64,000 nucleotides of DNA from Prevotella sp. (lineage in GTDB: Bacteria > Bacteroidota > Bacteroidia > Bacteroidales > Bacteroidaceae). Location: assembly GCA_017645645.1 (NCBI GenBank), contig JAGCOB010000008.1, positions 1-64,000 on the forward strand. Reading direction: 5' to 3'. The notes beneath the pieces are model-generated. The model was not told where the DNA came from and searched no databases. It was given only the letters and a program-made list of their open reading frames with translations. Below are positions 1 through 64,000 of the stretch, in pieces; positions within the stretch are counted from its first letter, which is position 1; the number at the start of each line of letters is the position of its first letter. Both the position numbers and the translations under genes were made by a program.

Positions 1-2608
1 CGGCACATCTCCCAACTACACCCTTACCATCAGTGGCACGGGTGCGATGCAGGATGCCAATTGGGGTGAGATGCCGTGGGATAGTTACAAAGATGGCATC
101 ACCACTGTTATCATAGAAGATGGTGTGACAAGCATTGGCAAAGGGTCTTTTAAAAATCACGAAAAGCTGGCTTCCATCACCATTGCGAACAGCGTGACTA
201 CGATTGGCGGGCAAGCCTTCGAACTCTGCTACGGTCTGACGGAATTCACGGTTCCCGATGGTGTGACGAACATTGACGGTGGTGCCTTCAATCAGTGTCT
301 AAACATGGAGACGTTCAACATCGGTACTGGGCTGGCGACCATTGACAATAGCGGTGTTTTCCTTGAATGCGCCAAACTCGCGACCTTCACGGTGGCGGCA
401 GGCAATACGGCTTTCAAGGCCGAGGACGGCGTGCTATTGACGTATGACGGCACGGAACTCGTGGCTTATCCAGCAGCAAAGACAGCCACTACCTATACTA
501 TCCCCGACGACGTGACAACGATTTGGGACTACGCTTTCTATCAGTGCACCAAACTCACGGAAGTCACCTTCCCCGCCAGCGCCACTATTATTGGATATAG
601 TGCATTCGATTTTTGCACGGCTCTGGCGACAGTCACCTTTGAAGCAGGTTCGCAGTTAGCCACCATCGATGACTATGCATTCGATAGTTGCTTTAGCCTC
701 TCCTCCATTACCATCCCCGCCAGCGTGACGAGCATCGGTGAGTGGGCGTTCTATGATTGCAGTGCTCTGGTGACGGTCACGATGCTTCCCGCCACGCCAC
801 CATTCCTTGGAAGCGATGCTCTTGTCATCGGCGGCTCGAATACCAACAAGAAGTTCTACTTCCACGGCACGGCATACGGCACAGATACATACTCGGACTG
901 GAACAATATGTACAACAATACGGGTAGTTTCAGCAGTTGGACTACAACCGTCATCGGCACCCTGACACTCAGCGAAGGGACGACGAAGAGTACTGCAGCC
1001 GATATGACTTACGATAACACGGAATATTACTATCAGGGCACCACCGTCACGCTGGGTCACGGCGACGCACCTGAAGGTAAAGTTTTCGCAGGTTACACGG
1101 TGAAGGATGCCAACGACAATGACGTTACCGTAACGGAAAACGAAGGTGTCTATACGTTCGATATGCCTGCTGGCGACGTGACAGCGACAGTCAATTGGAG
1201 AGAAATCATCCCCTACATCGACGCAGACGGTACTACGAAGTGTTGCACGGACTACACCGTGCTGACGGGTGAAGAAAGTGAGCTCGATGGTGGCTGGTAC
1301 TACGTTACGGGCACAGTCGATTATTGTGGCAGTATTCAAATTAACGACCACGTAAACATCATCCTCTGCGATGGTGCGACCATGAACATCGGTACTCCTG
1401 ACAATCGCATCAACGACGACTACGGTATCGTAGATAGCCATGATGATTGTTCCCTCACCATCTACGGACAGAGCGGACAGACGGGCAGGCTCAACGTCTA
1501 TAACGACGCCTCCGACAAAGCCGCCGTCGATTTGTGGTGCTACAATCAGTACGGTGGAAACGTCAACATTGACGCCAACTATGCAGCCCTCTCTCTTCAT
1601 AAAGATAGCGAATTCAACCTCAACCTCAAACGAGGCACACTCACCGTCACTGCGGCAAATGGTAAGGATGCTATCAAATGTAATACTGTCGTATATGGTG
1701 TCCTAATGGAGGGCGGCACGCTGGCTGCCACATCCATTGGTGGTACCGCTATAAATGGTCGCGTCAATTTCAGTGGTGGTACCCTCACGGCGAACGGAGG
1801 CGATAGCGGTTGTGGCATCAGTGGCTACGTCGCTCTCAGTATGAGAAGCGCCTTCGACAGCTTCACAGCCAGCAGTTTTAACAGCGATGTTTCCATTGCC
1901 TATGGAAAGTCAGTAAGCGACGGCACGAAGATATACACCAATTCGAATCAATCGGAAATCAAATCGCTGAAGAACGTGACGCTGACACTCCCGACGTGCA
2001 GCTTGATAGCCAACGAGGATCCTGCTCATGCAGGCGAATACTGGTCGACATTCTATCACCCAACGGCAGGCTATCAGGTTGACGCAAGCACAACGACAGC
2101 CTATATCGCTACACTGAATAGCGAAGAAACGGCACTGACGCTGACAGAGGTAGAAGGTGGATTCATCCCTGCAGGCCATGCGGTGATACTGAAGAGTACA
2201 ACATCCTCGTACGACATCGACCGTGCGGAAACAGGTGACGCCTTCGACTTCACAACGAACTCGTTGTTAGGTGGCGGTAAAGTCAATCCGACCTACGATG
2301 TCTATACCTTGGCAGCTAAGGATGGCGTAGTGGGTTTCTATAAGTTCACAGGCACCTCACTCAATCCGTACAAGGCACATCTGGAGTGTGCTCCTGCAGA
2401 CAGTCGTGACTACTATGGATTGGAAGAGGGTGAGACGACGAGCCTCTTCGAAATGAGAAATGAGAAAGGAGAAATGAGAAATGGAAATGAAGGAATGATA
2501 AATGATGCGTGGTATGACCTGCAAGGGCGTCGCATAGCTAATGGTCAAAAGCCAACTGCTAAGGGCTTGTACATCCACAATGGCAAGACTATTGTCATAA
2601 CTCCTTAA
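1..2608 (+). CDS. BspA-like leucine-rich repeat surface protein, 5' end outside window
   Basis: The frame is open to the first base and already reads LTISGTGAM before the first ATG at 47, so the start and signal peptide lie upstream. Residues about 1-270 after that ATG are LRR_5/BspA-type repeats (I-P-x-x-V-T-x-I-G-x-x-A-F-x-x-C). Next come an Ig-like or repeat segment (about 300-385) and a beta-helix-like module (about 390-620) containing WYYV, LCDG, MNIG and LTIYGQS. The C-terminus has WYDLQGRR followed by KGLYIHNGK, a tail typical of Prevotella secreted surface proteins. Known BspA-like proteins act in adhesion; that role here is inferred. A run of 7-bp repeats (2452-2500) encodes the stretch before WYDLQ. 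A tiny gene follows 30 bp downstream. Confidence 0.85.
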   Translation, partial: GTSPNYTLTISGTGAMQDANWGEMPWDSYKDGITTVIIEDGVTSIGKGSFKNHEKLASITIANSVTTIGGQAFELCYGLTEFTVPDGVTNIDGGAFNQCLNMETFNIGTGLATIDNSGVFLECAKLATFTVAAGNTAFKAEDGVLLTYDGTELVAYPAAKTATTYTIPDDVTTIWDYAFYQCTKLTEVTFPASATIIGYSAFDFCTALATVTFEAGSQLATIDDYAFDSCFSLSSITIPASVTSIGEWAFYDCSALVTVTMLPATPPFLGSDALVIGGSNTNKKFYFHGTAYGTDTYSDWNNMYNNTGSFSSWTTTVIGTLTLSEGTTKSTAADMTYDNTEYYYQGTTVTLGHGDAPEGKVFAGYTVKDANDNDVTVTENEGVYTFDMPAGDVTATVNWREIIPYIDADGTTKCCTDYTVLTGEESELDGGWYYVTGTVDYCGSIQINDHVNIILCDGATMNIGTPDNRINDDYGIVDSHDDCSLTIYGQSGQTGRLNVYNDASDKAAVDLWCYNQYGGNVNIDANYAALSLHKDSEFNLNLKRGTLTVTAANGKDAIKCNTVVYGVLMEGGTLAATSIGGTAINGRVNFSGGTLTANGGDSGCGISGYVALSMRSAFDSFTASSFNSDVSIAYGKSVSDGTKIYTNSNQSEIKSLKNVTLTLPTCSLIANEDPAHAGEYWSTFYHPTAGYQVDASTTTAYIATLNSEETALTLTEVEGGFIPAGHAVILKSTTSSYDIDRAETGDAFDFTTNSLLGGGKVNPTYDVYTLAAKDGVVGFYKFTGTSLNPYKAHLECAPADSRDYYGLEEGETTSLFEMRNEKGEMRNGNEGMINDAWYDLQGRRIANGQKPTAKGLYIHNGKTIVITP
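2452..2500 (+). repeat. Seven 7-bp units (AATGAGA type) inside the BspA-like gene
   Basis: The units read AATGAGA, AATGAGA, AAGGAGA, AATGAGA, AATGGAA, ATGAAGG, AATGATA. They encode the charged stretch between the last folded module and the C-terminal WYDLQGRR tail. The same AATGAGA unit recurs at 47563-47597, where it forms the 5' end of coaD. Confidence 0.8.
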
Positions 2609-2638
2609 CTCCTTTAACTCCTTAATTCCAGAAAAAAT

Positions 2639-2782
2639 ATGAAAAAGAAATTATATATCATCCCTCAGACCGAGGTCGTAGAACTGAAGGCTGACTTCCA
2701 ATTACTGGCTGGCTCTCTGCCAAAGGGCGATGGTACGACATCAGAGCAATGGAGTCGTGGGTTCGACGATTACGCCGAGTAA
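2639..2782 (+). CDS. Tiny MKKKLYIIP-type protein coupled to surface protein gene
   Basis: This 47-residue ORF starts 30 bp after the BspA-like gene on the same strand. It begins MKKKLYIIPQTEVVELKAD, has LLAGS at residues 22-26, and ends in an acidic FDDYAE tail. The ORF at 3864-4025, coupled to the other giant surface gene, begins with the same MKKKLYIIP and also has VV.L and an .AGS motif, which argues that both are real. There is no clear signal peptide or membrane segment. I recognise this as a short protein type common in Prevotella next to secreted-protein genes, but no function is known to me. Its end nearly touches the next start at 2794. Confidence 0.65.
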   Translation: MKKKLYIIPQTEVVELKADFQLLAGSLPKGDGTTSEQWSRGFDDYAE

Positions 2783-2793
2783 ATAAAAACGAT

Positions 2794-3789
2794 ATGACAA
2801 TGAAAAAGAATCTCATGAACCATGCAGCTGGAAGAATGGTGCTCACCTTCTTCCTTTGCTGTGCAATGACAACAACCGTGGTGAACGCACAAGAGGCAGA
2901 ATCGCCCATCAAGAAAGGTGAGCATCCGGCAAAGGCCGCCGATGATGCCCCACAAGATTGGAAGAAACAATACAACGCGGCAAAGTTCTATATGAGCGAG
3001 TATAACGGCACCCCCAATACGATACTGGCAGAAAAGTATGCCACTCGTGCCCTTGAGATTGCAAAGAGCCAGACAGTAAAGCGCGATACAATCCTCGGCA
3101 AGTCATTTGAACTCATGTCTATTATAGGGATGGCTAACAAAAATTTCGATCAGATGATAGGCTGCTATGAGCAGGCCATCCGTGCATACGTTGATGAGCT
3201 GGGCAATCAAAATGCAGCCATACCACCACGCATTGCCTTACTTGGTTCTATGAAATGGTTGCTTCATTCGTCGGGAGTTTACCCCTATGGTGATGTTGAT
3301 GCAGTCAAAACCATCCGTGAGGCATTTATTCTCAACAATCAATTGCCAGAGGGACAACGAGCTAAAGGAATGGAGGATGTTGGGACAATATATGCCCTAT
3401 CGCATGAGATACTAATGACAGAATATAGGCAGCTGATGAAGGACAAGGTGTGGCTGTGGACCGATCAGGCCGATGGCAAAATATACACCATCCTGGCTTT
3501 CGATGACTGGACGGTGGATCAACCTGCCGGATTCATGACCACTATGTTCATTGATAATCAAAACGGGAAAAAGGAATCAGACTTTAAGTACGGTTTTGTG
3601 CTGATGGATGAACAAGGAAACATCACAGAACGCAAACCAACCGAATTCTCCTGGTATGTAAACTTCAACATGATAGATAACGCCTTTCGTCTGAGTGATA
3701 AGACAAACCTCCGTGTGGTCAGCGTCCCCAGTGAAAAACACCAGCAAATCGTCGATGCCTTCCATAAGTTTGAGAATAATAAAGACTAG
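2794..3789 (+). CDS. Secreted TPR-like protein of unknown function
   Basis: The product has 331 residues from ATG 2794 (MTMKKN; ATG 2800 is also possible). An earlier in-frame ATG at 2749 lies inside the preceding small ORF and would put 15 charged residues before the signal peptide. The signal peptide (MVLTFFLCCAMTTTVVNAQ) probably ends near residue 33. Residues about 50-150 look like TPR helices (AAKFYMSEYNGTPNTILAEK, then YATRALEIAKSQ). The C-terminal half is a mixed alpha/beta region that I do not recognise. It starts 11 bp after the tiny gene and is probably co-transcribed with the BspA-like gene. It is inferred to be periplasmic or surface-associated. Confidence 0.75.
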   Translation: MTMKKNLMNHAAGRMVLTFFLCCAMTTTVVNAQEAESPIKKGEHPAKAADDAPQDWKKQYNAAKFYMSEYNGTPNTILAEKYATRALEIAKSQTVKRDTILGKSFELMSIIGMANKNFDQMIGCYEQAIRAYVDELGNQNAAIPPRIALLGSMKWLLHSSGVYPYGDVDAVKTIREAFILNNQLPEGQRAKGMEDVGTIYALSHEILMTEYRQLMKDKVWLWTDQADGKIYTILAFDDWTVDQPAGFMTTMFIDNQNGKKESDFKYGFVLMDEQGNITERKPTEFSWYVNFNMIDNAFRLSDKTNLRVVSVPSEKHQQIVDAFHKFENNKD

Positions 3790-3790
3790 G

Positions 3791-3804
3791 GACAGGTACC
3801 TGTC
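3791..3804. repeat. Perfect 14-bp palindrome between converging genes
   Basis: GACAGGTACCTGTC reads the same on both strands. It lies one base past the stop of the TPR-like gene and 13 bp before the terminator hairpin. It may be a fragment of a dispersed repeat; no protein-binding role can be shown. Confidence 0.6.
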
Positions 3805-3817
3805 ATATATTATTAAA

Positions 3818-3845
3818 ACATCCGCAGAGGTGAGTCTGCGGATGT
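3818..3845. terminator. Bidirectional hairpin terminator between convergent loci
   Basis: ACATCCGCAG (3818-3827) pairs perfectly with CTGCGGATGT (3836-3845) around an 8-nt loop. On the minus strand the stem is followed by TTTTAATAATA, a fair intrinsic terminator for the surface gene and tiny gene coming from the right. On the plus strand it lies 29 bp after the TPR-like gene. Confidence 0.75.
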
Positions 3846-3863
3846 GAGTGTATATACGTCTGT

Positions 3864-4025
3864 TTATCTCAGGATGTCGCTGTCGTCCAGTCCGTCGCCA
3901 TCCAAGTCGATGTCTTCAGGAGCACCGGGGAGGCTCTTGACAAAGGGACTTCCTGCCATCAGGTGGTGCTGCTGTTGCAGCACGACTACCTGTGTCGTGG
4001 GGATGATATATAATTTCTTTTTCAT
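3864..4025 (-). CDS. Tiny MKKKLYIIP-type protein overlapping giant surface gene
   Basis: This 53-residue ORF begins MKKKLYIIPTTQVVVLQQQ, has LMAGS at residues 22-26, and ends in an acidic tail with DLDGDGLDDSDIL. Its ATG overlaps the TGA of the 4022-9106 gene as ATGA, the classic arrangement for coupled translation. The first nine residues match those of the tiny protein at 2639-2782, and the VV.L and AGS positions also match. There is no signal peptide. The DLDGDG stretch resembles a calcium-binding loop, which is a suggestion only. Function unknown. Confidence 0.7.
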   Translation of the reverse strand: MKKKLYIIPTTQVVVLQQQHHLMAGSPFVKSLPGAPEDIDLDGDGLDDSDILR

Positions 4026-7000
4026 CTTACAACTATCTTTTTACCATTATAAATGTACACGCCCTTCTTCGTCGGTTTGCCGCTCAGCTTCCGTCCGCTC
4101 AGGTCATACCAATGGTTATTGGTTATTGTTTCACGTTTATTGTCAACGATTCCCGTCGTTCCGTCATCTCCGAAGTTCAGTTCGAAGCTACGAGCAGCAC
4201 CTGGGACTGGAATATCGAAGTATGCGCGGAAGGCACCCAGTGCCTTGCCGTTGGCAATGGTGCGGTCGGTCGTGGCGTAGCCCAGCTTGTTGCCGGCAGC
4301 CAGCAGCAGGATGTTGTCACGGTTGGCGTCGGTAATCTCCAGCGGACTGTAGTTACCCTTGAACGTGCCACCGGTGAAGGTCACGTCGCGGTTGCTATTG
4401 TCGATGGTCACACCAGAGAACACGGGATCGGTGATGTTGTCGCCGGCAGTCCACTTCACGATATACGGCTTGCCAGCCTCGATGGTCGTCTTGGCCTCGC
4501 TGAAGTTCAGCGTTAACTTACCATCACTGTCGAGGTTCGATGATGTCAGCAGTTCCTTGATGGTAGCTCCTGCCAGCGGCGATGCAGCAATCTGCTCTGC
4601 CGTCATTGCGAATGGCAGCGTCAGCGTGTTCCAGTCGCCGTCCTTGTAGAGGGTACGACCGTTAAGGGTGATGTAGGCTACTGTGGTGTTGGCAAGCGTA
4701 GTGAGGACTGCGCTGTTATTGCCGGTATCGGAGAGCAGGGCACTTACTGCGGACTTGTCCGTGTTCAGGATGACGACATCGACGTTCAGTTGACCGATCC
4801 AGTCTCCCAAACCTTCAAGTGTAACGCGGCAGTGTTCACCCACACGGGTACAAGGGTTATCCTCGTAATTGGGATAGTCGATGCTCTCCATATTCTCAAA
4901 GCGATATTCAGTGTCGTCCAGCAGGTTGCCCTCGCTGTCCCAGACCTTGATAATCGGTGTGTCGTAGTAATAGAAGGAGCTGACGCTGTAGCCGTTGTTA
5001 TATGTCGGGTTGGACACCACAGCCGTGCAGACGGTAAAGTCCTTAGCCTTCTTCCAGTTGGCGGTATAGGTGCGCTCGCCATAGTTGCCTTTAGTGATGG
5101 TGACGTATGTCGTCAGTCCGTCAAGGTCGGTACCCGTCCAGCCCAGGAAGAAATAGCCTTCCCTCGTGGGATTGTTGAGCTCTATGTCGTCGCTCTCGAT
5201 GGTGTAAGACGTAGGGTTAGGGGTGTATTCATTGACCTCTCCGCCATCGAGGATGTAGTGGATGGGATAGACAATGGGCGTCCACGTGGCAGTATAGGTG
5301 CGATTGCCCATCGAACCAGTAGCGATGGTGACTGTCGTGGTGGGCTCGGTGAGTGCTGTTCCCGTCCAGCCTGCAAAGGTATAACCTGTGCGCACGGGGT
5401 TTACCAGTGTGATATCAGCGCTTTCAACGGTAAAGGTGGCAGGGTTCGACTTGCCTTCGGGCAGTTCACCGCTGGCCAGGTCGTAGGTGAGGGCATAATC
5501 CAGTCCCGTCCACTTGGCATAGAGCGTCAGACAAGTATATGCCGCTTGGCTGAAGTCGTAGGCGGTGCCGTCAGGACCGATATTGTCGATAGTGTACCAG
5601 CCCAGCAGGGTATGACCGTCCCACGCGGGAGTGGCGGGCTGAGCAATCACTGTGCCTGGGTCGGCGACAACAGGGTCGACGGTCGGGGCACCAGTACCGC
5701 AGTCGAAGGTATAACAGACAGCGGGTGTCAGCGTCTTGGTGGCGATGTCATTGGGATTTGCCACTGTCCCCATGAAGAAGGTCGACGAGTTGGCATCTTT
5801 CAGGGCCTGACCATCAGCAATGCAGACTTTCCCCGCCGCACTGTAGCTTGAGGCATAGATACGGTCGGTGGTGTTCGTCCATCCCAGCACGATGTCACCT
5901 TCGTAGCTTTGAAGCACGGCGTTGTTGGACATTGTTCTCGCATCCAGTATGCCACCGCTGACGGTGAGGTCGTTAAGTGACCAGACGGCAACGGATTGAG
6001 CATCGATGCTCAAGCTGCCGCCTGTCAGTGTGAAAGCATTGACATCGATGGCATAATGTTTTCCGGCACTGATATTCACGTTACCACTGTGTTGTGTATA
6101 AGTCTTCGTATCAATGCAGGTGTACAGGTAATCCTTGTCTGTATAGATATTGAGCGTACCGGCTTTGGTGGCGTCAAGACTCTGTCCGTAGATGGTCAGG
6201 TTGGAAAAAGCACCGTCGATGCTCTTTACCCACAGCTTATTATCGCTTTCGCCAAAGTTCATGCTCTTGCCATCACAGAGGATGATGGTGACGTCTCCCT
6301 CCTGTAGATTAAGGGTGTGGTCGAAGGTGATATTCTCCCCCACATAGTACCATTCCCCGGCCTCCAGACTGGTCTCGTTGCCGTCCAGCGGCAGGGCGTC
6401 GTGCGTGGCGGTGGTGCCGTCGGCCTTCATATAGGTAATGGTTTGAGGATTCTTGACGACGGTGAAGACGGGCTTGATAGTCTTGCCATCGCAGGCGGGG
6501 GTGACGGTCAGCACGTCGTTCTCGATGGGGGTATCGTTAAGGGCAAAACTGACAGAATACTGGTCGTTTACCGTGCCGGTGTAGCTCACCGTGAGTTCCA
6601 GGCCGTCACGGAAGTATTTCTGGCTGCCGTAAGGGAAGCCGTTGGCGGGGGTGGTTACATCCTTGTCCACTGCGATATTTTCATCCAGAATGATTTTACG
6701 GGCACCGAAGGCACCACCTACGACGTCACCCACGATGGTGCTGACACCAGTTTTCTGGTTGTTATAGGTGCTGGCGTTGTGGAAGTTGGCGGAGATGGTG
6801 GTGGTGCTGCTGCCGCCAATGATCACGCCGCCTGTGGTCGCCGTCACTGCGTCGCGGAAGAGCAGACAGTTCGTGACGGTGTTCTCCTTGGCATATCCCA
6901 CGATGCCACCTACATATTCATTACCCGTTATCTCGCTGTCGGTGAGCTGGATGTTTTGGATGGTAGCGCCGTCAGTATAGCCGAAGAGGCCTTGGTAGTC

Positions 7001-9106
7001 AGCAGCCTTATTGATATTGACAAATGCCACCACCTTGCCAGCGCCGTTGAAATTGCCGCAGAAGTGATGAGCGGCGGTACCGATGGCGGTATGGTTATTC
7101 GCTACGTTTTGGTCGTAGATCAGGTCTTTATCCAATTCAAAATACTTGTCGCTGTAGTCGCTCACGCCGTTGTTCACACGGCGTGCAAGCAGTTCCATCT
7201 GCGCAGTGTTCTTTATCAGGTAGGGAGCATTTTCAATTCCGTCAGTGACGGTTGCCCAGTCTATAGGAGCCGTGTTGCTTGCCGTGACGGTGGCATCGTG
7301 GCAGTCGGTACCTACGGTCAGGACGTTGCCGTCGAGCCACGTCTGTCCGCCATCGACGCTGAAGCCGACACGATAGCCATTTTGGGTCTCAGCGACGAGA
7401 CCCGTACTGGACAGCTCTATCTCGAAGCCGTCACGGTGGTAATCTATCTCGTTATAAGTGAAACCTCTTTCAGGGTGATTGGTGATTGAAATGTCGTTGG
7501 TGGCGTGGACATGGTCACCAAAGGTAATGCGATGGGCCTGGGAAACGGTTGGATAATAGATCATCATAGTGGGGTCACCGATAGCGGTATAGGTGTGCTG
7601 CGTGTCGTAAAAATAGCAGTTCGTGACCTGGTCGTAGGAGCCGCGGATATCACCGACGATGGCGCCAACATACGGTGTACCACCTTCGTTGCTGAAGCCG
7701 ACGGTGGGGCTGATGACGATACAATTGGTGATGGTACTGCGTTCTGATTCCCCACTGGTGCTCGACGTCCTGCCGACGAGGGCACCGGCAAAGTATTCAC
7801 CACTGTTGTTTGTGCTGCTGCTGATGATAGGGCTGACGAGGATGACGTTCTTTACCGTAGCCTTATAGAGATAACCGAAGAGGCCGGCGTAGGAGTAGTC
7901 GCCATTGACGTTCAGACCGCTGATGGTCTGGTTGTTGCCATCATAGGTACCGCTAAACATATAATAACCCGGACTCTTGTGTTCGCCGATGGGTGTGAAG
8001 TCGTCCGTCAGCGTGATGGGACCGGTCTGCTTGAACGTCACGCCCTCGCAGTTGTGGCCGGCATTGACGAAGGCAGTGAGCGTGTTGAGCGCTGTGGCAT
8101 CTGGAATCTCGAAGTAGTTTCCCTCGGTGTTGTAGGTCAGTCCAGGGATGTTCCACTGGGCATAAAGCGTCACAGTGCTCCCAGACGTTACGTCAGCCAT
8201 CTTGCTGACACTCTCCTGATTGGCATAGGCAGTTCCCGCACCGTTTGCAGCGGTGTTCCATCCACGGAAGGTGAATCCATTGCGGGTATAGGTGTTGGCC
8301 GTCAGGTTCTGGGCGATGCCGTAGATGAAGGACTGGTCGGCTATGGCCGTGCCTGTGCCGTTGTTGGCATCGAAGTGAACGGTATAGTGGAAGCAGGTGA
8401 ATGGCTTTTCGGTAATGGCACCTTCTACGCCGCAGACAGTCACTGTGCCGCAGGTGCCGTTGTTGCCGGCACCGATGCTGTAGGTTCCTTGTCCGTTAGC
8501 GGTGAGTTGGGTGATACCTGTACCGATGGTGATGTTGCCGCAGGTAGCACTATAGCCGCCACCGATGCCGGCCGCCAGGGTACCACCCGTCGCGGTGATG
8601 GTACCGCCATTGATAACGATATTGCCGCAGGGGATATTATAGCCGCCGCCGATACCCGCACCACCACCAATAGCGTCGAGCGAGCCGTCGCCCTGAATGG
8701 TGAGCGTATTGCCTTCGGGAACGTATATGCCGGGATAAAGAGCATTGAATCCCCTGACGGTGTTAGTGGTACCGTCGGCAAGGACGATGGTGGCATTGCC
8801 TGCGCAGGTAAGTCCTGCATATTCACCATTCCATGTACCGTTGGCATTGATGCTTACGCCGCTAAGTGTCACGGTGGCACTGTTGGCAATGGTGACCTTT
8901 ACATTGGCGCTGAGCGTGCCGGTCAGCACGTCGCCGTTCTGCACCTCGTAGTTTTCCGTCAGCGTCGAGAGGTCAACGTTCTGTGCCCACGCCATCGTGG
9001 CGGTGAGCAGCATCACGAGCAGCGTCATACTCAGCCGAATCCATGCGCCCCTAAGTGTTTGTAGCCCCAGGTGTCTGGGGGAGGCAGGTTTTGTTCTTCT
9101 CTTCAT
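4022..9106 (-). CDS. Giant secreted repeat protein (InlB-type and GLUG repeats)
   Basis: The product has 1694 residues. The signal peptide (LSMTLLVMLLTATMAWAQ) ends near residue 42. A glycine-rich beta-helix region follows to about 230 (GIGGGYN, GGGYSATCG). An InlB/Listeria-Bacteroides repeat (FDANNGTG...GFTFRGWNT) lies near 240-315. GLUG-type segments (AGLFGY, GGIVGYA) lie near 370-470 and 690-780. A beta-helix module (WYYVG, LCDGKSMNFG, LTIYGQS) lies near 900-1080, and three further InlB-type repeats with GWT/GWYT signatures near 1150-1330. The C-terminus ends WYDLSGRKL...KKGVYIYNGKK, like the BspA-like protein. Probably a surface adhesin or scaffold. The tiny gene 3864-4025 overlaps its stop codon. 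Confidence 0.85.
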   Translation of the reverse strand: MKRRTKPASPRHLGLQTLRGAWIRLSMTLLVMLLTATMAWAQNVDLSTLTENYEVQNGDVLTGTLSANVKVTIANSATVTLSGVSINANGTWNGEYAGLTCAGNATIVLADGTTNTVRGFNALYPGIYVPEGNTLTIQGDGSLDAIGGGAGIGGGYNIPCGNIVINGGTITATGGTLAAGIGGGYSATCGNITIGTGITQLTANGQGTYSIGAGNNGTCGTVTVCGVEGAITEKPFTCFHYTVHFDANNGTGTAIADQSFIYGIAQNLTANTYTRNGFTFRGWNTAANGAGTAYANQESVSKMADVTSGSTVTLYAQWNIPGLTYNTEGNYFEIPDATALNTLTAFVNAGHNCEGVTFKQTGPITLTDDFTPIGEHKSPGYYMFSGTYDGNNQTISGLNVNGDYSYAGLFGYLYKATVKNVILVSPIISSSTNNSGEYFAGALVGRTSSTSGESERSTITNCIVISPTVGFSNEGGTPYVGAIVGDIRGSYDQVTNCYFYDTQHTYTAIGDPTMMIYYPTVSQAHRITFGDHVHATNDISITNHPERGFTYNEIDYHRDGFEIELSSTGLVAETQNGYRVGFSVDGGQTWLDGNVLTVGTDCHDATVTASNTAPIDWATVTDGIENAPYLIKNTAQMELLARRVNNGVSDYSDKYFELDKDLIYDQNVANNHTAIGTAAHHFCGNFNGAGKVVAFVNINKAADYQGLFGYTDGATIQNIQLTDSEITGNEYVGGIVGYAKENTVTNCLLFRDAVTATTGGVIIGGSSTTTISANFHNASTYNNQKTGVSTIVGDVVGGAFGARKIILDENIAVDKDVTTPANGFPYGSQKYFRDGLELTVSYTGTVNDQYSVSFALNDTPIENDVLTVTPACDGKTIKPVFTVVKNPQTITYMKADGTTATHDALPLDGNETSLEAGEWYYVGENITFDHTLNLQEGDVTIILCDGKSMNFGESDNKLWVKSIDGAFSNLTIYGQSLDATKAGTLNIYTDKDYLYTCIDTKTYTQHSGNVNISAGKHYAIDVNAFTLTGGSLSIDAQSVAVWSLNDLTVSGGILDARTMSNNAVLQSYEGDIVLGWTNTTDRIYASSYSAAGKVCIADGQALKDANSSTFFMGTVANPNDIATKTLTPAVCYTFDCGTGAPTVDPVVADPGTVIAQPATPAWDGHTLLGWYTIDNIGPDGTAYDFSQAAYTCLTLYAKWTGLDYALTYDLASGELPEGKSNPATFTVESADITLVNPVRTGYTFAGWTGTALTEPTTTVTIATGSMGNRTYTATWTPIVYPIHYILDGGEVNEYTPNPTSYTIESDDIELNNPTREGYFFLGWTGTDLDGLTTYVTITKGNYGERTYTANWKKAKDFTVCTAVVSNPTYNNGYSVSSFYYYDTPIIKVWDSEGNLLDDTEYRFENMESIDYPNYEDNPCTRVGEHCRVTLEGLGDWIGQLNVDVVILNTDKSAVSALLSDTGNNSAVLTTLANTTVAYITLNGRTLYKDGDWNTLTLPFAMTAEQIAASPLAGATIKELLTSSNLDSDGKLTLNFSEAKTTIEAGKPYIVKWTAGDNITDPVFSGVTIDNSNRDVTFTGGTFKGNYSPLEITDANRDNILLLAAGNKLGYATTDRTIANGKALGAFRAYFDIPVPGAARSFELNFGDDGTTGIVDNKRETITNNHWYDLSGRKLSGKPTKKGVYIYNGKKIVVR

Positions 9107-9296
9107 TGTTGTTTATCTTTTTTAATCGTTACTTTCTTTAAGGTTGATTTCGGTCACAAAGTTACTACTTTTCCACCAATATAGTATACAAAACAATCGA
9201 AAATGTTACGTCTTGGAATAATGTTGTCATTCCCTATCTCTTTCCAGTTGATGACAGATTTCCTCTGCCATTTCTCCTGTTCTGCCTTTTCTTTTG
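9107..9296 (-). other. Long 5' leader of the giant surface gene
   Basis: About 185 nt separate the predicted transcription start from the ATG at 9106. No ORF or strong hairpin was seen. The length is unusual for this window, where several leaders are under 30 nt. Confidence 0.4.
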
Positions 9297-9327
9297 CAAA
9301 GGTACGAAATTAATTTGTTAAGGCAAA
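9297..9327 (-). promoter_or_regulatory. Bacteroidetes sigma-ABfr-type promoter for the giant surface gene
   Basis: On the minus strand TTTG (9327-9324) is followed after 19 nt by TACCTTTG (9304-9297). This is an exact fit to the TTTG-N19/20-TAnnTTTG consensus known for Bacteroides and Prevotella housekeeping promoters. Confidence 0.75.
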
Positions 9328-9392
9328 GAATAGGGAAAAAATCTCCACAACACATTCTCTCCCGTATTGGGCTTAGTTAGGCGGCACTTATC

Positions 9393-9451
9393 GATGGGAA
9401 AGGTGCCGGGTAACGGGGGGATAGGTGCCGGGTATCGATGGGATAGGTGCC
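9393..9451. repeat. 22-bp tandem repeat, nearly three copies
   Basis: Two 22-bp units (9393-9414 and 9415-9436) and a 15-bp partial third (9437-9451) share the core GGTGCCGGGTA and a GATGGGA or GGGGGGA start. The array begins 15 bp beyond the stop of the small HTH-like gene. Confidence 0.7.
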
Positions 9452-9465
9452 TCCTAACTCCTGCA

Positions 9466-9654
9466 CTATAAGTCGATACAATACTCTTCGCAGAATTTCT
9501 GCAGGGCCTTGCCGTAGATGGTCTGGGCACCGGGTGGTATGCCGAGTGCCTGGTACTCGGCACGGTGCTGGCGGAAATAGCGGGTGATGGAGGAGGGCGA
9601 GCGGTTGGCGAGGACTGCCAGCTCGTGTTTGTGGTAGGTTCGTTTTTGGGGCAT
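9466..9654 (-). CDS. Small putative HTH DNA-binding protein next to VirE/VapE gene
   Basis: The 62-residue basic protein contains HELAVLANRSPSSITRYFRQH, which looks like a helix-turn-helix with recognition helix SSITRYFRQ, and ends in KALQKFCEEYCIDL. Bacteroidetes VirE/VapE (BT4734-type) genes often have a small partner (DUF4248-type) nearby; this protein has a comparable size and place but I cannot assign it to that family. It lies 120 bp downstream of the primase-helicase gene on the same strand, after a repeat cluster and a GC-rich hairpin, so it may be transcribed with it. Regulator or replication accessory is inference. Confidence 0.6.
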   Translation of the reverse strand: MPQKRTYHKHELAVLANRSPSSITRYFRQHRAEYQALGIPPGAQTIYGKALQKFCEEYCIDL

Positions 9655-9677
9655 AATGGGGTGAATGGGTGTTGATG

Positions 9678-9809
9678 GTAACAGATGTAACAGATGTAAC
9701 AGATAGTTTGTAAAAGTCTATACGTAGGCGGACGGACGGGCGCTGCGCCTGCCCGTCCGCCCACGAGGAGGTATCAGAAAAGTACCGGTTCATCTGTTAC
9801 ATCTGTTAC
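9678..9809. repeat. Inverted clusters of a 9-bp repeat enclosing a GC-rich hairpin
   Basis: GTAACAGAT occurs three times in tandem at 9678-9704. Its reverse complement ATCTGTTAC occurs twice at 9792-9809, where it encodes VTDVTD near the C-terminus of the VirE/VapE protein. Between them, 9727-9762 forms a GC-rich stem (GGCGGACG...CGTCCGCC). The arms can pair across about 130 bp. Confidence 0.75.
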
Positions 9810-11927
9810 TTTTTGGATTTCCAGGCACTCCTCAACCCCCTGCGCTATCCTGCGTCGGTGGGCATCACGCTCTTCCTTGGAGCGTATCACCACGATATAG
9901 CCACGGGTGTGCTGACATATCCTCGGGGTAAAGCCCAGTTCCATGAAAGCCCTTCCCATAAGGACATTGCTTAGTCGCAATGATGAGTTCTCGCCCACGA
10001 TCTTGATGGCTTCGGAGATGGGCATGAACACGCCCTCTTGTATTCCCGACGGTTTGCGGAAATACAGGTCTACCTGTTCCTTCTCCGTGTCGGAGGTCTC
10101 GTAATCCTTGTTATGGTTCTCCAGGCATTCTATCTCCTCCTTGGAGAACCAGTACTGGAACCCGTCTCTATAGAGGCGGTACGCCTGTCGGAAGATGTCG
10201 TCGTGGTGGAAGGGATGCTCACGGGGCGAGCGGATCTGTTCCACCTCGAAGGGCAGCCAGCGGCGGTTGCCCGTCTTGTCGCTCAGGAACTGGGGGTTGT
10301 TACCCGTTCCGCAGAACGAGGCGATATGTGCACGGTGCTCCTGGAAGTGGGCATAGGCAGCCCGCTCGTCGATCGACCGCATGGTGACGGCAGCCTTCAA
10401 CTGGTTGAGTTCCGCCGGTCGCATGGTGTCCAGCTCCTCACAGCATACCAGTCCGTACTGCGCCAGTGTCAGCAGGTCGTCGCGTCCCATGCGGTTTGCA
10501 TTGGTCTTCGTGTAGAAATACTGTTCCAGGGCAGGGGGCAGCAGACACGAGAACCAGGTGGTCTTGTAGATACCCTGTGGACCGATCAGTACGAGGATGA
10601 CGTTATTGACGACCGAGTCGTCGACCCATCCTGCCACCATCGCCACCAGCCATTTCCGGAGGTAGTTGCAGAAGAGTTGCTGTTTCTCAGGACCGCCCTT
10701 GACGGTCACCGTCTCCGCCAGTTCCCGGATATAGTCGTTCTCGGAGGACTCGGAGTTCTCAGAGTTCTCCAGGCTCTCCAGGTACTCCTTGAACGGATGG
10801 TACTGGGCGACGAAGTCGCTCTGGATGACGCGGTAGACATCCTGTGAGCTCACCCTGCCCTCCGTTGCCATCTTCCGCCACAGGGAGTTGACGATACGGT
10901 CGGAGACGGGTTTCCACTCCCCGTCCTTCTCCGCCAGGTATTCCACCCTGCCGGTGATCATGTTATGGCGCAGTTGGATATGCGCCTTCAGGAATGACTG
11001 GATGTCCTCGACGGTCATCCATGCCAGGCTGCCGTATGCCGCCGACCTCCGCCGCATGCCGTGCTCTTCCGTTTTCTGGAAGCAACTCTCCACCACACTG
11101 GCTGCCTTTTCATAGTCAGGAAACGTCATTTTCGCCCATTTCATCGAGATCTCTTTACTGAATCCCCACTGGTTGAGCTTGTAACCGACACGCATCACAT
11201 AGTCGTTGTGCGAGCCCGTCGCATACACGCCCCCTTCGGCTTCCACCTCAGCCTTGATGGTCTCGTCGAAGCGGGCCTGTATACGTTTCATCTCACGTTC
11301 CTGTTTGCGTACCTTCTTCCTGTTCTCCAGCACACGGTCTGCCCCCTCCAGGATCTCCTTCCTGGTAAACGGCACGGCACCGGCATGGTAGTAGGCTTCC
11401 GGGTCATGGCAGATGACACTCAGCCTGCCGACATTCTTGCACTGTCCGTCGGCTACGACACCGTAATGTCGCTCGTAATAGTCATTGCCATAGGCAAACA
11501 CCTTAGCATAGAACTGGATCTGTTGGTCGAGGCTGTCGTCCGCGTTCAGCTCATAGCGGAAGATGACACGGATGCCGTTGCCGCTGATGGTACGATAGCA
11601 GAAGAGAGTGTGAGGGTCGGCGCAGATCTGGAGGAACAGCTCATTTAGTTTATTTTTTTGTTCATTTGGGGAGCCGCCTACATGATCCACGTCGACCATT
11701 GACAAACCTGTCATACTCACGATATCTCTCTCACGCTTGCCGCCAGCCATGACGGCGGCGACGGCAAACAACGGACAGGCATCCTTGTGACCTGCCTCGG
11801 GTCGGGCACGGTGTGCCTCAGTCTTTCTGGCGACACGCTCGTCGCTCCTGGTCATTTCCACCACACACTCAAGGGAAGTTTCTTGTGGACAGGTATCCTT
11901 GAAGTGTTGATAGTAAGTTAATTTCAT
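9774..11927 (-). CDS. VirE-N/primase plus VapE-type helicase protein (BT4734/BF3469 type)
   Basis: The product has 717 residues. The N-terminal 210 are a VirE-N/BT4734 domain related to archaeo-eukaryotic primases, with an acidic motif (SMVDVDHV) and SGNGIRVIFRY. The middle region includes a helical primase C-terminal-like part (GSHNDYVMRVGYKLNQWGF). The C-terminal VapE-type ATPase has Walker A GPQGIYKTTW near residue 450, an acidic LVCCEELD Walker B, and GTGNNPQFLSDKTGNRRW. Such proteins occur in Bacteroidetes mobile elements, where priming and unwinding roles are inferred. No integrase, relaxase or phage gene is nearby. Two 9-bp repeat runs lie in the gene: 10741-10785 (encoding ENSENSESSEN) and the C-terminal VTD copies. 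Confidence 0.85.
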   Translation of the reverse strand: MKLTYYQHFKDTCPQETSLECVVEMTRSDERVARKTEAHRARPEAGHKDACPLFAVAAVMAGGKRERDIVSMTGLSMVDVDHVGGSPNEQKNKLNELFLQICADPHTLFCYRTISGNGIRVIFRYELNADDSLDQQIQFYAKVFAYGNDYYERHYGVVADGQCKNVGRLSVICHDPEAYYHAGAVPFTRKEILEGADRVLENRKKVRKQEREMKRIQARFDETIKAEVEAEGGVYATGSHNDYVMRVGYKLNQWGFSKEISMKWAKMTFPDYEKAASVVESCFQKTEEHGMRRRSAAYGSLAWMTVEDIQSFLKAHIQLRHNMITGRVEYLAEKDGEWKPVSDRIVNSLWRKMATEGRVSSQDVYRVIQSDFVAQYHPFKEYLESLENSENSESSENDYIRELAETVTVKGGPEKQQLFCNYLRKWLVAMVAGWVDDSVVNNVILVLIGPQGIYKTTWFSCLLPPALEQYFYTKTNANRMGRDDLLTLAQYGLVCCEELDTMRPAELNQLKAAVTMRSIDERAAYAHFQEHRAHIASFCGTGNNPQFLSDKTGNRRWLPFEVEQIRSPREHPFHHDDIFRQAYRLYRDGFQYWFSKEEIECLENHNKDYETSDTEKEQVDLYFRKPSGIQEGVFMPISEAIKIVGENSSLRLSNVLMGRAFMELGFTPRICQHTRGYIVVIRSKEERDAHRRRIAQGVEECLEIQKVTDVTDEPVLF
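10741..10785 (-). repeat. 9-bp repeat encoding N-S-E units in the VirE/VapE gene
   Basis: Plus-strand units TCGGAGGAC, TCGGAGTTC, TCAGAGTTC, TCCAGGCTC, TCCAGGTAC read as Ser-Glu-Asn-type tripeptides on the coding strand. The same unit family lies in the ABC ATPase (43725-43769) and rpoN (63514-63576), also read as N/Y-S-E. Confidence 0.8.
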
Positions 11928-12003
11928 AGCTTCTCTATTTAGTTAATAATAGGTTATATACGCTCTTGTATCTCCGCAGGAGAAAGGTGTGGTACTTCTG
12001 GGC

Positions 12004-12133
12004 ATTTTCAACATCATGAGGGATCCGTAACCCTCTATTCAAGAAAAATGCCACTGAAGTCCACACCTCGTATGGACATTCAGCAGCTTTCCTTGAATAT
12101 TGTTTTTTACGGATTTGATGATGTTGAAAGCTA
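12004..12133 (-). ncRNA. Long imperfect hairpin in the leader of the VirE/VapE gene
   Basis: TTTCAACATCAT and ATCCGTAA on the left pair with TACGGAT and ATGATGTTGAAA on the right. An inner arm, TCAAGAAAAATGC..CTGAA.TCCA, pairs with TGGAC.TTCAG..GC.TTCCTTGA. The whole 130-nt unit can fold into one hairpin. It lies within 11928-12290, where no convincing gene was seen. A possible minus-strand -7 box TAAATTTG (12202-12195) would place it in a leader of about 260 nt upstream of the ATG at 11927. It could be a structured leader, a separate RNA or the remnant of a small inverted-repeat element. Confidence 0.5.
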
Positions 12134-12194
12134 CATTTCCTTTTTCCCACGAAAATGAATACCGGGCACACGCCAGTGCCATAGTATTCGAGTG

Positions 12195-12202
12195 CAAATT
12201 TA
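12195..12202 (-). promoter_or_regulatory. Possible -7 box upstream of the VirE/VapE leader
   Basis: TAAATTTG on the minus strand fits TAnnTTTG. A TTTG lies only 12 nt upstream instead of 19-20, so the -33 element is uncertain. Confidence 0.4.
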
Positions 12203-12290
12203 CGAATAATTTCTCAAAGTGATTATCACATTTGAACTTATTTCATGCAAATTTGTTACATAAAAACTGAATAGACGCAAAAAATCGTAT

Positions 12291-12944
12291 TTAATACACA
12301 AAATCTATGCCAAGGATGAACCTTGGATGGTCTTTCAGGAAGTCGTTGCCCCAGACATAGACGTTCCAGTTCTTGAGGGTGAGATAGCATCCTGCGGCGA
12401 TGTCGACGTCCTGGTCAAACTTCCAGGAATGAATCGTGCCTGCCATGGGGGTGATGGCATATCCTTTTTTCAGGGGGATGGTATAGCCCAGGTACTCGTA
12501 ATTGGAGAGGGTGAAGGGGGAGTCCCTGTTGACAATCCACCAGGTATTCGTACACCAGAACAGGCGACCGTTCCTGGAGATGGCACCGTTCAGGTAGAGG
12601 GCTGACGTGAGGTAGGAGAACTTGAAACTGTCGTTCAGGTTAAAGGAGGGTGTCATCTCCGCACCGATGTTAAACCACTTGCTGACAGTCCAGCCATAGC
12701 GCACCAAGGCTCCCCAATAGGTACTGCCCGGAGCTGTGTAAAGGTCCAGACCCGTGGCGAAGTGGTCGCCCAGTCCGTACTGGAAGGTGGTATAGGTCTC
12801 CTGATGATTGATGCCCGGTCGGACTTTCAAAGACGTATAGCCATAAATCTTCCCATTGCCCACCGTTCCTGCATAATAGGGAATCTGAGCAATGACATGT
12901 GTTGTCAGCAACAGACCGACGATCAAGATGACAACCTTCTTCAT
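12291..12944 (-). CDS. Outer-membrane beta-barrel-type protein
   Basis: The product has 217 residues. The signal peptide (VVILIVGLLLTTHVIAQ) ends near residue 20. The rest alternates polar and aromatic residues in short strands (ATGLDLYTA, WGALVRYGW, FNIGAEMTPSF) and ends in FILGIDFVY, with the terminal aromatic residue typical of outer-membrane barrels. No family is recognised. It starts 6 bp after the stop of the histidine kinase gene and closes the dCache sensor operon. That placement suggests a function linked to the signal or the substrate sensed, but this is inference. Confidence 0.7.
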   Translation of the reverse strand: MKKVVILIVGLLLTTHVIAQIPYYAGTVGNGKIYGYTSLKVRPGINHQETYTTFQYGLGDHFATGLDLYTAPGSTYWGALVRYGWTVSKWFNIGAEMTPSFNLNDSFKFSYLTSALYLNGAISRNGRLFWCTNTWWIVNRDSPFTLSNYEYLGYTIPLKKGYAITPMAGTIHSWKFDQDVDIAAGCYLTLKNWNVYVWGNDFLKDHPRFILGIDFVY

Positions 12945-12950
12945 AGCCTC

Positions 12951-14906
12951 TTATTTCGGCATTTGCAAGATGAAGCGACAGCCTTCCTTATAGTCTTTGT
13001 CGTAGATGAGGTCGCCGCCCAGGCTGAGTGCATGGCGCTTGCAGAGCGGCAGACCGAGTCCGAGGCCCTCCGACATATCGTCAAATTTGATGAAGGGCTT
13101 GAAGATCAGCTCTTCTGCGTTCTCCGGCAGTCCGGGTCCTACGTCCGTGATGGTGAAGTTGACTGTGGTCTCCGTCTGGGACACCTGCAGGGTGATATGT
13201 TTGCCGTCAGAGTAATTGGCGGCATTGTCGAGGAGTTCCCGGAGTGTACGCGTCAGGTAGATATGACTGGTCAGGATATGGGTCGCATCGGACAGTTCAC
13301 TCTCAAACTTGACATCCAGTTTCTGGAAATGTCCGAGTGTATAGTCGATGCTTTCACGGACCACCTCGTTGCACGACACCTCGTCCGTCCTGTTACCCAT
13401 CAGTTCATCGACGGTAGAGGAACTGTCGAAAAGCATCAGTATCATCCGTTTCAACTGGATGGTATTGTGTTTCATCGTGTCCGTAATCTTGCCTACGTTG
13501 ATGTCATGGAACGGATCCTGGGCATCTGCTCCCTTGCTGCGCGAGACGATGTTCTCGTGTATCACATTGGCAAAGCCCATGATGATGTTCAACGGGGTAC
13601 GTATCTGGTGTGACAGGTTCTGGATGAATGTCGTCTTCTTCTTAACCGCCTCTTCTGCCAGTTCCATGTCACGGGCGCGTTCCTCGTTGTGCTTCCTGAT
13701 CTTTTCGGCAGTCTGGTGGATACGTCCCAGGTGGTCATGAAGTGCCTGTTGCATCTTGATAAAACCATTTTGCAGGGCACCGATGTCGTCCTTCTGGTCG
13801 GTATACGGAATCGCCTCGTCATAGTTGCCGTCAGCAATCTGTCGGGTATGGCTCAGCAGTTGGTTGATGGGGTGGACGGTTTGTCTTACCACCCTGTTAC
13901 ACAGCCATAGAATGGTCAGCAGACCGAGGAAGATGATGATGGTAATGACGTAGGCGAGACGGTGATAGCCTACCAATATCTCACTGTCAGGACATACCAT
14001 CGCCAGACTCCAGTCGGTTCCGGGAACGGGATGGTAGCACACGTGGCAGCGACGGCCGTTCACGTTCACATGCATGGTACCCTGCTTTCCCTCTGTCATC
14101 TCATGCCCCAGGGCAATCATTTCTGCATGCTGGTTCGGGTTGGCATCCGTATAGATGGTCTTTCGGAAGAGACAGGTGGTGTCAGGATGGATGAAGTAGC
14201 GTCCGTCACTGCCCAGGAGCATGAAGTAGGCATCCGGATAGGGGTGCTCTGTATCCGTGACGCTCTTTGCCAGTTGACTGAACGAGAAGTCGGCGGTAAC
14301 GACTCCTAAGATATCCCCTTTCTCCGAACTGAGCGGTCTGCAGTAGGTGGCGACAGCGTCGTTATGGTCTATCTTTCCTTGTGTATATTCGCCGAAAGGC
14401 TCCACCCAGCAGGACTTACCCAGTCTTAGCGGTTCCTTGTACCACATCTTGTCAGTGTATTCGTAGTCCGTCTCCCGGACAGAGATGATAGAGCCTTTCA
14501 TTGCTGACGTGTCGTCGCCTTCCCGTAGTTTCTCGTTCACGGTATAGACAGAGAAATAGCGTCCGTATTGCGGGAAGAGGTCAGGTTCGGCACTGACGGA
14601 ACAGCTGAGGATATGGGGATTGAGTCTCACGATGCGCCGGGAGACAGCCTCCAGGGAGTCGGGGCGGAAGTTCTCCTCGAGCAGCCATGCATTGGCATTG
14701 ATAGAGGTCTCTACAGTACTCATATAATTATTCACGCGCTGGACCGTCGTCTTGAGAATACTGTTGGAACGCTCGATCGCCTCCTGGCGGATGAGATAGC
14801 GCGACTGGAGATAGAAGATGCCCAGTGACAACACAAACACCGGTATGGCCAGCAGCATGATGTCGAGGCTGAGTCTCTTGGAAAGGCTACGTCTTAGTTT
14901 ACTCAT
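12951..14906 (-). CDS. Membrane sensor histidine kinase, dCache-HAMP-HisKA-HATPase
   Basis: The product has 651 residues. The first membrane segment (about 14-33) is followed by a periplasmic dCache-like domain (to about 305; FGEYTQGKIDHNDAVATY, GVVTADFSFSQLAKSV), a second membrane segment (VITIIIFLGLLTILWLC) and a HAMP linker (PINQLLSHTRQIADGNYDEAIPY). The phosphoacceptor box is LSHQIRTPLN with His near residue 431. The ATPase has RELLDNAANYSD, DVGPG and GLGLGLPLC. It overlaps the upstream sensor gene by 8 bp. No response regulator gene is in the window. Its homologous partners upstream have a degenerate kinase part or none. Confidence 0.9.
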   Translation of the reverse strand: MSKLRRSLSKRLSLDIMLLAIPVFVLSLGIFYLQSRYLIRQEAIERSNSILKTTVQRVNNYMSTVETSINANAWLLEENFRPDSLEAVSRRIVRLNPHILSCSVSAEPDLFPQYGRYFSVYTVNEKLREGDDTSAMKGSIISVRETDYEYTDKMWYKEPLRLGKSCWVEPFGEYTQGKIDHNDAVATYCRPLSSEKGDILGVVTADFSFSQLAKSVTDTEHPYPDAYFMLLGSDGRYFIHPDTTCLFRKTIYTDANPNQHAEMIALGHEMTEGKQGTMHVNVNGRRCHVCYHPVPGTDWSLAMVCPDSEILVGYHRLAYVITIIIFLGLLTILWLCNRVVRQTVHPINQLLSHTRQIADGNYDEAIPYTDQKDDIGALQNGFIKMQQALHDHLGRIHQTAEKIRKHNEERARDMELAEEAVKKKTTFIQNLSHQIRTPLNIIMGFANVIHENIVSRSKGADAQDPFHDINVGKITDTMKHNTIQLKRMILMLFDSSSTVDELMGNRTDEVSCNEVVRESIDYTLGHFQKLDVKFESELSDATHILTSHIYLTRTLRELLDNAANYSDGKHITLQVSQTETTVNFTITDVGPGLPENAEELIFKPFIKFDDMSEGLGLGLPLCKRHALSLGGDLIYDKDYKEGCRFILQMPK

Positions 14907-16434
14907 GGCTCACCTCCTTTCCTGCGTTTATTTCCTTCTCAGCCTCTTCTGCCTCAATCTTCAAGGCTTCAATCATGTGGTCGAGGAGGTCGAGGATCAC
15001 CTTGCCCTGTTGTTGGATGACCTCCACCTCATAGTCCGCCTCCTGAGGACTGATGGCATCATAGTTGTTGCTGAGTTTGATGACACTGCGCTCGATGAGG
15101 CTCGACGGCTCTGTCATCTGGGTCGTCATATAGTGGAGGAATGTCGCCTTCATGCGGTCGGAGCCCTGGGCATTGCCATAGGCCTTCCGCAACACCTCGC
15201 CACGTTCCTTCAGGGTCTCCGTCAACTGTTTCAGTTCGCTGGACTTGGCAGAGAGCGACCGCTGCATCTGCTGGAAGTGTTCCTGCAGCTGTCCTATCTC
15301 ATCCTCCCGCTGTGTGTTGGGGACGATCTCGTCATAATGGCCTTCTTCCACACGCTGGGCAGACTTTATAAGCATGCGCAGCGGTTTCATCCGGTGGCGG
15401 ATCAGCATCCGGCAGAAGATGAAGAAGCACAGGATACCGAGGACGGTGATGACCAGCACCAGGTATGTCAGGACGTTATAGTCGCCGAAGATATCATCTT
15501 CCAGAAAGACCACACCGGCACTCCAGCCCAACTGCTTCATCGGTATCCCATATACTCTGGTGCTGTGGAAGGGCTTGTAGAACACATACCACTCCTCCCT
15601 GTCCATATGGAATGCCTTACTGCCAGTCTCGCCAGCCACCATGACACGGGCTGCCTCTTGGGCTTCCGGATTATTCACGAGTGTCTTTCCGAATATCGTC
15701 TCCCGTTTCAGTTTCTCCTCGTTAGGGTGAACCACATACGAGCCTTTGTCGTTCAGCAGCACAGCATAGCCGCGTGAGAAAGGCTTGGTAGAATGGATGA
15801 TGTTCGTAAGCACCTCGATAGACAAGTCAGAAGCTACCACACCCACACACTCACCATGGTCGTATATCGGCAGGCAGAAGGTGATGAGCGCCTCCCGCTC
15901 GGCTTCCTCGTTCTTCAGCGGTCCCACCCAGCAAGGCTGCTTCACGTTCATGGGTTCCGTATACCATCTCTGTTCAGTGTAAGGACAATTTGTAAACTTG
16001 TCTAACGTCTCCAGCTCCGTCATTTCGTTCGTCATGCTTTCGCTACCCTTACGGTGGAGATAAGCCATATACAAGTGATGACCAGGATAATAGTCAGGTT
16101 TAAAGACGATGGCACAGCCCACGATGTAGGGATTTGTCTCCACGATCCTGCGGCTGTAGGTAAACATACGGTCAGGCTGGTCCAGATGCCCCTGTAGGTC
16201 CTGATAGACATTAAATGTCGTCTGTTCGACGCTCATCATGATATTGTCAATGTGCAGCACCGTAGCCTCCAGTGTCTGCTCGGCATTCTTCTTCGCCTCC
16301 TCCTTCAGTGTCTGGCGCGAGAAATAGAGCAGTACTGCCAATGATATCAAGAGCAGTAACACGATCTCACAGACCACCATCAGGTTCAGTCTGAGCGAGG
16401 TGTAGGGGATGTTTATCTTAGACAGTTTCCACAT
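14899..16434 (-). CDS. dCache-HAMP sensor with degenerate histidine box, no ATPase
   Basis: The product has 511 residues. A membrane segment (about 18-40) is followed by a dCache-like periplasmic domain (GVVASDLSIEVLTNII; FYKPFHSTRVYGIPMKQLGW), a second membrane segment (YLVLVITVLGILCFFIF), HAMP (PLRMLIKSAQRVEEGHYDEIV) and a coiled coil. Where the sister kinase reads NLSHQIRTPLN, this protein reads YMTTQMTEPSS, so Thr replaces the phosphoacceptor His. There is no ATP-binding domain and the protein ends in a charged helix. It overlaps both neighbours (16418-16434 and 14899-14906). It may dimerise with the full kinase as a pseudo-DHp partner; this is inference. Confidence 0.85.
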   Translation of the reverse strand: MWKLSKINIPYTSLRLNLMVVCEIVLLLLISLAVLLYFSRQTLKEEAKKNAEQTLEATVLHIDNIMMSVEQTTFNVYQDLQGHLDQPDRMFTYSRRIVETNPYIVGCAIVFKPDYYPGHHLYMAYLHRKGSESMTNEMTELETLDKFTNCPYTEQRWYTEPMNVKQPCWVGPLKNEEAEREALITFCLPIYDHGECVGVVASDLSIEVLTNIIHSTKPFSRGYAVLLNDKGSYVVHPNEEKLKRETIFGKTLVNNPEAQEAARVMVAGETGSKAFHMDREEWYVFYKPFHSTRVYGIPMKQLGWSAGVVFLEDDIFGDYNVLTYLVLVITVLGILCFFIFCRMLIRHRMKPLRMLIKSAQRVEEGHYDEIVPNTQREDEIGQLQEHFQQMQRSLSAKSSELKQLTETLKERGEVLRKAYGNAQGSDRMKATFLHYMTTQMTEPSSLIERSVIKLSNNYDAISPQEADYEVEVIQQQGKVILDLLDHMIEALKIEAEEAEKEINAGKEVSHE

Positions 16435-17407
16435 TTCCGATACGACGACATACCAGTCCTACCACCACCAATCCGATGATCGCTGTCAGGAGAAAGATGA
16501 TGCCCAGTTTGATCAACGGACCCTGGACAGCCTGCTTGGTCACGACGACAGCCACCGACCAGTCGACATGGTCAATAGGTCCGTAATAGACCGTTGCCTG
16601 CACCCCGTTGACCTCCATGTCCACAGTACCGCTTTTCTTTTGTTCCAGGTCGCGTTTCAGGAACTCCTCCGTCATCGATACGCTCTTCCCTTCAGGATGG
16701 GCGATACAGCTGCCGTCGCTGTTGATGACGACGGTATAGAAGTCGGCTTCATACGTCAGGAACTTGTTCAGCAGACTGTTGTTCTTGCTCTCTTCGTCGA
16801 TGCGCTGCAGTTCCTTTGCCAGCCATTCGAAAGTCATGTCGGCTCCACAGACACACGCCAGTTGTCCCGTCTTGTCAAAGACCGGTTTGACAAATGTCGT
16901 ATAGTGACCGCTGATATTCGTTCCGTCATAGTAATAGTAGGGATCCGACCAGAAGCTCTCGTTGGATTTCTTGGCACGGATGTACCAGTCCGACTTATGG
17001 TAGTTATGACGGGCAGAGCCTACTTGTCTAAGCTCAAAGGCACTGCTGTCCACATGGACGACATAAGGCTCGAACCATGTCCCCTCCTGTGGGAAATAGT
17101 CGGGCTCGAAGGCAGCGAAATAGCCCCTGACCTCTGGGTTCAGACTGGTCTTACTCTCCAGGGCGGCAATCACGGATGCTGGAGAGCCCAGGTGCTTCTC
17201 CACCTCGTCGAATACGTTCATGGCATTCATCTCCATGCCCCTGGCAGTCTTGGCAATTTTCTCGGAGGCCACGTTCATGATGCCCACATAGCGTGTATGA
17301 ACCTCTGCCTTCATGGCGCGGTTGCATACCCAGAAAGATATTGCAAAGGCGATGGCGAGGACAGATAATACAGTCAGCAACACATAGAGTGTCTTTCTTT
17401 TGGTCAT
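16418..17407 (-). CDS. dCache-only membrane sensor protein
   Basis: The product has 329 residues. A membrane segment (about 8-27) precedes a periplasmic dCache-like domain (PDYFPQEGTWFEPYV; ISGHYTTFVKPVFDKTGQLACVCGADMTFEWLAKEL; HPEGKSVSM). A second membrane segment (LIKLGIIFLLTAIIGLVVVGLV) is followed by only about ten cytoplasmic residues. It resembles the sensor parts of the next two genes but has no HAMP or kinase part. It is the first gene of the sensor operon and overlaps the next by 17 bp. It could be a ligand-binding co-receptor of the kinase; the sequence does not prove this. Confidence 0.85.
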   Translation of the reverse strand: MTKRKTLYVLLTVLSVLAIAFAISFWVCNRAMKAEVHTRYVGIMNVASEKIAKTARGMEMNAMNVFDEVEKHLGSPASVIAALESKTSLNPEVRGYFAAFEPDYFPQEGTWFEPYVVHVDSSAFELRQVGSARHNYHKSDWYIRAKKSNESFWSDPYYYYDGTNISGHYTTFVKPVFDKTGQLACVCGADMTFEWLAKELQRIDEESKNNSLLNKFLTYEADFYTVVINSDGSCIAHPEGKSVSMTEEFLKRDLEQKKSGTVDMEVNGVQATVYYGPIDHVDWSVAVVVTKQAVQGPLIKLGIIFLLTAIIGLVVVGLVCRRIGNVETV

Positions 17408-17438
17408 AGTTTATATGTCGTTTTACAGTTATTGGGCT

Positions 17439-17466
17439 TATTGTCCTAAACAATAGGGCAAATATA
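17439..17466 (-). promoter_or_regulatory. Promoter box and inverted repeat before the sensor operon
   Basis: TATATTTG (minus strand, 17466-17459) fits the TAnnTTTG box. Just downstream, TATTGT and ACAATA form a 6-bp inverted repeat with a 5-nt spacer (17439-17455), at the expected transcription start. It could be an operator or a small leader hairpin. No good -33 element was found. Confidence 0.45.
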
Positions 17467-17475
17467 CATATAATT

Positions 17476-17507
17476 ATAGAGGAAATGTAATCACCTCCTC
17501 TATTTTT
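17476..17507. terminator. Hairpin after the FMN-binding gene
   Basis: ATAGAGGA (17476-17483) pairs with TCCTCTAT (17496-17503). T5 follows on the plus strand and a weaker AATTAT on the minus strand. It separates the FMN-binding gene from the sensor operon but its termination strength on the minus strand is doubtful. Confidence 0.45.
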
Positions 17508-17541
17508 AAAACAATTTAACAAGCAAAGCTCTTGGGAAAGA

Positions 17542-17937
17542 CTATTTCTTGTGCTTCTGGTAGTAGTCCAGGCCCCTCTTGACATTCTCTTTGACGGCTT
17601 CGGAAGACATGGTGGCACCTGTCACACCGTCCACCTGTGCCTTCTGGGCTTCCTTCACGGTCATGCCGTCCCACTTGTCAAGCAGTTGTTTCTTGATCCT
17701 GGCGAAGTACTTGGGAGTCTCCTGGTTGTGAAGAGCCTCTATCTTCTGAATCTTGTTCTTCTTGATATAGATCTTCAAGGGAGTAGTACCTATGTAGCCC
17801 TCTACATCGGTGGCAAGGGAAGTGGTATTCACCACATAGACACCGTTCTCTTTCGTGATGACACCGTCATCTTTCTTGGCACCGATCCACAGAAAGGAAA
17901 GGGCAAGACATGCTATGATTACTTTCTTTTTCATCAT
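17542..17937 (-). CDS. Exported FMN-binding domain protein
   Basis: The product has 131 residues. It begins MMKKKVIIACLALSFLWIGA, an apparent signal peptide without a lipobox Cys. The rest fits the FMN_bind (PF04205) domain and includes DGVTGATMSS near residues 105-114, matching the Ser/Thr flavinylation motif known in RnfG/NqrC-like proteins (ATxS/T). Covalent FMN attachment by ApbE is known for the family; no apbE is in the window. The ATG directly follows the stop codon of the M16 peptidase gene, so the two are probably co-transcribed. The dCache operon starts 134 bp downstream. Confidence 0.8.
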   Translation of the reverse strand: MMKKKVIIACLALSFLWIGAKKDDGVITKENGVYVVNTTSLATDVEGYIGTTPLKIYIKKNKIQKIEALHNQETPKYFARIKKQLLDKWDGMTVKEAQKAQVDGVTGATMSSEAVKENVKRGLDYYQKHKK

Positions 17938-19164
17938 CTATAAAATTAGTAATTGTAATTGGTTGGTTTCAAAACAAGTTTGTGCCACGTCCTGTATTTG
18001 TGGTGCCGTAATGGCATCAATCTGTTGCAGGAGAGTATCGATATCGCGTTCTTTGTCATAATGCAGGAAACTCTTGGCAAAGTCGAGGGCGAACTGCTCG
18101 CGGTTGTCACAGGCAATGGCAATCTGTCCTTTCAACTGTCGCTTGGCAGCCGTCAGTTGTCGCTCGCTCAACGGGTGCTGCATCACACGGTCGAGTTCAC
18201 GGTGGACCAGATGGAGACACCGTTTCACGTCGTGGTGGTCACATCCGAAATACACGCACCATACACCCGTGTCACTGTAGTTGGCCATCGTACTCTCAAC
18301 GGTATAGACCAGACCGGCCTTCTCTCTCAGCGAGAGGTTCAGTCGGGTGTTCATCCCGGGACCCCCGAGGATATTGTTCAGCAGGTAGAGGGGCATGCGG
18401 CGCGGGTCGTTGAAGGCAAAGGTACGGGTTCCCAGCATGACGTGTGCCTGGTGATGCTGAAAAGCCGGAAAGTCGGAATCCCGGGGTGCCGTAATGCCGG
18501 GGTCCCGGGGTGCCGTAATGCCGGAATCCCGGGGTGCCGTAATGCCGGAATGCCGGACAACCATCTTCACCAGTTGCTTGAAGTCCACGTCCCCATAGGC
18601 AAAGAAGATGGCGTTGTCAGGACAGTAATACCGTCTGGTGAAATGCTGCGCCTGTTCAGCGGTGAAACCCTTTACCCGTTCCCGTGTCCCTAAGATATTA
18701 TGTCCTAAGGGATGGCCTTGGAAGAGCTTGTTCTCAAACTCATCATAGATCAGTTCTGCGGGAGAGTCGTTATAACTCTCGATTTCATCGCAGATGACAT
18801 CCTTCTCATGTTCTATCTCTGTGGCAGGGTAGACACTGTCGAAGACGATATCCGTCAACAGGTCGACGGCTTTTGACAGGTGTTCCTTGAGGATGGCAGC
18901 ATAGAAGATGGTATCCTCCTTGTTGGTAAACGCGTTCAGGTCGCCGCCTACACGCTCCAGACTGTTGAGGATCTGTAGGGCGGTGCGCCGGTGCGTCCCT
19001 TTGAAGGTCACGTGTTCACAGAAATGGGCAAGTCCTTCCTCTCCCACCTCCTCTTGTCGGGAACCGGTTCTGATACCGATGCCGCAGTAGACGACAGGGG
19101 ACATGGAGGGCAGGTGGATGATACGTAACCCGTTTGACAACGTATATGTGTTATATTTTGTCAT
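17938..19164 (-). CDS. M16 family zinc peptidase
   Basis: The product has 408 residues from ATG 19164 (MTKYNTYTLSNGLRI). A start further upstream at 19200 would lie beyond the promoter box at 19180-19173 and is rejected. The zinc motif HFCEH (inverse HxxEH) lies near residue 53, with a supporting Glu in DVICDEIESY. The C-terminal half is the inactive M16_C fold. M16 family members act as processing or oligopeptide proteases; the substrate is unknown. A 24-bp triplication (18474-18545) encodes three GITAPRD(S/P) units in a loop between strands, so it is probably tolerated. The FMN-binding gene follows immediately. Confidence 0.9.
   Translation of the reverse strand: MTKYNTYTLSNGLRIIHLPSMSPVVYCGIGIRTGSRQEEVGEEGLAHFCEHVTFKGTHRRTALQILNSLERVGGDLNAFTNKEDTIFYAAILKEHLSKAVDLLTDIVFDSVYPATEIEHEKDVICDEIESYNDSPAELIYDEFENKLFQGHPLGHNILGTRERVKGFTAEQAQHFTRRYYCPDNAIFFAYGDVDFKQLVKMVVRHSGITAPRDSGITAPRDPGITAPRDSDFPAFQHHQAHVMLGTRTFAFNDPRRMPLYLLNNILGGPGMNTRLNLSLREKAGLVYTVESTMANYSDTGVWCVYFGCDHHDVKRCLHLVHRELDRVMQHPLSERQLTAAKRQLKGQIAIACDNREQFALDFAKSFLHYDKERDIDTLLQQIDAITAPQIQDVAQTCFETNQLQLLIL
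18474..18545 (-). repeat. Three 24-bp tandem copies inside the M16 peptidase gene
   Basis: The units at 18474-18497, 18498-18521 and 18522-18545 differ at only two bases in the middle copy. They encode GITAPRDS/P. The GC-rich, low-complexity unit is followed by a degenerate start of a fourth copy. Confidence 0.9.
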
Positions 19165-19172
19165 TTCGGGTG

Positions 19173-19180
19173 CAAAGGTA
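19173..19180 (-). promoter_or_regulatory. -7 box for the M16 peptidase gene
   Basis: TACCTTTG on the minus strand ends 8 bp before ATG 19164, so the transcript would have almost no leader. Confidence 0.65.
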
Positions 19181-19186
19181 CAAAAA

Positions 19187-19221
19187 AGTTTATAGTTCAT
19201 AGTTTATAGTTCATAATTATT
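19187..19221. repeat. Intergenic 7-bp repeat between divergent genes
   Basis: The units are AGTTTAT, AGTTCAT, AGTTTAT, AGTTCAT, AATTATT. They lie between the minus promoter of the M16 gene and the plus promoter of the PfkB kinase. Confidence 0.8.
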
Positions 19222-19224
19222 TCT

Positions 19225-19232
19225 TATCTTTG
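19225..19232 (+). promoter_or_regulatory. -7 box for the PfkB kinase gene
   Basis: TATCTTTG lies 17 bp before ATG 19250 and supports that start over the in-frame GTG at 19232. Confidence 0.65.
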
Positions 19233-19249
19233 TGGGCAAAAATTGGAGT

Positions 19250-20215
19250 ATGCGAAAAGTTATAGGAATCGGAGAGACCGTTTTAGACATCATTTTCCGT
19301 CATGAGCAGCCTGTCAGTGCCGTGCCGGGCGGTAGCACGTTCAACGCCATCGTATCTTTGGGACGCTCTGGCGTTCAGGCGAGTATGATCAGTGAGACAG
19401 GCAATGACCGGGTAGGTCGTCATATCATCCATTTCCTGGAGGAGAACGGCGTGGATGCCACCCACCTCCATGTCTATCCGGAATCCAAGTCGCCTATCTC
19501 CCTCGCCTTCCTGAACGACCAGAATGATGCGGAGTATGTGTTCTATAAGGACCACCCTAACGACCGTATCGAATATGTCTATCCGGAGATCCATCCCGAT
19601 GACATCGTTGTTTTCGGCAGTTATTTCTCCTTGAACCCTGTCATCCGCCCACAGGTCTATGCGTTCCTGGACTATGCCCGTCAGCATGGTGCCATCCTCT
19701 ATTATGATGTCAACTTCCGCGCCTCCCATCGTCATGAGGTGATCAAGATCACACCTAACCTGTTGGAGAACCTGGAACTTGCTGATATCGTGCGGGGATC
19801 GGCGGAAGACTTTGAGATCCTGTTCAACCGCAGTGATGCCGATGCCATCTACCGTTCCCAGATTTCTTTCTACACCAAGAAATTCATCTTTACCCGTGCT
19901 TCCGAGCCTGTAGAGTTGCGGGCAGAGAATGCTTTCAAAAAACAATACCCTGTTCCTGCTCTTCAGACGGTCAGTACCATCGGTGCAGGTGACAACTTCA
20001 ATGCAGGATTTGTCTATGGAATGATCAAGAACGGCATCACCCGTCGGGAGATAGACGGTGGACTCACCGAAGCCCAGTGGGACCAGATTATCCAGTGTGC
20101 CCTGGAGTTCTCTGCCGAGTGCTGTAAGAGTATCAATAACAGTGTCTCGGTGGCGTTCGGCGACCAGAAGAAAAAGGAACTGGAAGCCGCATTAGCCTTG
20201 ATGGAAGAATCTTAA
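19250..20215 (+). CDS. PfkB-family carbohydrate kinase
   Basis: The product has 321 residues from ATG 19250 (MRKVIGIGETVLDIIF). The N-terminal glycine-rich PfkB signature (VPGGSTFNAIVSLGRSG) and the C-terminal signature GAGDNFNAGFVYG with the catalytic Asp are present. The family phosphorylates sugars or nucleosides with ATP in the cytoplasm. The sugar cannot be told from sequence, though annotation as fructokinase-like is common. The flavodiiron gene starts 13 bp later, so the two may share a transcript. Confidence 0.9.
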   Translation: MRKVIGIGETVLDIIFRHEQPVSAVPGGSTFNAIVSLGRSGVQASMISETGNDRVGRHIIHFLEENGVDATHLHVYPESKSPISLAFLNDQNDAEYVFYKDHPNDRIEYVYPEIHPDDIVVFGSYFSLNPVIRPQVYAFLDYARQHGAILYYDVNFRASHRHEVIKITPNLLENLELADIVRGSAEDFEILFNRSDADAIYRSQISFYTKKFIFTRASEPVELRAENAFKKQYPVPALQTVSTIGAGDNFNAGFVYGMIKNGITRREIDGGLTEAQWDQIIQCALEFSAECCKSINNSVSVAFGDQKKKELEAALALMEES

Positions 20216-20227
20216 AAAAATATTACT

Positions 20228-21409
20228 ATGCAAGCAATTACCAACAACATCTATTATGTGGGTGTCAACGACCGTAACAAGTCGTTGTTTGAGGGCTTGT
20301 GGCCCCTTCCCAATGGCGTGAGTTACAACGCGTATCTGATTGATGACGAGAAAGTCTGTCTGATAGACACCGTTGAGGTGGACTTTTTCACCCAGTTCAT
20401 CGAACATATCCATGAGGTGATCGGGGAACGTCCTGTCGACTACCTGGTGGTTAACCACATGGAGCCAGACCATAGCGGCTCCATTGCCCTGATCAAGAAG
20501 TATTATCCGGACATCCAGATCATCGGCAACAAGAAGACTTTCCAGATGATGGAGGGCTTCTATGGGATTGTCGATGGTACGGTAGAGGTGAAAAACGGCG
20601 ATTCCATCGAGTTGGGAAGTCACACGCTGAACTTCGTGCTGACCCCGATGGTCCACTGGCCTGAGACGATGGTGACCCTTTGTGACAACGTCCTTTTCTC
20701 TGGTGATGCCTTTGGCTGTTTCGGAGCCTTGAACGGAGGTGTGATCGATGAGCAGATCAACTGTGACACGTTCTGGTTGGAGATGGTACGCTACTATTCC
20801 AATATCGTCGGTAAGTACGGTACGCCCGTGCAGAATGCCCTCAAGAAACTGGAAGGCGTGAAACTCGACTATATCTGTGCCACCCACGGTCCCGTATGGC
20901 ACCAGTATATCGATAAGGTGGTGGCAGAATACGACCGCATGTCGAAATACGAGACAGTGCCTGGACTCGTTATCTGCTATGGTACGATGTATGGCAATAC
21001 CGAGCGTGCCGCCGAGGTCATCGCCCGTGCTGCCTCTGAGGCTGGTGTGAAGGATATCGTGATGTATAATGTCTCGAAGACCCATCATTCCTATATCATC
21101 CGCGACGTGTTCCGTTATAAGGGACTGATTGTCGGTGCTCCCACCTACAATACCGCCCTCTATCACGAGATGGACGTGCTGCTCTCTGAACTGGCAGGCA
21201 AGGACATCAAGAATCACCTGTTGGGTTGGTTCGGTTCCTACGGCTGGGCTTCCAAGGCTGTCAGTGAGATAGCCCGTTGGAATGAGGAGAAACTGCATTA
21301 CGAACCTGTAGGCGAGCCTGTGGAGATCAAACAGAGTCTGACACCAGAGACCAAGGCTGCCTGTGAGGCCTTAGGTCGAGCCATGGCAGAACGCCTGAAG
21401 GGAGCATAA
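20228..21409 (+). CDS. Flavodiiron protein (FprA-type A-type flavoprotein)
   Basis: The product has 393 residues. The N-terminal metallo-beta-lactamase-like domain carries the diiron motif HMEPDHSGS near residue 77 and further ligands (FSGDAFGCFG; ATHGPVWH). The C-terminal flavodoxin domain begins ICYGTMYGNTERAAEVI and includes VGAPTYN. Family members reduce O2 or NO using electrons from rubredoxin. A rubredoxin gene lies at 25189-25350 in this window. The role is cytoplasmic oxygen or NO detoxification, fitting an anaerobe. The gene ends before a strong terminator. Confidence 0.93.
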   Translation: MQAITNNIYYVGVNDRNKSLFEGLWPLPNGVSYNAYLIDDEKVCLIDTVEVDFFTQFIEHIHEVIGERPVDYLVVNHMEPDHSGSIALIKKYYPDIQIIGNKKTFQMMEGFYGIVDGTVEVKNGDSIELGSHTLNFVLTPMVHWPETMVTLCDNVLFSGDAFGCFGALNGGVIDEQINCDTFWLEMVRYYSNIVGKYGTPVQNALKKLEGVKLDYICATHGPVWHQYIDKVVAEYDRMSKYETVPGLVICYGTMYGNTERAAEVIARAASEAGVKDIVMYNVSKTHHSYIIRDVFRYKGLIVGAPTYNTALYHEMDVLLSELAGKDIKNHLLGWFGSYGWASKAVSEIARWNEEKLHYEPVGEPVEIKQSLTPETKAACEALGRAMAERLKGA

Positions 21410-21420
21410 ACAGACAAAGA

Positions 21421-21453
21421 GAAGTCCTGCTTTTTTGCAGGACTTCTTCTTTT
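21421..21453. terminator. Strong hairpin terminator between converging genes
   Basis: GAAGTCCTGC (21421-21430) pairs with GCAGGACTTC (21437-21446) around TTTTTT, followed by TTCTTTT. It serves the flavodiiron gene. On the minus strand it lies beyond the histidine kinase gene and may work for that too. Confidence 0.9.
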
Positions 21454-23230
21454 ATGCTGTAGGAAGTGTCAGGATAAACCGTGCTCCGGTTGTATAGCCC
21501 TTGTCAATGGCAAGGGCACCGCCTAACAGGGTGGCGATCTTAAGGCTCATCGGTAATCCTAGTCCAAAGCCTTGCTTGAAGGAGTCAATCTTATAGAATC
21601 GCTCAAAAACTTTTTCCTGATGTTCCGGGGCAATACCCACTCCTGTATCCGTGACGACAAAGCGGACACAGCCGTGGTCGGGACTCTCATGGACAAAGAG
21701 TTCTACCTGTCCCTGTTCTGTGAATTTCAGGGCATTGCTTAAGAGATGGCGGAGAATCTTGTCAATGCCACTCTCATTACTTTTGATGGTATAGTCGTCA
21801 GGGAGTTTTGTCTGGAAGCTTAGTCTCAGGTGTTTGTCGTTCTTTTTCTCCGCATCTGACATGAGATCCCGGCAGAGTGTGTTGATGGTAATGGTATCTT
21901 CCCGGCGATAGCGTTCCTTGCTCTCGTCTTGTGCTATCTCCAGGAGGTCGTTGACGATATCCGTAATGGCTACCGTGTTCTGACTGATAGCCTGTAGCAT
22001 CATGCCACGCTGTTCCTCATTCAACTTAAAATCAGGATTGGAGATAATCTGTGCATAGCCCGTGATGATATTCAGTGGAGTACGTATCTCATGACTGACA
22101 TGCTCGATGAAGGAGCTCTTCATGCGGTCGGACTCCTTCGCCTCACTCAAGGCAATCTCCAACAGCTCGTTCTGCTTGATGATCCTCTTCTGGTAACGAC
22201 GGCGAACTAGGTAACGGGAGACGATCAGGCCGAGGGCCAGGAGCAGTAACAGAATGACAATAAAGAGCCACATCTCCCTTTCCTTGGCGGCTTTCTCATT
22301 GAGTTTGGAAATACCTACCTGGGCATTGATCTCATTGATATTATTGAAGATCATATCGCTGTTCAGCGAGTCGCGGAGGTCCCTTCGCCGGTTGACTTCC
22401 TTCAAGGCAAGATTTTTCTCTCCATTCATGTCATAGATATGGATGCGGAATTCACAACGGTTAATTGCGGGAAGGTCTGGGATGTCACCCTCCAATAGCT
22501 GCAAGGCCTCATGGGTTTTCCCCTCAAAAGCCTTTTGCATAATGTCCATGATCTGATATCCGTAATTGTTATAGTCTGGAGTATTTTTGATACAGTCATC
22601 ATAGACCCTCTTTATTTGCTGAAAGTTCGTCTTCTTATTCTTGAAGAAATAGATTTCCCCTTTCAGGACGAGATAGACTTTATAGAAAGGATCGCTCTTT
22701 TTTAACAGGGCGCCCATACGCTCGTTCCACTCCCATGCCTTGTCGGGCTCCCTTGTTACTTTAAGCGAAGCCAGTTGTGCATAGGCATGAACGAGGGTGG
22801 CGGTATCTTCTGGTAACACATTCCTGACAGCTATCTCGTAATAGTGTTCGGCCATCCTGTAATTACCCCGTGTCTCAAAGATGGCACCTAAGGTGTTGTA
22901 GACCAGTTCATAGTGGTTGATTCCGTCCTCCTTCATGTCCTCCATCATATCATGAACCTTCTTGATAGCCTTATAAGACTCTCCATACTGCGTATCGTAG
23001 AAGATCTCATTCTGTCGTATCTTATAATAGGCAGTCAAGTCACCCCGTTTTTTATAATACTTTTGGATTTCAGCGGAGGCCTTGTAGAACTTCTCTTTCT
23101 GGTTGGTGCCGAAAAGCTGGTAATAGCGTTTGTAAAGACTCTGGAACGCAGTGTCTTTCTTCTCCTGTGCCACCACGAGCGTAGTGCAGAAGCAGCAACA
23201 GATAAACCCTATGAGAACTTTGCGAATCAT
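21452..23230 (-). CDS. TPR-containing sensor histidine kinase
   Basis: The product has 592 residues. The signal peptide ([17 protein letters not shown]) ends near residue 21. Helical TPR-like repeats (about 25-300; [24 protein letters not shown]) lie in the periplasm. The membrane segment ([21 protein letters not shown], about 318-338) is followed by a coiled coil, the box [11 protein letters not shown] (His near 379), [18 protein letters not shown] and [10 protein letters not shown]. It has no receiver domain and no response regulator nearby, so its partner is elsewhere. It overlaps lgt by 4 bp, so the two genes are translationally coupled. Confidence 0.92.
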
Positions 23231-24051
23231 ATTTTTTGTTTACGGAACATACAATAGAGACCCAATAGGATGAACGGGATGGAGAGAATCTGTCCCATGT
23301 CAAGCGGGAGGGATGCCTCAAATGCCTCTTGGATCTCCTTGGTGTATTCGATGAAGAAGCGGAAAGTGAAGATATAGGTCAGACAGAAACCGAAATACCA
23401 GCCCGTACCGATTTTCTCCGGCATCCGTTTGTGGAGTGTCCACATGATGAAGAACAGGATGGCATAGGCGATGGCTTCATATAACTGTCCGGGATGGCGT
23501 GGCATCATATCCACCCGTTCGAAAATAAATGCCCAGGGCACTTCAGACACTTTACCGATAATCTCCGAGTTCATGAGGTTACCCAGTCGGATAAGACATG
23601 CCATCGAGCCTGTGGCAATGGCGATATTGTCCAATACCGTCCAAATACCCAGTTTGGTCTTCCTCACATAGAGCCAGAGAGCTATTATCAAACCAAGGGT
23701 CCCGCCATGACTGGCCAGTCCTTCATAACCGATGAATTTCCAACCCCCTTCCGCCAGAAAACGGATAGGCAGGAACATCTCTATGACACCTTTCCCACTA
23801 GTCAGGAAATAGTCTGCCTCATAAAAGATACAATGTCCGAGTCGGGCACCAATCAGGATACCGAGGAAACAGTAAAGGAATAGTGGTTCAAAGAGCTCGT
23901 CCTTGATTTTCTGTTCCCGATAGAGTCGTCGCACCAAGAAGTATGCGGCAGCAAATCCCAACAGCCAACACAATCCGTACCAGCGGAACGGACCAAAGCC
24001 GACACTGGGATTCCAGTGGATATAATATAGTATAGTGCCTATAGTTCCCAT
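23227..24051 (-). CDS. lgt: Prolipoprotein diacylglyceryl transferase
   Basis: The product has 274 residues and about seven membrane segments. Diagnostic motifs are [22 protein letters not shown], the Lgt signature region [11 protein letters not shown], and HPGQLYEAI. The enzyme transfers diacylglyceryl from phosphatidylglycerol to the lipobox Cys of prolipoproteins; several lipoprotein genes occur in this window. The ATG lies inside a 9-bp repeat (24031-24066), so the first residues GTIGTI are encoded by repeat DNA. It sits 17 bp after ychF and overlaps the TPR kinase gene. Confidence 0.95.
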
Positions 24052-24066
24052 AGTACCTATAGTTCC
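24031..24066 (-). repeat. Four 9-bp repeats spanning the lgt start codon
   Basis: Plus-strand units TATAGTGCC, TATAGTTCC, CATAGTACC, TATAGTTCC. On the coding strand they read GGAACTATA-like and supply both the ATG and the first codons (MGTIGTI). Confidence 0.85.
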
Positions 24067-24068
24067 TG

Positions 24069-25169
24069 TCAGACATTGAACCTGAAGTGCATGATATCAC
24101 CGTCCTGCACGACATAGTCCTTACCTTCGATACCCATCTTGCCTGCCTCACGGACGGCAGCCTCGGAGCCATACTGGATATAGTCGTCGTATTTGATGAC
24201 CTCTGCACGGATGAAGCCCTTTTCGAAGTCGGTATGGATGACACCGGCACACTGCGGGGCTTTCCATCCTTTCTTGTAGGTCCATGCCTTTACCTCCATC
24301 TCACCGGCGGTGATGAATGTCTCGAGGTTGAGCAGGGAGTAGGCTTTCTTGATGAGGCGGTTGACACCGCTCTCCTCCAAACCTAATTCCTCCAGGAACA
24401 TCTGTTTGTCCTCATAGCTCTCCAACTCGGCAATGTCTTCTTCCGTCTTGGCGGCAATGATCATCGCCTCGGCACCTTCCTCCTTCGCCAAAGCCTCTAC
24501 CTTCTGTGTGAAGTCGTTTCCCGACTTCGCATCCGACTCGCTGACGTTGCAGACATACAGCACCGGCTTGGCCGTCAACAGGAAGAGGTTACGGGCACAG
24601 TCCTGTTCGTCCTTGCTCTCGAATTCTACGATACGGGCATTCTTGCCTTGGTCTAGCACTTCCTTATAGGCTTTCAGGACAGACACTTCCAACTTGGCAT
24701 CCTTATTACCGGCGGCAGCCGCTTTCTCTGTCTTGGCAAGACGACTCTCGATGGTCTCCAGGTCCTTTAGTTGCAACTCCGTATCGATAATCTCCTTGTC
24801 GCGGATGGGGTCGATGGTGCCGTCGACATGGGTGATGTTGTCATCCTCAAAGCAGCGCAACACATGGATGATGGCATCCGTCTCGCGGATATTACCCAAG
24901 AACTTATTACCCAGGCCCTCACCCTTGGAGGCACCCTTGACGAGTCCTGCGATATCCACGATCTCACATGTCGCAGGGACGATACGTCCTGGATGTACGA
25001 TCTCTGCCAGTTTGGTAAGTCGCTCATCAGGAACGGTGATGACACCCACATTCGGTTCTATGGTGCAAAAAGGGAAATTGGCTGCCTGTGCCTTGGCACT
25101 CGACAGACAGTTGAACAAAGTGGACTTACCCACGTTGGGAAGTCCTACGATACCACATTTTAATGACAT
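24069..25169 (-). CDS. ychF: Redox-regulated ATPase YchF
   Basis: The product has 366 residues, the usual family length. Walker A is [12 protein letters not shown] near residue 8, followed by [20 protein letters not shown] and the ANSES-equivalent NVSES. The C-terminal TGS domain runs over the last 85 residues ([33 protein letters not shown]). YchF is an Obg-related ATPase associated with ribosomes and stress responses. It is followed by lgt and a histidine kinase on the same strand. Confidence 0.95.
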
Positions 25170-25188
25170 TTTATATTTTCGTTTATAC

Positions 25189-25350
25189 TTACTCTTCTAC
25201 AGAGAAATCATCCTTGCCGACACCGCAGACGGGGCATACCCAGTCCTCAGGAATGTCTTCAAAGGCTGTTCCAGGCTCGATACCGCTGTCGGGATCACCT
25301 ACTTCAGGATCATACACGTAACCACATACGTCGCAAATGTACTTTTTCAT
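25189..25350 (-). CDS. Rubredoxin
   Basis: This 53-residue protein starts [19 protein letters not shown] and carries CDVCGY (C6, C9) and [11 protein letters not shown] (C39, C42), the four iron ligands of a rubredoxin at the standard spacing. It is a cytoplasmic one-electron carrier. Flavodiiron proteins are its classic partners and one is encoded at 20228-21409. It sits 19 bp upstream of ychF on the same strand and 18 bp downstream of the GT9 gene. Confidence 0.95.
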
Positions 25351-25368
25351 AATGCTTCAATTTTTAAG

Positions 25369-26433
25369 TTAGACATGAGGTTTTAATGATAATATCTGAC
25401 CGATACGCTCCACGATGGTCTCTGGAGCGATACGATTCATACAGGCATAGTCGCCGCGCTGACAGGTCTTCTGTCCGTAGATACTACACGGACGACAGTC
25501 GAGGGGAATCTGGATGGCATTCTCCGAACCTTGGTTCCACCCCATAAATCCGGCATAGGGATGGGTGGCACCCCAGATGCTGACGACAGGAGTGGCGACC
25601 AGTGAGGCGAGATGCATATTGGCGGAGTCCATAGACAGCATCACGTCGAGATGACTCATCAGGATCAGTTCTTGTTTGATGGTTTCCAGCATACTGCTCA
25701 CATAGACACATGCCTTGTACTGGCTGCACCATTGTGGGAATAGTTCGTCCTCTCTTTTTCCCCTGCCGAAAAGGAAGATGCGGGCTTCAGGATATTTGGC
25801 TATCAACTGCTCGATAACTTGCTGCATCAGTCGGGGCGGATAGATCTTTCCCTCGTGAGCAGCAAAGGGGGCGATGCCGATGCATAGTTGAGCGTTGAGC
25901 GTTGAGCGTTGAGCGTCTTGTGGCAACAGACTCAGGTCACCACCGCCTTCAGGGAAGATGGAGTGGAAGTCGAGTTCCACGGGATAGCCCAGCTTTTCCA
26001 GCACGTCGGCATATTTTTGGAAAGAGGTGGGCTGTTGGATGAGTTGTTTGTTGTTGACGGATGTCAGAAGACGGCGCCCCTTCCTGTGCTTGTTGATATG
26101 TGCCACCTTGTAGGGTCCGAGGTTGAAGCGCATACGCAGGAACTCAGAACGCAGCACGTTATGCAGGTCGGCGACGGCAGTAAACTGCTTGGCAGCCAGT
26201 CGGCGATAGAGGGCGTTAAGTCCCTTGATACCATGATACTCCCGTTTCAGGTCTGCCTCCATGAACCCGACATTAGGAGCCAGATTCTCAAAGAACGGAC
26301 GGGCATATTCACGACTCAGTACCGTAATCCTCACATCAGGGTATTGGCGGGCAAGGGAATAGACCACCGGCACAGCCATGGCGACATCGCCCAAGGCAGA
26401 GAAACGGATGATGAGGATGTGTTCTTTTTTCAC
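25369..26433 (-). CDS. Glycosyltransferase family 9 (heptosyltransferase-like)
   Basis: The product has 354 residues. It starts EHILIIRFSALGDVAMAVPVVYSL, the typical GT9 N-terminus, and has the C-terminal donor-site features DSANMHLASLVATPVVSIWGATHP. Family members add heptose or related sugars to the lipopolysaccharide core at the inner face of the inner membrane. Four exact GTTGAGC heptamers (25887-25914) lie in the linker between the two lobes and encode QRSTLNAQL. It overlaps the DUF4254 gene by 4 bp, a pairing common in Bacteroidales. Confidence 0.9.
   Translation of the reverse strand: MKKEHILIIRFSALGDVAMAVPVVYSLARQYPDVRITVLSREYARPFFENLAPNVGFMEADLKREYHGIKGLNALYRRLAAKQFTAVADLHNVLRSEFLRMRFNLGPYKVAHINKHRKGRRLLTSVNNKQLIQQPTSFQKYADVLEKLGYPVELDFHSIFPEGGGDLSLLPQDAQRSTLNAQLCIGIAPFAAHEGKIYPPRLMQQVIEQLIAKYPEARIFLFGRGKREDELFPQWCSQYKACVYVSSMLETIKQELILMSHLDVMLSMDSANMHLASLVATPVVSIWGATHPYAGFMGWNQGSENAIQIPLDCRPCSIYGQKTCQRGDYACMNRIAPETIVERIGQILSLKPHV
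25887..25914 (-). repeat. Four exact 7-bp repeats inside the GT9 gene
   Basis: GTTGAGC occurs four times in a row without mismatch. On the coding strand it supplies the STLNAQ-type stretch between the two Rossmann lobes. Confidence 0.9.
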
Positions 26434-27032
26434 TTTTTATAAAGTACCGGATTCGTAGCAGGGTCGTTATACATCTTCATTTGACGGTATACCTTCATAT
26501 ATATCCGTCCTGCCTCAATGTCTTCTAACAACTGGTCGATGGAAGTGCTGAGGTCCACCTGTTGCTCTTTTAGGATATCTAGTTTAGACTGACATTTCAG
26601 GATATGCTCTTGGTCAGCGTCTTTACGTTGCGTCTGTTCTTGCATGTGCCAGATTTTCAGAGCAAGAATTGACAGGCGGTCTACTGCCCATGCAGGACTC
26701 TCCGTGTTCAGGCGGGCGGCAGGCAAAGGTTTTACGTCCTGATAGTATTTGCGGAAATAGGTGTCTATCTCCTCTACCAGGTCTGTACGGTCCTGGTTGC
26801 TGCGGTCTATCCTGCGTTTGATGGATAGTGCGTTGACGGGTTCGATATGCGGGTCACGGATAATATCCTCCAAGTGCCACTGAACCGTGTCTATCCAGCA
26901 TTTTAGATAGAGTGAATATTCAATACTTTCACGCTCATAAGGGTTCGAAATAGGAGTGTCTACGTTGTCTTTCAGGTGGTAATCGCGAATCGCCTGATTG
27001 AAAATCTTGTTGGCTTTTTCTGTAAATGACAT
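26430..27032 (-). CDS. DUF4254 protein
   Basis: The product is 200 residues, helical and soluble, and fits DUF4254 (NPYERESIEYSLYLKCWIDTVQWHLEDIIRDP, shown by its central WIDTVQWHLED and the following PAWAVDRLSILALKIWHM). The function is unknown. It is the first gene of a unit with the GT9 gene, with which it overlaps by 4 bp, so a role in envelope glycan synthesis is a reasonable inference. A TATCTTTG box at 27065-27058 gives a leader of about 20 nt. Confidence 0.85.
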   Translation of the reverse strand: MSFTEKANKIFNQAIRDYHLKDNVDTPISNPYERESIEYSLYLKCWIDTVQWHLEDIIRDPHIEPVNALSIKRRIDRSNQDRTDLVEEIDTYFRKYYQDVKPLPAARLNTESPAWAVDRLSILALKIWHMQEQTQRKDADQEHILKCQSKLDILKEQQVDLSTSIDQLLEDIEAGRIYMKVYRQMKMYNDPATNPVLYKK

Positions 27033-27057
27033 TAGCTTAATGTATTGATTATGGATG

Positions 27058-27125
27058 CAAAGATACGAAAAAAAATGAGAATTGAGAATTGGAAAGGGAT
27101 AATTTAAATATATTTTGTATCTTTG
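27058..27125. promoter_or_regulatory. Divergent promoter pair between DUF4254 and pdxB
   Basis: The minus-strand TATCTTTG at 27065-27058 faces DUF4254. The plus-strand TATCTTTG at 27118-27125 ends 8 bp before the pdxB ATG. Confidence 0.65.
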
Positions 27126-27133
27126 CAGCCAAG

Positions 27134-28162
27134 ATGAAGATAGTGGTAGACGATAAGATTCCTTATATTCAGGAGAAACTGCGTCTCTTGACAGACGAGG
27201 TTTGCCCGATGAACGGGGCTGCTATCCATGCTGCTGATGTCAGGGATGCCGATGCTTTAATCGTTCGTACCCGTACCCGTTGTGATGAGGCATTGCTGAA
27301 AGGTAGCAAGGTACGTTTTGTAGCCACGGCGACTATTGGTTTCGACCATATTGACGGAGGTTGGTTAGAACGTGCCGGTATAGCATGGACGAGTTGTCCC
27401 GGCTGTAATGCCGCCTCTGTGGCACAGTATCTGGAATGTTCCCTGTTGTTATTACAGCGTGAGAAGGGACTTTCCCTCCAACAGTCGACCCTGGGTATTG
27501 TGGGCTGTGGACATGTCGGCTCTAAAGTCAAGGCAGTCGCAGAACAGTTGGGTATGCGTGTCCTTGTCTGTGACCCACCGTTGGAAAAAGTCAACAGCCA
27601 ACAGCCAAAGACCAACAGTTATGTCCCCTTGGATATCATTGAGCGACAGGCAGATGTGATTACCTTTCATGTTCCTCTGACCCGTGAGGGAGAATATGCC
27701 ACCTGGCACATGGCAGATGAGGCGTTCTTCCATCGTCTGTCGCGTATACCATATATAATAAATACAAGTAGGGGAGAGGTCGTCGATAATCTCGCCTTGT
27801 TATCTGCCCTACAGGACGGGAGGGTGCGTGATGCGGTGATTGATGTCTGGGAAGGTGAACCGCGCCTTCATCTTCCATTACTCGACCGTGTGTTTATCGG
27901 GACACCTCATATCGCAGGCTATTCCGCCGACGGGAAGGTGAATGCCGACAACATGGTGATGGATGCCCTCTGTCGCCATTTCGGTCTGCCCCATCCCGGT
28001 AAGGTGATGCCTCCGAAACTGCCTGCAACATTCCCTTATACGGGAGATCCGTTGGAATTATACAATCCGTTGAAGGATACTTTTGCCCTCAAGTCCAATC
28101 CTTCCGATTTTGAATCGTTGCGTAACCATTATCCGCTCCGAAGAGAACATTTTGACGTGTAG
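27134..28162 (+). CDS. pdxB: 4-phosphoerythronate dehydrogenase
   Basis: The product has 342 residues from ATG 27134 (MKIVVDDKIPYIQE). A start at 27089 would precede the promoter box. D-2-hydroxyacid dehydrogenase features are GCGHVGSKVKAVAEQLGMRV (NAD site), INTSRGEVVDN and PHIAGYSADGK (catalytic His). It oxidises 4-phosphoerythronate in the DXP-dependent pyridoxal phosphate pathway. Imperfect 7-bp repeats (27592-27619) encode NSQQPKTNS, inserted just after the NAD-site strand, where most family members have a short loop. A hairpin overlaps the stop codon. Confidence 0.92.
   Translation: MKIVVDDKIPYIQEKLRLLTDEVCPMNGAAIHAADVRDADALIVRTRTRCDEALLKGSKVRFVATATIGFDHIDGGWLERAGIAWTSCPGCNAASVAQYLECSLLLLQREKGLSLQQSTLGIVGCGHVGSKVKAVAEQLGMRVLVCDPPLEKVNSQQPKTNSYVPLDIIERQADVITFHVPLTREGEYATWHMADEAFFHRLSRIPYIINTSRGEVVDNLALLSALQDGRVRDAVIDVWEGEPRLHLPLLDRVFIGTPHIAGYSADGKVNADNMVMDALCRHFGLPHPGKVMPPKLPATFPYTGDPLELYNPLKDTFALKSNPSDFESLRNHYPLRREHFDV
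27592..27619 (+). repeat. Four 7-bp repeats inside pdxB
   Basis: The units are CAACAGC, CAACAGC, CAAAGAC, CAACAGT. They are reverse complements of the TTGGCTG-type unit seen at 32554-32586 and 49791-49818. Confidence 0.8.
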
Positions 28163-28175
28163 AAATGTCAAAATG
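28148..28175 (+). terminator. Hairpin overlapping the pdxB stop
   Basis: CATTTTGAC (28148-28156) pairs with GTCAAAATG (28167-28175) and is followed by ACCCCTTTT. The T-run is weak. Confidence 0.5.
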
Positions 28176-28249
28176 ACCCCTTTTGTCCTTAAAATATTGC
28201 ACAAGTTATAGTGGTTTGTGCAAAACGAAGTGCTTTTTTATTCATTTTA

Positions 28250-28281
28250 TTTGCGTAACTCAATAAAAATTCGTTACTTTG
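28250..28281 (+). promoter_or_regulatory. acpP promoter
   Basis: TTTG (28250-28253), 20 nt, then TTACTTTG (28274-28281), which differs from TAnnTTTG only at the second base. Confidence 0.65.
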
Positions 28282-28357
28282 CACCCGCTAAGCCACATTT
28301 GTGGTCGCACACACAGAAAATAGATATCATTTTATTAACATTTTAAAGTACAAGATT

Positions 28358-28594
28358 ATGTCAGAAATTGAAAGCAAAGTAAAGGCAATCATCGTAGACA
28401 AGCTCGGTGTTGACGAGGCAGAGGTAAAGCCAGAGGCAAGTTTCACTAACGACCTGGGTGCTGACTCACTGGATACAGTAGAGCTCATCATGGAGTTTGA
28501 GAAGGAGTTCGGTATTTCTATCCCCGACGATAAGGCAGAGAAGATTGGTACCGTTGGTGATGCTATCGCATACATCGAGGAGAACGCAAAATAA
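28358..28594 (+). CDS. acpP: Acyl carrier protein
   Basis: The product has 78 residues from ATG 28358 ([18 protein letters not shown]). It carries the phosphopantetheine attachment site [12 protein letters not shown] with Ser near residue 38 and is strongly acidic. It carries acyl chains in fatty acid synthesis in the cytoplasm. An in-frame start at 28301 lies in the leader and is rejected. fabF follows after a palindromic element of about 120 bp, giving the usual acpP-fabF-rnc order. Confidence 0.97.
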
Positions 28595-28598
28595 TGAA

Positions 28599-28722
28599 AG
28601 CCCCCTAAGTTAGGGGGTTGGGGGTCTGAAGAGATGTAATAGTATTCTGTTCAGACCCTCAACTCAATAACTTGGGGGATTATCTTGTTCAGACCCCCTG
28701 CCCCCCCTAACTTAGGGGGGTA
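28599..28722. repeat. Palindromic intergenic element between acpP and fabF
   Basis: The ends are palindromes CCCCCTAA-G-TTAGGGGG (28601-28617) and CCCCCCTAA-C-TTAGGGGGG (28702-28720). Inside, GGGGGTCTGAA faces TTCAGACCCCC, so the whole unit can fold back on itself. A partial third copy (CAGACCCTCAACTCAATAAC) lies in the middle. It contains no ORF. Confidence 0.85.
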
Positions 28723-28737
28723 TAAACAAAAAAATAT

Positions 28738-30000
28738 ATGGAATTAAAAAGAGTAGTAGTAACAGGACTGGGTGCCGTTACACCACTTGGTAATAATCCT
28801 GAGGAGACTTGGGAGGCTATGCTGGCTGGTAAAAGCGGTGCTGCTCCGATTACCCTTTTCGATGCTTCTAAGTTCAAGACGCAGTTTGCCTGTGAAGTCA
28901 AGAACCTGAATGTCAACGACTATATCGATCGCAAGGAAGCACGTAAGATGGACCGTTATACCCAACTTGCCATTATTGCTGCCAAGCAGGCTGTCGACGA
29001 CAGTGCCATGGACCTTGAGAAAGAGGACAAGAACCGCATCGGTGTGATCTTTGGCGTGGGTATCGGTGGTATCAAGACTTTCGAGGAAGAGGTCGGCTAT
29101 TATGGTGCCCATCGAGAGGATGGACCTAAATTCAATCCTTTCTTCATTCCTAAGATGATTGCTGATATCGCAGCAGGTCAGATTTCTATCATGTATGGAT
29201 TCCACGGACCTAACTATATCACAGCTTCTGCCTGTGCCTCTTCGTCGAATGCACTGGCTGATGCCTTCAACCTGATTCGCTTGGGTAAGGCTAACATGAT
29301 TGTAGCTGGTGGTGCTGAGGCTGCCATCTGTGAGACAGGTGTGGGCGGATTCAATGCCATGAAGGCACTGTCTACCCGTAACGACGAACCCGAAAAGGCC
29401 AGTCGTCCGTTCAGTGCCAGTCGTGACGGTTTCATCATGGGTGAGGGTGCCGGTTGTCTGATTCTTGAGGAACTGGAGCATGCCAAGGCTCGTGGTGCGA
29501 AGATCTATGGCGAGATGGTAGGTGCCGGCATGAGTGCCGATGCTCACCATATCACCGCTTCCCATCCTGAGGGACTGGGTGCCAAGCTTGTGATGCAGAA
29601 TGCCCTTGAGGATGCAGGTATGCAGCCTGATGAGATTGACTACATCAATGTGCATGGTACATCCACCCACGTGGGTGATATCTCTGAGGCAAAGGCCATC
29701 AAGGAGGTATTTGGTGATGCCGCCTATAAGTTGAATATTTCGTCCACCAAGTCGATGACGGGTCACCTGCTGGGTGCTGCTGGTGCCGTAGAGGCCATGG
29801 CTACCCTGCTTGCCGTGAAGAATGACATCATTCCTCCCACCATCAACCACGAGGACGACGACAAAGACGAGGAGATTGACTACAATTTGAATTTCACCTT
29901 CAACAAGGCTCAAAAGCGTGAAGTCCGTGCAGGACTCAGTAACACCTTCGGTTTTGGAGGTCATAACGCTTGTGTAGTATTCAAAAAGTATGCTGAATAA
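28738..30000 (+). CDS. fabF: Beta-ketoacyl-ACP synthase II
   Basis: The product has 420 residues, standard for FabF. It starts MELKRVVVTGLGAVTPLGN. Catalytic residues are Cys in TASACASSSNAL, His in NVHGTSTHVGD and His in STKSMTGHLLGAAGA. It elongates acyl-ACP in fatty acid synthesis. It overlaps rnc by 11 bp. Confidence 0.97.
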   Translation: MELKRVVVTGLGAVTPLGNNPEETWEAMLAGKSGAAPITLFDASKFKTQFACEVKNLNVNDYIDRKEARKMDRYTQLAIIAAKQAVDDSAMDLEKEDKNRIGVIFGVGIGGIKTFEEEVGYYGAHREDGPKFNPFFIPKMIADIAAGQISIMYGFHGPNYITASACASSSNALADAFNLIRLGKANMIVAGGAEAAICETGVGGFNAMKALSTRNDEPEKASRPFSASRDGFIMGEGAGCLILEELEHAKARGAKIYGEMVGAGMSADAHHITASHPEGLGAKLVMQNALEDAGMQPDEIDYINVHGTSTHVGDISEAKAIKEVFGDAAYKLNISSTKSMTGHLLGAAGAVEAMATLLAVKNDIIPPTINHEDDDKDEEIDYNLNFTFNKAQKREVRAGLSNTFGFGGHNACVVFKKYAE

Positions 30001-30973
30001 CTCTAATTTCTTAGATAGAATAAGGCTCCCTTTCCGCAAAGAGAAGGAGCTTTATTCTTCTTTATACAAAGTCCTTGGCTTCTATCCCCGTCATATCCAA
30101 TACTATAAACAGGCCCTTCTGCACAAAAGTCTGCGGAAACGTAATGAGAAGGGACGTCCCTTGAATAACGAGCGGCTGGAGTTTTTAGGTGATGCCGTCC
30201 TGGATGCCGTGGTGGGTGATATCGTCTTCCGCCATTTTGAGGGAAAGCGGGAGGGTTTCCTTACCGATGCCCGCTCTAAACTGGTCAAGCGGGAGACGTT
30301 AGGTAAACTAGCCAAAGAGATGGGTATCACAGACCTGATTGCCACCTCAGGTCTGTCCTCCTCACATAATAGCTATATGGGTGGTAATGCCTTTGAGGCT
30401 TTGGTCGGTGCCATTTACCTTGACCGTGGCTATGGTGCCTGTATGAAATTCATGGAGAAACGCATCCTCAAGCAACTCATCAATATCGACAAGGTTGCCT
30501 ATAAGGAAGTCAATTTCAAGTCGAAACTCCTGGAATGGAGCCAGAAAAACAAGGTCAGCATAGAATTTGTCCAGTTGGAACAGACGATAGATGAGCAAAA
30601 CAGTCCTGTGTTCACTACACAAATTGTCCTTGAAGGTGTAGAGGGTTGTGTCGGCAAGGGATACAGCAAGAAGGAGAGTCACCAGCTCGCCTCCAAGGAA
30701 ACCCTTCAGCGTCTCCGTCGTGAGCCCCAGTTTATCGATGCTGTTTTTGCCGCCAAGACAGCGCGTACCAAGATGGAGGAGGAGCCTGTCAGCGTGCCTG
30801 AGGAGGTAGAGTTACAGGTGATACCCACAGAAAAAGAAACCCCAGAGGCTCAGATACAAACAGAGGATGATTTCTCTTTGGACGACGTCAGTGTAAAACT
30901 TAAGCCTAAGACCCGCGAGGAAATTATTGCAGAGGCCGAAGAAGCCGCCTTTGCGGAAGCAAGCAGTAAATAA
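29990..30973 (+). CDS. rnc: Ribonuclease III
   Basis: The product has 327 residues, longer than most bacterial RNase III (about 225-250). The catalytic signature NERLEFLGDAVLDAVVGD lies near residue 56, followed by the second acidic site GNAFEALVGAIYLDRG and a dsRNA-binding domain (FKSKLLEWSQKNKVSIEF ... GKGYSKKESHQLASKE). About 75 acidic, low-complexity residues follow (VPEEVELQVIPTEKE...), a variable tail of unknown use. It processes rRNA and structured transcripts. It overlaps the fabF stop. Confidence 0.95.
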   Translation: MLNNSNFLDRIRLPFRKEKELYSSLYKVLGFYPRHIQYYKQALLHKSLRKRNEKGRPLNNERLEFLGDAVLDAVVGDIVFRHFEGKREGFLTDARSKLVKRETLGKLAKEMGITDLIATSGLSSSHNSYMGGNAFEALVGAIYLDRGYGACMKFMEKRILKQLINIDKVAYKEVNFKSKLLEWSQKNKVSIEFVQLEQTIDEQNSPVFTTQIVLEGVEGCVGKGYSKKESHQLASKETLQRLRREPQFIDAVFAAKTARTKMEEEPVSVPEEVELQVIPTEKETPEAQIQTEDDFSLDDVSVKLKPKTREEIIAEAEEAAFAEASSK

Positions 30974-30977
30974 AAAT

Positions 30978-31022
30978 AAATGCAAATTTATTTTGCATTT
31001 CATTTGGTTTACACTATCTTTG
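30978..31022 (+). promoter_or_regulatory. GH3 operon promoter with overlapping inverted repeat
   Basis: TTTG (30992-30995), 19 nt, TATCTTTG (31015-31022) is an exact consensus match. The -33 box lies within the right arm of a perfect 9-bp inverted repeat (AAATGCAAA at 30978-30986, TTTGCATTT at 30992-31000), placed as a repressor site would be. The same repeat may end rnc transcription. Confidence 0.65.
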
Positions 31023-31046
31023 CACCTTGTATATACATACAAGACC

Positions 31047-32540
31047 ATGAGTATTACAAGTTTAGTAAGACAGATATTCGTGCCTCGCATGAAGGCACTG
31101 GAGAAATACCAGACAGACGGAGAACTGTTGCAGCGCAAGGTGTTGCACCATCTGTTGAAGGAAGCCAAGGATACGGAATACGGGCGGAGATACGCCTTTC
31201 CCGCCATGAAGGGCTATGACGATTTTGCGAAGCACTGTCCTGTGAATACCTATGAGGAACTGAAGGAACAGATAGACCGTATGCGTCATGGTGAGTCTGA
31301 CGTACTGTGGAAAGGTCGTGTGCAGTGGTATGCAAAGTCATCGGGAACGACCAATGACAAATCAAAATTCATTCCTGTCAGTCATGAGGGTCTGCAGAAG
31401 ATCCACTATGCAGGAGGCTTCGACTCCGTAGCCCTCTATCTGAGAAATAATCCCCATTCACGTCTGTTTGACGGACGAGCCCTGATCTTAGGAGGCAGTC
31501 ATGCCCCTAACTATAACCTGCCCCATTCCCTGGTCGGTGACCTCAGTGCCATCCTCATCGAGAATATCAACCCCCTTGCCAACCTTGTCAGGGTGCCGAA
31601 GAAGAAGACGGCCTTGTTGCAGGACTTCGAGATCAAACGGGAGCGTATTGCCCGTGAGGCGATGAACAAGAACGTGACGAATATCTCTGGTGTTCCCTCG
31701 TGGATGCTCTCCGTATTGAACTGTATGATGGAGATTACGGGAAAGACCCATCTGGAGGAGGTATGGCCTAACTTGGAGGTGTTCTTCCATGGCGGTGTCG
31801 CCTTCACCCCTTATCGCAAACAGTATGAGCAGTTGATTACCTCGCCCAAGATGCATTATATGGAGACGTATAATGCCTCAGAGGGCTTCTTCGGTTTGCA
31901 AGATGACCCGACTGACAAGTCGATGCTGTTGATGTTGGACTATGGGGTGTTCTATGAGTTCCAGGAGATGGGCACTGACACGATTGTCCCTCTCTGGGCT
32001 GTCGAGAAAGACAAGAACTATGCCATGCTGATCTCCACGTCATGTGGTCTGTGGCGTTATATGATTGGCGACACCATCCGCTTCACGAGTACGAACCCCT
32101 ATAAGTTTGTCATCACAGGTCGTACGAAGAGTTTTATCAATGCCTTTGGTGAGGAACTCATCGTAGACAATGCCGAGCAGGGACTTGCCTTTGCTTGTCA
32201 GCAGACGGGAGCGGAGGTCTTGGAATATACGGCAGCCCCCGTGTTTATGGATGCCAATGCGAAGTGCCGCCATCAGTGGCTCATCGAGTTCTCGAAGGCT
32301 CCTGCTGACCTGCAGCAGTTTGGCGACTTACTGGACAAGAAACTACAGGAGGTGAACAGCGACTATGAGGCGAAGCGTTATAAGGATATCACATTGCAGC
32401 ACCTGGAGATCATCCCTGCCAAGGCTGGTTTGTTTAATAACTGGTTGAAACTGCGTGGAAAGTTGGGTGGACAGCATAAGGTGCCGCGTCTGAGTAATAC
32501 TCGTGAGCATATGGAGCAATTACTGAAACTGAACGTATGA
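31047..32540 (+). CDS. GH3 family acyl-adenylating enzyme
   Basis: The product has 497 residues from ATG 31047 (MSITSLVRQIFVPRMKALE). A start further upstream would overlap rnc and precede the promoter. GH3 features are SSGTTNDKSKFIPVS (ATP site), the hydrophobic PHSLVGDLSAIL region, and METYNASEGFFG. Plant GH3 proteins join amino acids to acyl hormones; bacterial GH3 homologues are common in Bacteroidetes with unknown substrates. It overlaps the lipoprotein gene by 4 bp and heads a three-gene unit. Confidence 0.9.
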   Translation: MSITSLVRQIFVPRMKALEKYQTDGELLQRKVLHHLLKEAKDTEYGRRYAFPAMKGYDDFAKHCPVNTYEELKEQIDRMRHGESDVLWKGRVQWYAKSSGTTNDKSKFIPVSHEGLQKIHYAGGFDSVALYLRNNPHSRLFDGRALILGGSHAPNYNLPHSLVGDLSAILIENINPLANLVRVPKKKTALLQDFEIKRERIAREAMNKNVTNISGVPSWMLSVLNCMMEITGKTHLEEVWPNLEVFFHGGVAFTPYRKQYEQLITSPKMHYMETYNASEGFFGLQDDPTDKSMLLMLDYGVFYEFQEMGTDTIVPLWAVEKDKNYAMLISTSCGLWRYMIGDTIRFTSTNPYKFVITGRTKSFINAFGEELIVDNAEQGLAFACQQTGAEVLEYTAAPVFMDANAKCRHQWLIEFSKAPADLQQFGDLLDKKLQEVNSDYEAKRYKDITLQHLEIIPAKAGLFNNWLKLRGKLGGQHKVPRLSNTREHMEQLLKLNV

Positions 32541-34486
32541 GGAAACTACAATATTGGCTGTTGGCTGTTGGCTGTTGGCTGTTGGCAAATTCCTGTGCCC
32601 GTATGGGACAGCCTGACGGTGGTTGGTTCGACGACGACCCGCCACGTATCATCGGCTCTACCCCGGCAGACAGGGCGACAGGGGTGACGACCAAGAAGAT
32701 CACCATCCAGTTTGACGAGTATATCAAATTGGCCGATGCCACACAGAACGTCATCGTGTCACCTCCGCAAATGGAGATGCCGGAAATCAAGGCGGCAGGC
32801 AAGAAGATTGTAGTGGAACTGAAAGACACGCTGAAGCCGAATATGACCTATACCATCGATTTCAGTGATGCCATCAGCGATAACAACGAGGGTAATCCCT
32901 TGGGAAACTATACCTTTACTTTCTCGACAGGAGAGCAGATAGACACCTTTGAGGTGGCAGGCAATGTGCTGGATGCCTCCAGCCTGGAGCCAGTGAAGGG
33001 TATTCTGGTAGGTCTTTATGACGACCTCAGTGATACTGTCTTCAAGAAGAAACCCCTGTTACGTGTGGCACGTACTGACGGACGGGGACGCTTTGTCATC
33101 AAGGGCGTAGCCCCCGGTGAATACCGTGTCTATGCCTTGCAGGATGCAGACGGTGACTATGTCTTCAACCAGAAGAGTGAGATGATTGCTTTCTCACATC
33201 AGACTTATCAGCCATCGTCAAAGCCGGATATCCGCCAAGACACGATATGGAAAGACACCCTGCATATCGATAATATCATCCGGGTGCCCTATATCCATTA
33301 TTATCCCGATGATATCGTATTGCTGGCCTTCCAGGAGATACAGACAGACCGTTACCTGCTGAAACAGCCGGACCGTTCAGAGGCGGACCGTTTCACGCTC
33401 TATTTCAGTTACGGGAATGAGAAACTGCCTGAGATCAGAGGTCTGAACTTTAATGCTGACGATGCCTTTGTCTTGGAGGCAAGTGCCAAGAAAGACACCC
33501 TGACCTATTGGTTGAAGGATACCACCCTGGTCAATCAGGATACGCTACGCATGGAACTGAGTTATCTGATGACAGATACCATGGGAGTATTATGTACCCA
33601 GGTGGATACGGTGGAAGTCCTGTCGAAGACAAGGTATGAGAAGCGACAGAAGGAACTGAAGAAAGAAAGGGAGGAGTGGGAGAAGGCCCAGGAGAAACTG
33701 AAAAAAAGGGGAGAGCCTTACGACAGCATCATGCCTCCCAAGTCGTTACCGGTTATTTACAAGGTTAAGTCACAGATGGATCCCGACTATCTTGTCACTT
33801 TTGAGATGCAGTCTCCGCTTGTCCGTTGTGACACGTCAGCCATCCACCTCTATACGAAGATAGACACGTTATGGTATAATACACCCTTTGAATTCCATCG
33901 GAAGGACTTGATGTTGCGGACCTATGAGTTTATTGCCGAATGGCAGCCGGACACGGAGTATAGTCTGGAAATCGACTCCGCTGCCTTTGTGGATATCTAC
34001 GGGCTGGCCTCGTCACCTTATAAACAAGGTATCAAGGTGAAGGCGATGGACGAATATGCCACCCTGTTGATGCAACTGAGCGGTATCACTGACACGACCG
34101 TAGTGGCGGAACTGCTTGACAAGAATGACAAGCCTCTCAAACAGGTACGTGCCGCTGATGGCAATGTGGAGTTCTTCTATCTCTCGCCCGGTGTCTATTA
34201 CCTTCGTGCCTTCATTGACCGTAACGGGAACGGGAAATGGGATACGGGCGACTATGACAAGGACTTGCAGGCAGAGGAGATGTATTATTACCCCCAGAGC
34301 ATCGAGTGTAAGGAGAAGTTTGACGTCACCCTGCCCTGGAATCTGACAGGTACCCCGTTGGTACGGCAGAAACCTGCTGCCATTACCAAACAGAAACCTG
34401 ACAAGGAGCAGCAGAAGTTGCGTAACAGGAATGCGGATCGTGCCCGTGAGATGGGAATAGAATATGTAAAGAAAGTAAAGGAGTAA
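32537..34486 (+). CDS. Ig-like (Big_5) domain lipoprotein
   Basis: The product has 649 residues. The signal sequence ends at the lipobox LANSC with Cys at 20. Residues about 35-135 are a Big_5-type Ig domain (PPRIIGSTPADRATGV...KKITIQFDEY). A carboxypeptidase-regulatory-like segment follows (GNVLDASSLEPVKGILVGLYD). The rest is repetitive beta structure with a charged coiled coil near 370-395, and a positively charged C-terminus. It is probably anchored in the outer membrane. Four exact TTGGCTG heptamers encode the signal peptide core (see 32554-32586). It lies between GH3 and DUF3108 genes. Confidence 0.85.
   Translation: MRKLQYWLLAVGCWLLANSCARMGQPDGGWFDDDPPRIIGSTPADRATGVTTKKITIQFDEYIKLADATQNVIVSPPQMEMPEIKAAGKKIVVELKDTLKPNMTYTIDFSDAISDNNEGNPLGNYTFTFSTGEQIDTFEVAGNVLDASSLEPVKGILVGLYDDLSDTVFKKKPLLRVARTDGRGRFVIKGVAPGEYRVYALQDADGDYVFNQKSEMIAFSHQTYQPSSKPDIRQDTIWKDTLHIDNIIRVPYIHYYPDDIVLLAFQEIQTDRYLLKQPDRSEADRFTLYFSYGNEKLPEIRGLNFNADDAFVLEASAKKDTLTYWLKDTTLVNQDTLRMELSYLMTDTMGVLCTQVDTVEVLSKTRYEKRQKELKKEREEWEKAQEKLKKRGEPYDSIMPPKSLPVIYKVKSQMDPDYLVTFEMQSPLVRCDTSAIHLYTKIDTLWYNTPFEFHRKDLMLRTYEFIAEWQPDTEYSLEIDSAAFVDIYGLASSPYKQGIKVKAMDEYATLLMQLSGITDTTVVAELLDKNDKPLKQVRAADGNVEFFYLSPGVYYLRAFIDRNGNGKWDTGDYDKDLQAEEMYYYPQSIECKEKFDVTLPWNLTGTPLVRQKPAAITKQKPDKEQQKLRNRNADRAREMGIEYVKKVKE
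32554..32586 (+). repeat. TTGGCTG tandem repeat in the lipoprotein signal sequence
   Basis: Four exact 7-bp copies (32554-32581) plus TTGGC. Read in all three frames they encode the hydrophobic WLLAVGCWLLA core before the lipobox. Gain or loss of one unit would shift the frame. Confidence 0.95.
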
Positions 34487-34490
34487 ATAT

Positions 34491-35300
34491 ATGATGAAAC
34501 GGTTATTGTTAATCATGATAGCATCATGCAGTATCATGGCTGCCCATGCTCAGTGTGGTATTGAGAACACGGCATTCAAGTCGGGTGAGTTCCTCTCATA
34601 CGACCTCTATTTCAACTGGAAGTTCGTATGGGTGAAGGTAGGCACGGCATCGATGTCTACCGTACAGTCCACCCGTAACGGTAAGCCCGCCTTCCGTAGC
34701 AGTCTGATTACCCGTGGTAATAGTAAACTCGACGATTATTTTGTCATGCGTGACACCCTGTTGTGCTATACTGACTTGGATGTCTCACCCCTCTATTTCC
34801 GCAAGGGAGCTCGTGAGGGCAAGCGTTATTATGTGGACGAGTTGTGGTATACCTATCCCAACAATAACTGCCATCTGCGGATGCACCGTATCGACCATGA
34901 CGGAGAGGTACATTGGAAGGATGCGGAATACAAAGACTGTATCTATGACATGATGAGTATCTTCCTACGTGCCCGTAACTTCGATGTCACTAAACTGAAG
35001 GTGGGCGAGAATATCCCCATGCCTATCAGCGATGCCCGTCGTCTGTCGAATTCTTGGTTGAAATATACGGGAAAGACGACGATTAAGATGCGTAACAGCA
35101 AGTCGAAGTTCCGTTGCCTCATGTTCTCGTTTATCGAGCGTGAGAACGGCAAGAACCACGAACTTATCCGTCTTTTCGTCACCGACGACAAGAACCACCT
35201 GCCCGTACGCCTTGACCTCTTCCTGTCGTTTGGCTCTGCCAAGTGTTATCTGACGGGTATGAAGGGTCTGCGTAATGAGATGACGTCGAAAGTAGAGTAA
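34491..35300 (+). CDS. DUF3108 exported protein
   Basis: The product has 269 residues. The signal peptide (LLLIMIASCSIMAAHAQ) ends near residue 21. The mature part fits DUF3108 (AFKSGEFLSYDLYFNWKFVWVKVGTASM; YYVDELWYTYP). The family is exported and of unknown function. It lies 4 bp after the Ig-like lipoprotein gene and is the last gene of the GH3 unit, so an envelope role is inferred. Confidence 0.88.
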   Translation: MMKRLLLIMIASCSIMAAHAQCGIENTAFKSGEFLSYDLYFNWKFVWVKVGTASMSTVQSTRNGKPAFRSSLITRGNSKLDDYFVMRDTLLCYTDLDVSPLYFRKGAREGKRYYVDELWYTYPNNNCHLRMHRIDHDGEVHWKDAEYKDCIYDMMSIFLRARNFDVTKLKVGENIPMPISDARRLSNSWLKYTGKTTIKMRNSKSKFRCLMFSFIERENGKNHELIRLFVTDDKNHLPVRLDLFLSFGSAKCYLTGMKGLRNEMTSKVE

Positions 35301-35302
35301 GT

Positions 35303-36265
35303 CTATTTGTCAGGAGCCTGTGCCCCGATACAGCGGAGGTTACGTGCCAGTTGTTCCGTGGAACTGGCTCCTACGAGGACGGAAGTCACCCCTTTTTGTT
35401 GGAGAATCCAGGCGAGGGCCATCTCCGCGAGGCTCTCGCCTTTTTGCTGCGCCTCCTCGTTCCATTGGCGTAGCTGTCGCAACAGCTCCGGTGTCAGCAT
35501 CTCTTCCCTGAGGAACATACCCTTTGCCATACGGGAGTCTTTGGGGATACCGTTCAGATAACGGTCTGTCAGCATACCTTGCGCAAGGGGTGAGAAGGCG
35601 ATAAAACCTACTCCTGACTCATGGCATAGTTGCAGGATTCCCTCGTTGATGGGTGCCTGATCGAGCATATTCAGTTTTCCTTGATAGATCAACAGGGGGG
35701 TGTCATGCTGTTTCAGATATTCTATACCGAAACGCAACGGCTCCAAGGGCCAGTTGGAGATGCCCACATAGAGTGCCTTTCCGGCTCGTACGATATCCAC
35801 CAATGCCTGCAGCGTCTCCTCCAACGGCGTGTCAGGGTCGTAGCGATGACTATAGAACAAGTCGACATAGTCCAGGTGCATGCGCTTGAGACTCTGGTCC
35901 AACGAAGATATCAGGTACTTACGTGAGCCCCAGTCTCCATAAGGACCGTCCCACATCCCATAGCCTGCCTTGGTGGAGATAAACAACTCGTCACGATAAG
36001 GACGCAGGTCGTCGTCTATGATACGTCCCATCGTCTCCTCGGCAGAGCCCGCAGAAGGACCGTAGTTATTAGCAAGGTCGAGGTGGGTCACTCCATGGTC
36101 GAAGGCATAGCGCACGATCTGTCGGCTACGCTCATAGGGGTCCACACTTCCGAAGTTATGCCACATACCCAGTGACACCTTAGGCAACAACACTCCTGAG
36201 CGTCCGCAACGCTCATACTGCATCCCATTCTCATAGCGATGCGCGTCAGCAAGATATTTCTCCAT
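35303..36265 (-). CDS. Aldo/keto reductase (YghZ/GAP-reductase-like)
   Basis: The product has 320 residues from ATG 36265 (MEKYLADAHRYE). The in-frame start at 36295 is a TTG inside the promoter box and is rejected. Motifs are DLANNYGPSAGSAEETMG (catalytic Asp/Tyr region), DYVDLFYSHRYDPDTPLEET and the C-terminal cofactor loop VLVGASSTEQL. The family uses NADPH to reduce carbonyls; YghZ relatives act on methylglyoxal or L-glyceraldehyde 3-phosphate. It is divergent from a membrane AraC-type regulator and has a duplicated promoter. Confidence 0.9.
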   Translation of the reverse strand: MEKYLADAHRYENGMQYERCGRSGVLLPKVSLGMWHNFGSVDPYERSRQIVRYAFDHGVTHLDLANNYGPSAGSAEETMGRIIDDDLRPYRDELFISTKAGYGMWDGPYGDWGSRKYLISSLDQSLKRMHLDYVDLFYSHRYDPDTPLEETLQALVDIVRAGKALYVGISNWPLEPLRFGIEYLKQHDTPLLIYQGKLNMLDQAPINEGILQLCHESGVGFIAFSPLAQGMLTDRYLNGIPKDSRMAKGMFLREEMLTPELLRQLRQWNEEAQQKGESLAEMALAWILQQKGVTSVLVGASSTEQLARNLRCIGAQAPDK

Positions 36266-36292
36266 ATCCAATATAGTTTTTGGTTCAAAGGA

Positions 36293-36399
36293 CAAAGGTA
36301 CGATTAAGTGAGCAAAATGCCAAATTTATTTGAGCATTTTCGAACGTTAGTACCTTCGACCGGAGGTCAAAGATAGTGCAAACTGAGCAAAATGCCAAA
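36293..36399 (-). promoter_or_regulatory. Duplicated promoter of the aldo/keto reductase gene
   Basis: The minus strand carries TTTGGCATTTTGCTCA twice (36324-36309 and 36399-36384), identical over 16 nt. Each is followed after 8 nt by a -7 box (TACCTTTG at 36300-36293, TATCTTTG at 36375-36368), giving two TTTG-N20-TAnnTTTG promoters 75 bp apart. Confidence 0.75.
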
Positions 36400-36434
36400 A
36401 GATTTTGGTTTTCTTTTCATTTTCATATAATCAT

Positions 36435-36465
36435 TTTGTTCTTTGAAATAAAAGTTGTATCTTTG
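36435..36465 (+). promoter_or_regulatory. Promoter of the AraC-type regulator
   Basis: TTTG (36435-36438), 19 nt, TATCTTTG (36458-36465), 19 bp before ATG 36485. Confidence 0.7.
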
Positions 36466-36484
36466 CCAAATCGTGTTTAAAAAA

Positions 36485-37312
36485 ATGATAAAGCAATCGA
36501 ATCATAGGGGCAGCGGGATTTTTCAGAGACTCATTCTGCGGTATGTGAGAACATGCTGCGGATGGGTGATAGTCTTCCTGCTGATGAGTATGATGGGATG
36601 TGCGGGTAATGGCACGAAAGAGCCTGTACCGCCAGTGAAAAACACGCTCCATGATGTTCGTTCCGACACGTTATTGCGTCGTGCCGAGACTGCCAGGGCT
36701 CAGGGACGTTATGCTGATGCCTATGATCTGCTGAAGCGTCATGCCACTATTGCGGTCAAGCAACAGAGGCACTATAAGCAATATGCCACTATGGTAGCCA
36801 TTCTCATTGGTGTCCTCGCGTTGATGGGACTGTTCCTTACATGGTATGCTGCCTGCCAATGGAAGAAGACGCAACAGAAGAACCGGGTCCTTGCCTTGCA
36901 GATAAAGGAGGCTATTATTAATAAGGAGAGACGTGACGAACCCATGAAAGCCTCCCTTGACGACATGTCCCCAGAGGAGCTTTTTCATTACATAGAACTG
37001 GAAGTCAGTCGTAGACAGCTATTCCTCAACCCGTCATTTGACCGCCAGATGATCATGAATGAGTTCCATATCTCAAAGGAAAGGGTGGGTGCGGCATTCT
37101 CTCAAGGTAGCAAATACGACTCCCTGCCCCAGTTCGCCAGTGACCTTCGTCTGGAGTATGCCAGCAAATTACTCGTCACCACTGACCTGCCAATTAATGA
37201 TATCACGGCGAAGGCGGGTTTCTCCAATGTCTCAGTATTCAGCCGTTGTTTCAGTCGTAAGTTCATGATCTCTCCCACCCAATACCGTCGGGCAAACAGC
37301 GAATGCATATAA
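36485..37312 (+). CDS. Membrane-anchored AraC-type transcriptional regulator
   Basis: The product has 275 residues from ATG 36485. The N-terminal hydrophobic stretch ends in MSMMGCAGN, a possible lipobox with Cys near 41. A short region (about 60-100; ADAYDLLKRHATIAVKQQ) looks like one TPR-type repeat, then a membrane segment (MVAILIGVLALMGLFLTWYAAC, about 105-126). The cytoplasmic C-terminus is an AraC HTH domain (FASDLRLEYASKLLV; INDITAKAGFSNVSVFSRCFSRKF). The layout resembles a shortened Bacteroidetes TPR-membrane-AraC regulator. It is divergent from the aldo/keto reductase gene, a likely target. Confidence 0.85.
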   Translation: MIKQSNHRGSGIFQRLILRYVRTCCGWVIVFLLMSMMGCAGNGTKEPVPPVKNTLHDVRSDTLLRRAETARAQGRYADAYDLLKRHATIAVKQQRHYKQYATMVAILIGVLALMGLFLTWYAACQWKKTQQKNRVLALQIKEAIINKERRDEPMKASLDDMSPEELFHYIELEVSRRQLFLNPSFDRQMIMNEFHISKERVGAAFSQGSKYDSLPQFASDLRLEYASKLLVTTDLPINDITAKAGFSNVSVFSRCFSRKFMISPTQYRRANSECI

Positions 37313-37438
37313 TATCCGTGTCCGCTTTTGCTTTCTATTTTGTCCAGAACCCTTTTTAATTTTGTCTTTGCCTTTTACTTTTTGTCCATAAAGCCTTGAC
37401 CATTTGTCTTTAATGTTGTATGTGCATATTAAATTGGT

Positions 37439-37446
37439 TACCTTTG
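37439..37446 (+). promoter_or_regulatory. -7 box before the small membrane protein gene
   Basis: TACCTTTG, 23 bp before ATG 37470, with a GTTG about 20 nt upstream. Confidence 0.55.
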
Positions 37447-37469
37447 TGCAATTTTGATAAAATGTCAGT

Positions 37470-37640
37470 ATGAAGGAATCGCACAATTCTTGGATTCATC
37501 AGTTCATTTGTCGCCATAAGTGGCGGGGTGCTCTCAACGGCAGGTTGAGAGAACACTGGTTGATGGTGGTGATCTTTTTCCTTTTTGTGGCGATCGTCCT
37601 GTGTATGATTAATCTCATCGTAATGGTGTTGACGACATGA
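37470..37640 (+). CDS. Small membrane protein, 56 residues
   Basis: The ORF begins MKESHNSWIHQFICRHKW, has a basic segment (RGALNGRLREHW) and one long membrane helix (LMVVIFFLFVAIVLCMINLI, residues 31-50), ending MVLTT. It has its own -7 box at 37439-37446. The positive N-side suggests an inside-facing N-terminus. An 8-bp inverted repeat (CTCTCAAC...GTTGAGAG, 37531-37551) lies in the coding region. I do not recognise a family. It precedes a secreted protein gene with which it may be transcribed. Confidence 0.55.
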   Translation: MKESHNSWIHQFICRHKWRGALNGRLREHWLMVVIFFLFVAIVLCMINLIVMVLTT

Positions 37641-37669
37641 CATTCCATGGACAAAAGGTAATATTTAAA

Positions 37670-39097
37670 ATGATATCGTTTATGAGAAAACTTTTACTTT
37701 TAATGACGGCTGTGTTATCCGTCAATGGGGTTTTTGCTCAAGACTCCAGTGAAGAGGACAAAGGGAATGGTCTTGACACATTGGTAGTGTCAAAAGTGGT
37801 TAGATGGAATGGTGATGTGGCTCCTGGTGAGGTCGCTGAGTCTTATGGATGTAGCCTGAACAACTACGGAACTCCCAAAGATCCTGGTAGTTCGGCAAGT
37901 CCTGCTACAGAGCAAGACACTCTGTCAATCAACATCACTGACACTGAAAAAGAGATGCAGATAGCAACTGATACTACCTACTTCTACCACGCTGTAGACC
38001 CTAATGATGTTGAGTTCTGTGACTCTATGTTCATTACTCGTTTCACCGAGTATCTGGATACGAAAAGTGAGACCAATGACAATTATCAGTTGAGCATGAT
38101 AGCACGAATGGGGGGTACGTTGAAAATTTACGCCGCTCCTCGCAAGAAGACTGACGAGGATGTTGAGATCACCGTGAAACAGAACGGTCGTACAATTCTG
38201 AAAGGCACAGTAACCGCTGTCCCTGCTGAAGATGACAAGGTGTCCATCGACCTCTCTGCTTTCGATGGTATTAAAATCATGGGCGCATCACTCTTTCCTG
38301 GAACCAACAACTACAACCTGACCAATCCTCCTTCGTCTGGTTTCGGTAGTAGTGGCAGTAGCAGCACAAGCTCCGTAACAGAGATTAGTTATTTCCGTCC
38401 GTTAATATCTGCTGAACCTATTGGCATTGGTGAATATACTATTGAATATTCTAAGCCAGTGCGTATTTATGGTATCGAACTTGTACAGATACTGGGACGT
38501 GAGGAAAACCAAGCCGCACTGGTCGAGTATCCTGGAAAGGAGCACATGACAAAGCATAATGTCTCTAACGAGTTCGTGAAACTGAAGGATGGCAGTAATG
38601 TTTCCTGCATAGAGTTCGAGAACGACTATACGGCTACAGACTATTATCTGGAGATTATACCGCCTGCAGGATTCAAGAAGAACGATGTGGTGAGGATTGC
38701 TGGTGTCTATAGCTCAAAAGAAAGTGCACAGTCTCAGTTGGACCTCTTCCAGATTATCGGTGAGACTCCTGACATCGTGCTGACCACCAATCCTCTGGTC
38801 AATGCCAGCACGGTCTCGGCTGTTCCTGATTACGAGAGTATTGTCCTGACACGTGCCTATGACAGACTGTATATCGGTCGCACGAAGGGGTCTTCATCCA
38901 ATCCTATGCTTACCAACTTGCGTGTAGAGGGTGAGCGTACCTATGAGGAGATGCAGGAGCCCACTGGTATCCAGGAGCGTATCGTGAAATTTGAGATTGA
39001 CTTCACTAAGCCTTTCTATAATCTGAAAGGTCAGCGTGTCGGTAATGATTATAAAGGTGTCGTCATACAGAATGGTATTAAGATGATCCGACATTAA
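37670..39097 (+). CDS. Secreted protein with Prevotella-type C-terminal tail
   Basis: The product has 475 residues from ATG 37670 (MISFMRKLLLL); ATG 37682 is equally plausible. The signal peptide (LLLLMTAVLSVNGVFAQ) ends near residue 24. The mature part is rich in Asp, Thr and Ser with no family recognised; the middle has a Gly/Ser run (SSGFGSSGSSSTSS) near residue 225. The C-terminus FYNLKGQRVGNDYKGVVIQNGIKM resembles the tails of the two giant surface proteins (shown here by NLKGQRV and GVVIQNG), suggesting secretion by the same route. A terminator follows. Confidence 0.7.
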   Translation: MISFMRKLLLLMTAVLSVNGVFAQDSSEEDKGNGLDTLVVSKVVRWNGDVAPGEVAESYGCSLNNYGTPKDPGSSASPATEQDTLSINITDTEKEMQIATDTTYFYHAVDPNDVEFCDSMFITRFTEYLDTKSETNDNYQLSMIARMGGTLKIYAAPRKKTDEDVEITVKQNGRTILKGTVTAVPAEDDKVSIDLSAFDGIKIMGASLFPGTNNYNLTNPPSSGFGSSGSSSTSSVTEISYFRPLISAEPIGIGEYTIEYSKPVRIYGIELVQILGREENQAALVEYPGKEHMTKHNVSNEFVKLKDGSNVSCIEFENDYTATDYYLEIIPPAGFKKNDVVRIAGVYSSKESAQSQLDLFQIIGETPDIVLTTNPLVNASTVSAVPDYESIVLTRAYDRLYIGRTKGSSSNPMLTNLRVEGERTYEEMQEPTGIQERIVKFEIDFTKPFYNLKGQRVGNDYKGVVIQNGIKMIRH

Positions 39098-39121
39098 TCT
39101 ACATTTTTATTTTTCCTAATA

Positions 39122-39156
39122 GATACAGGCGAGGGAGCAACTTCCTCGCCTGTATC
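39122..39156 (+). terminator. Hairpin after the secreted protein gene
   Basis: A 13-bp perfect stem (GATACAGGCGAGG at 39122-39134 with CCTCGCCTGTATC at 39144-39156), followed by AGTTTGT. Confidence 0.75.
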
Positions 39157-39461
39157 AGTTTGTATGCCACCTCACAAGGACTGTCCCCCTGTGATTCCAC
39201 AAGGGGATGTCCTGTGCGCATCGGAGTGCCTGCGATTACTTGTCGCAGTATCTGCCATCACCTGTTCTAAGGGCTAGTATGCCTGATACTAAAGGCTGTT
39301 ATACCCCTATGGAAGATACTGGAACGCCCTTTAACAGATACTGGAAAGGGGTTAAGGGTTAAGGGGTTAGGGGTTAGAGGTTAGGGATTAGATATCAGTA
39401 TAAGACAAAAAAAAATAAAAAAAAGTCACCTGAAAATTCGTAGACCGCAATGGAAATGTTG
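39157..39461. other. Gene-free interval with degenerate repeats
   Basis: No gene was seen. It holds an imperfect hairpin (GGAC..TCCCC.TGTG with CACA.GGGG..GTCC, 39178-39214), several copies of GATACTGGAA-like words, and a 7-bp repeat run at 39348-39391 (GGGGTTA, AGGGTTA, GGGTTAG-type units). Confidence 0.6.
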
Positions 39462-39469
39462 TATCTTTG
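39462..39469 (+). promoter_or_regulatory. -7 box before a small ORF
   Basis: TATCTTTG; the leader to ATG 39547 would be about 70 nt. Confidence 0.55.
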
Positions 39470-39546
39470 CACTTGACAATGAGGAGGAGCTGCAGATCTG
39501 AATCAACACAGTCAATCTTAGTAATTAACCTTTAAAAATTAAAACC

Positions 39547-39684
39547 ATGAGTCAGAAATTTATCAAGCAACAGAACACAAACCCTCGTTCCAGCGCATGC
39601 GGTAAACTTCGCCAAGGCAGTCTTAATTATTTGTTTGCTGCAAATATAGTGTTCACAGGTGGTAGTCGCGCACTAATTCTTTGA
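39547..39684 (+). CDS. Possible small protein, 45 residues
   Basis: The ORF begins MSQKFIKQQNTNPRSSACGK and ends in a hydrophobic half containing NYLFAANIVFTGGSRALIL. It follows a good -7 box. Its last 32 bp overlap the 3' end of the frameshifted lipoprotein gene on the other strand. No family is recognised. It may be a real small protein or a chance ORF on a leader or small RNA. Confidence 0.4.
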   Translation: MSQKFIKQQNTNPRSSACGKLRQGSLNYLFAANIVFTGGSRALIL

Positions 39685-40157
39685 GGGGCTCGACAGCCTC
39701 AGCATGGCGGGGGGTCGTAACGGAGGATGACGGTGATGAAGCGAAGACTGTCGTCAAGGACTTTACCATAATATTCGAGATCACCGTCCTGCCCTGTGTG
39801 AATGGAGTAGTCGTCACCAGCCTCCAGCAGCTCCGCACCCATGCCCATCATGTCCTGTCCGGGGGAGCGGCTGAACTCGTCATCAAAATGTTTCACCATG
39901 AATGAGAGGGAGACATCCTCGTTCATAAAGACCTCCATCTGGTCCTCCTCCAGATACTGGTGGCGAAGGAAGGAGGGATAGGTGATGTCGATGCCGAGAC
40001 GCTCACTATGATAGTCAATCATCTTAGAGTCGCCTATCACGATGGAGAGGCTGTCGTTACTGTCCAGTTCCGTAACGTATGCCTTGGGCATTTGCTGACG
40101 ACATGCCATCATGCAAAGAAGCAGGAAGACTGCTGAGAGGAAGTTTCTTGTACTCAT
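39653..40157 (-). pseudogene. Small lipoprotein gene with an apparent frameshift near its 3' end
   Basis: The intact frame (39699-40157) encodes 152 residues. The signal peptide has lipobox CMMAC (Cys near 19), and the mature part (VTELDSNDSLSIVIGDSKMID) is of unknown family. It ends abruptly in YDPPPC at a run of six C (coding strand, 39714-39709). Removing one C continues as YDPRHAEAVEPLKELVRDYHL with a stop at 39653-39655, which looks like a natural end. The gene may be broken, phase-variable or carry a sequencing error. A TACCTTTG box lies at 40205-40198. Confidence 0.65.
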
Positions 40158-40261
40158 CGTCTAGTAACTATTATAACCTTACGTCATTATTCCACGACAA
40201 AGGTACAAAATTTTGATGAAGTGAGAACGAAAAGTGAAAAATATTTCGTAACTTCGCAGGC

Positions 40262-43200
40262 ATGAAAGTCACGGAACTCTTTGAGCGTTGTATGGAGATC
40301 GTACAGGCAGAGCCTTCGGCTGCTGTGCTGCGCTATATGCATGAGACTTTGGTACTTGCCTGTGCGGAGGCGTTGAGGGGCAGCGGAAAGGGTTTCGGTA
40401 ACCTGATGGCACAGACCGACTATCTGTGTAAGGTAGCAGGGATGGGTATTGCCGACCGTATCGCCGTCCAGACCATGCGACGGCATTCCAACAGGAAAGA
40501 CAGTGTGCTGACCCGTGATGACCTCCGTTATGACGTGCGTGCCCTTGCCCTCTTTATCTCCGCTGTCTTCTCAGAGGATATTCCCCATGAGTTGGTGACG
40601 CGTATTCCCACCATGGGCCGTCCTACCAACCTCACCTTACAGATCAACCAGCGTTATGTGCGTTGCGTGGTGTCCTGGTGGGATGATGAGTATATCTATG
40701 CAACGACGGATGAGGGGAGTGTGTGTATCAAGACGGATGATGAGACGTTGCGGCCTTTGTTGACAGAGGGGATGCAACTCAACCTGTTGGAATGTCATCG
40801 GGAAGGACAGACCATCCAACCTAAACTCATCGTGGTGGAACCTGACTTCCTCGTGGACATCTCTTCCCTTGCTGCCTGTTTCTCTGACAGGGAACATCTG
40901 CCCATCGCCTATACCTTAGGACGTTTCAAGCCGCAGGCCAATACACAGCCCATCCTATTGGGTAACTTTGCGGGTGCTGCCTTGGACGACATTATCAACC
41001 AAGCGGACTTTCAAGTCAACGATACCATCCGCCACTCGTTCCGCGAACAGGTCCTGCAGTTCTGCACGTGTCTGAACTTTAATGCCCAGCAGTTCAAGGA
41101 AGACGCCTACCGACAAGTGGAGAATATCAAGGAGGCAGTCACCCAACTCTCCTCCTCCCTCCTCTCTCCTCTCTTAGAGCCCTCCTTCGTCTGTGAGCAT
41201 TTAGGACTGCAGGGACGTGTCGACCTGATGACGAGTGACAAGGATTTGTTGGTGGAGCAGAAATCTGGGAAGAACTGGAACCTGGAACATCCCTCCGACC
41301 TTACCACGATGGCTTCCCATCTCTATGCCGAGGCTCATTACGTGCAGTTATTACTCTACTATGGTGTCCTGCGCTATAACTTCCATCTCCCTGCCGATAA
41401 GGTGGATATCCGATTGCTCTATTCCCGTTATCCTGCCAAACAGGGACTGTTGATAGTGAACTACTACCAGAAACTCTTCCATGAGGCGATTCATTTGCGT
41501 AACCAGATTGTGGCACAGGAGTTTAAGATGGCACAGGAGGGGATAGGAAGTATCATGCCTCAGATAGAGGTATTGAAGACACTCTCTGAGACAGAACGGG
41601 CGTATGTGGAGCGGATGCTTTTCTTCGTCTATCGGGAACAGTTGGCACAGAAGGTAGGTACCCAGGAGGGACAGGGCGGTGCTGTGGCTGACTTGTGGAA
41701 TATGCCGCTGACGGAGAAACGGGATACGGGCAGCATCTTCTATGGCTTGCGTATCTTACACAAGGAACAGTCATCACCCTATAGCGGCTTCGACCGCCTG
41801 ACTTTCTCGATTCTTGACATGGGCGACGACTTCCTGCCTAATTTCCGTCGTAATGACATGGTGTGCCTCTATGCCTATGAGGGAGAACCCAAGGTGTGTG
41901 CCGCCATCTTGTATAAAGGTGTCATCGAACAACTGAGCGACCATGAGGTGACGGTACGACTCAATGACGGACAACAGCATCCGGAGGTCTTCGAGGACAG
42001 TACCTATGCCATCGAGCCTTCGTTCTCGGATCGTGGCACGACCTCGTCCATCCGTTCCTTACAGGCGTTCTGTACGGCAACCCCAGACCGTCGTGCCTTG
42101 CTCTTGGGTGAAAGAGAGCCCCGTCGTGACAATACCCTCCGTCTCTCGCGTTCCTATCATCCCCACTATGACGATATCCTTCTGAAGGCCAAACAGGCAC
42201 GGGATTATTTCATCCTGCAAGGTCCTCCAGGAACAGGCAAGACCTCCATGGCACTTCGCTTCCTCGTAGAGGAGGAACTCTCAACTTTAAACTCTCAACT
42301 CTCAACTTTAATAATGGCCTACACGAACCGTGCCGTGGATGAGATTTGTGCGATGCTGACGGATGCAGGGATTGATTACCTCCGACAGGGAAGTGAGACC
42401 TCTTGTGACCCTCGTTTTGCCGATCATCTGTTGGACAGGGTGATGGGAGAGCGTCCCCGGATGGACGAGGTACGTCAACGGATGATCGATACGAAGGTGG
42501 TGGTATGCACGACCTCCACCATGCTCTCACGCCCTCACCTCTTCCAACTGAAACACTTCTCTTTGTGTATTGTCGATGAGGCTTCGCAGATCCTGGACCC
42601 TAACATCATCGGCATCCTTGCCTCACCACAGATCGACCGTTTCATCTTGATAGGCGACCATAAACAACTGCCTGCCGTCATCCAACAACCTGATGATGTG
42701 CCGCATTTGTCTGGTTGCCGTCAGTCCTTGTTTGAACGGTTGCTGCGTATCGAAAGGGAAGCAAAACGTACTGCCTTCACGGCCATCCTACAACGGCAGG
42801 GACGGATGCATCCGGATATTGCCACCTTCCCCAACGAGATGTTCTATGCCCAGGAGCAGTTGCAAACTGTACCTTGTCCTCATCAGGAAGAACAGCAACT
42901 CAACTACACACAACCATCTAAGGATGCCTTGGACGACCTCCTCAAGCAGCACCGCGTCATTTTCTTCCCTAGTGATACTAGTTCAACTAGTGACACTAGT
43001 TCATCTAGAGATACTAGTATTACTAGCGACAAAGTCAACCCCCAGGAGGCACGTCTCGTCGCTGATCTCCTGCACCGCATCTATCGCCAGTATGGTGAAC
43101 GTTTCGATGTCCATCGTACAGTGGGTGTCATCGTGCCCTACCGCAACCAGATAGCCATGATACGTCGTGAGATAGAGGCACTGGACATTCCTGCCCTGTT

Positions 43201-43468
43201 GGATATCTCCATTGATACTGTCGAGCGGTATCAGGGAAGCCAGCGGGATGTCATCATCTACAGCTTTACCGTCCGGCATCCCTATCAACTCGATTTCCTC
43301 ACCGCGAATTGCTTTGAGGAGGACGGTCATGTCATCGACCGTAAACTCAATGTTGCCATGACCCGGGCACGGAAGCAGTTGTTGATGATTGGTGAACCGG
43401 AAGTCCTCTCCCAGAATCCGCTCTTTGCCAAACTGATTCGTCGCTATTCCAAAATAATTGATAATTGA
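40262..43468 (+). CDS. Dna2-like nuclease-helicase
   Basis: The product has 1068 residues. A PD-(D/E)XK nuclease motif (DLMTSDKDLLVEQKSGK near 320-335) precedes an SF1 helicase with Walker A LQGPPGTGKTSM near 650, CIVDEASQILD (motif II), GDHKQLPAVIQ (motif III), VERYQGSQRDVIIYS (motif V) and NVAMTRARKQLLMIG (motif VI). This order matches Dna2/AddB-like or Upf1-like DNA repair and recombination enzymes. Two repeat runs sit in loops: 42280-42307 (encoding STLNSQLST right after motif I) and 42971-43024 (encoding DTSSTSDTSS). The stop codon is formed by a further repeat run (43456-43483). Confidence 0.9.
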   Translation: MKVTELFERCMEIVQAEPSAAVLRYMHETLVLACAEALRGSGKGFGNLMAQTDYLCKVAGMGIADRIAVQTMRRHSNRKDSVLTRDDLRYDVRALALFISAVFSEDIPHELVTRIPTMGRPTNLTLQINQRYVRCVVSWWDDEYIYATTDEGSVCIKTDDETLRPLLTEGMQLNLLECHREGQTIQPKLIVVEPDFLVDISSLAACFSDREHLPIAYTLGRFKPQANTQPILLGNFAGAALDDIINQADFQVNDTIRHSFREQVLQFCTCLNFNAQQFKEDAYRQVENIKEAVTQLSSSLLSPLLEPSFVCEHLGLQGRVDLMTSDKDLLVEQKSGKNWNLEHPSDLTTMASHLYAEAHYVQLLLYYGVLRYNFHLPADKVDIRLLYSRYPAKQGLLIVNYYQKLFHEAIHLRNQIVAQEFKMAQEGIGSIMPQIEVLKTLSETERAYVERMLFFVYREQLAQKVGTQEGQGGAVADLWNMPLTEKRDTGSIFYGLRILHKEQSSPYSGFDRLTFSILDMGDDFLPNFRRNDMVCLYAYEGEPKVCAAILYKGVIEQLSDHEVTVRLNDGQQHPEVFEDSTYAIEPSFSDRGTTSSIRSLQAFCTATPDRRALLLGEREPRRDNTLRLSRSYHPHYDDILLKAKQARDYFILQGPPGTGKTSMALRFLVEEELSTLNSQLSTLIMAYTNRAVDEICAMLTDAGIDYLRQGSETSCDPRFADHLLDRVMGERPRMDEVRQRMIDTKVVVCTTSTMLSRPHLFQLKHFSLCIVDEASQILDPNIIGILASPQIDRFILIGDHKQLPAVIQQPDDVPHLSGCRQSLFERLLRIEREAKRTAFTAILQRQGRMHPDIATFPNEMFYAQEQLQTVPCPHQEEQQLNYTQPSKDALDDLLKQHRVIFFPSDTSSTSDTSSSRDTSITSDKVNPQEARLVADLLHRIYRQYGERFDVHRTVGVIVPYRNQIAMIRREIEALDIPALLDISIDTVERYQGSQRDVIIYSFTVRHPYQLDFLTANCFEEDGHVIDRKLNVAMTRARKQLLMIGEPEVLSQNPLFAKLIRRYSKIIDN
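42280..42307 (+). repeat. 7-bp repeat in the helicase gene
   Basis: Units CTCAACT, TTAAACT, CTCAACT, CTCAACT. They encode LSTLNSQLST between helicase motifs I and Ia. Confidence 0.85.
42971..43024 (+). repeat. 9-bp repeat in the helicase gene
   Basis: Units AGTGATACT, AGTTCAACT, AGTGACACT, AGTTCATCT, AGAGATACT, AGTATTACT. Each is near-palindromic at the junction ACTAGT and encodes a Ser/Thr/Asp-rich linker between helicase domains. Confidence 0.85.
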
Positions 43469-43483
43469 TAATTGATAATTAAT
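43456..43483 (+). repeat. AATTGAT repeat at the helicase stop codon
   Basis: Three exact AATTGAT units and AATTAAT. The gene's last residues (IIDN) and stop lie within it, and it runs into the next promoter (TATCTTTG, 43494-43501). Confidence 0.9.
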
Positions 43484-43493
43484 ATTTATTTTT

Positions 43494-43501
43494 TATCTTT
43501 G
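43494..43501 (+). promoter_or_regulatory. -7 box of the ABC ATPase-CobD unit
   Basis: TATCTTTG, 19 bp before ATG 43521, directly after the repeat run. Confidence 0.6.
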
Positions 43502-43520
43502 CAAAGTCTTTAATAACAAC

Positions 43521-44318
43521 ATGGAAGAAACGGTAAGACTTACTGACCTGTCAATTGGCTATCAGACGAAGAAGCAGGTGACAGTGGTGGCTGAACACCT
43601 GGATGCCGCTATCCATAGCGGTGAGCTGACCTGTCTGCTAGGACGTAACGGTATCGGTAAGTCAACGCTGTTGCGCACGCTTTCTGCCTTCCAGCCAGCC
43701 CTTGGGGGAAAGATACTACTAAGGAACTCCGAGAACTCTGAGTACTCGGAGATCTCAGAGTACTCAGATAAACAGTTGAGTCGCCTGGTAGGTGTCGTCT
43801 TGACGGAGAAGCCGGATGTGCGTAACATGACCATCGAGGAACTGGTGGGCATGGGACGGTCGCCCTATACGGGATTTTGGGGAACCCTTCATGCCGACGA
43901 CCACCGTATCGTGAACGAGGCGATAGCCTTGGTGGGCATCGAATCATTAAAAGGCAGGTTTATCCATACCCTCAGTGACGGTGAACGACAGAAGGTGATG
44001 ATTGCCAAGGCACTCGCCCAGCAGACTTCCATTATCTATCTTGACGAGCCTACCGCCTTCCTTGACTTCCCTAGTAAGGTGGAGGTGATGCAACTACTTC
44101 ACCGACTGGCTCAGGAACAGCAGAAGACCATCTTCCTCTCTACCCATGACGTAGAACTGTCATTGCAGTTGGCTGACTGTATCTGGTTGATGGAACCAGG
44201 AAAACTGAGTGTGGGCAGTCCCCGCCAGTTGGCTGACGATGGGGTGTTGAGTCGATTCATAGAACATAAGGGCATCCAGTTCAATGCCCAGACACTAACC
44301 ATACGAGTAACGGAATGA
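43521..44318 (+). CDS. ABC transporter ATP-binding protein (FecE/BtuD-like)
   Basis: The product has 265 residues. Walker A is GRNGIGKST near residue 39, the signature LSDGERQKVMIAKAL, and Walker B IIYLDEPTAFLD. The closest type is the iron-siderophore/cobalamin importer ATPase. No permease or binding protein is adjacent, so partners lie elsewhere. A 9-bp repeat run (43725-43769) encodes NSENSEYSEISEYSD just before the Q-loop region; family members have a short turn here. It overlaps the next gene by 4 bp (ATGA). Confidence 0.9.
   Translation: MEETVRLTDLSIGYQTKKQVTVVAEHLDAAIHSGELTCLLGRNGIGKSTLLRTLSAFQPALGGKILLRNSENSEYSEISEYSDKQLSRLVGVVLTEKPDVRNMTIEELVGMGRSPYTGFWGTLHADDHRIVNEAIALVGIESLKGRFIHTLSDGERQKVMIAKALAQQTSIIYLDEPTAFLDFPSKVEVMQLLHRLAQEQQKTIFLSTHDVELSLQLADCIWLMEPGKLSVGSPRQLADDGVLSRFIEHKGIQFNAQTLTIRVTE
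43725..43769 (+). repeat. 9-bp repeat in the ABC ATPase gene
   Basis: Units AACTCCGAG, AACTCTGAG, TACTCGGAG, ATCTCAGAG, TACTCAGAT, encoding NSE/YSE/ISE tripeptides, in the same frame as in the VirE/VapE and rpoN genes. Confidence 0.9.
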
Positions 44319-45352
44319 TTGACGGACACGGAGACGATATCTATCGCTATGACGCGGACATGGTGCGACTGAATTTCAGTTCGAACATCTACCAGCAGGC
44401 TGACCATTCTGCATTGAAGGCTTATCTTGCCGACAACCTCCATCTGCTCAACAACTACCCGGAGCCACAGCCCCGTTCACTAGAGAAACTTATCGCTTTG
44501 GAGTTGGGCATCTCGCCTGAGGCCGTGATGGTGACAAACGGTGCCACGGAGGCGATCTACCTCATTGCACAGATGTTGCACCATAGTGCCTCCATCATCC
44601 CGCAGCCTACGTTCAGCGAGTATGCTGATGCCTGCCGTATCAACAATCATATCATCTCGTATGAGAATACCGACGACCTCACCTCCCTGCCCAGTGACCG
44701 TGTCTATTGGATCTGTAATCCCAATAATCCGACGGGTAATGTGATGACAAAAGGTATCATCGAGTATATCGTCCGTCGTTCGCCCCGTTATACGTTTGTC
44801 GTTGACCAGTCGTACGAGGGTTATACACTGGAACCCCTCATTGACCCCAGGGAAGTACAGGACTGTCATAACCTGTTGGTGCTCCATTCCTTCAGTAAAC
44901 GTTTTTCCGTGCCCGGCTTACGGTTAGGTTATGTAACAGGAAGTCCTTCCACGATTCAAATATTGCGTAGTCTGCAGCATCCGTGGGCTGTCAGTGCCCT
45001 TGCCATAGAGGCAGGTAAGTTCCTCTTGAAACGGACGGAACCGGTCATCCCTGACCTGGCTTCCTATCTGGAGGAGACAGAGCGCCTGCGTACCAACTTA
45101 CGGCAGATTGACGGTATCCGTGTCTTTGAGACCAAGACGAACTTCATGCTTTGTGAGATAGAGCAATCGACGAGTACGGACCTCAAGTTCTACCTGATTC
45201 ACGAACATGGCATCCTGGTTCGCGACTGTCAGAACTTCATGGGACTTTCCAACCATTTCTTCCGTGTGTCAACACAACGACCCGAGGAGAATGACGTCTT
45301 GGTAGATGCCATTCGCCAGTATTTCAGACAACTTTCAGAGAAAGAGGCTTAG
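44315..45352 (+). CDS. PLP-dependent aminotransferase, CobD/HisC-like
   Basis: The product has 345 residues. It fits the class I/II aminotransferase fold (NGATEAIYLIAQML; CNPNNPTGN; VVDQSYEGYT) with the PLP Lys in HSFSKRFSVPGLRLGY. Threonine-phosphate decarboxylase (CobD) and histidinol-phosphate aminotransferase are the closest types. Coupling with a BtuD/FecE-like ATPase favours the cobalamin-related assignment, but no other cobalamin gene is in the window. It overlaps the ATPase gene by 4 bp. Confidence 0.8.
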   Translation: MIDGHGDDIYRYDADMVRLNFSSNIYQQADHSALKAYLADNLHLLNNYPEPQPRSLEKLIALELGISPEAVMVTNGATEAIYLIAQMLHHSASIIPQPTFSEYADACRINNHIISYENTDDLTSLPSDRVYWICNPNNPTGNVMTKGIIEYIVRRSPRYTFVVDQSYEGYTLEPLIDPREVQDCHNLLVLHSFSKRFSVPGLRLGYVTGSPSTIQILRSLQHPWAVSALAIEAGKFLLKRTEPVIPDLASYLEETERLRTNLRQIDGIRVFETKTNFMLCEIEQSTSTDLKFYLIHEHGILVRDCQNFMGLSNHFFRVSTQRPEENDVLVDAIRQYFRQLSEKEA

Positions 45353-46449
45353 AACCAGTGCATCAGGGAACGCAGGAAGGCAGTGAGTTCTCCTGCCATC
45401 TTCTGGTGCTGCCATAAAGAGGGGTGCCAGTCGGCACCAAAGCCAAGACTGCCGTCCTGGGGGGTGAAGTCGAAACGGTATATCTCGTTGTCACCAGTAT
45501 TCTTGGCTTCTTCCATGACCTCGTTCAAGGTGTTCTTGGCAATCTTCAGTTCCTTGCCGTTGAGCATCGAACCGCAGAGCAGCACGATCTTCGCTTTCGG
45601 GTTATGCTGGCGCACCTGTGCCACGAACTTCTTCCACGCCTGCTTGAACAGTTTCACGTCGTAGTTATTGGTGGAGAGGTCGTTGGTGCCGAGGTTGATA
45701 CATACTACCTGGGGCTGATAGCGGGAGAAGTCCCACTTCTCCGAACGGTCGTAGAGGTTGGTATACTCATACTCCGTCGTCATCACATTCTCAGGCGTAC
45801 CCGTCTTCGGACCGCCATAGGTACGGTAGACACCGATACCGCTGCGCGCCACGACATGGGCCACCGCACCGAGGTTACGGGTGGTCTGCTGGGCATACCC
45901 CAGATAGTGGTTCTCCGTCTCGTATTCGAAATGGTCGTTCGGGTTGGTACTCTCATTACCATAGGCGCAGGTGATGGAGTTGCCGACGAACTCTATACGG
46001 CGGTCAGACAGGGCAGGAGCATCCAGCATCATACCGTCGTTGTCGAGGATGAATCCCCAGAACGACGGTTTCAGCTCATAGCCCTCGATGACATACATCA
46101 GACGAACGGTATGCTCCCCCTTCGGCAGTGCTGTGGCTAGCGTCACCACGGAGTCACGTTCGCCCATGAACGCTACCTTGAAAGGCGCCGCCTCGTCAAT
46201 CTGTGCCATGAAATAACCGCTCTTCGGTTTCGCCATCATCCTCAGCGACGTACCCGTAAAACGCGCATTGATCTGTGTACCGGGGAAGGTGAAGCGCGGA
46301 CGCATGGGGTTGTCAAAACAGATACGTCCCACGTACTGGATATGTTGATCCGTAGGGTTGATGACTTTCCCTTTCAAGGGGAGGGTAGTGGAAGCCTGCA
46401 TGCCAATGGCCGTCAGGACTGTCAGGGTCAGTAGTAAAATGCGTTTCAT
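45349..46449 (-). CDS. SGNH-fold esterase, CE2-like (acetyl xylan esterase type)
   Basis: The product has 366 residues. The signal peptide (ILLLTLTVLTAIGMQAS) ends near residue 20. An N-terminal jelly-roll-like domain (about 25-150) precedes an SGNH hydrolase with block I EFVGNSITCAYG, block III INLGTNDLS and the C-terminal catalytic DWHPS. Carbohydrate esterase family 2 removes acetyl groups from xylan or other glycans in the periplasm. It is convergent with the CobD-like gene and divergent from ruvB. The TATCTTTG box at 46483-46476 is its promoter. Confidence 0.88.
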   Translation of the reverse strand: MKRILLLTLTVLTAIGMQASTTLPLKGKVINPTDQHIQYVGRICFDNPMRPRFTFPGTQINARFTGTSLRMMAKPKSGYFMAQIDEAAPFKVAFMGERDSVVTLATALPKGEHTVRLMYVIEGYELKPSFWGFILDNDGMMLDAPALSDRRIEFVGNSITCAYGNESTNPNDHFEYETENHYLGYAQQTTRNLGAVAHVVARSGIGVYRTYGGPKTGTPENVMTTEYEYTNLYDRSEKWDFSRYQPQVVCINLGTNDLSTNNYDVKLFKQAWKKFVAQVRQHNPKAKIVLLCGSMLNGKELKIAKNTLNEVMEEAKNTGDNEIYRFDFTPQDGSLGFGADWHPSLWQHQKMAGELTAFLRSLMHWF

Positions 46450-46475
46450 TATAGATTGTTTTGATTTTTTCTCGG

Positions 46476-46512
46476 CAAAGATAATAAAAGTTTATAGAAT
46501 TTCGTATCTTTG
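46476..46512. promoter_or_regulatory. Divergent -7 boxes between esterase and ruvB
   Basis: TATCTTTG on the minus strand at 46483-46476 and on the plus strand at 46505-46512. Confidence 0.65.
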
Positions 46513-46525
46513 TAGGCAAAAATAA

Positions 46526-47563
46526 ATGATGGACGAAGATTTTGACATCCGACAAGAGCAGTTCTCCAGTTCTGAGAAAGACTTTGAGAATGCACTCCGC
46601 CCGTTGTCGTTCAGTGATTTCAGTGGACAACAACAGGTGGTGGAGAACCTGCAGGTGTTCGTGGAGGCGGCGAAATATCGTGGAGAGCCCCTCGACCATA
46701 CGTTGTTGCATGGTCCTCCAGGACTGGGTAAGACGACGCTTTCGAACATCATCGCCAATGAGTTGGGCGTGGGCTTTAAGATTACCAGCGGTCCTGTACT
46801 TGACAAACCAGGCGATCTTGCAGGCATCCTGACCTCGTTGGAGAAGAATGACGTGTTGTTTATCGACGAGATACACCGTCTGTCACCCGTCGTGGAGGAA
46901 TATCTGTATTCCGCTATGGAAGACTATCGTATCGATATCATGATAGACAAGGGTCCTTCGGCTCGTTCGATACAGATAGACCTCAATCCGTTTACGTTGG
47001 TGGGTGCCACCACCCGTAGCGGACTCCTGACAGCGCCGTTGCGTGCCCGTTTCGGTATCAATATGCACTTACAGTATTACGAGCCGGAGACGTTGCAGAA
47101 AATCATCGAGCGTTCTGCAGGCATCTTACGTGTTCCTATCACCGTGGATGCCGCTGCCGAGATCTCACGCCGTTCTCGTGGTACGCCTCGTATTGCCAAT
47201 GCTTTGTTGCGTCGTGTTCGTGACTTCGCACAGGTCAAGGGTAGTGGACGCATCGATACGGAGATTACGAAGGTAGCCCTGACGGCATTGAATATCGACA
47301 AGTTTGGACTGGATGAGATAGACAACCGTATTCTGTTGACCATTATCGATAAGTTCCGGGGCGGTCCTGTGGGTATCACCACCATTGCAACGGCGATTGG
47401 AGAGGATGCAGGAACAGTGGAAGAAGTTTATGAGCCTTTCCTGATTATGGAAGGTTTTATCAAGCGTACCCCTCGCGGACGTATGGTGACAGAATTGGCC
47501 TATCGTCATTTCGGGCGTAATCCTTATACGGGGAATATCATGCAACCGAACCTCTTCGAGTAA
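46526..47563 (+). CDS. ruvB: Holliday junction branch migration ATPase RuvB
   Basis: The product has 345 residues. Walker [14 protein letters not shown], Walker [10 protein letters not shown], sensor 1 [19 protein letters not shown], and the C-terminal winged helix with [18 protein letters not shown] are all present. RuvB forms hexamers that drive branch migration with RuvA. ruvA and ruvC are not adjacent. The next gene, coaD, is reached through a 7-bp repeat run. Confidence 0.97.
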
Positions 47564-47597
47564 ATGAGAAATGAGGAATGAAGAATGAGAAATGAAA
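47563..47597 (+). repeat. AATGAGA-type 7-bp repeat at the coaD start
   Basis: Units AATGAGA, AATGAGG, AATGAAG, AATGAGA, AATGAAA. They run from the ruvB stop into the first codons of coaD, and match the unit inside the BspA-like gene. Confidence 0.9.
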
Positions 47598-48070
47598 ATG
47601 AAGAAAAGAGAAATGCCGTGCGTGTCGGTGTTCTTGTAGGAAGTTTCGATCCGTTTACCGTAGGTCACGATTCTATTGTGACAAGAGCCTTGGGCTTATT
47701 CGATCGCCTCGTGATTGGCGTGGTGGGCGATCAGGTACATAAGCCTAATATGCAACCGGCAGAACAGCGAATGCAGACCATCAAGGAGCTTTATGTCAAC
47801 GAGCCGCGTATAGAGGTGAAACCCTACTATGGTCTTGCTGTTGATTTTGCTAAAGAGCAGGGTGCTTATTATATAGTGAAGGGTGTCCGCTCCGTTAAGG
47901 ACTTCGAATATGAACGTGACCAGGCGGACATCAACCGTCAGATCAGCGGCATCGATACCATCCTGTTGTTTGCAGAGCCCCAGTATGCCAGTGTCAGCAG
48001 TTCGCTTGTCCGTGAGTTGCAGCATTTCGGAAGGGATGTCTCTGAGTTCCTGCCTAAGAAACAAGATTAA
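47585..48070 (+). CDS. coaD: Phosphopantetheine adenylyltransferase
   Basis: The product has 161 residues from ATG 47585, or 150 from GTG 47618 (VRVGVLVGSFDPFTVGH), which would match the family's usual N-terminus. The first 11 residues are encoded by repeat-like DNA and may be an artefact. Motifs are GSFDPFTVGH (nucleotide site), KGVRSVKDFEYE and YASVSSSLVREL. It makes dephospho-CoA in coenzyme A synthesis. Confidence 0.95.
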   Translation: MRNENEEKRNAVRVGVLVGSFDPFTVGHDSIVTRALGLFDRLVIGVVGDQVHKPNMQPAEQRMQTIKELYVNEPRIEVKPYYGLAVDFAKEQGAYYIVKGVRSVKDFEYERDQADINRQISGIDTILLFAEPQYASVSSSLVRELQHFGRDVSEFLPKKQD

Positions 48071-48075
48071 TCGTC

Positions 48076-49077
48076 ATGAAGAAGTATTTATATTTGGTGA
48101 GCCTCATTGGCTTGATGGCTTGTAGCACGATCAAGAAACAGCCTGTAGAGGAACAACCTGTTGTCACGATTCAGTTTAATGCGGACTCCGCCTATGCTTT
48201 CTGTGCCGCCCAGTGTGACTTCGGACCCCGTGTGATGAACAGTGATGCCCATGAGCGTTGTGGTACCTGGATCCAACAGAAGTTCCAACAATACGGTTAT
48301 CAGGTCGAGATGCAGAAAGCCGATCTGAAGGGCTATAACGGTACGATACTCAAAAGTACGAACATCATCGCGAAACAGCCAATTGCTAATAGCCAAGAGC
48401 CAACAGCAAAGATTTTTATCTGCGCCCATTGGGACAGTCGTCCTTGGGCTGATAATGACCCTGACTCCGCCAACTGGCACAAACCTGTGATGGCAGCGAA
48501 TGACGGTGCCAGTGGTGTTGCCGTGATGTTGGAGTTAGCACGACTCATCCAACAGAACGACTCCCTGAATATCACTGTTGACTTCATCTGCTTCGATGCA
48601 GAAGACTGGGGCGTTCCCCAATGGGATGAGAAAGGTGACGGTACAGACTCATGGGCTTTGGGTTCCCAGTATTGGGCTAAAGAATATAGCCAACAGCCAA
48701 AATCTAACGACCAACAGCCTTATCAATATGCCATCCTCCTTGATATGGTAGGTGGACAGGGTGCGAAGTTCTATCAGGAATCCTATTCCTTACAGAAGGC
48801 AGGTGCTGTTGTAGAGAAGGTATGGCGTGCCGCCAATGCTGCAGGCTATGGCAGTTTCTTCCCGATGAAGGAAAGTGGTGGCGTGACAGATGATCATATC
48901 CCTGTGAACGATGTGGCAAATATCCCCTGTATTGATATCATCAATTGCTATCCTGACTGTAAACAGAGTTCCTTCGGTCCTACATGGCATACCATTCAGG
49001 ACGATATGCAGCATATCGACAAGAACACCCTGCAAGCCGTCGGGCAGACCTTGGTACAGTTGATATATAACGAATAG
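48076..49077 (+). CDS. M28 family peptidase / glutaminyl cyclase-like lipoprotein
   Basis: The product has 333 residues. The signal sequence has lipobox LMACS with Cys near 16. Metal and active-site features are AHWDSRPWADND, ANDGASGVAVMLELARL, CFDAEDWG, ILLDMVGGQG and GVTDDHIPVND. This layout fits Zn-dependent glutaminyl-peptide cyclotransferase-like M28 proteins, probably anchored in the periplasm. Two 7-bp repeat runs lie in loops: 48376-48410 (QPIANSQEPTAK) and 48687-48720 (SQQPKSNDQQP). It begins 5 bp after coaD. Confidence 0.9.
   Translation: MKKYLYLVSLIGLMACSTIKKQPVEEQPVVTIQFNADSAYAFCAAQCDFGPRVMNSDAHERCGTWIQQKFQQYGYQVEMQKADLKGYNGTILKSTNIIAKQPIANSQEPTAKIFICAHWDSRPWADNDPDSANWHKPVMAANDGASGVAVMLELARLIQQNDSLNITVDFICFDAEDWGVPQWDEKGDGTDSWALGSQYWAKEYSQQPKSNDQQPYQYAILLDMVGGQGAKFYQESYSLQKAGAVVEKVWRAANAAGYGSFFPMKESGGVTDDHIPVNDVANIPCIDIINCYPDCKQSSFGPTWHTIQDDMQHIDKNTLQAVGQTLVQLIYNE
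48376..48410 (+). repeat. 7-bp repeat in the M28 gene, first run
   Basis: Units CAGCCAA, TTGCTAA, TAGCCAA, GAGCCAA, CAGCAAA. Confidence 0.8.
48687..48720 (+). repeat. 7-bp repeat in the M28 gene, second run
   Basis: Units TAGCCAA, CAGCCAA, AATCTAA, CGACCAA, then CAGCCT. This is the same family as 48376-48410, pdxB and 32554-32586. Confidence 0.8.
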
Positions 49078-49091
49078 CTCTCCACGCTCAA

Positions 49092-50408
49092 TTAAATCTG
49101 TCCTGCCTCTACCATCAGGACAACCCGTTCTGTGAGGCGGTCGATACCTTCTGGGTCGTATTTCTTCTTCAGACTCGCTCCGAAAGCCCAGGCAAATGCC
49201 TGATAGAAACCGGCACGTACGGGACCCAGGAAGGCCTGGATGAGTTCGTAGCCGGAGGAGTTGCTCTCACGATAGATGAGTTTGATAAGTAGTTTTCCCT
49301 GTGAGTAGGTGAGTTTCTTCATACGGGGCTTATATTCCTTCATGATACTCTTCTCCACGAGTTTCATGTGTGCATCCCTAGCTTTCTTGTCTGGCAGTGT
49401 CTCCAAGAACTCTGCTGTCTCCATCATGATGGCACGTGCCTCTTTGGCGATAGGCAGTACGATCTTCACGTTCTTCACCAGACGGTTATAGGCCTGCTGT
49501 TGTTTCTTGCTGCTGAAGGTGATAGGCGGGTAGACATAGACATTGTTCATCTCCATATACTGGATGCTGTCGCCGTTTTCCAAGACCTTACCCACCTTCA
49601 CTGTCGGCACGAAGGTAGGACTATCTAAGTCTATATCCTGTCGCTTCTGATCAGTATTCTGCGCATGGATGCCCAGCGTCATCATCAGTACCAGCAGCAA
49701 TACCAGTCGTCTGATATCCTGTATGATCAGTCCTGCAAGGGTCATGCCGAAGGTGGCTGTGATATGGACGAGAGAGCCTTTAGCAAGCTGTTGGCTGTTG
49801 GCTGTCGGCTTTTGGCCTGCCTCATCGCTATAGACACATTGGAACTTATGTCTTGGAAAAGTTTTCTCTTTTTTGAAACGGTTACGGAGGGCACGGGCCA
49901 GAGGATCACCCTTTACCTTCCAGAACTCTGCCACCTGTATCTTCGTGGAATCGAGTTTCAGGGCGGCACCCATGGACGAGAACAGTCTTGCTTCCGTTTC
50001 ACATGCCTTGAGGATGAGTAGTGCCTTATCCTTCAGGGAGTCGATGGCATCGATGATATAGTCGTACTTGTCTAAATCAAATTCGTCTGCTGTTTCTTCA
50101 GAGAAAGTCTTCTGCAGGGCGGTAATCTCCGCATCAGGGTTAATCTCCAGCAGTCGCTTCCGCAAAGCCTCCACCTTCGGTTGTCCTACCGTCTGTGTCG
50201 TTGCCATCAATTGCCGATTGATGTTCGTCACATCCACGCAGTCGAAGTCTACGATGGTTAACAAGCGAACTCCTGTGCGTACCAAAGCCTCTGCACACCA
50301 TGAGCCCACACCACCTGTTCCGAAGATGATGACTCGTTGTTCACTGATGCGTTCCATCGCCTCTGTACCCAGCAACGCTTCTGCCCGTTGGAAGATTTCC
50401 TTTCCCAT
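49092..50408 (-). CDS. TcdA-like (ThiF/E1) protein fused to DUF4294
   Basis: The product has 438 residues. Residues 1-235 are an E1-like ThiF/TcdA domain (VIIFGTGGVGSWCAEALVRTG; DFDCVDVTNINRQ; YIIDAIDSLKDK), the type that cyclises N6-threonylcarbamoyladenosine in tRNA. Residues about 238-255 (RRLVLLLVLMMTLGIHAQ) look like an internal signal peptide. The remainder is DUF4294 (YPPITFSSKKQQQAYNRLVKNVK; GPVRAGFYQAFAWAFG), normally a separate exported protein. Where a separate gene would have ATG, the sequence reads ATC (IRRLV). A 7-bp repeat run (49791-49818) encodes QKPTANSQQL in the TcdA part. Confidence 0.8.
   Translation of the reverse strand: MGKEIFQRAEALLGTEAMERISEQRVIIFGTGGVGSWCAEALVRTGVRLLTIVDFDCVDVTNINRQLMATTQTVGQPKVEALRKRLLEINPDAEITALQKTFSEETADEFDLDKYDYIIDAIDSLKDKALLILKACETEARLFSSMGAALKLDSTKIQVAEFWKVKGDPLARALRNRFKKEKTFPRHKFQCVYSDEAGQKPTANSQQLAKGSLVHITATFGMTLAGLIIQDIRRLVLLLVLMMTLGIHAQNTDQKRQDIDLDSPTFVPTVKVGKVLENGDSIQYMEMNNVYVYPPITFSSKKQQQAYNRLVKNVKIVLPIAKEARAIMMETAEFLETLPDKKARDAHMKLVEKSIMKEYKPRMKKLTYSQGKLLIKLIYRESNSSGYELIQAFLGPVRAGFYQAFAWAFGASLKKKYDPEGIDRLTERVVLMVEAGQI
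49791..49818 (-). repeat. 7-bp repeat in the TcdA-DUF4294 gene
   Basis: Plus-strand units TTGGCTG, TTGGCTG, TCGGCTT, TTGGCCT. Confidence 0.85.
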
Positions 50409-50414
50409 ATAGTA

Positions 50415-50825
50415 TTACCGTAAGGCAAGTGCCTTGTTCTCAGCAGCCTCCATGATTTCACGTTCACCAGGACCTTTATCGTTGATGCCGCAGAGATGAA
50501 GAATGCCGTGGATGATGACACGATGCAGTTCTTCGTCATAGTCCTTCTGAAAGAGTTCAGCATTTGAACGTATGGTATCAAGGGAGATGACAAGGTCGCC
50601 ATTGAGAGTATTGCCCTCGTTGTAGTCGAAGGTGATGATGTCGGTATAATAATCGTGACCCAGATACTGGCGGTTGACCTCCAGGATATGTTCGTCGTCA
50701 CAGAAGAGATAGCCTACCTCTCCCACTTTCTTGCCGTAGGTGCCAGCCACACGACGGATCCAAGCAGTGGTCTCACGTCTCTTGATATTCGGGAAACGGA
50801 CATTCTCGTTTTGGTAGGTAATCAT
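50415..50825 (-). CDS. ybeY: Endoribonuclease YbeY
   Basis: The product has 136 residues. The zinc motif reads IHGILHLCGINDKGPGERE; compared with HGxLHLxGyDH the third His is missing, a change I recall in Bacteroidetes YbeY. It acts in 16S rRNA maturation and ribosome quality control. It lies 4 bp after the dipeptidase fusion gene and 6 bp before the TcdA-DUF4294 gene, so all three are probably co-transcribed. Confidence 0.9.
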   Translation of the reverse strand: MITYQNENVRFPNIKRRETTAWIRRVAGTYGKKVGEVGYLFCDDEHILEVNRQYLGHDYYTDIITFDYNEGNTLNGDLVISLDTIRSNAELFQKDYDEELHRVIIHGILHLCGINDKGPGEREIMEAAENKALALR

Positions 50826-50829
50826 AGAC

Positions 50830-52557
50830 TTATTTCTTTTCGGTTTGTACTTGTGTCATCACACGGAGGAAGTTGCCTCCCCAGATTTTCTGGATATCCT
50901 TGTCAGCATAGCCACGTGCCATCAGTCGGCGGGTGAAATTCAGCAACTCGGAAGAGTCGGCAAGTCCACGGATGCCTCCGTCTCCATCGAAGTCAGTGCC
51001 CAGTCCGACATGGTCGATACCCATGACCTCAATAGCGTGTTCGAGATGGGCGATGGCATCCTCTATCGTCGCCTCCCCGTCAGGACGAAGGAAACCATGA
51101 TAGAGGGTGATTTGCATCACACCGCCCTTGGCTGCGAGGGCACGCATCTGGTCGTCAGTGAGGTTACGGGGATGGTCACAGAGAGCACGACAACTGCTAT
51201 GGCTGCATACGATGGGCAGTTTGCTGATCTCCAAAGCATCGTAGAAACTCTTCTCGCTGGCATGACTGAGATCGACCATAATGCCCAGGCGGTTCATCTC
51301 GCGGACGACTTCCTTTCCAAAGGCACTGATACCATTGTGAGTCTGATTTCCCTTCGCGGAGTCGCAGATATCATTGTCGCCGTTATGGCAGAGAGTGATA
51401 TAAACGATTCCCCTTTCGGCGAAATATTTCAGGTTATCCAGTTTTCCGTCAAGGGCAATACCGTTCTCAATGCCCAGCATGATACTTTTCCGCCCGTTAC
51501 GCTTGTTCTCCCAAAGATCGTTGGGTGTCCGTGCAAGAGCAAGATAAGACTGATGGCTTGTCACAATATTCTCTATCTTGTCAAAGATACGGTCGGCAAA
51601 AGCCTTAGGCTGTTCAGTAGGCTGGGGGAGGTATGCCACCATGATGGTAGCATCCTGATGCCCCTCTGTCATTTTATGCAAGTCGACGAGTAGTCTCTCG
51701 TCACGGCTCCCGAAGTCAACACCCTGAGGAAAGAACATCGGGGTGTCGCAATGGGTGTCAAGGGTCATGATGTGCTGGTGCATCATACATGCCTGATGAT
51801 AGGATGTCGCCTCACGGACAAGCCACTCAAAGAGAGGCAGTCCATCGTCAAGACATTCGGGATGCCATTGTACGCCGATGATACTCTTGAACTCACGACT
51901 CTCCATCGCCTCAATGATACCGTCCTCCGATTTCGCCACAACGCAGAACTTGTCACCACAGTCACAGACTGCCTGATGGTGGAAGGAATTAACGTTGAGC
52001 GTGGAACGGTTAGCGGTTAACGTGTAGAGTTGAGAGAGGATAGAGTCTTTCTCGATGACGACTTTGTGAGTAGCGACGTTACGGTCTTCTTTCTGGGAGT
52101 GGTTGAGGGTGGCGATGTCTGTGATGTCTTGCTTGACCTTTCCACCCAAAGCCATAGCGAGGGTTTGGATGCCCCTGCAGATACCCAAAATAGGAATCTG
52201 GCGGTTATAGGCAAGACGGGTGATGAAGAGTTCTGGAAGGTCACGTTCCTCGTTGATTTCACCCAGTTTCGGATCAGGTTCTTCGTCTGCATAGCGAGGG
52301 TCATAGTCGCCTCCTCCGCTGAGTATCAGTCCGTCAACCATCTCCAGCGTGTTGATGATGACATCCGTATCGGCAAGAGGAGGGATGATGACAGGAACGC
52401 CTCCTGCCTTCTCAACCGATTTGTAATAACCTTCAGCGAGTTTACAGGTCAGTTCACCATAATTGCCCGTGATACCGATGACGGGTTTATGGGTTGTCTC
52501 AGGAAATGTCGAATAGACATTCTCTGTCAACAGCGACTGCCAGTCATAACGTTTCAT
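50830..52557 (-). CDS. C26 glutamine-amidotransferase-like plus M19 dipeptidase fusion
   Basis: The product has 575 residues. Residues 1-245 are a class I glutamine amidotransferase/gamma-glutamyl hydrolase (PuuD-like) domain with Cys in GICRGIQTLA near 131 and His in GVQWHPECL. Residues 255-575 are a membrane dipeptidase (M19) domain with DTHCDTPM, MVDLSHASEK, SHSSCRALCDHPRN and GLGTDFDGDGG. No signal peptide is seen, so it is cytoplasmic. The two activities could together degrade gamma-glutamyl peptides; this is inference. A run of seven 7-bp units (51988-52036) encodes LTANRSTLNVNSF in the C26 part. Confidence 0.88.
   Translation of the reverse strand: MKRYDWQSLLTENVYSTFPETTHKPVIGITGNYGELTCKLAEGYYKSVEKAGGVPVIIPPLADTDVIINTLEMVDGLILSGGGDYDPRYADEEPDPKLGEINEERDLPELFITRLAYNRQIPILGICRGIQTLAMALGGKVKQDITDIATLNHSQKEDRNVATHKVVIEKDSILSQLYTLTANRSTLNVNSFHHQAVCDCGDKFCVVAKSEDGIIEAMESREFKSIIGVQWHPECLDDGLPLFEWLVREATSYHQACMMHQHIMTLDTHCDTPMFFPQGVDFGSRDERLLVDLHKMTEGHQDATIMVAYLPQPTEQPKAFADRIFDKIENIVTSHQSYLALARTPNDLWENKRNGRKSIMLGIENGIALDGKLDNLKYFAERGIVYITLCHNGDNDICDSAKGNQTHNGISAFGKEVVREMNRLGIMVDLSHASEKSFYDALEISKLPIVCSHSSCRALCDHPRNLTDDQMRALAAKGGVMQITLYHGFLRPDGEATIEDAIAHLEHAIEVMGIDHVGLGTDFDGDGGIRGLADSSELLNFTRRLMARGYADKDIQKIWGGNFLRVMTQVQTEKK
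51988..52036 (-). repeat. 7-bp repeat in the C26-M19 gene
   Basis: Plus-strand units ATTAACG, TTGAGCG, TGGAACG, GTTAGCG, GTTAACG, TGTAGAG, TTGAGAG; degenerate but with regular spacing. Confidence 0.7.
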
Positions 52558-52560
52558 AGG

Positions 52561-53034
52561 CTATTCTTCTATACTGACGGGAATCTCACGCTTAATACTC
52601 TGTTCGAGGGAAATGAGTGTCTCTGTAGCCACTACGCCGGGAATATCCTGCAGTCGACCATTGAGCAGGTGCATCAATTGTTCATTGTCGCGGGCATAGA
52701 GTTTCACTAACATGGTGTAGGGACCTGTGGTGAAATGACACTCTACGATTTCAGGGATGTGTTGCAGACATTCTACTACATCCTTATACATAGAACCACG
52801 TTCCAAAGTGATACCCACATAGGTGCAGGTGCTATAGCCCAAGCTCTTGGGGTTGACATCAAAGCCACTGCCCATGATGACGTTCGCCTCTATCAGGTGC
52901 TGTACACGCTGATGGATGGCTGCGCGGGAAACATTACACTCTGCGGCGACATCCTTAAAAGGGATGCGTGCGTTCTTTGACAGGATATTCAGGATTTTCT
53001 TGTCGAGATTGTCAATTTTGTCTGTAGTTGCCAT
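52561..53034 (-). CDS. Lrp/AsnC family transcriptional regulator
   Basis: The product has 157 residues. The N-terminal HTH (LDKKILNILSKNARIPFKDVAAECNVSRAAIHQRVQHL) and C-terminal RAM/AsnC effector domain (TYVGITLERGSMYKDVVECLQHIPEIVECHFTTGPY, shown by IPEIVECHFTTGPYTM) are complete. Family members respond to amino acids as octamers or dimers. A 13-bp palindrome overlaps its promoter start. It lies 3 bp upstream of the C26-M19 fusion, so the regulator may control peptide or amino acid metabolism. Confidence 0.93.
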   Translation of the reverse strand: MATTDKIDNLDKKILNILSKNARIPFKDVAAECNVSRAAIHQRVQHLIEANVIMGSGFDVNPKSLGYSTCTYVGITLERGSMYKDVVECLQHIPEIVECHFTTGPYTMLVKLYARDNEQLMHLLNGRLQDIPGVVATETLISLEQSIKREIPVSIEE

Positions 53035-53055
53035 ATTGATAATGGGGTCTTAAGT

Positions 53056-53077
53056 TTACAATTTGTAAGCAAAAGTA
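53056..53077 (-). promoter_or_regulatory. Lrp-gene promoter with palindromic operator candidate
   Basis: The minus-strand -7 box TACTTTTG (53077-53070) is followed at once by the palindrome TTACAA-T-TTGTAA (53056-53068 on the plus strand), at the expected transcription start. This position fits autorepression. Confidence 0.6.
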
Positions 53078-53167
53078 GGTAAATTAATCGATATAAGCAA
53101 CAATTTGCAAAGAAATTTGCAGAAAATTAAACAAAAAGAGCAGATTTTTGTTCTGCTCCCTTTGTTT

Positions 53168-54034
53168 TTATTTGTCTAAGATGTCCAAAAGTTCGATTTT
53201 GAAGATCAGCATGGAGAAAGGTTTGATGTCATTTCCTTGCTGTCGCTCGCCATAGGCCAGTTCCTGTGGGATATAGACCTCCCATATAGAGCCGACAGGC
53301 ATATAGGTAAGTGCCTCCATCCATCCTTTAATGAGTTGGTTGCAACGGAACTCAGCAGGCTCACCACGCTTGTAGGAACTGTCGAAAACCTTACCGTCGA
53401 GGGTACGTCCTTCATAATGTACCTTTATTTTCTGGGTAGCGGTAGGGATTGCTCCTTTGCCTTCCTGAATGACCTTATACTGTATTCCCCCCTTGAGGGT
53501 CTTTATATCCTTTTTCTTGGCATTCTCGGCAAGGAACTTTTCCCCAGCAGCCTTGTTGTCACCATATTTCTTCAGTGCCTCCTCGCTCTTGACAGACTGT
53601 ATCAGTGCTTGTGCCTTTTTATTTGCCTCCTGTACGGTCATCAGTCCGTCCTTGCCGGTAACACCGCAGATAAATCCCTTCATGAAGAGTTCTTGGGAGA
53701 TACTTTGTGTGGAGTCGTTACCGAAAAGATCGCTGTTGATACCCTTGAGCATCCGTCCTGTAATCTGCATGCCAATCTGGGTGCCTGCATAGTAGGCTGC
53801 CTTCCGCTTGTCATTGCTGTTGTCAACAGACTCTTTCAAACCTTTAATGAAATCGTCCATGTATTGTGGATCGATATTCAACTGCTTAGTCAGGTAGTCT
53901 GTTAAGCCTTGTGTCTGAGTCATACCCAATGTATAACTCAAGGTATCTATACGTGACTGTAACTTCTGTGCACTTATGGCGTTAAAAGAGGCACCCGTCA
54001 CAAGGACGAGTGCCGCAATGATGATTTTTCTCAT
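53168..54034 (-). CDS. FKBP-type peptidyl-prolyl isomerase, exported
   Basis: The product has 288 residues. The signal peptide (IIAALVLVTGASFNAISAQ) ends near residue 22. The N-terminal Mip-like dimerisation region (about 25-170) precedes an FKBP domain (VHYEGRTLDGKVFDSSYKRGEP; GWMEALTYMPVGS; LAYGERQQGNDI). It catalyses proline isomerisation in the periplasm. It is closely similar to the next upstream gene, 3 bp away, which indicates a tandem duplication. Confidence 0.92.
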   Translation of the reverse strand: MRKIIIAALVLVTGASFNAISAQKLQSRIDTLSYTLGMTQTQGLTDYLTKQLNIDPQYMDDFIKGLKESVDNSNDKRKAAYYAGTQIGMQITGRMLKGINSDLFGNDSTQSISQELFMKGFICGVTGKDGLMTVQEANKKAQALIQSVKSEEALKKYGDNKAAGEKFLAENAKKKDIKTLKGGIQYKVIQEGKGAIPTATQKIKVHYEGRTLDGKVFDSSYKRGEPAEFRCNQLIKGWMEALTYMPVGSIWEVYIPQELAYGERQQGNDIKPFSMLIFKIELLDILDK

Positions 54035-54037
54035 AGA

Positions 54038-54922
54038 TTATTTCTTCTTAGGATTCACCTCCAGCAACTCAATCTTGAAAATGAGCATGGAGAACGGCTT
54101 GATGTCATCACCCTGCTGACGAGCACCGTATGCCTGTTCCTGAGGAACATAGACTTCCCATACAGAACCTGCAGGCATATGAACGAGAGCTTTAGTCCAT
54201 CCCTTGATAACCTGGTTGCAACGGAACTCAGCAGGCTCACCACGCTTATAGGAACTGTCGAAGACCTTACCGTCGAGGGTACGTCCCTCATAGTGTACCT
54301 TTACACGAGAGGTATCTGCGGGAATGGCACCAGTTCCTTCCTTGATGACCTTATATTGGACACCACCGTCAAGTGTCTTCACGCCTTCTTTCTTGGCATT
54401 CTCAGCGAGGAACTTCTCACCAGCCACCTTGTTAGGACCATACTCTTTCTCCATCGTTCTAGCCTTGATGGTCTGCATCAGCGACTGAGCAACTATCTGG
54501 GCAGAGTCTACAGTCATCAGACCGCCTTTACCTGTTGTACCACTGATGAAACCTGCCATAAAGTTCTTCAGGGAGATCGTCTTGGTAGAATCTTCGCCAA
54601 ACAACTCGTGGTTGATACCTTTTACCATCTGGTTGCTGATTTGCTGACCAATCTGGATACCAGCGTAATAGGCTGCCTTTTTCTTGTCGTCACCGGCGTT
54701 GGCACCTTCGTTAAGTCCTTTGATAAACTCGTCCATGTAGGCTGTGTCAATACCCAGACGATTAACGAGGTAATCTTTCAGACCGTTAGTTTGAGCCATA
54801 CCAATGGCATAACTGATTGTGTCAATGTCACTCTTCAGGTTTGCCTTGGGAGTGCCCATACCGCAAGAGAACAATGTGACTGCGGCAACTGCTGCAAGAG
54901 CAGCAAAAGTAAACTTTCTCAT
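54038..54922 (-). CDS. FKBP-type peptidyl-prolyl isomerase, lipoprotein
   Basis: The product has 294 residues. The signal sequence ends in lipobox LFSCG with Cys near 20, unlike its paralogue. The same Mip-like N-terminal part and FKBP domain follow (VHYEGRTLDGKVFDSSYKRGEP; GWTKALVHMPAGS; QAYGARQQGDDI). It is probably anchored in the outer membrane as a chaperone. It is the middle gene of the three FKBP genes. Confidence 0.92.
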   Translation of the reverse strand: MRKFTFAALAAVAAVTLFSCGMGTPKANLKSDIDTISYAIGMAQTNGLKDYLVNRLGIDTAYMDEFIKGLNEGANAGDDKKKAAYYAGIQIGQQISNQMVKGINHELFGEDSTKTISLKNFMAGFISGTTGKGGLMTVDSAQIVAQSLMQTIKARTMEKEYGPNKVAGEKFLAENAKKEGVKTLDGGVQYKVIKEGTGAIPADTSRVKVHYEGRTLDGKVFDSSYKRGEPAEFRCNQVIKGWTKALVHMPAGSVWEVYVPQEQAYGARQQGDDIKPFSMLIFKIELLEVNPKKK

Positions 54923-54990
54923 TTTGTTCTTATTGTTTAATGATTAATATCCTTCGTTATTACGTTATTCCGATATAACGTTAAATCGAC

Positions 54991-55596
54991 CTACATCACC
55001 TGAATAAGCTCCACATCAAAGATGAGGGCTGCGTAAGGAGGAATAGAGGCACCTGCGCCACCTTCGCCATAGGCAAGACGATAGGGGATGAAGAAACGGT
55101 ATTTGGCACCTTCCTGCATCAACTGCAGACCTTCCGTCCATCCGGCGATGACTTGCTGGAGTCCGAAGACGGCAGGCTCACCGCGCTGGACACTGCTGTC
55201 AAAGACAGTACCGTCGATGAGGAAACCTTCATAATGACACTTTACAGAGTCCTTGGCAGAAGGTTTCTTACCGTTACCTTCCTTTAACACCTGATACTGA
55301 AGACCACTGGGCAGTGTGATGACACCGTCCTTCTTGGCATTCTCAGCAAGGTATTTCTCACCAGCCTCCTTATGTACCTTTCCCTGTTCGGTACGTTGTT
55401 TGTTGATTTTCTCTTCCTGTGCGGCAAAATACTCCTGCACGATCTGCTGGGCATCACGGTTGGACACCTTTAATTCATTGCCTGCTATCACATCCTTGAT
55501 AGCAGTGGCAAAATCATCGATATTCAGCTCTGTGGCTCCCATCTGTGCCAACTGGCGACCAATACCTAAGCCCAGAGCATAACTTACCTTATCCAT
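54991..55596 (-). CDS. FKBP-type peptidyl-prolyl isomerase, no signal peptide
   Basis: The product has 201 residues and starts MDKVSYALGLGIGRQLAQMG, a Mip-type dimerisation region with no signal peptide, so it is probably cytoplasmic. A complete FKBP domain follows (CHYEGFLIDGTVFDSSVQRGEPAVFGLQQVI, with AVFGLQQVIAGW; LAYGEGGAGASIPPYAAL). The size fits FKBP22-like enzymes. It lies 68 bp before the lipoprotein paralogue. Confidence 0.92.
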   Translation of the reverse strand: MDKVSYALGLGIGRQLAQMGATELNIDDFATAIKDVIAGNELKVSNRDAQQIVQEYFAAQEEKINKQRTEQGKVHKEAGEKYLAENAKKDGVITLPSGLQYQVLKEGNGKKPSAKDSVKCHYEGFLIDGTVFDSSVQRGEPAVFGLQQVIAGWTEGLQLMQEGAKYRFFIPYRLAYGEGGAGASIPPYAALIFDVELIQVM

Positions 55597-55627
55597 TTTT
55601 CTCTATAATATAATAAAATATGTAACT

Positions 55628-55894
55628 CTATTTATTGATCTTCTCTCTATATTCGGTAGGACGAGGTCCATACACGACCTTACGCTCCTCAAATTGTTTT
55701 TGATAATCCTTGAAACTGCTGATTTGTTGTTGCAGGTTATGAATCTCACTCTCCAAGATAGCATTCTTCTCTTGGAGTTGTTTGATTTCCTCCTGAGCTG
55801 CATTATAGTTTTTCTGGGACACACAAGAACCAAAGCCCAAAGTCACTATAATGGCAGAGAGCACAGCATTAATGGTATGACGAATCCTTTTCAT
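55628..55894 (-). CDS. Small coiled-coil lipoprotein, probable partner of the radical SAM protein
   Basis: The product has 88 residues. The signal sequence INAVLSAIIVTLGFGSC gives a lipobox Cys at 24. Residues 30-70 form a Glu/Gln-rich coiled coil (EEIKQLQEKNAILESEIHNL). The C-terminus reads VVYGPRPTEYREK. The family TIGR04134 (lipoprotein of the rSAM/lipoprotein system) is known for an LGF.SC start and a YGTP/YGxP motif; the resemblance suggests a short variant of it. The gene lies 67 bp downstream of the TIGR04133-type radical SAM gene but has its own -7 box. Modification of the lipoprotein by the enzyme is inference. Confidence 0.75.
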   Translation of the reverse strand: MKRIRHTINAVLSAIIVTLGFGSCVSQKNYNAAQEEIKQLQEKNAILESEIHNLQQQISSFKDYQKQFEERKVVYGPRPTEYREKINK

Positions 55895-55928
55895 AATTCA
55901 AGAATTTTTGAATTTGGGTGCAAAATTA
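55895..55928 (-). promoter_or_regulatory. Promoter and inverted repeat before the small lipoprotein gene
   Basis: TAATTTTG (minus strand, 55928-55921) is the -7 box. AATTCAA and TTGAATT (55895-55914, 6-nt spacer) form a 7-bp inverted repeat that directly touches the ATG. Confidence 0.55.
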
Positions 55929-55961
55929 GTAGTTATAATTGAATAATCTCTTAAATAAAGA

Positions 55962-57050
55962 TTATTTAACCATCTTATCGGCATTATGAATACGTTTTAA
56001 ATGACAGAGAATAAGATTGCCCTCGCTGTCTCGGAGATGCATACCATTACCGCGACAATAACGCCAATAGCGACATCTTTTACATTCATCCTTACGCATC
56101 CACTCGCGGTGGCGGTAGGGAGCATAGCGGTTTTCCCAAACCTCCATGAAGTCGTCCTCATAGATATTTCCCTGTTTATAGTCGGCACGGATACTGGCAC
56201 AGGCAGCAATAGAACCGTCAGCCATGACAGAGCCTACCGTTACCCCAGCCTGACAGTCGAAGAACATCTCGCGGACTTCTCCCTCATAGCGTCCAAGGAA
56301 GCCTTCACACCCGTAGGAGGCATTGATTTTTCCTTCCAGACGGGTCTGGCGGATGAAATCGAGCATTCCCCGATACTGCTCATCACTGATCTGCATCATC
56401 GGGTCGTTGGCGGCACGTCCTACGGGAAAGATAGAATAGATACGCCAGTAGCCGATACCCTTGCTGATAAGGTAGTCACGCATAGCAGGCAATTGGTCAT
56501 AGTTATGTTGATTGACACAAGTGACGACATCAGAGGTGATTTGCGGATGTTGGGCGAAGAGGTCCAGGGTCTGGTCGACCATCCGAAAACTCTGCGGATG
56601 ACGGCGCATCCAGTTATGGTTCTCCTCTAGTCCGTCCATACTGACAGTGATACTGTGCATGCCTGATTCCTGTAAGGATTCAAAACGTTCTGGAGTCAGG
56701 ATAAGTCCGTTGGTTACCATTCCCCAGGGGAAACCACGCTCGTAGATTCCCTGTCCGCATAATTCCAGATCGTCACGTAACAGAGGCTCTCCACCAGTGA
56801 TGGTCACAAAAACCCGATGAGGGTCCGTCTTCTGGGCAATACTGTCGAGTACGCGGAAGAAATCCTCACGGGGCATGTCTTTTACTTCGGAGAGTTTCCT
56901 GCAGTCACTTCCGCAATGTCGGCAACTCACATTACAACGCAAGGTGCATTCCCAGAAGAGTTGTCTCAGGGGATGCTCCTTGCGGATGTTCCGACTGATC
57001 TGTGCTGCCAGTTCAAGGGCAATGCGCTTGCGGAAGGTCAGTTCACCCAT
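55962..57050 (-). CDS. Radical SAM/SPASM protein, TIGR04133 type (rSAM/lipoprotein system)
   Basis: The product has 362 residues. The radical SAM cluster motif CNVSCRHC gives Cys 39, 43 and 46. SAM-binding features include TGGEPLLRDDLE. The SPASM region holds Cys 266, 284, 323, 326, 332 and 349 (CQAG; ACASIR; ECKRCRYWRYCRGNGMHL). The overall layout, ending in the ..CRGNGMHLRD motif, fits the TIGR04133 rSAM/lipoprotein family of Bacteroidetes. The partner lipoprotein lies downstream. The enzyme overlaps the upstream permease gene by 8 bp and may be transcribed from the xpt promoter. Confidence 0.9.
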   Translation of the reverse strand: MGELTFRKRIALELAAQISRNIRKEHPLRQLFWECTLRCNVSCRHCGSDCRKLSEVKDMPREDFFRVLDSIAQKTDPHRVFVTITGGEPLLRDDLELCGQGIYERGFPWGMVTNGLILTPERFESLQESGMHSITVSMDGLEENHNWMRRHPQSFRMVDQTLDLFAQHPQITSDVVTCVNQHNYDQLPAMRDYLISKGIGYWRIYSIFPVGRAANDPMMQISDEQYRGMLDFIRQTRLEGKINASYGCEGFLGRYEGEVREMFFDCQAGVTVGSVMADGSIAACASIRADYKQGNIYEDDFMEVWENRYAPYRHREWMRKDECKRCRYWRYCRGNGMHLRDSEGNLILCHLKRIHNADKMVK

Positions 57051-58368
57051 TCTTCCTTTGTGGATTCTCTTTATTATCTTTGGGTAAGACGAGGTTCAGT
57101 ATGACGGCAAGTAGGAAGACCACTGCGACGCAGTTCTCTGCGAAGACGGTCTGAATCATCTGCGGGAAGATAGAGAACATACCTGCTGCCTGCGTGAATC
57201 CAAGTCCCACACTCAAAGACATGGCGACGATAATCATATTACGGTCGCTGAACCCACAGTTGGAAAGCATACGGAAACCGGCAAACATGATAGAGCCAAA
57301 CATCATGATGGTACAACCGCCCAGTACTGCTTGCGGGATGGTTGTGAGGAGAGCACCCACGGCAGGGAAGATGCCGCCTAATATCATAATACAGGCACCA
57401 GTGGCAATAGCAAAGCGGTTGACGACACCCGACATAGCGGCCAGACCCACATTCTGGCTGAATGAGGTGATAGGCGTACAGCCGAAGAGTCCTGCCACAC
57501 TGCTCACAAAACCGTCACAGGCAACGCTGGATCCCATTTCCCTTTTATGGGTGGTTCTATTCAAGGCACTTGAACACAGCGCACTGGTGTCACCGATGGT
57601 CTCTGTAGCAGAAACGAAATAGATGGCGAGGATGGAAAGGAATGCTCCTAAGTTGAATTCCGGTTTGAAGGGCATGAAGTTTGGCAGGGATACAACTCCG
57701 ACATTTTGCAAGCCAGCGAAGTCGACCATTCCCATGCAGACGGCAAGGATATAACCGGCTATCAAACCAATGAGGACAGACAGGGAACGAAGAAATCCTT
57801 TGGAGAATATCTGGAAACCCAGACACACCAATAGGGTGAATGAGCCGACAATCCAGTTGTTCATAGAGCCGAAGTCAGCAGCACCCTGTCCTCCGGCAAA
57901 CGAGTTGGCACCGATAGGCAACAACGAGAATCCGATGGCTGTCACTACAGTGGCTGCTACGACATGGGGGATAAGTTTGGTCCAGTAGTTGGGAAACAGT
58001 CCCAGTAATCCCTCGATGATACCACCGAGGATGACGGCACCCATAAGGACACCCATGCCTTGTGTCGTGGCAATGGCAAGAGAGGCAGAGAGAAATGTGA
58101 AACTGATACCCATGACGATGGGCAGACGGGAACCGATGCGCCAGATGGGATAGAGTTGGATGAGGGTTCCTATACCAGCGATAATCATACAGTTCTGGAT
58201 GAGTGTCGAACTGATGGCAGGACTGATGCCTGCCACATTGGCAAGGATGATAATAGGGGTGATATTCGCTACGAACATCGCCAATACGTGTTGTAGTCCA
58301 AAGGGTATGGCTTGTGCTATGGGCACCTTGCCGTCCAACTCATAAAGCTTACTGTTATTATTTTCCAT
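57043..58368 (-). CDS. NCS2 family uracil/xanthine permease
   Basis: The product has 441 residues and about 12-14 membrane segments. Family features are PFGLQHVLAMFVANITPIIIL (QHVLAMF), the signature region GLFGCTPITSFSQNVGLAAMSGV, and a Glu-containing SATETIGDTS. It imports a nucleobase with a cation; pairing with xpt 6 bp upstream suggests xanthine or guanine. It overlaps the radical SAM gene. Confidence 0.93.
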   Translation of the reverse strand: MENNNSKLYELDGKVPIAQAIPFGLQHVLAMFVANITPIIILANVAGISPAISSTLIQNCMIIAGIGTLIQLYPIWRIGSRLPIVMGISFTFLSASLAIATTQGMGVLMGAVILGGIIEGLLGLFPNYWTKLIPHVVAATVVTAIGFSLLPIGANSFAGGQGAADFGSMNNWIVGSFTLLVCLGFQIFSKGFLRSLSVLIGLIAGYILAVCMGMVDFAGLQNVGVVSLPNFMPFKPEFNLGAFLSILAIYFVSATETIGDTSALCSSALNRTTHKREMGSSVACDGFVSSVAGLFGCTPITSFSQNVGLAAMSGVVNRFAIATGACIMILGGIFPAVGALLTTIPQAVLGGCTIMMFGSIMFAGFRMLSNCGFSDRNMIIVAMSLSVGLGFTQAAGMFSIFPQMIQTVFAENCVAVVFLLAVILNLVLPKDNKENPQRKNG

Positions 58369-58374
58369 GATATT

Positions 58375-58944
58375 TTATTTTAGTTTAATCTTGTTATCCT
58401 CCAGTGACTCGATAATGGCAAGCGACTCTATACGACGGATGCCTGCCTCTTGCAATACTTTCCTGCCGTGTTGGAATTCCTTCTCGATGATGAAGCCCAT
58501 GCCTACGATGGTGGCTCCTGCCTGACGGCAGAGGTCTATGATACCCAGCCCGGCATTACCATAGGCAAGGAAGTCGTCAACGAACAATACCCTGTCTTCT
58601 TTCGTCAGATACTCACGGCTGACGGTCAGGGGATATTCTCGTTGCTTGGTGAATGAGCGTACCGTCGACTCATAGAAATCCTCCATAGTGGAAGGTTTCT
58701 TCTTCTTGGCAAAGACGACGGGCAGTTCCATCAGATAACCCAGCATAATGGCAGGGGCGATACCTGATGCCTCCACGGTCACAATTTTGTTGATGTCCTC
58801 GTCAGCGAAACGACGGATAAACTCAATGGCAATCTGTTTCATCAAGTAAGGGTCCATCTGGTGGTTGATGAAACGGTCTACTTTCAGGATGCCGCCCTCT
58901 AGGCAGCGTCCGTCTTGCATGATTCTGTCGCGTAATACTTTCAT
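58375..58944 (-). CDS. xpt: Xanthine phosphoribosyltransferase
   Basis: The product has 189 residues, the usual length. The PRPP-binding motif is [14 protein letters not shown], followed by [12 protein letters not shown]. It converts xanthine to XMP in purine salvage. The promoter box TATTTTTG is at 58972-58965. No purine riboswitch is visible in the 30-nt leader. Confidence 0.94.
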
Positions 58945-58964
58945 GGTGTTTCTGTTTAATTTTG

Positions 58965-59024
58965 CAAAAATAACAAATATTTCTCAATTCTCAGTTGTCA
59001 ACTCTCAATTATTTATTATTTTTG
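58965..59024. promoter_or_regulatory. Divergent promoters and 7-bp repeat between xpt and sirtuin genes
   Basis: The minus-strand TATTTTTG (58972-58965) serves xpt and the plus-strand TATTTTTG (59017-59024) serves the sirtuin. Between them are 7-bp units CTCAATT, CTCAGTT, GTCAACT, CTCAATT (58983-59010). Confidence 0.65.
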
Positions 59025-59046
59025 CAAAAAATAAATAGAAAGGCTT

Positions 59047-59739
59047 ATGAAGAAGATCGTAGTATTGACTGGTGCAGGAATGTCGGTGGAGAGTGGATTG
59101 AAGACTTTCCGTGATGCTGACGGCTTATGGGAGAACTATCCCGTGGCAAAGGTGGCAACTCATGAGGGATGGGAGGCTGATCCGACATTAGTGACAAACT
59201 TTTATAATATGCTGCGCAAGAAATGCATAGGCACACAGCCCAACGAGGGACATCGTCTTGTAGCAAAACTGGAAGAGAAATATGATGTGACGGTGGTGAC
59301 CCAGAATGTTGACAATCTCCATGAGATGGCAGGCTCGTCAAAGGTCATCCACCTGCACGGCGAACTGATGAAGGTGTGTTCCAGTCGGGATGTCGATGAT
59401 CCCCGTTACCAGATTACCCTGACCCCGGAGAATTGTGAGGTGGAGCCTGGTACGAAGGCTGGTGATGGTTCTTTGCTTCGTCCTTTCATCGTGTTCTTCG
59501 GTGAGGGAGTGCCTATGATTAGTGTTGCTGCTGAGGAAGCCCAGCAGGCGGACATCTTCATCATCATCGGTACGTCATTGGCTGTCTATCCTGCCGCCGG
59601 ACTCATCCACTATGTCCGCCCGGGAGTTCCTGTATACCTCATCGACCCCAACCCCATTTCTGCAGGCAGTAATGTCAAACAGATCCAGAAGGGTGCCAGT
59701 GAGGGCATGAAGGAACTCTCCGCCTTGTTGATGCAATAG
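59047..59739 (+). CDS. Sirtuin-type NAD-dependent deacylase, no zinc cysteines
   Basis: The product has 230 residues. It has GAGMSVESGLKTFRDADGLW, TQNVDNLHEMAG, catalytic His in VIHLHGEL near 103, FFGEGVP and GTSLAVYPAAGL. The zinc module of typical CobB enzymes (two CxxC pairs) is replaced by CSSRDVDDPRYQITLTPENC-like sequence with only two Cys. I recall this short, zinc-less form as typical of Bacteroidetes. It is cytoplasmic and removes acyl groups from lysine. Confidence 0.9.
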   Translation: MKKIVVLTGAGMSVESGLKTFRDADGLWENYPVAKVATHEGWEADPTLVTNFYNMLRKKCIGTQPNEGHRLVAKLEEKYDVTVVTQNVDNLHEMAGSSKVIHLHGELMKVCSSRDVDDPRYQITLTPENCEVEPGTKAGDGSLLRPFIVFFGEGVPMISVAAEEAQQADIFIIIGTSLAVYPAAGLIHYVRPGVPVYLIDPNPISAGSNVKQIQKGASEGMKELSALLMQ

Positions 59740-61107
59740 TTATTGAAGATCCTTATTGATCAATTCCAGAAGTTTGTCAACGGCTTCTTCTTCAGGGATG
59801 TTCTTCTCTACGCATACTTTCTGCTTGTAGAGACTGATTTTGCCACGCCCTGCTCCTACATAGCCATAGTCGGCATCTGCCATCTCACCAGGACCGTTGA
59901 CGATGCACCCCATGATACCAATCTTCAGACCTACCAGATGACTGGTGGCTGCCTTGATCTTGGCAATGGTTTCTTGGAGGTTATAGAGTGTTCTGCCGCA
60001 ACCAGGACAAGAAATATACTCTGTCTTGGTGAACTTCACTCTTGCGGCCTGCAGAATGTTGTCGGCGAGTTCAATAAGACGTGCCTCTTCGAAGGACGCA
60101 TTACGAATACTCAATTTCGTAGCTTTCTTATCGATGAGTAAGGCACCCACTGCCATAGCAGCTTTCAGTTGCAGTGTTTCCCAATCAGGGGCATCAAGGG
60201 TGAGGATGATGGTATCGTCCTTGATATTGGCTTCTGCTTGAGCACGTAGGGCAGTACACTCTTCTATCATATCTACCAGTTTGCGAGCCACTGGAATCTC
60301 GTATTCTGGCTCTTCAGAAAGAGACACACGGATGGTATCTCCGATGCCCTCCGTCAACAAGGCTCCAATGCCCACAGCACTTTTGATGCGTCCGTCTTCA
60401 CCTTCTCCTGCTTCTGTAACTCCAAGATGGAGTGGATAGTGCATATCCTCCTTGTCCATCGTCTTGACCAACAGGCGCACGGTTGTGACCATTACAACCG
60501 TATTCGAAGCCTTGATACTGATGACGATATCGTTGAAGTCTTCGCGCTTACAGATACGCAGGAACTCCATACAGCTCTCCACGATGCCCTCTGGCGTATC
60601 ACCATAGCGTGACATGATACGGTCGGAAAGAGAACCGTGGTTCACACCGATGCGGATGGCGGTATGATGCTCCTTGCAGATATTCAGGAAGGGGATGAGT
60701 TTCGCTTCTATCTTCTTCAGTTCCTCTGCATATTCCTCATCCGTGTATTCCAAATGCTTGAAGACACGCCCTGGATCGACATAGTTACCAGGATTGATGC
60801 GTACTTTCTCGCAATATTGGGCTGCCACATCAGCCACATGAGCTGTGAAATGCACGTCGGCAACAAGGGGTGTCATATAACCGTCTTCCTTCAGTCGTGC
60901 CGAGATATTCTTCATGTTCTCCGCCTCACGGGTACCTTGGGTAGTGAAACGAACCAGTTCGCCACCAGCGTCGATGATGCGTTTCGCCTGTGCTACACAG
61001 CCTTCTGTATCGTTGGTATCAACGGTTGCCATCGACTGGATGCGGATGGGATTGTCACCTCCGATGGCGATATTGCCCACGTGGGTGATAGTGGTTTTTC
61101 TTCTCAT
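59740..61107 (-). CDS. ispG: 4-hydroxy-3-methylbut-2-enyl diphosphate synthase IspG
   Basis: The product has 455 residues. The TIM barrel part (RIQSMATVDTNDTEG; VADVHFTAHVA; RIGVNHGSLSDRIM) and the C-terminal 4Fe-4S domain (CPGCGRTLYN with Cys 367 and 370; MGCIVNGPGE with Cys 401 and Glu 408) are present. Bacteroidetes and plant enzymes usually carry a large insert of about 200-250 residues between them (about 600-650 residues in all); here it is only about 70-80 residues. It acts in the MEP isoprenoid pathway. purE lies directly upstream. Confidence 0.93.
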   Translation of the reverse strand: MRRKTTITHVGNIAIGGDNPIRIQSMATVDTNDTEGCVAQAKRIIDAGGELVRFTTQGTREAENMKNISARLKEDGYMTPLVADVHFTAHVADVAAQYCEKVRINPGNYVDPGRVFKHLEYTDEEYAEELKKIEAKLIPFLNICKEHHTAIRIGVNHGSLSDRIMSRYGDTPEGIVESCMEFLRICKREDFNDIVISIKASNTVVMVTTVRLLVKTMDKEDMHYPLHLGVTEAGEGEDGRIKSAVGIGALLTEGIGDTIRVSLSEEPEYEIPVARKLVDMIEECTALRAQAEANIKDDTIILTLDAPDWETLQLKAAMAVGALLIDKKATKLSIRNASFEEARLIELADNILQAARVKFTKTEYISCPGCGRTLYNLQETIAKIKAATSHLVGLKIGIMGCIVNGPGEMADADYGYVGAGRGKISLYKQKVCVEKNIPEEEAVDKLLELINKDLQ

Positions 61108-61108
61108 A

Positions 61109-61615
61109 TTAGTTGGTCTTGAACTGGTATTTCACATCGGCAAGTTCCTTGTTGGCCTTCACAATCTTATCCTTCAGACTTGCCTTATAGTCGAAAAGTC
61201 GTTGGGCAATAGTCTCATCACATAACGCCAGCATTTCCACAGCAAGGATAGCGGCATTCTGGGCTCCATTCACACCAACAGTTGCCACAGGGATGCCCGG
61301 AGGCATCTGGATGATGCTGAGCATCGCATCGAGACCGTCAAGCATTCCCTTGATAGGCACTCCGATGACAGGTAATGTCGTTGAGGCTGCAATGACACCA
61401 GGTAGTGCGGCAGCCATACCGGCAGCAGCAATGATGACACGGATGCCACGACCTTTGGCATTACGGGCAAACTCCTCGACAGCCTCAGGGGTGCGGTGGG
61501 CTGAGAGGGCATTGACTTCAAACGGTACCTGCATATCATCTAAGAATTTACAGGCTTTCTCCATGACAGGCAGGTCACTGGTACTGCCCATGATAATACT
61601 GACAATTGGATTCAT
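61109..61615 (-). CDS. purE: N5-carboxyaminoimidazole ribonucleotide mutase
   Basis: The product has 168 residues. The class I PurE motifs are GSTSDLPVMEKA, SAHRTPEAVEEF (catalytic His) and AAGMAAALPGVIA. It acts in purine synthesis. The ispG gene starts 1 bp after its stop. Confidence 0.95.
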   Translation of the reverse strand: MNPIVSIIMGSTSDLPVMEKACKFLDDMQVPFEVNALSAHRTPEAVEEFARNAKGRGIRVIIAAAGMAAALPGVIAASTTLPVIGVPIKGMLDGLDAMLSIIQMPPGIPVATVGVNGAQNAAILAVEMLALCDETIAQRLFDYKASLKDKIVKANKELADVKYQFKTN

Positions 61616-61635
61616 ATTTCTTTCTTTTTTGAGTT

Positions 61636-62256
61636 TTATATAAAAAGGATGGCAAAGGCAGCACAGAAGAAGCCCACCCAGAAACCTCCGATGACTTGCG
61701 AGAGGGAGTGCTGACGGAGTATCATCCTACAGGTGCCCAAAATGCCTGCAACAAGGAATATCAGACATAACCACCATACAGGATTGAAACCCATATACTC
61801 AGCAAAGGCAAACAAGGCTCCTCCGACTCCTCCGATAGCTGCCGTGTGGGTAGAAATCTTCCACCAGACATTAATAAGGGCACAGATAATTTGTACCATT
61901 AGGGCGGCAATCAGGATAGAGATGATGAAATGGGGTAAATGAAGTCGCTCCATGATATAGATACAAGTGAAGTAGGAAACGATGGAAAGGACGTAAGGTA
62001 CCATACGACGCTTCCGTTGTCCCAGTTCAATGAGGCTCCAGCCTTGGTGGCGACGATAGAAATGAATTAACAGGGAGGGCAACAGGATGGTGAAGAGGTA
62101 TGCCATAATGAGTACCTGCAACTTATATGACCATGGGAAGATGTTCATATAACTGAAGGTAAACAAGGCTATCAACCCGATGATGGGAAGATAGAAAGGT
62201 GTGAAGAGTATACTGATGACCCTTGCAACCATTATAATCTGTTGTCTCTGCCTCAT
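61636..62256 (-). CDS. PAP2-superfamily-like membrane protein
   Basis: The product has 206 residues and about six membrane segments. The C-terminal part (HTAAIGGVGGALFAFAEYMG ... CRMILRQHSLSQVIGGFWVGF) matches the PAP2 C-terminal motif with conserved Arg, His and Gly. The N-terminal PAP2 signature is not obvious, so phosphatase activity is uncertain. It overlaps rpoN by 4 bp. Confidence 0.75.
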   Translation of the reverse strand: MRQRQQIIMVARVISILFTPFYLPIIGLIALFTFSYMNIFPWSYKLQVLIMAYLFTILLPSLLIHFYRRHQGWSLIELGQRKRRMVPYVLSIVSYFTCIYIMERLHLPHFIISILIAALMVQIICALINVWWKISTHTAAIGGVGGALFAFAEYMGFNPVWWLCLIFLVAGILGTCRMILRQHSLSQVIGGFWVGFFCAAFAILFI

Positions 62257-63752
62257 TTTCTTAGTCTTGCAATGGGTATGCCTAATTGTTCACGGTATTT
62301 GGCTACCGTACGACGGGCAATGGGGTATCCTTTCTCCGCGAGAAGCTTCCCCAAAGTTTCGTCGCTATATGGCTTCTGTCTGTCTTCTGTCTCAATAATA
62401 TCCTGTAAGGCAGCTTTAATCTCCCTTGTGGAGAGTTCGTCGCCTTCTGCCGTCACATAACCGTCACTGAAAAAATGGCGCAGAGGAAAGGTGCCCCAAC
62501 GGGTCTGAGCGTATTTGGAGTTGCTGACTCGTGAGATAGTACTCAAGTCAAGACCGGTCTTCTCTGCGATGTCCTTTAGGATCATCGGACGCAGCAAAGC
62601 CTCATCGCCTTCCTCAAAAAAACGGTGTTGCCATTGAATGATGGCTTTCATCGTCGCTGTCAGCGTATGCCGACGTACTTTGATGGCCTCGATGAATCCT
62701 TGGGCGGCATCCACCTTCTTCTTGGTATAGAGTAACGCTTCCTTCATCTGGCGGCTCATATTGTCCTTGTTGTTTTGATATTCACGCAAGGTATCTGTAA
62801 ACGACTGTGACACATGCAACTCAGGAATCTCTGCCGTGTTCAACTGGAAACTTACCGTTCCGTCGTCTTGTGTGTCCACAATAAAGTCGGGGGTAATCTG
62901 TTGCAGGGAATGTCCTACCGTCTCACCCAGGGATGCTCCTGGTTTCGGATTCAGTTTGCGCAACTCACCAATCAGGGTTTCTATCTGCAGATCATTCAAT
63001 TGCAGTGCCTGCTGGATTCGCTGCCAGTGTTTCTTGGTGAACGCCTCGAAATAGTCGTTGACGACACGCTCCATCAGATTGCGTAACTTAGAAGGCTCCC
63101 GGCGTTGTATTTGCAGTAGCAGACACTCTTGAAGGGAACGTCCGCCGATGCCTGCAGGGTCAAACTCCTGCAACAGGTGTAAAACCTGTTCGATCTCTTG
63201 TGGAGTGGCATCGATGGAATGGTAGATAGCAAGCTCGTCGCTGATGGTATCGAGAGACTTACGAAGCAGTCCGTCATCATCCAAAGAGCCAATCAGGTAT
63301 TCCATGATGTCACGCTGTCGTTCGTTTAAGTCAAGGACTCCCATCTGTTCTTTGAGTTGGTCATAGAACGACAGCGTCTCTCCATAGACCATCTCCTCCC
63401 GTTCCTCATGGGCAGCAACACCTCCCTGGTAGACAGGCAGTTCTTCGTCATCCCTGCCGATATTCTCCAAGGCAGCATCCAAAGCTGACTGCCTTTCGTC
63501 TTTTTCATAGTCATCGGAGGACTCAGAATTTTCTGAGAACTCGGAGTCCTCTGAGAACTCTGAATAATCTGAATCATCACCGGTTTTCAATTCCAAGGCA
63601 GGGTTATCGTCCATCTCTGCATTGACACGTTCGAGCAGTTGGGTAATGGGCAGTTCGATGAGTTGCGCCTGCAATAATTGTTGCTGCGTGATACTCTGCG
63701 TCTGTTTCAGTGCGAGGGTCTGTTGCTGTTCTTGTATCTGTTCCTGTGCCAT
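62253..63752 (-). CDS. rpoN: RNA polymerase sigma-54 factor
   Basis: The product has 499 residues. Region I is glutamine-rich (QQTLALKQTQSITQQQLLQAQLIELP), region II acidic, and region III ends with the RpoN box ARRTVAKYREQLG and the HTH region. It directs transcription from -24/-12 promoters with AAA+ activators. Seven 9-bp units (63514-63576) encode DSDYSEFSEDSEFSENSESS in region II, a naturally variable, acidic part. Confidence 0.95.
   Translation of the reverse strand: MAQEQIQEQQQTLALKQTQSITQQQLLQAQLIELPITQLLERVNAEMDDNPALELKTGDDSDYSEFSEDSEFSENSESSDDYEKDERQSALDAALENIGRDDEELPVYQGGVAAHEEREEMVYGETLSFYDQLKEQMGVLDLNERQRDIMEYLIGSLDDDGLLRKSLDTISDELAIYHSIDATPQEIEQVLHLLQEFDPAGIGGRSLQECLLLQIQRREPSKLRNLMERVVNDYFEAFTKKHWQRIQQALQLNDLQIETLIGELRKLNPKPGASLGETVGHSLQQITPDFIVDTQDDGTVSFQLNTAEIPELHVSQSFTDTLREYQNNKDNMSRQMKEALLYTKKKVDAAQGFIEAIKVRRHTLTATMKAIIQWQHRFFEEGDEALLRPMILKDIAEKTGLDLSTISRVSNSKYAQTRWGTFPLRHFFSDGYVTAEGDELSTREIKAALQDIIETEDRQKPYSDETLGKLLAEKGYPIARRTVAKYREQLGIPIARLRK
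63514..63576 (-). repeat. 9-bp repeat in rpoN
   Basis: Plus-strand units TCGGAGGAC, TCAGAATTT, TCTGAGAAC, TCGGAGTCC, TCTGAGAAC, TCTGAATAA, TCTGAATCA, encoding SE(N/F/D) tripeptides. The first unit is identical to the first unit in the VirE/VapE gene (10741). Confidence 0.9.
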
Positions 63753-64000
63753 TTACTTGAAATACTCTTTTAACTGTCTCGCATAGGAGGCAAGTTGTTC
63801 CGTGTCGCTATTCCCATAGTGTTGCCAGATCTCCCGACAGAAAGGATAAAGAGGACTCTCTGCAGGATCTTTGCGCTTGAGGTAGGGGTCACAGTGTTGG
63901 TAAAGGTTCATGATGTCGACAATCTCATGGGCAGGCATCTTCAGCTGTCGCCCCAGTTGTTGGATTTCTGGTGTCTCAGGTACCATCGTAATAGGGGTCA
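63753..64000 (-). CDS. Small helical protein of unknown function, 5' end uncertain
   Basis: From ATG 63986 it encodes 77 residues (VPETPEIQQLGRQLKMPAHE...YLKRKDPAESPLYPFC), but the frame stays open to the window edge, so it may be the C-terminus of a longer protein. No family is recognised. Its stop lies directly before the rpoN ATG, so the two are probably co-transcribed. Confidence 0.6.
   Translation of the reverse strand, partial: TPITMVPETPEIQQLGRQLKMPAHEIVDIMNLYQHCDPYLKRKDPAESPLYPFCREIWQHYGNSDTEQLASYARQLKEYFK

Follow-up and report, generated by a model that had tools for sequence, protein, structure and literature searches.

Heptanucleotide tandem arrays in a Prevotellaceae genome and its relatives: common sites, differing repeat units

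The window, the whole 64,000-nucleotide stretch of DNA analysed here, carries tandem arrays of 7-base units in many genes and gaps, and several of these sites hold an array of a different unit in related genomes. These same-site unit differences between relatives suggest, as judged from aligned sequences, that array content is rewritten at a much higher rate than ordinary DNA changes. The best explanation, which is tentative and falls a little short of an even chance, is slippage together with the overwriting of arrays by others in the same genome.

The window (49.8% G+C) lies in contig 7 of a draft genome of 2,085,418 bases that is 64% complete and belongs to the Prevotellaceae. RuvB was identified by similarity, while the other gene names in the window are those of the original prediction or come from reading the translations. 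Among the best 80 matches, the window RuvB has 99% identity to that of the uncultured Prevotellaceae MAG RUG12503 and 97% identity to that of a reindeer Prevotella MAG. The genome of RUG12503, here G147, is the sister of the window genome at ~90% DNA identity. It was aligned with a sample of the window genome made up of the window and 19 further stretches (415,484 bases), giving 27 alignment rows of 68,476 bp in all – 19 at 85–99% identity and 8, partly paralogues, at 67–81%. Further relatives compared were G148 (about 80% identity), G035, G037 and HUN156. The ORFs in all counts are mechanical calls rather than curated genes.

Tandem units of 7 bases are present beyond chance. Tandem Repeats Finder returned 58 rows for the window, 16 of them of period 7. 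Eight exact runs with at least 10 matched bases had period 7, with 1, 3 and 3 at periods 6, 9 and 14 and none at the remaining periods from 4 to 15. In the 415,484-base sample there were 10 runs of three exact copies at period 7 vs 0 in one Markov shuffle, and 37 period-7 runs with at least p+3 matches vs 2 in one shuffle. The p+3 runs at periods 6, 8 and 9 numbered 8, 7 and 4, vs 1, 0 and 0 in the shuffle. Among two-copy runs the surplus was larger at period 6 (214 vs 84) than at period 7 (93 vs 20). A set of 80 RuvB-centred loci from Prevotellaceae and their neighbours (1.43 Mb) had 66 period-7 p+3 runs vs 2.

The original prediction that 7-bp arrays lie in many genes and gaps was confirmed, the longer period-7 runs exceeding both the shuffle and the other periods tested, and the excess of heptad periodicity over shuffled sequence that it expected is present in the 415-kb sample. 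Twelve of the 14 places that it named were recovered by Tandem Repeats Finder; those at 48687 and 51988 were not, and appear degenerate by eye. Its list missed an in-gene array at 41147, in the same ORF as the array at 42280. The unit families that it described as shared are real – the commonest unit in the sample, CAGCCAA (equivalent to TTGGCTG), accounts for 7 of the 93 two-copy runs. The arrays and degenerate stretches of the window are listed in the table.

Table. Heptamer arrays and array-like stretches in the window, by position and strand.
Unit	Position	Strand	Location
AAATGAG-type array	2450..2505	+	near 3' end of ORF 47-2608, BspA-like according to the original prediction
AGTTTAT/AGTTCAT array (AGTTYAT)	19187..19215		gap overlapping an ORF start
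GTTGAGC array	25887..25916	-	in GT9-like ORF
CAACAGC array	27592..27618	+	in pdxB
TTGGCTG array	32554..32586	+	putative signal peptide (by eye) of Ig-like lipoprotein
AGGGGTT array	39346..39391		intergenic
CTCCTCT array	41147..41174	+	in helicase ORF
CTCTCAA/CTTTAAA array	42276..42311	+	second array of helicase ORF
ATAATTG array	43454..43484		end of helicase ORF; retained in G147
AAATGAG array	47562..47615	+	straddles gap after ruvB and putative coaD start
CAGCCAA-type array	48376..48412	+	M28 loop 1
degenerate AGCCAAC stretch	48680..48720	+	M28 loop 2; not found by Tandem Repeats Finder
GCTGTTG array	49787..49816	-	TcdA-like dehydratase/DUF4294 ORF (names from the original prediction)
degenerate TTGAGCG/GGTTAGC-like stretch	51980..52036	-	C26-M19 ORF; not found by Tandem Repeats Finder
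TTCTCAA array	58981..59010		intergenic; identical in G147

A looser detector, requiring 17 of 21 matches at lag 7, found 52 arrays in the sample of the window genome, or 12.5 per 100 kb. Since 35 of the 52 lie inside ORFs and ORFs cover 91% of the sample, ORFs are somewhat avoided by the arrays. In another genome, G010, 3 of 40 arrays are in ORFs with a 100-aa cut and 5 of 40 with an 80-aa cut. The CAA-bearing strand is the sense strand in 23 coding arrays of the window genome and the antisense strand in 6. Where neighbouring arrays on opposite strands are at most 200 bp apart, they are arranged as TTG..CAA in 22 cases and as CAA..TTG in one. Eight of the 22 TTG..CAA pairs come from the RuvB loci, six each from G010 and G061, one each from G119 and G006, and none from the window genome sample. 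Several of the inverted pairs sit between convergent ORFs, an arrangement in which they could form hairpins that act as terminators.

Eighteen orthologous sites were compared between the window genome and G147, each with an array in at least one of the two genomes and with both flanks found in the other. Median identity was 0.68 at the array sites vs 0.90 in 120 control segments, which were drawn from segments already aligning, a choice that favours high control identity; 12 of the 18 sites fell below the control 5th percentile. Indels were present in 78% of the array segments and in 5.8% of the 120 controls. The comparison was repeated with separate ORF and gap controls, for which 90 of 96 and 90 of 105 tries were placed. 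The 11 in-ORF sites had an identity of 0.48 vs 0.92 in matched controls (n = 90, p = 7e-5), and the 7 sites in gaps or at ORF edges had 0.76 vs 0.92 (n = 90), which was not significant (p = 0.068). Arrays in ORFs diverge far faster than their flanks, and the effect is weaker at gap sites.

Copy number changes by whole units between species. Orthologous sites differ by 21 bp, with the site inside a long ORF in both genomes, and by 14 bp, all of these differences being between species. The 14-bp (2-unit) difference is at L009:6127-6162, where the ORF of the window genome stops at the array and the sister ORF continues. It is the observation here that bears on phase-variation contingency loci, in which a change in units switches expression on and off in a population. 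The reading frame, which the original prediction held to be kept, is kept at all of the compared coding sites except this one.

The units themselves also differ. By script, the unit distance between the two genomes was 0–1 at 8 of the 18 sites and at least 2 at 5 sites, and at the other 5 the second genome had no 7-bp array. The GT9 site (TTGAGCG to TTGAGAG) is among the 8 that retain their unit within one change, and at two of the 5 with a distance of at least 2, 42275 and 27064, the words are related, with two changes between them. The 5' end of coaD, scored as array-less by the script, holds a different array in G147 by eye. Thus 6 of the 18 sites have a different array in the two genomes: 5 by script, two of them with related words, and coaD by eye. 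The sites that are stable in G147 are pdxB, 43454, 58981 and two L009 sites. The 8 of 18 sites that keep their unit by script, and the gap-site divergence with its p value of 0.068, speak against rewriting.

Four places – the coaD 5' end, the helicase loop, M28 loop 1 and the gap at 19187 – are single sites with several units across species. The coaD array was originally placed inside the gene; the array is real, but it is a 5'-end array that straddles the ruvB-coaD gap, not a loop. This site has TTCAAAG/TTCATAG in G148 and, by eye, a TTCATAG-type array in G147 and an AAGTGAA-type array in G037. The helicase loop at 41147 has AGCCAAC in G147, a TCTTACC-type array in G148 and, by eye, CTCTCAA in G037. 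M28 loop 1 has an AGGTCAA-type array in G147, five copies of CTCTCCA in G148 and a CTCTCAA-type array in G035, the arrays being equal in length in the window, G148 and G035 and different in G147. The gap at 19187 has AATTGAG/AATTGAT in G147 and AATTCTT in HUN156, within one base of the length in the window, and no array in G148 and G035.

Other sites range from conservation to absence. The pdxB array is retained in G147 with point changes and is missing from G148. The GT9 array reads TTGAGCG in the window, TTGAGAG with 30 extra bases in G147, and TGGAGAG at equal length in G148. The second helicase array, at 42276, has a related CTATCAA-type array in G147. At 32554 there is no array in G147 or G148 and, by eye, a TTTCTCA-type array in G037. 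M28 loop 2 has an ACACTCA array in G051, a CACCCTT-type array in G067 and a CTCTCCA-type array in G035 (by eye). By eye, an M16-like loop at 18451 has a CATCTTC heptamer array in G147, where the window has an array of period 8 bp. The original prediction spoke of repeats that invade genes, and the empty 19187 gap of G148 and G035 and the 21-bp in-ORF difference agree with this, whereas several sites persist while their unit changes.

The M28 alignment comprised 30 loci from 98 matching genomes and 5 RuvB loci, with arrays judged by eye from the DNA. Loop 1 is short in 26 of the 35 aligned homologues; in the array-bearing species it is 2 to 4 residues longer than in the short-loop homologues, and the residues are unrelated. 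The window and 4 of its 5 nearest relatives have the array, which by eye is missing from the other 29 homologues, and this restriction to the window and near relatives fits an inherited site with changed content. Four further homologues have a longer loop with no clear array. In C26-M19, the window has about 4 more residues in the loop than five array-free homologues, in an alignment of 8 rows of which one is blank at the loop and another, L089, is array-like in protein only. Orthologues of M28 and C26-M19 without the repeat do not carry the same residues, and the idea that the arrays are insertions in coding loops is not refuted. It holds in the sense that the arrays add to or replace sequence where this is tolerated, as in M28 loop 1. 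The tolerant places with arrays are surface loops and signal peptides of proteins, the ends of genes, and gaps.

Sharing of units was tested with 154 sites from 8 genomes, after 46 of 210 arrays with similar flanks had been dropped (some of them had similar flanks because an array sat in the flank) and neighbours at most 1 kb apart had been merged. The dominant unit was common to 188 of 2096 within-genome pairs (9.0%) vs 240 of 9685 between-genome pairs (2.5%), and 2000 label shuffles gave a mean of 3.6% and a maximum of 6.2%. The sampling is not neutral: G010, G061, G146 and, in part, G147 are represented by stretches selected for holding hits, which biases array densities and within-genome unit sharing for these genomes; the word differences between them are not due to this choice, since all fit the identical pattern. 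Pairs of one site from the window genome and one from G147 shared the dominant unit in 61 of 1334 cases, and these sisters draw on a common unit pool. The unit families are species-specific and dispersed, some with mixed variants at many loci.

Many of the units fit a common form. The pattern YNNYCAA fits 19 of the 46 units of the window genome (null mean 3.8, maximum 10 in 500), and its reversed form fits 8 of the 46 (null mean 3.7). Pooled over the arrays that fit YNNYCAA, 89 of 500 units vary at position 2, where G/C swaps are the commonest change, vs 11 of 500 at position 4. This peak comes mainly from G061 and G146 and is not seen in the arrays of the window genome, of whose 63 units 2 vary at position 2, compared with 8 to 9 at positions 1 and 3.

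Genomes were also searched for runs of four YNNYCAA words, with the backward pattern as the control; these hit counts include overlapping windows of one array and make only YNNYCAA-type arrays visible. At least one run was found in 74 of 100 genomes of the genus, with counts from 0 to 427. Most of the array-rich genomes of the genus exceed the backward control and several do not; the counts were 132 vs 125 in G008, 108 vs 110 in G145 and 71 vs 165 in G059. In a phylum sample, 88 of 247 genomes had at least one run. The backward pattern was often as common or commoner there (16 vs 60 in G318, 9 vs 81 in G354), so these counts support a YNNYCAA preference within the genus only.

Under the best explanation, arrays would grow and shrink by replication slippage. 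Other arrays in the genome would also overwrite them, through ectopic conversion or through template switching at short homologies, and the YCAA/TTGR core that the units share is a possible anchor for the copying. Selection would then mostly keep the frame, avoid stops and favour hydrophilic linkers. Slippage is indicated by the whole-unit differences between orthologous sites, and donors inside the genome are suggested by the unit pool common to the loci of one genome. We infer the copying step from its apparent products; no donor tract was identified. The main rival is slippage alone, a serious possibility that is nonetheless clearly below an even chance: a 7-base step and a YNNYCAA-like preference, with arrays lost and reborn independently at a few tolerant sites. 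Besides the whole-unit differences, it accounts for the 8 of 18 sites that retain their unit and for the species-wise unit differences, which local seeds might give, and a 2007 survey, as described in PMC4679880 and PMC4692102, has put a heptamer excess into print together with an idea of polymerase contact. Chance would produce several same-site coincidences if arrays are tolerated at no more than a few per cent of positions. It predicts, however, a constant word at each site save for point changes, whereas 6 of 18 sites hold different arrays at ~10% divergence, and at that distance point mutation followed by spread could hardly produce a word changed, in all copies, at two to five of its seven places. 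The array sites of M28 cluster by clade, a persistence that disfavours independent births, and unlinked loci share units and mixed variants. The data suggest that slippage with copying between arrays is a better fit than slippage alone. A more far-reaching form of the copying explanation, rather doubtful at present, is that the heptamer arrays of a genome are an exchange pool in which YCAA/TTGR microhomology would drive overwriting, so that sites are inherited, contents circulate, and loops and signal peptides are from time to time rewritten wholesale.

Two further accounts look beyond these processes. One, which is unlikely, is that the arrays are selected linkers or regulatory elements, kept because NSQ/T-rich loops or gene-end hairpins are useful. 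The predominance of sense CAA strands in coding arrays, the near-uniform polarity of the inverted pairs, several of them between convergent ORFs, and the location of extra residues in variable loops would all fit it, but the sense bias is also expected from stop avoidance, the arrays are missing from most of the aligned M28 homologues, units vary at a given site, and the genes affected are unrelated. The other, very improbable, is that the arrays are the work of a dedicated templated or mobile system, either an RNA-templated reverse transcriptase or a transposase. Dispersed species-specific unit families with mixed variants at many loci are what such a system might leave, but the presence of RVT_1 does not track array density, and G055, which is 99% complete and has 214 pattern hits, has no RVT_1 match.

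Two protein families, RVT_1 and MutS_V, were tested against array density. For RVT_1 there was no association among 99 relatives (G000 left out; p = 0.59) or among the 52 relatives that are at least 90% complete (p = 0.68). Templating by a reverse transcriptase was rejected on this ground and because array-rich G055 lacks a match.

The MutS_V family includes a third MutS-like protein of about 600 aa, with an N-terminus that is hydrophobic by eye and a Pfam match to MutS domain V only. Of the 52 genomes of the genus that are at least 90% complete, 27 carry it (G128 counted on a partial match only); their median is 0 hits per Mb, and 15 have none. The 25 non-carriers have a median of 17.3 hits per Mb and only one has none (p = 7e-6). 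The anticorrelation persists on a phylogeny built from the DNA of MutS1 domain V, which holds 51 of the 52 genomes as G009 is without MutS1 (p = 0.0027; 0.012 with genome size). Outside the genus, in the same class and family, hits were found in 18 of 43 carriers vs 3 of 17 non-carriers, which is the opposite direction (p = 0.097). The remaining 186 genomes of the phylum sample lean the same opposite way by hand count, with hits in 17 of 26 carriers and 49 of 160 non-carriers. The protein is also found alongside 29 to 90 pattern hits in G010, G028 and G061. It was rejected as a missing array suppressor, since the anticorrelation within the genus was not replicated outside it, and the explanation by slippage and rewriting is independent of it.

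Dispersed heptamers are known from other bacteria. The STRR sequences of cyanobacteria are 7-base tandem units at many loci, with words such as CCCCAAT, TTGGTCA and CAACAGT. These words fit YNNYCAA, as do 19 of the 46 units of the window genome, while STRR are cyanobacterial and the host here is one of the Prevotellaceae. According to parts of PMC4679880 and PMC4692102, a 2007 survey reported that tandem units of 7 bases are in excess, with a scattered distribution among bacteria, and the same passages describe heptamer excess, TAACTGA and GGGAATC arrays, and indels mostly in 7-nt steps. The excess is common to that survey and to the arrays described here; site-conserved unit replacement and the YNNYCAA form are not described in what those passages give of it. 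TAACTGA heptamers occur in Beggiatoaceae, some Cyanobacteria and Bacteroidetes (PMC4679880, in part). Like the arrays here, they are at many loci, show 7-nt-step indels (between two Cyanothece strains), lie in ORFs in some cases and are mixed with other heptamers in some species, according to the relevant parts of PMC4679880. The same parts describe one word, mostly upstream of start codons, whereas here there are many words and 35 of 52 arrays are in ORFs. TAACTGA is absent from the dominant units of the arrays of the window genome and G147, and judged by these units the arrays do not belong to that family. Within Prevotella, the PINSR element of the P. intermedia group is likewise dispersed and lineage-specific; it differs in being a 188-bp intergenic repeat with no heptamer array, as far as the part of PMC4755523 that describes it goes.

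Among the papers listed by a literature search that covered few subscription journals, none was seen that deals with Prevotella heptamer arrays or with the replacement of units at a conserved site; the heptamer excess is known, and same-site unit replacement was not found in the papers listed. Slippage has so far been a guess as the cause of bacterial heptanucleotide repeats, and different heptamers at the same site make the question testable. The arrays may be a means by which proteins change quickly and mostly in frame, and the mark of a mutational process that prefers a certain sequence (YNNYCAA) and gives paired arrays a polarity. Such linkers should not be read as conserved function. The exchange pool, if true, would be a protein-free dispersed repeat that diversifies proteins, perhaps across the Bacteroidota.

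Identical 28-mers at several loci of G045, in which 6 loci share arrays, were considered as a case of dispersal and rejected, as the arrays there precede copies of one small gene; a MITE or REP-type mobile repeat would have shared termini or flanks at independent insertions. Shared blocks were also found in G061.

Arrays with units other than seven bases also occur in the window. One loop of an M16-like peptidase is filled by an 8/24-bp array in the window, and by a heptamer array with the unit CATCTTC in the sister genome (G147). By eye, non-heptamer arrays were also seen at heptamer sites of other relatives: the 5' end of coaD in the genome G035 (locus L216, about 4263–4356) has an 8-base-period stretch (GAATTGAA) and lacks a heptamer array, and M28 loop 2 in locus L134 holds a 6-bp GTCGAC-like array, while other species have heptamers in this loop. 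An ACTCAGA/TCTGAGAAC-like word is common to the last two of the period-9/18 arrays.

Arrays and candidate repeats in the window
Feature	Window coordinates	Place or source
8/24-bp array (CGGAATGC...)	18464–18557	Loop of M16-like peptidase (family named by reading of the translation)
Period-9/18 array	24031–24067	Tandem Repeats Finder
Period-9/18 array	43724–43768	Tandem Repeats Finder
Period-9/18 array	63513–63578	Tandem Repeats Finder
Neighbouring stretch	28598–28630	Downstream of pdxB
Neighbouring stretch	28683–28719	Downstream of pdxB

The AGTGGAG array of the window genome (L009:6127–6162) and its sister counterpart (L247:16748–16794) differ by 14 bp (2 units). The window genome's ORF (222 aa) stops at the array, and the sister ORF is 333 aa. 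The region 12364–17743 of the window is 99% identical to G147 contig 86, compared to 85–95% for most other aligned parts, consistent with either recent exchange or strong conservation. The two neighbouring stretches that follow pdxB have matches at numerous sites spread over G147 and the relative G148. At some of these sites both occur, each on the strand opposite to the other, and the pair may be a dispersed inverted repeat.

A family of MutS-like proteins (L296–L302; about 600 aa, with a hydrophobic N-terminus and domain V only) was found in 37 of the 100 genus genomes. Its presence and that of the arrays were anticorrelated within the genus, with no such anticorrelation beyond it. In another relative, G045, a small gene (MKANTWKT...) occurs in several copies (L253–L260), each preceded by a nearly identical CATTCAA array.
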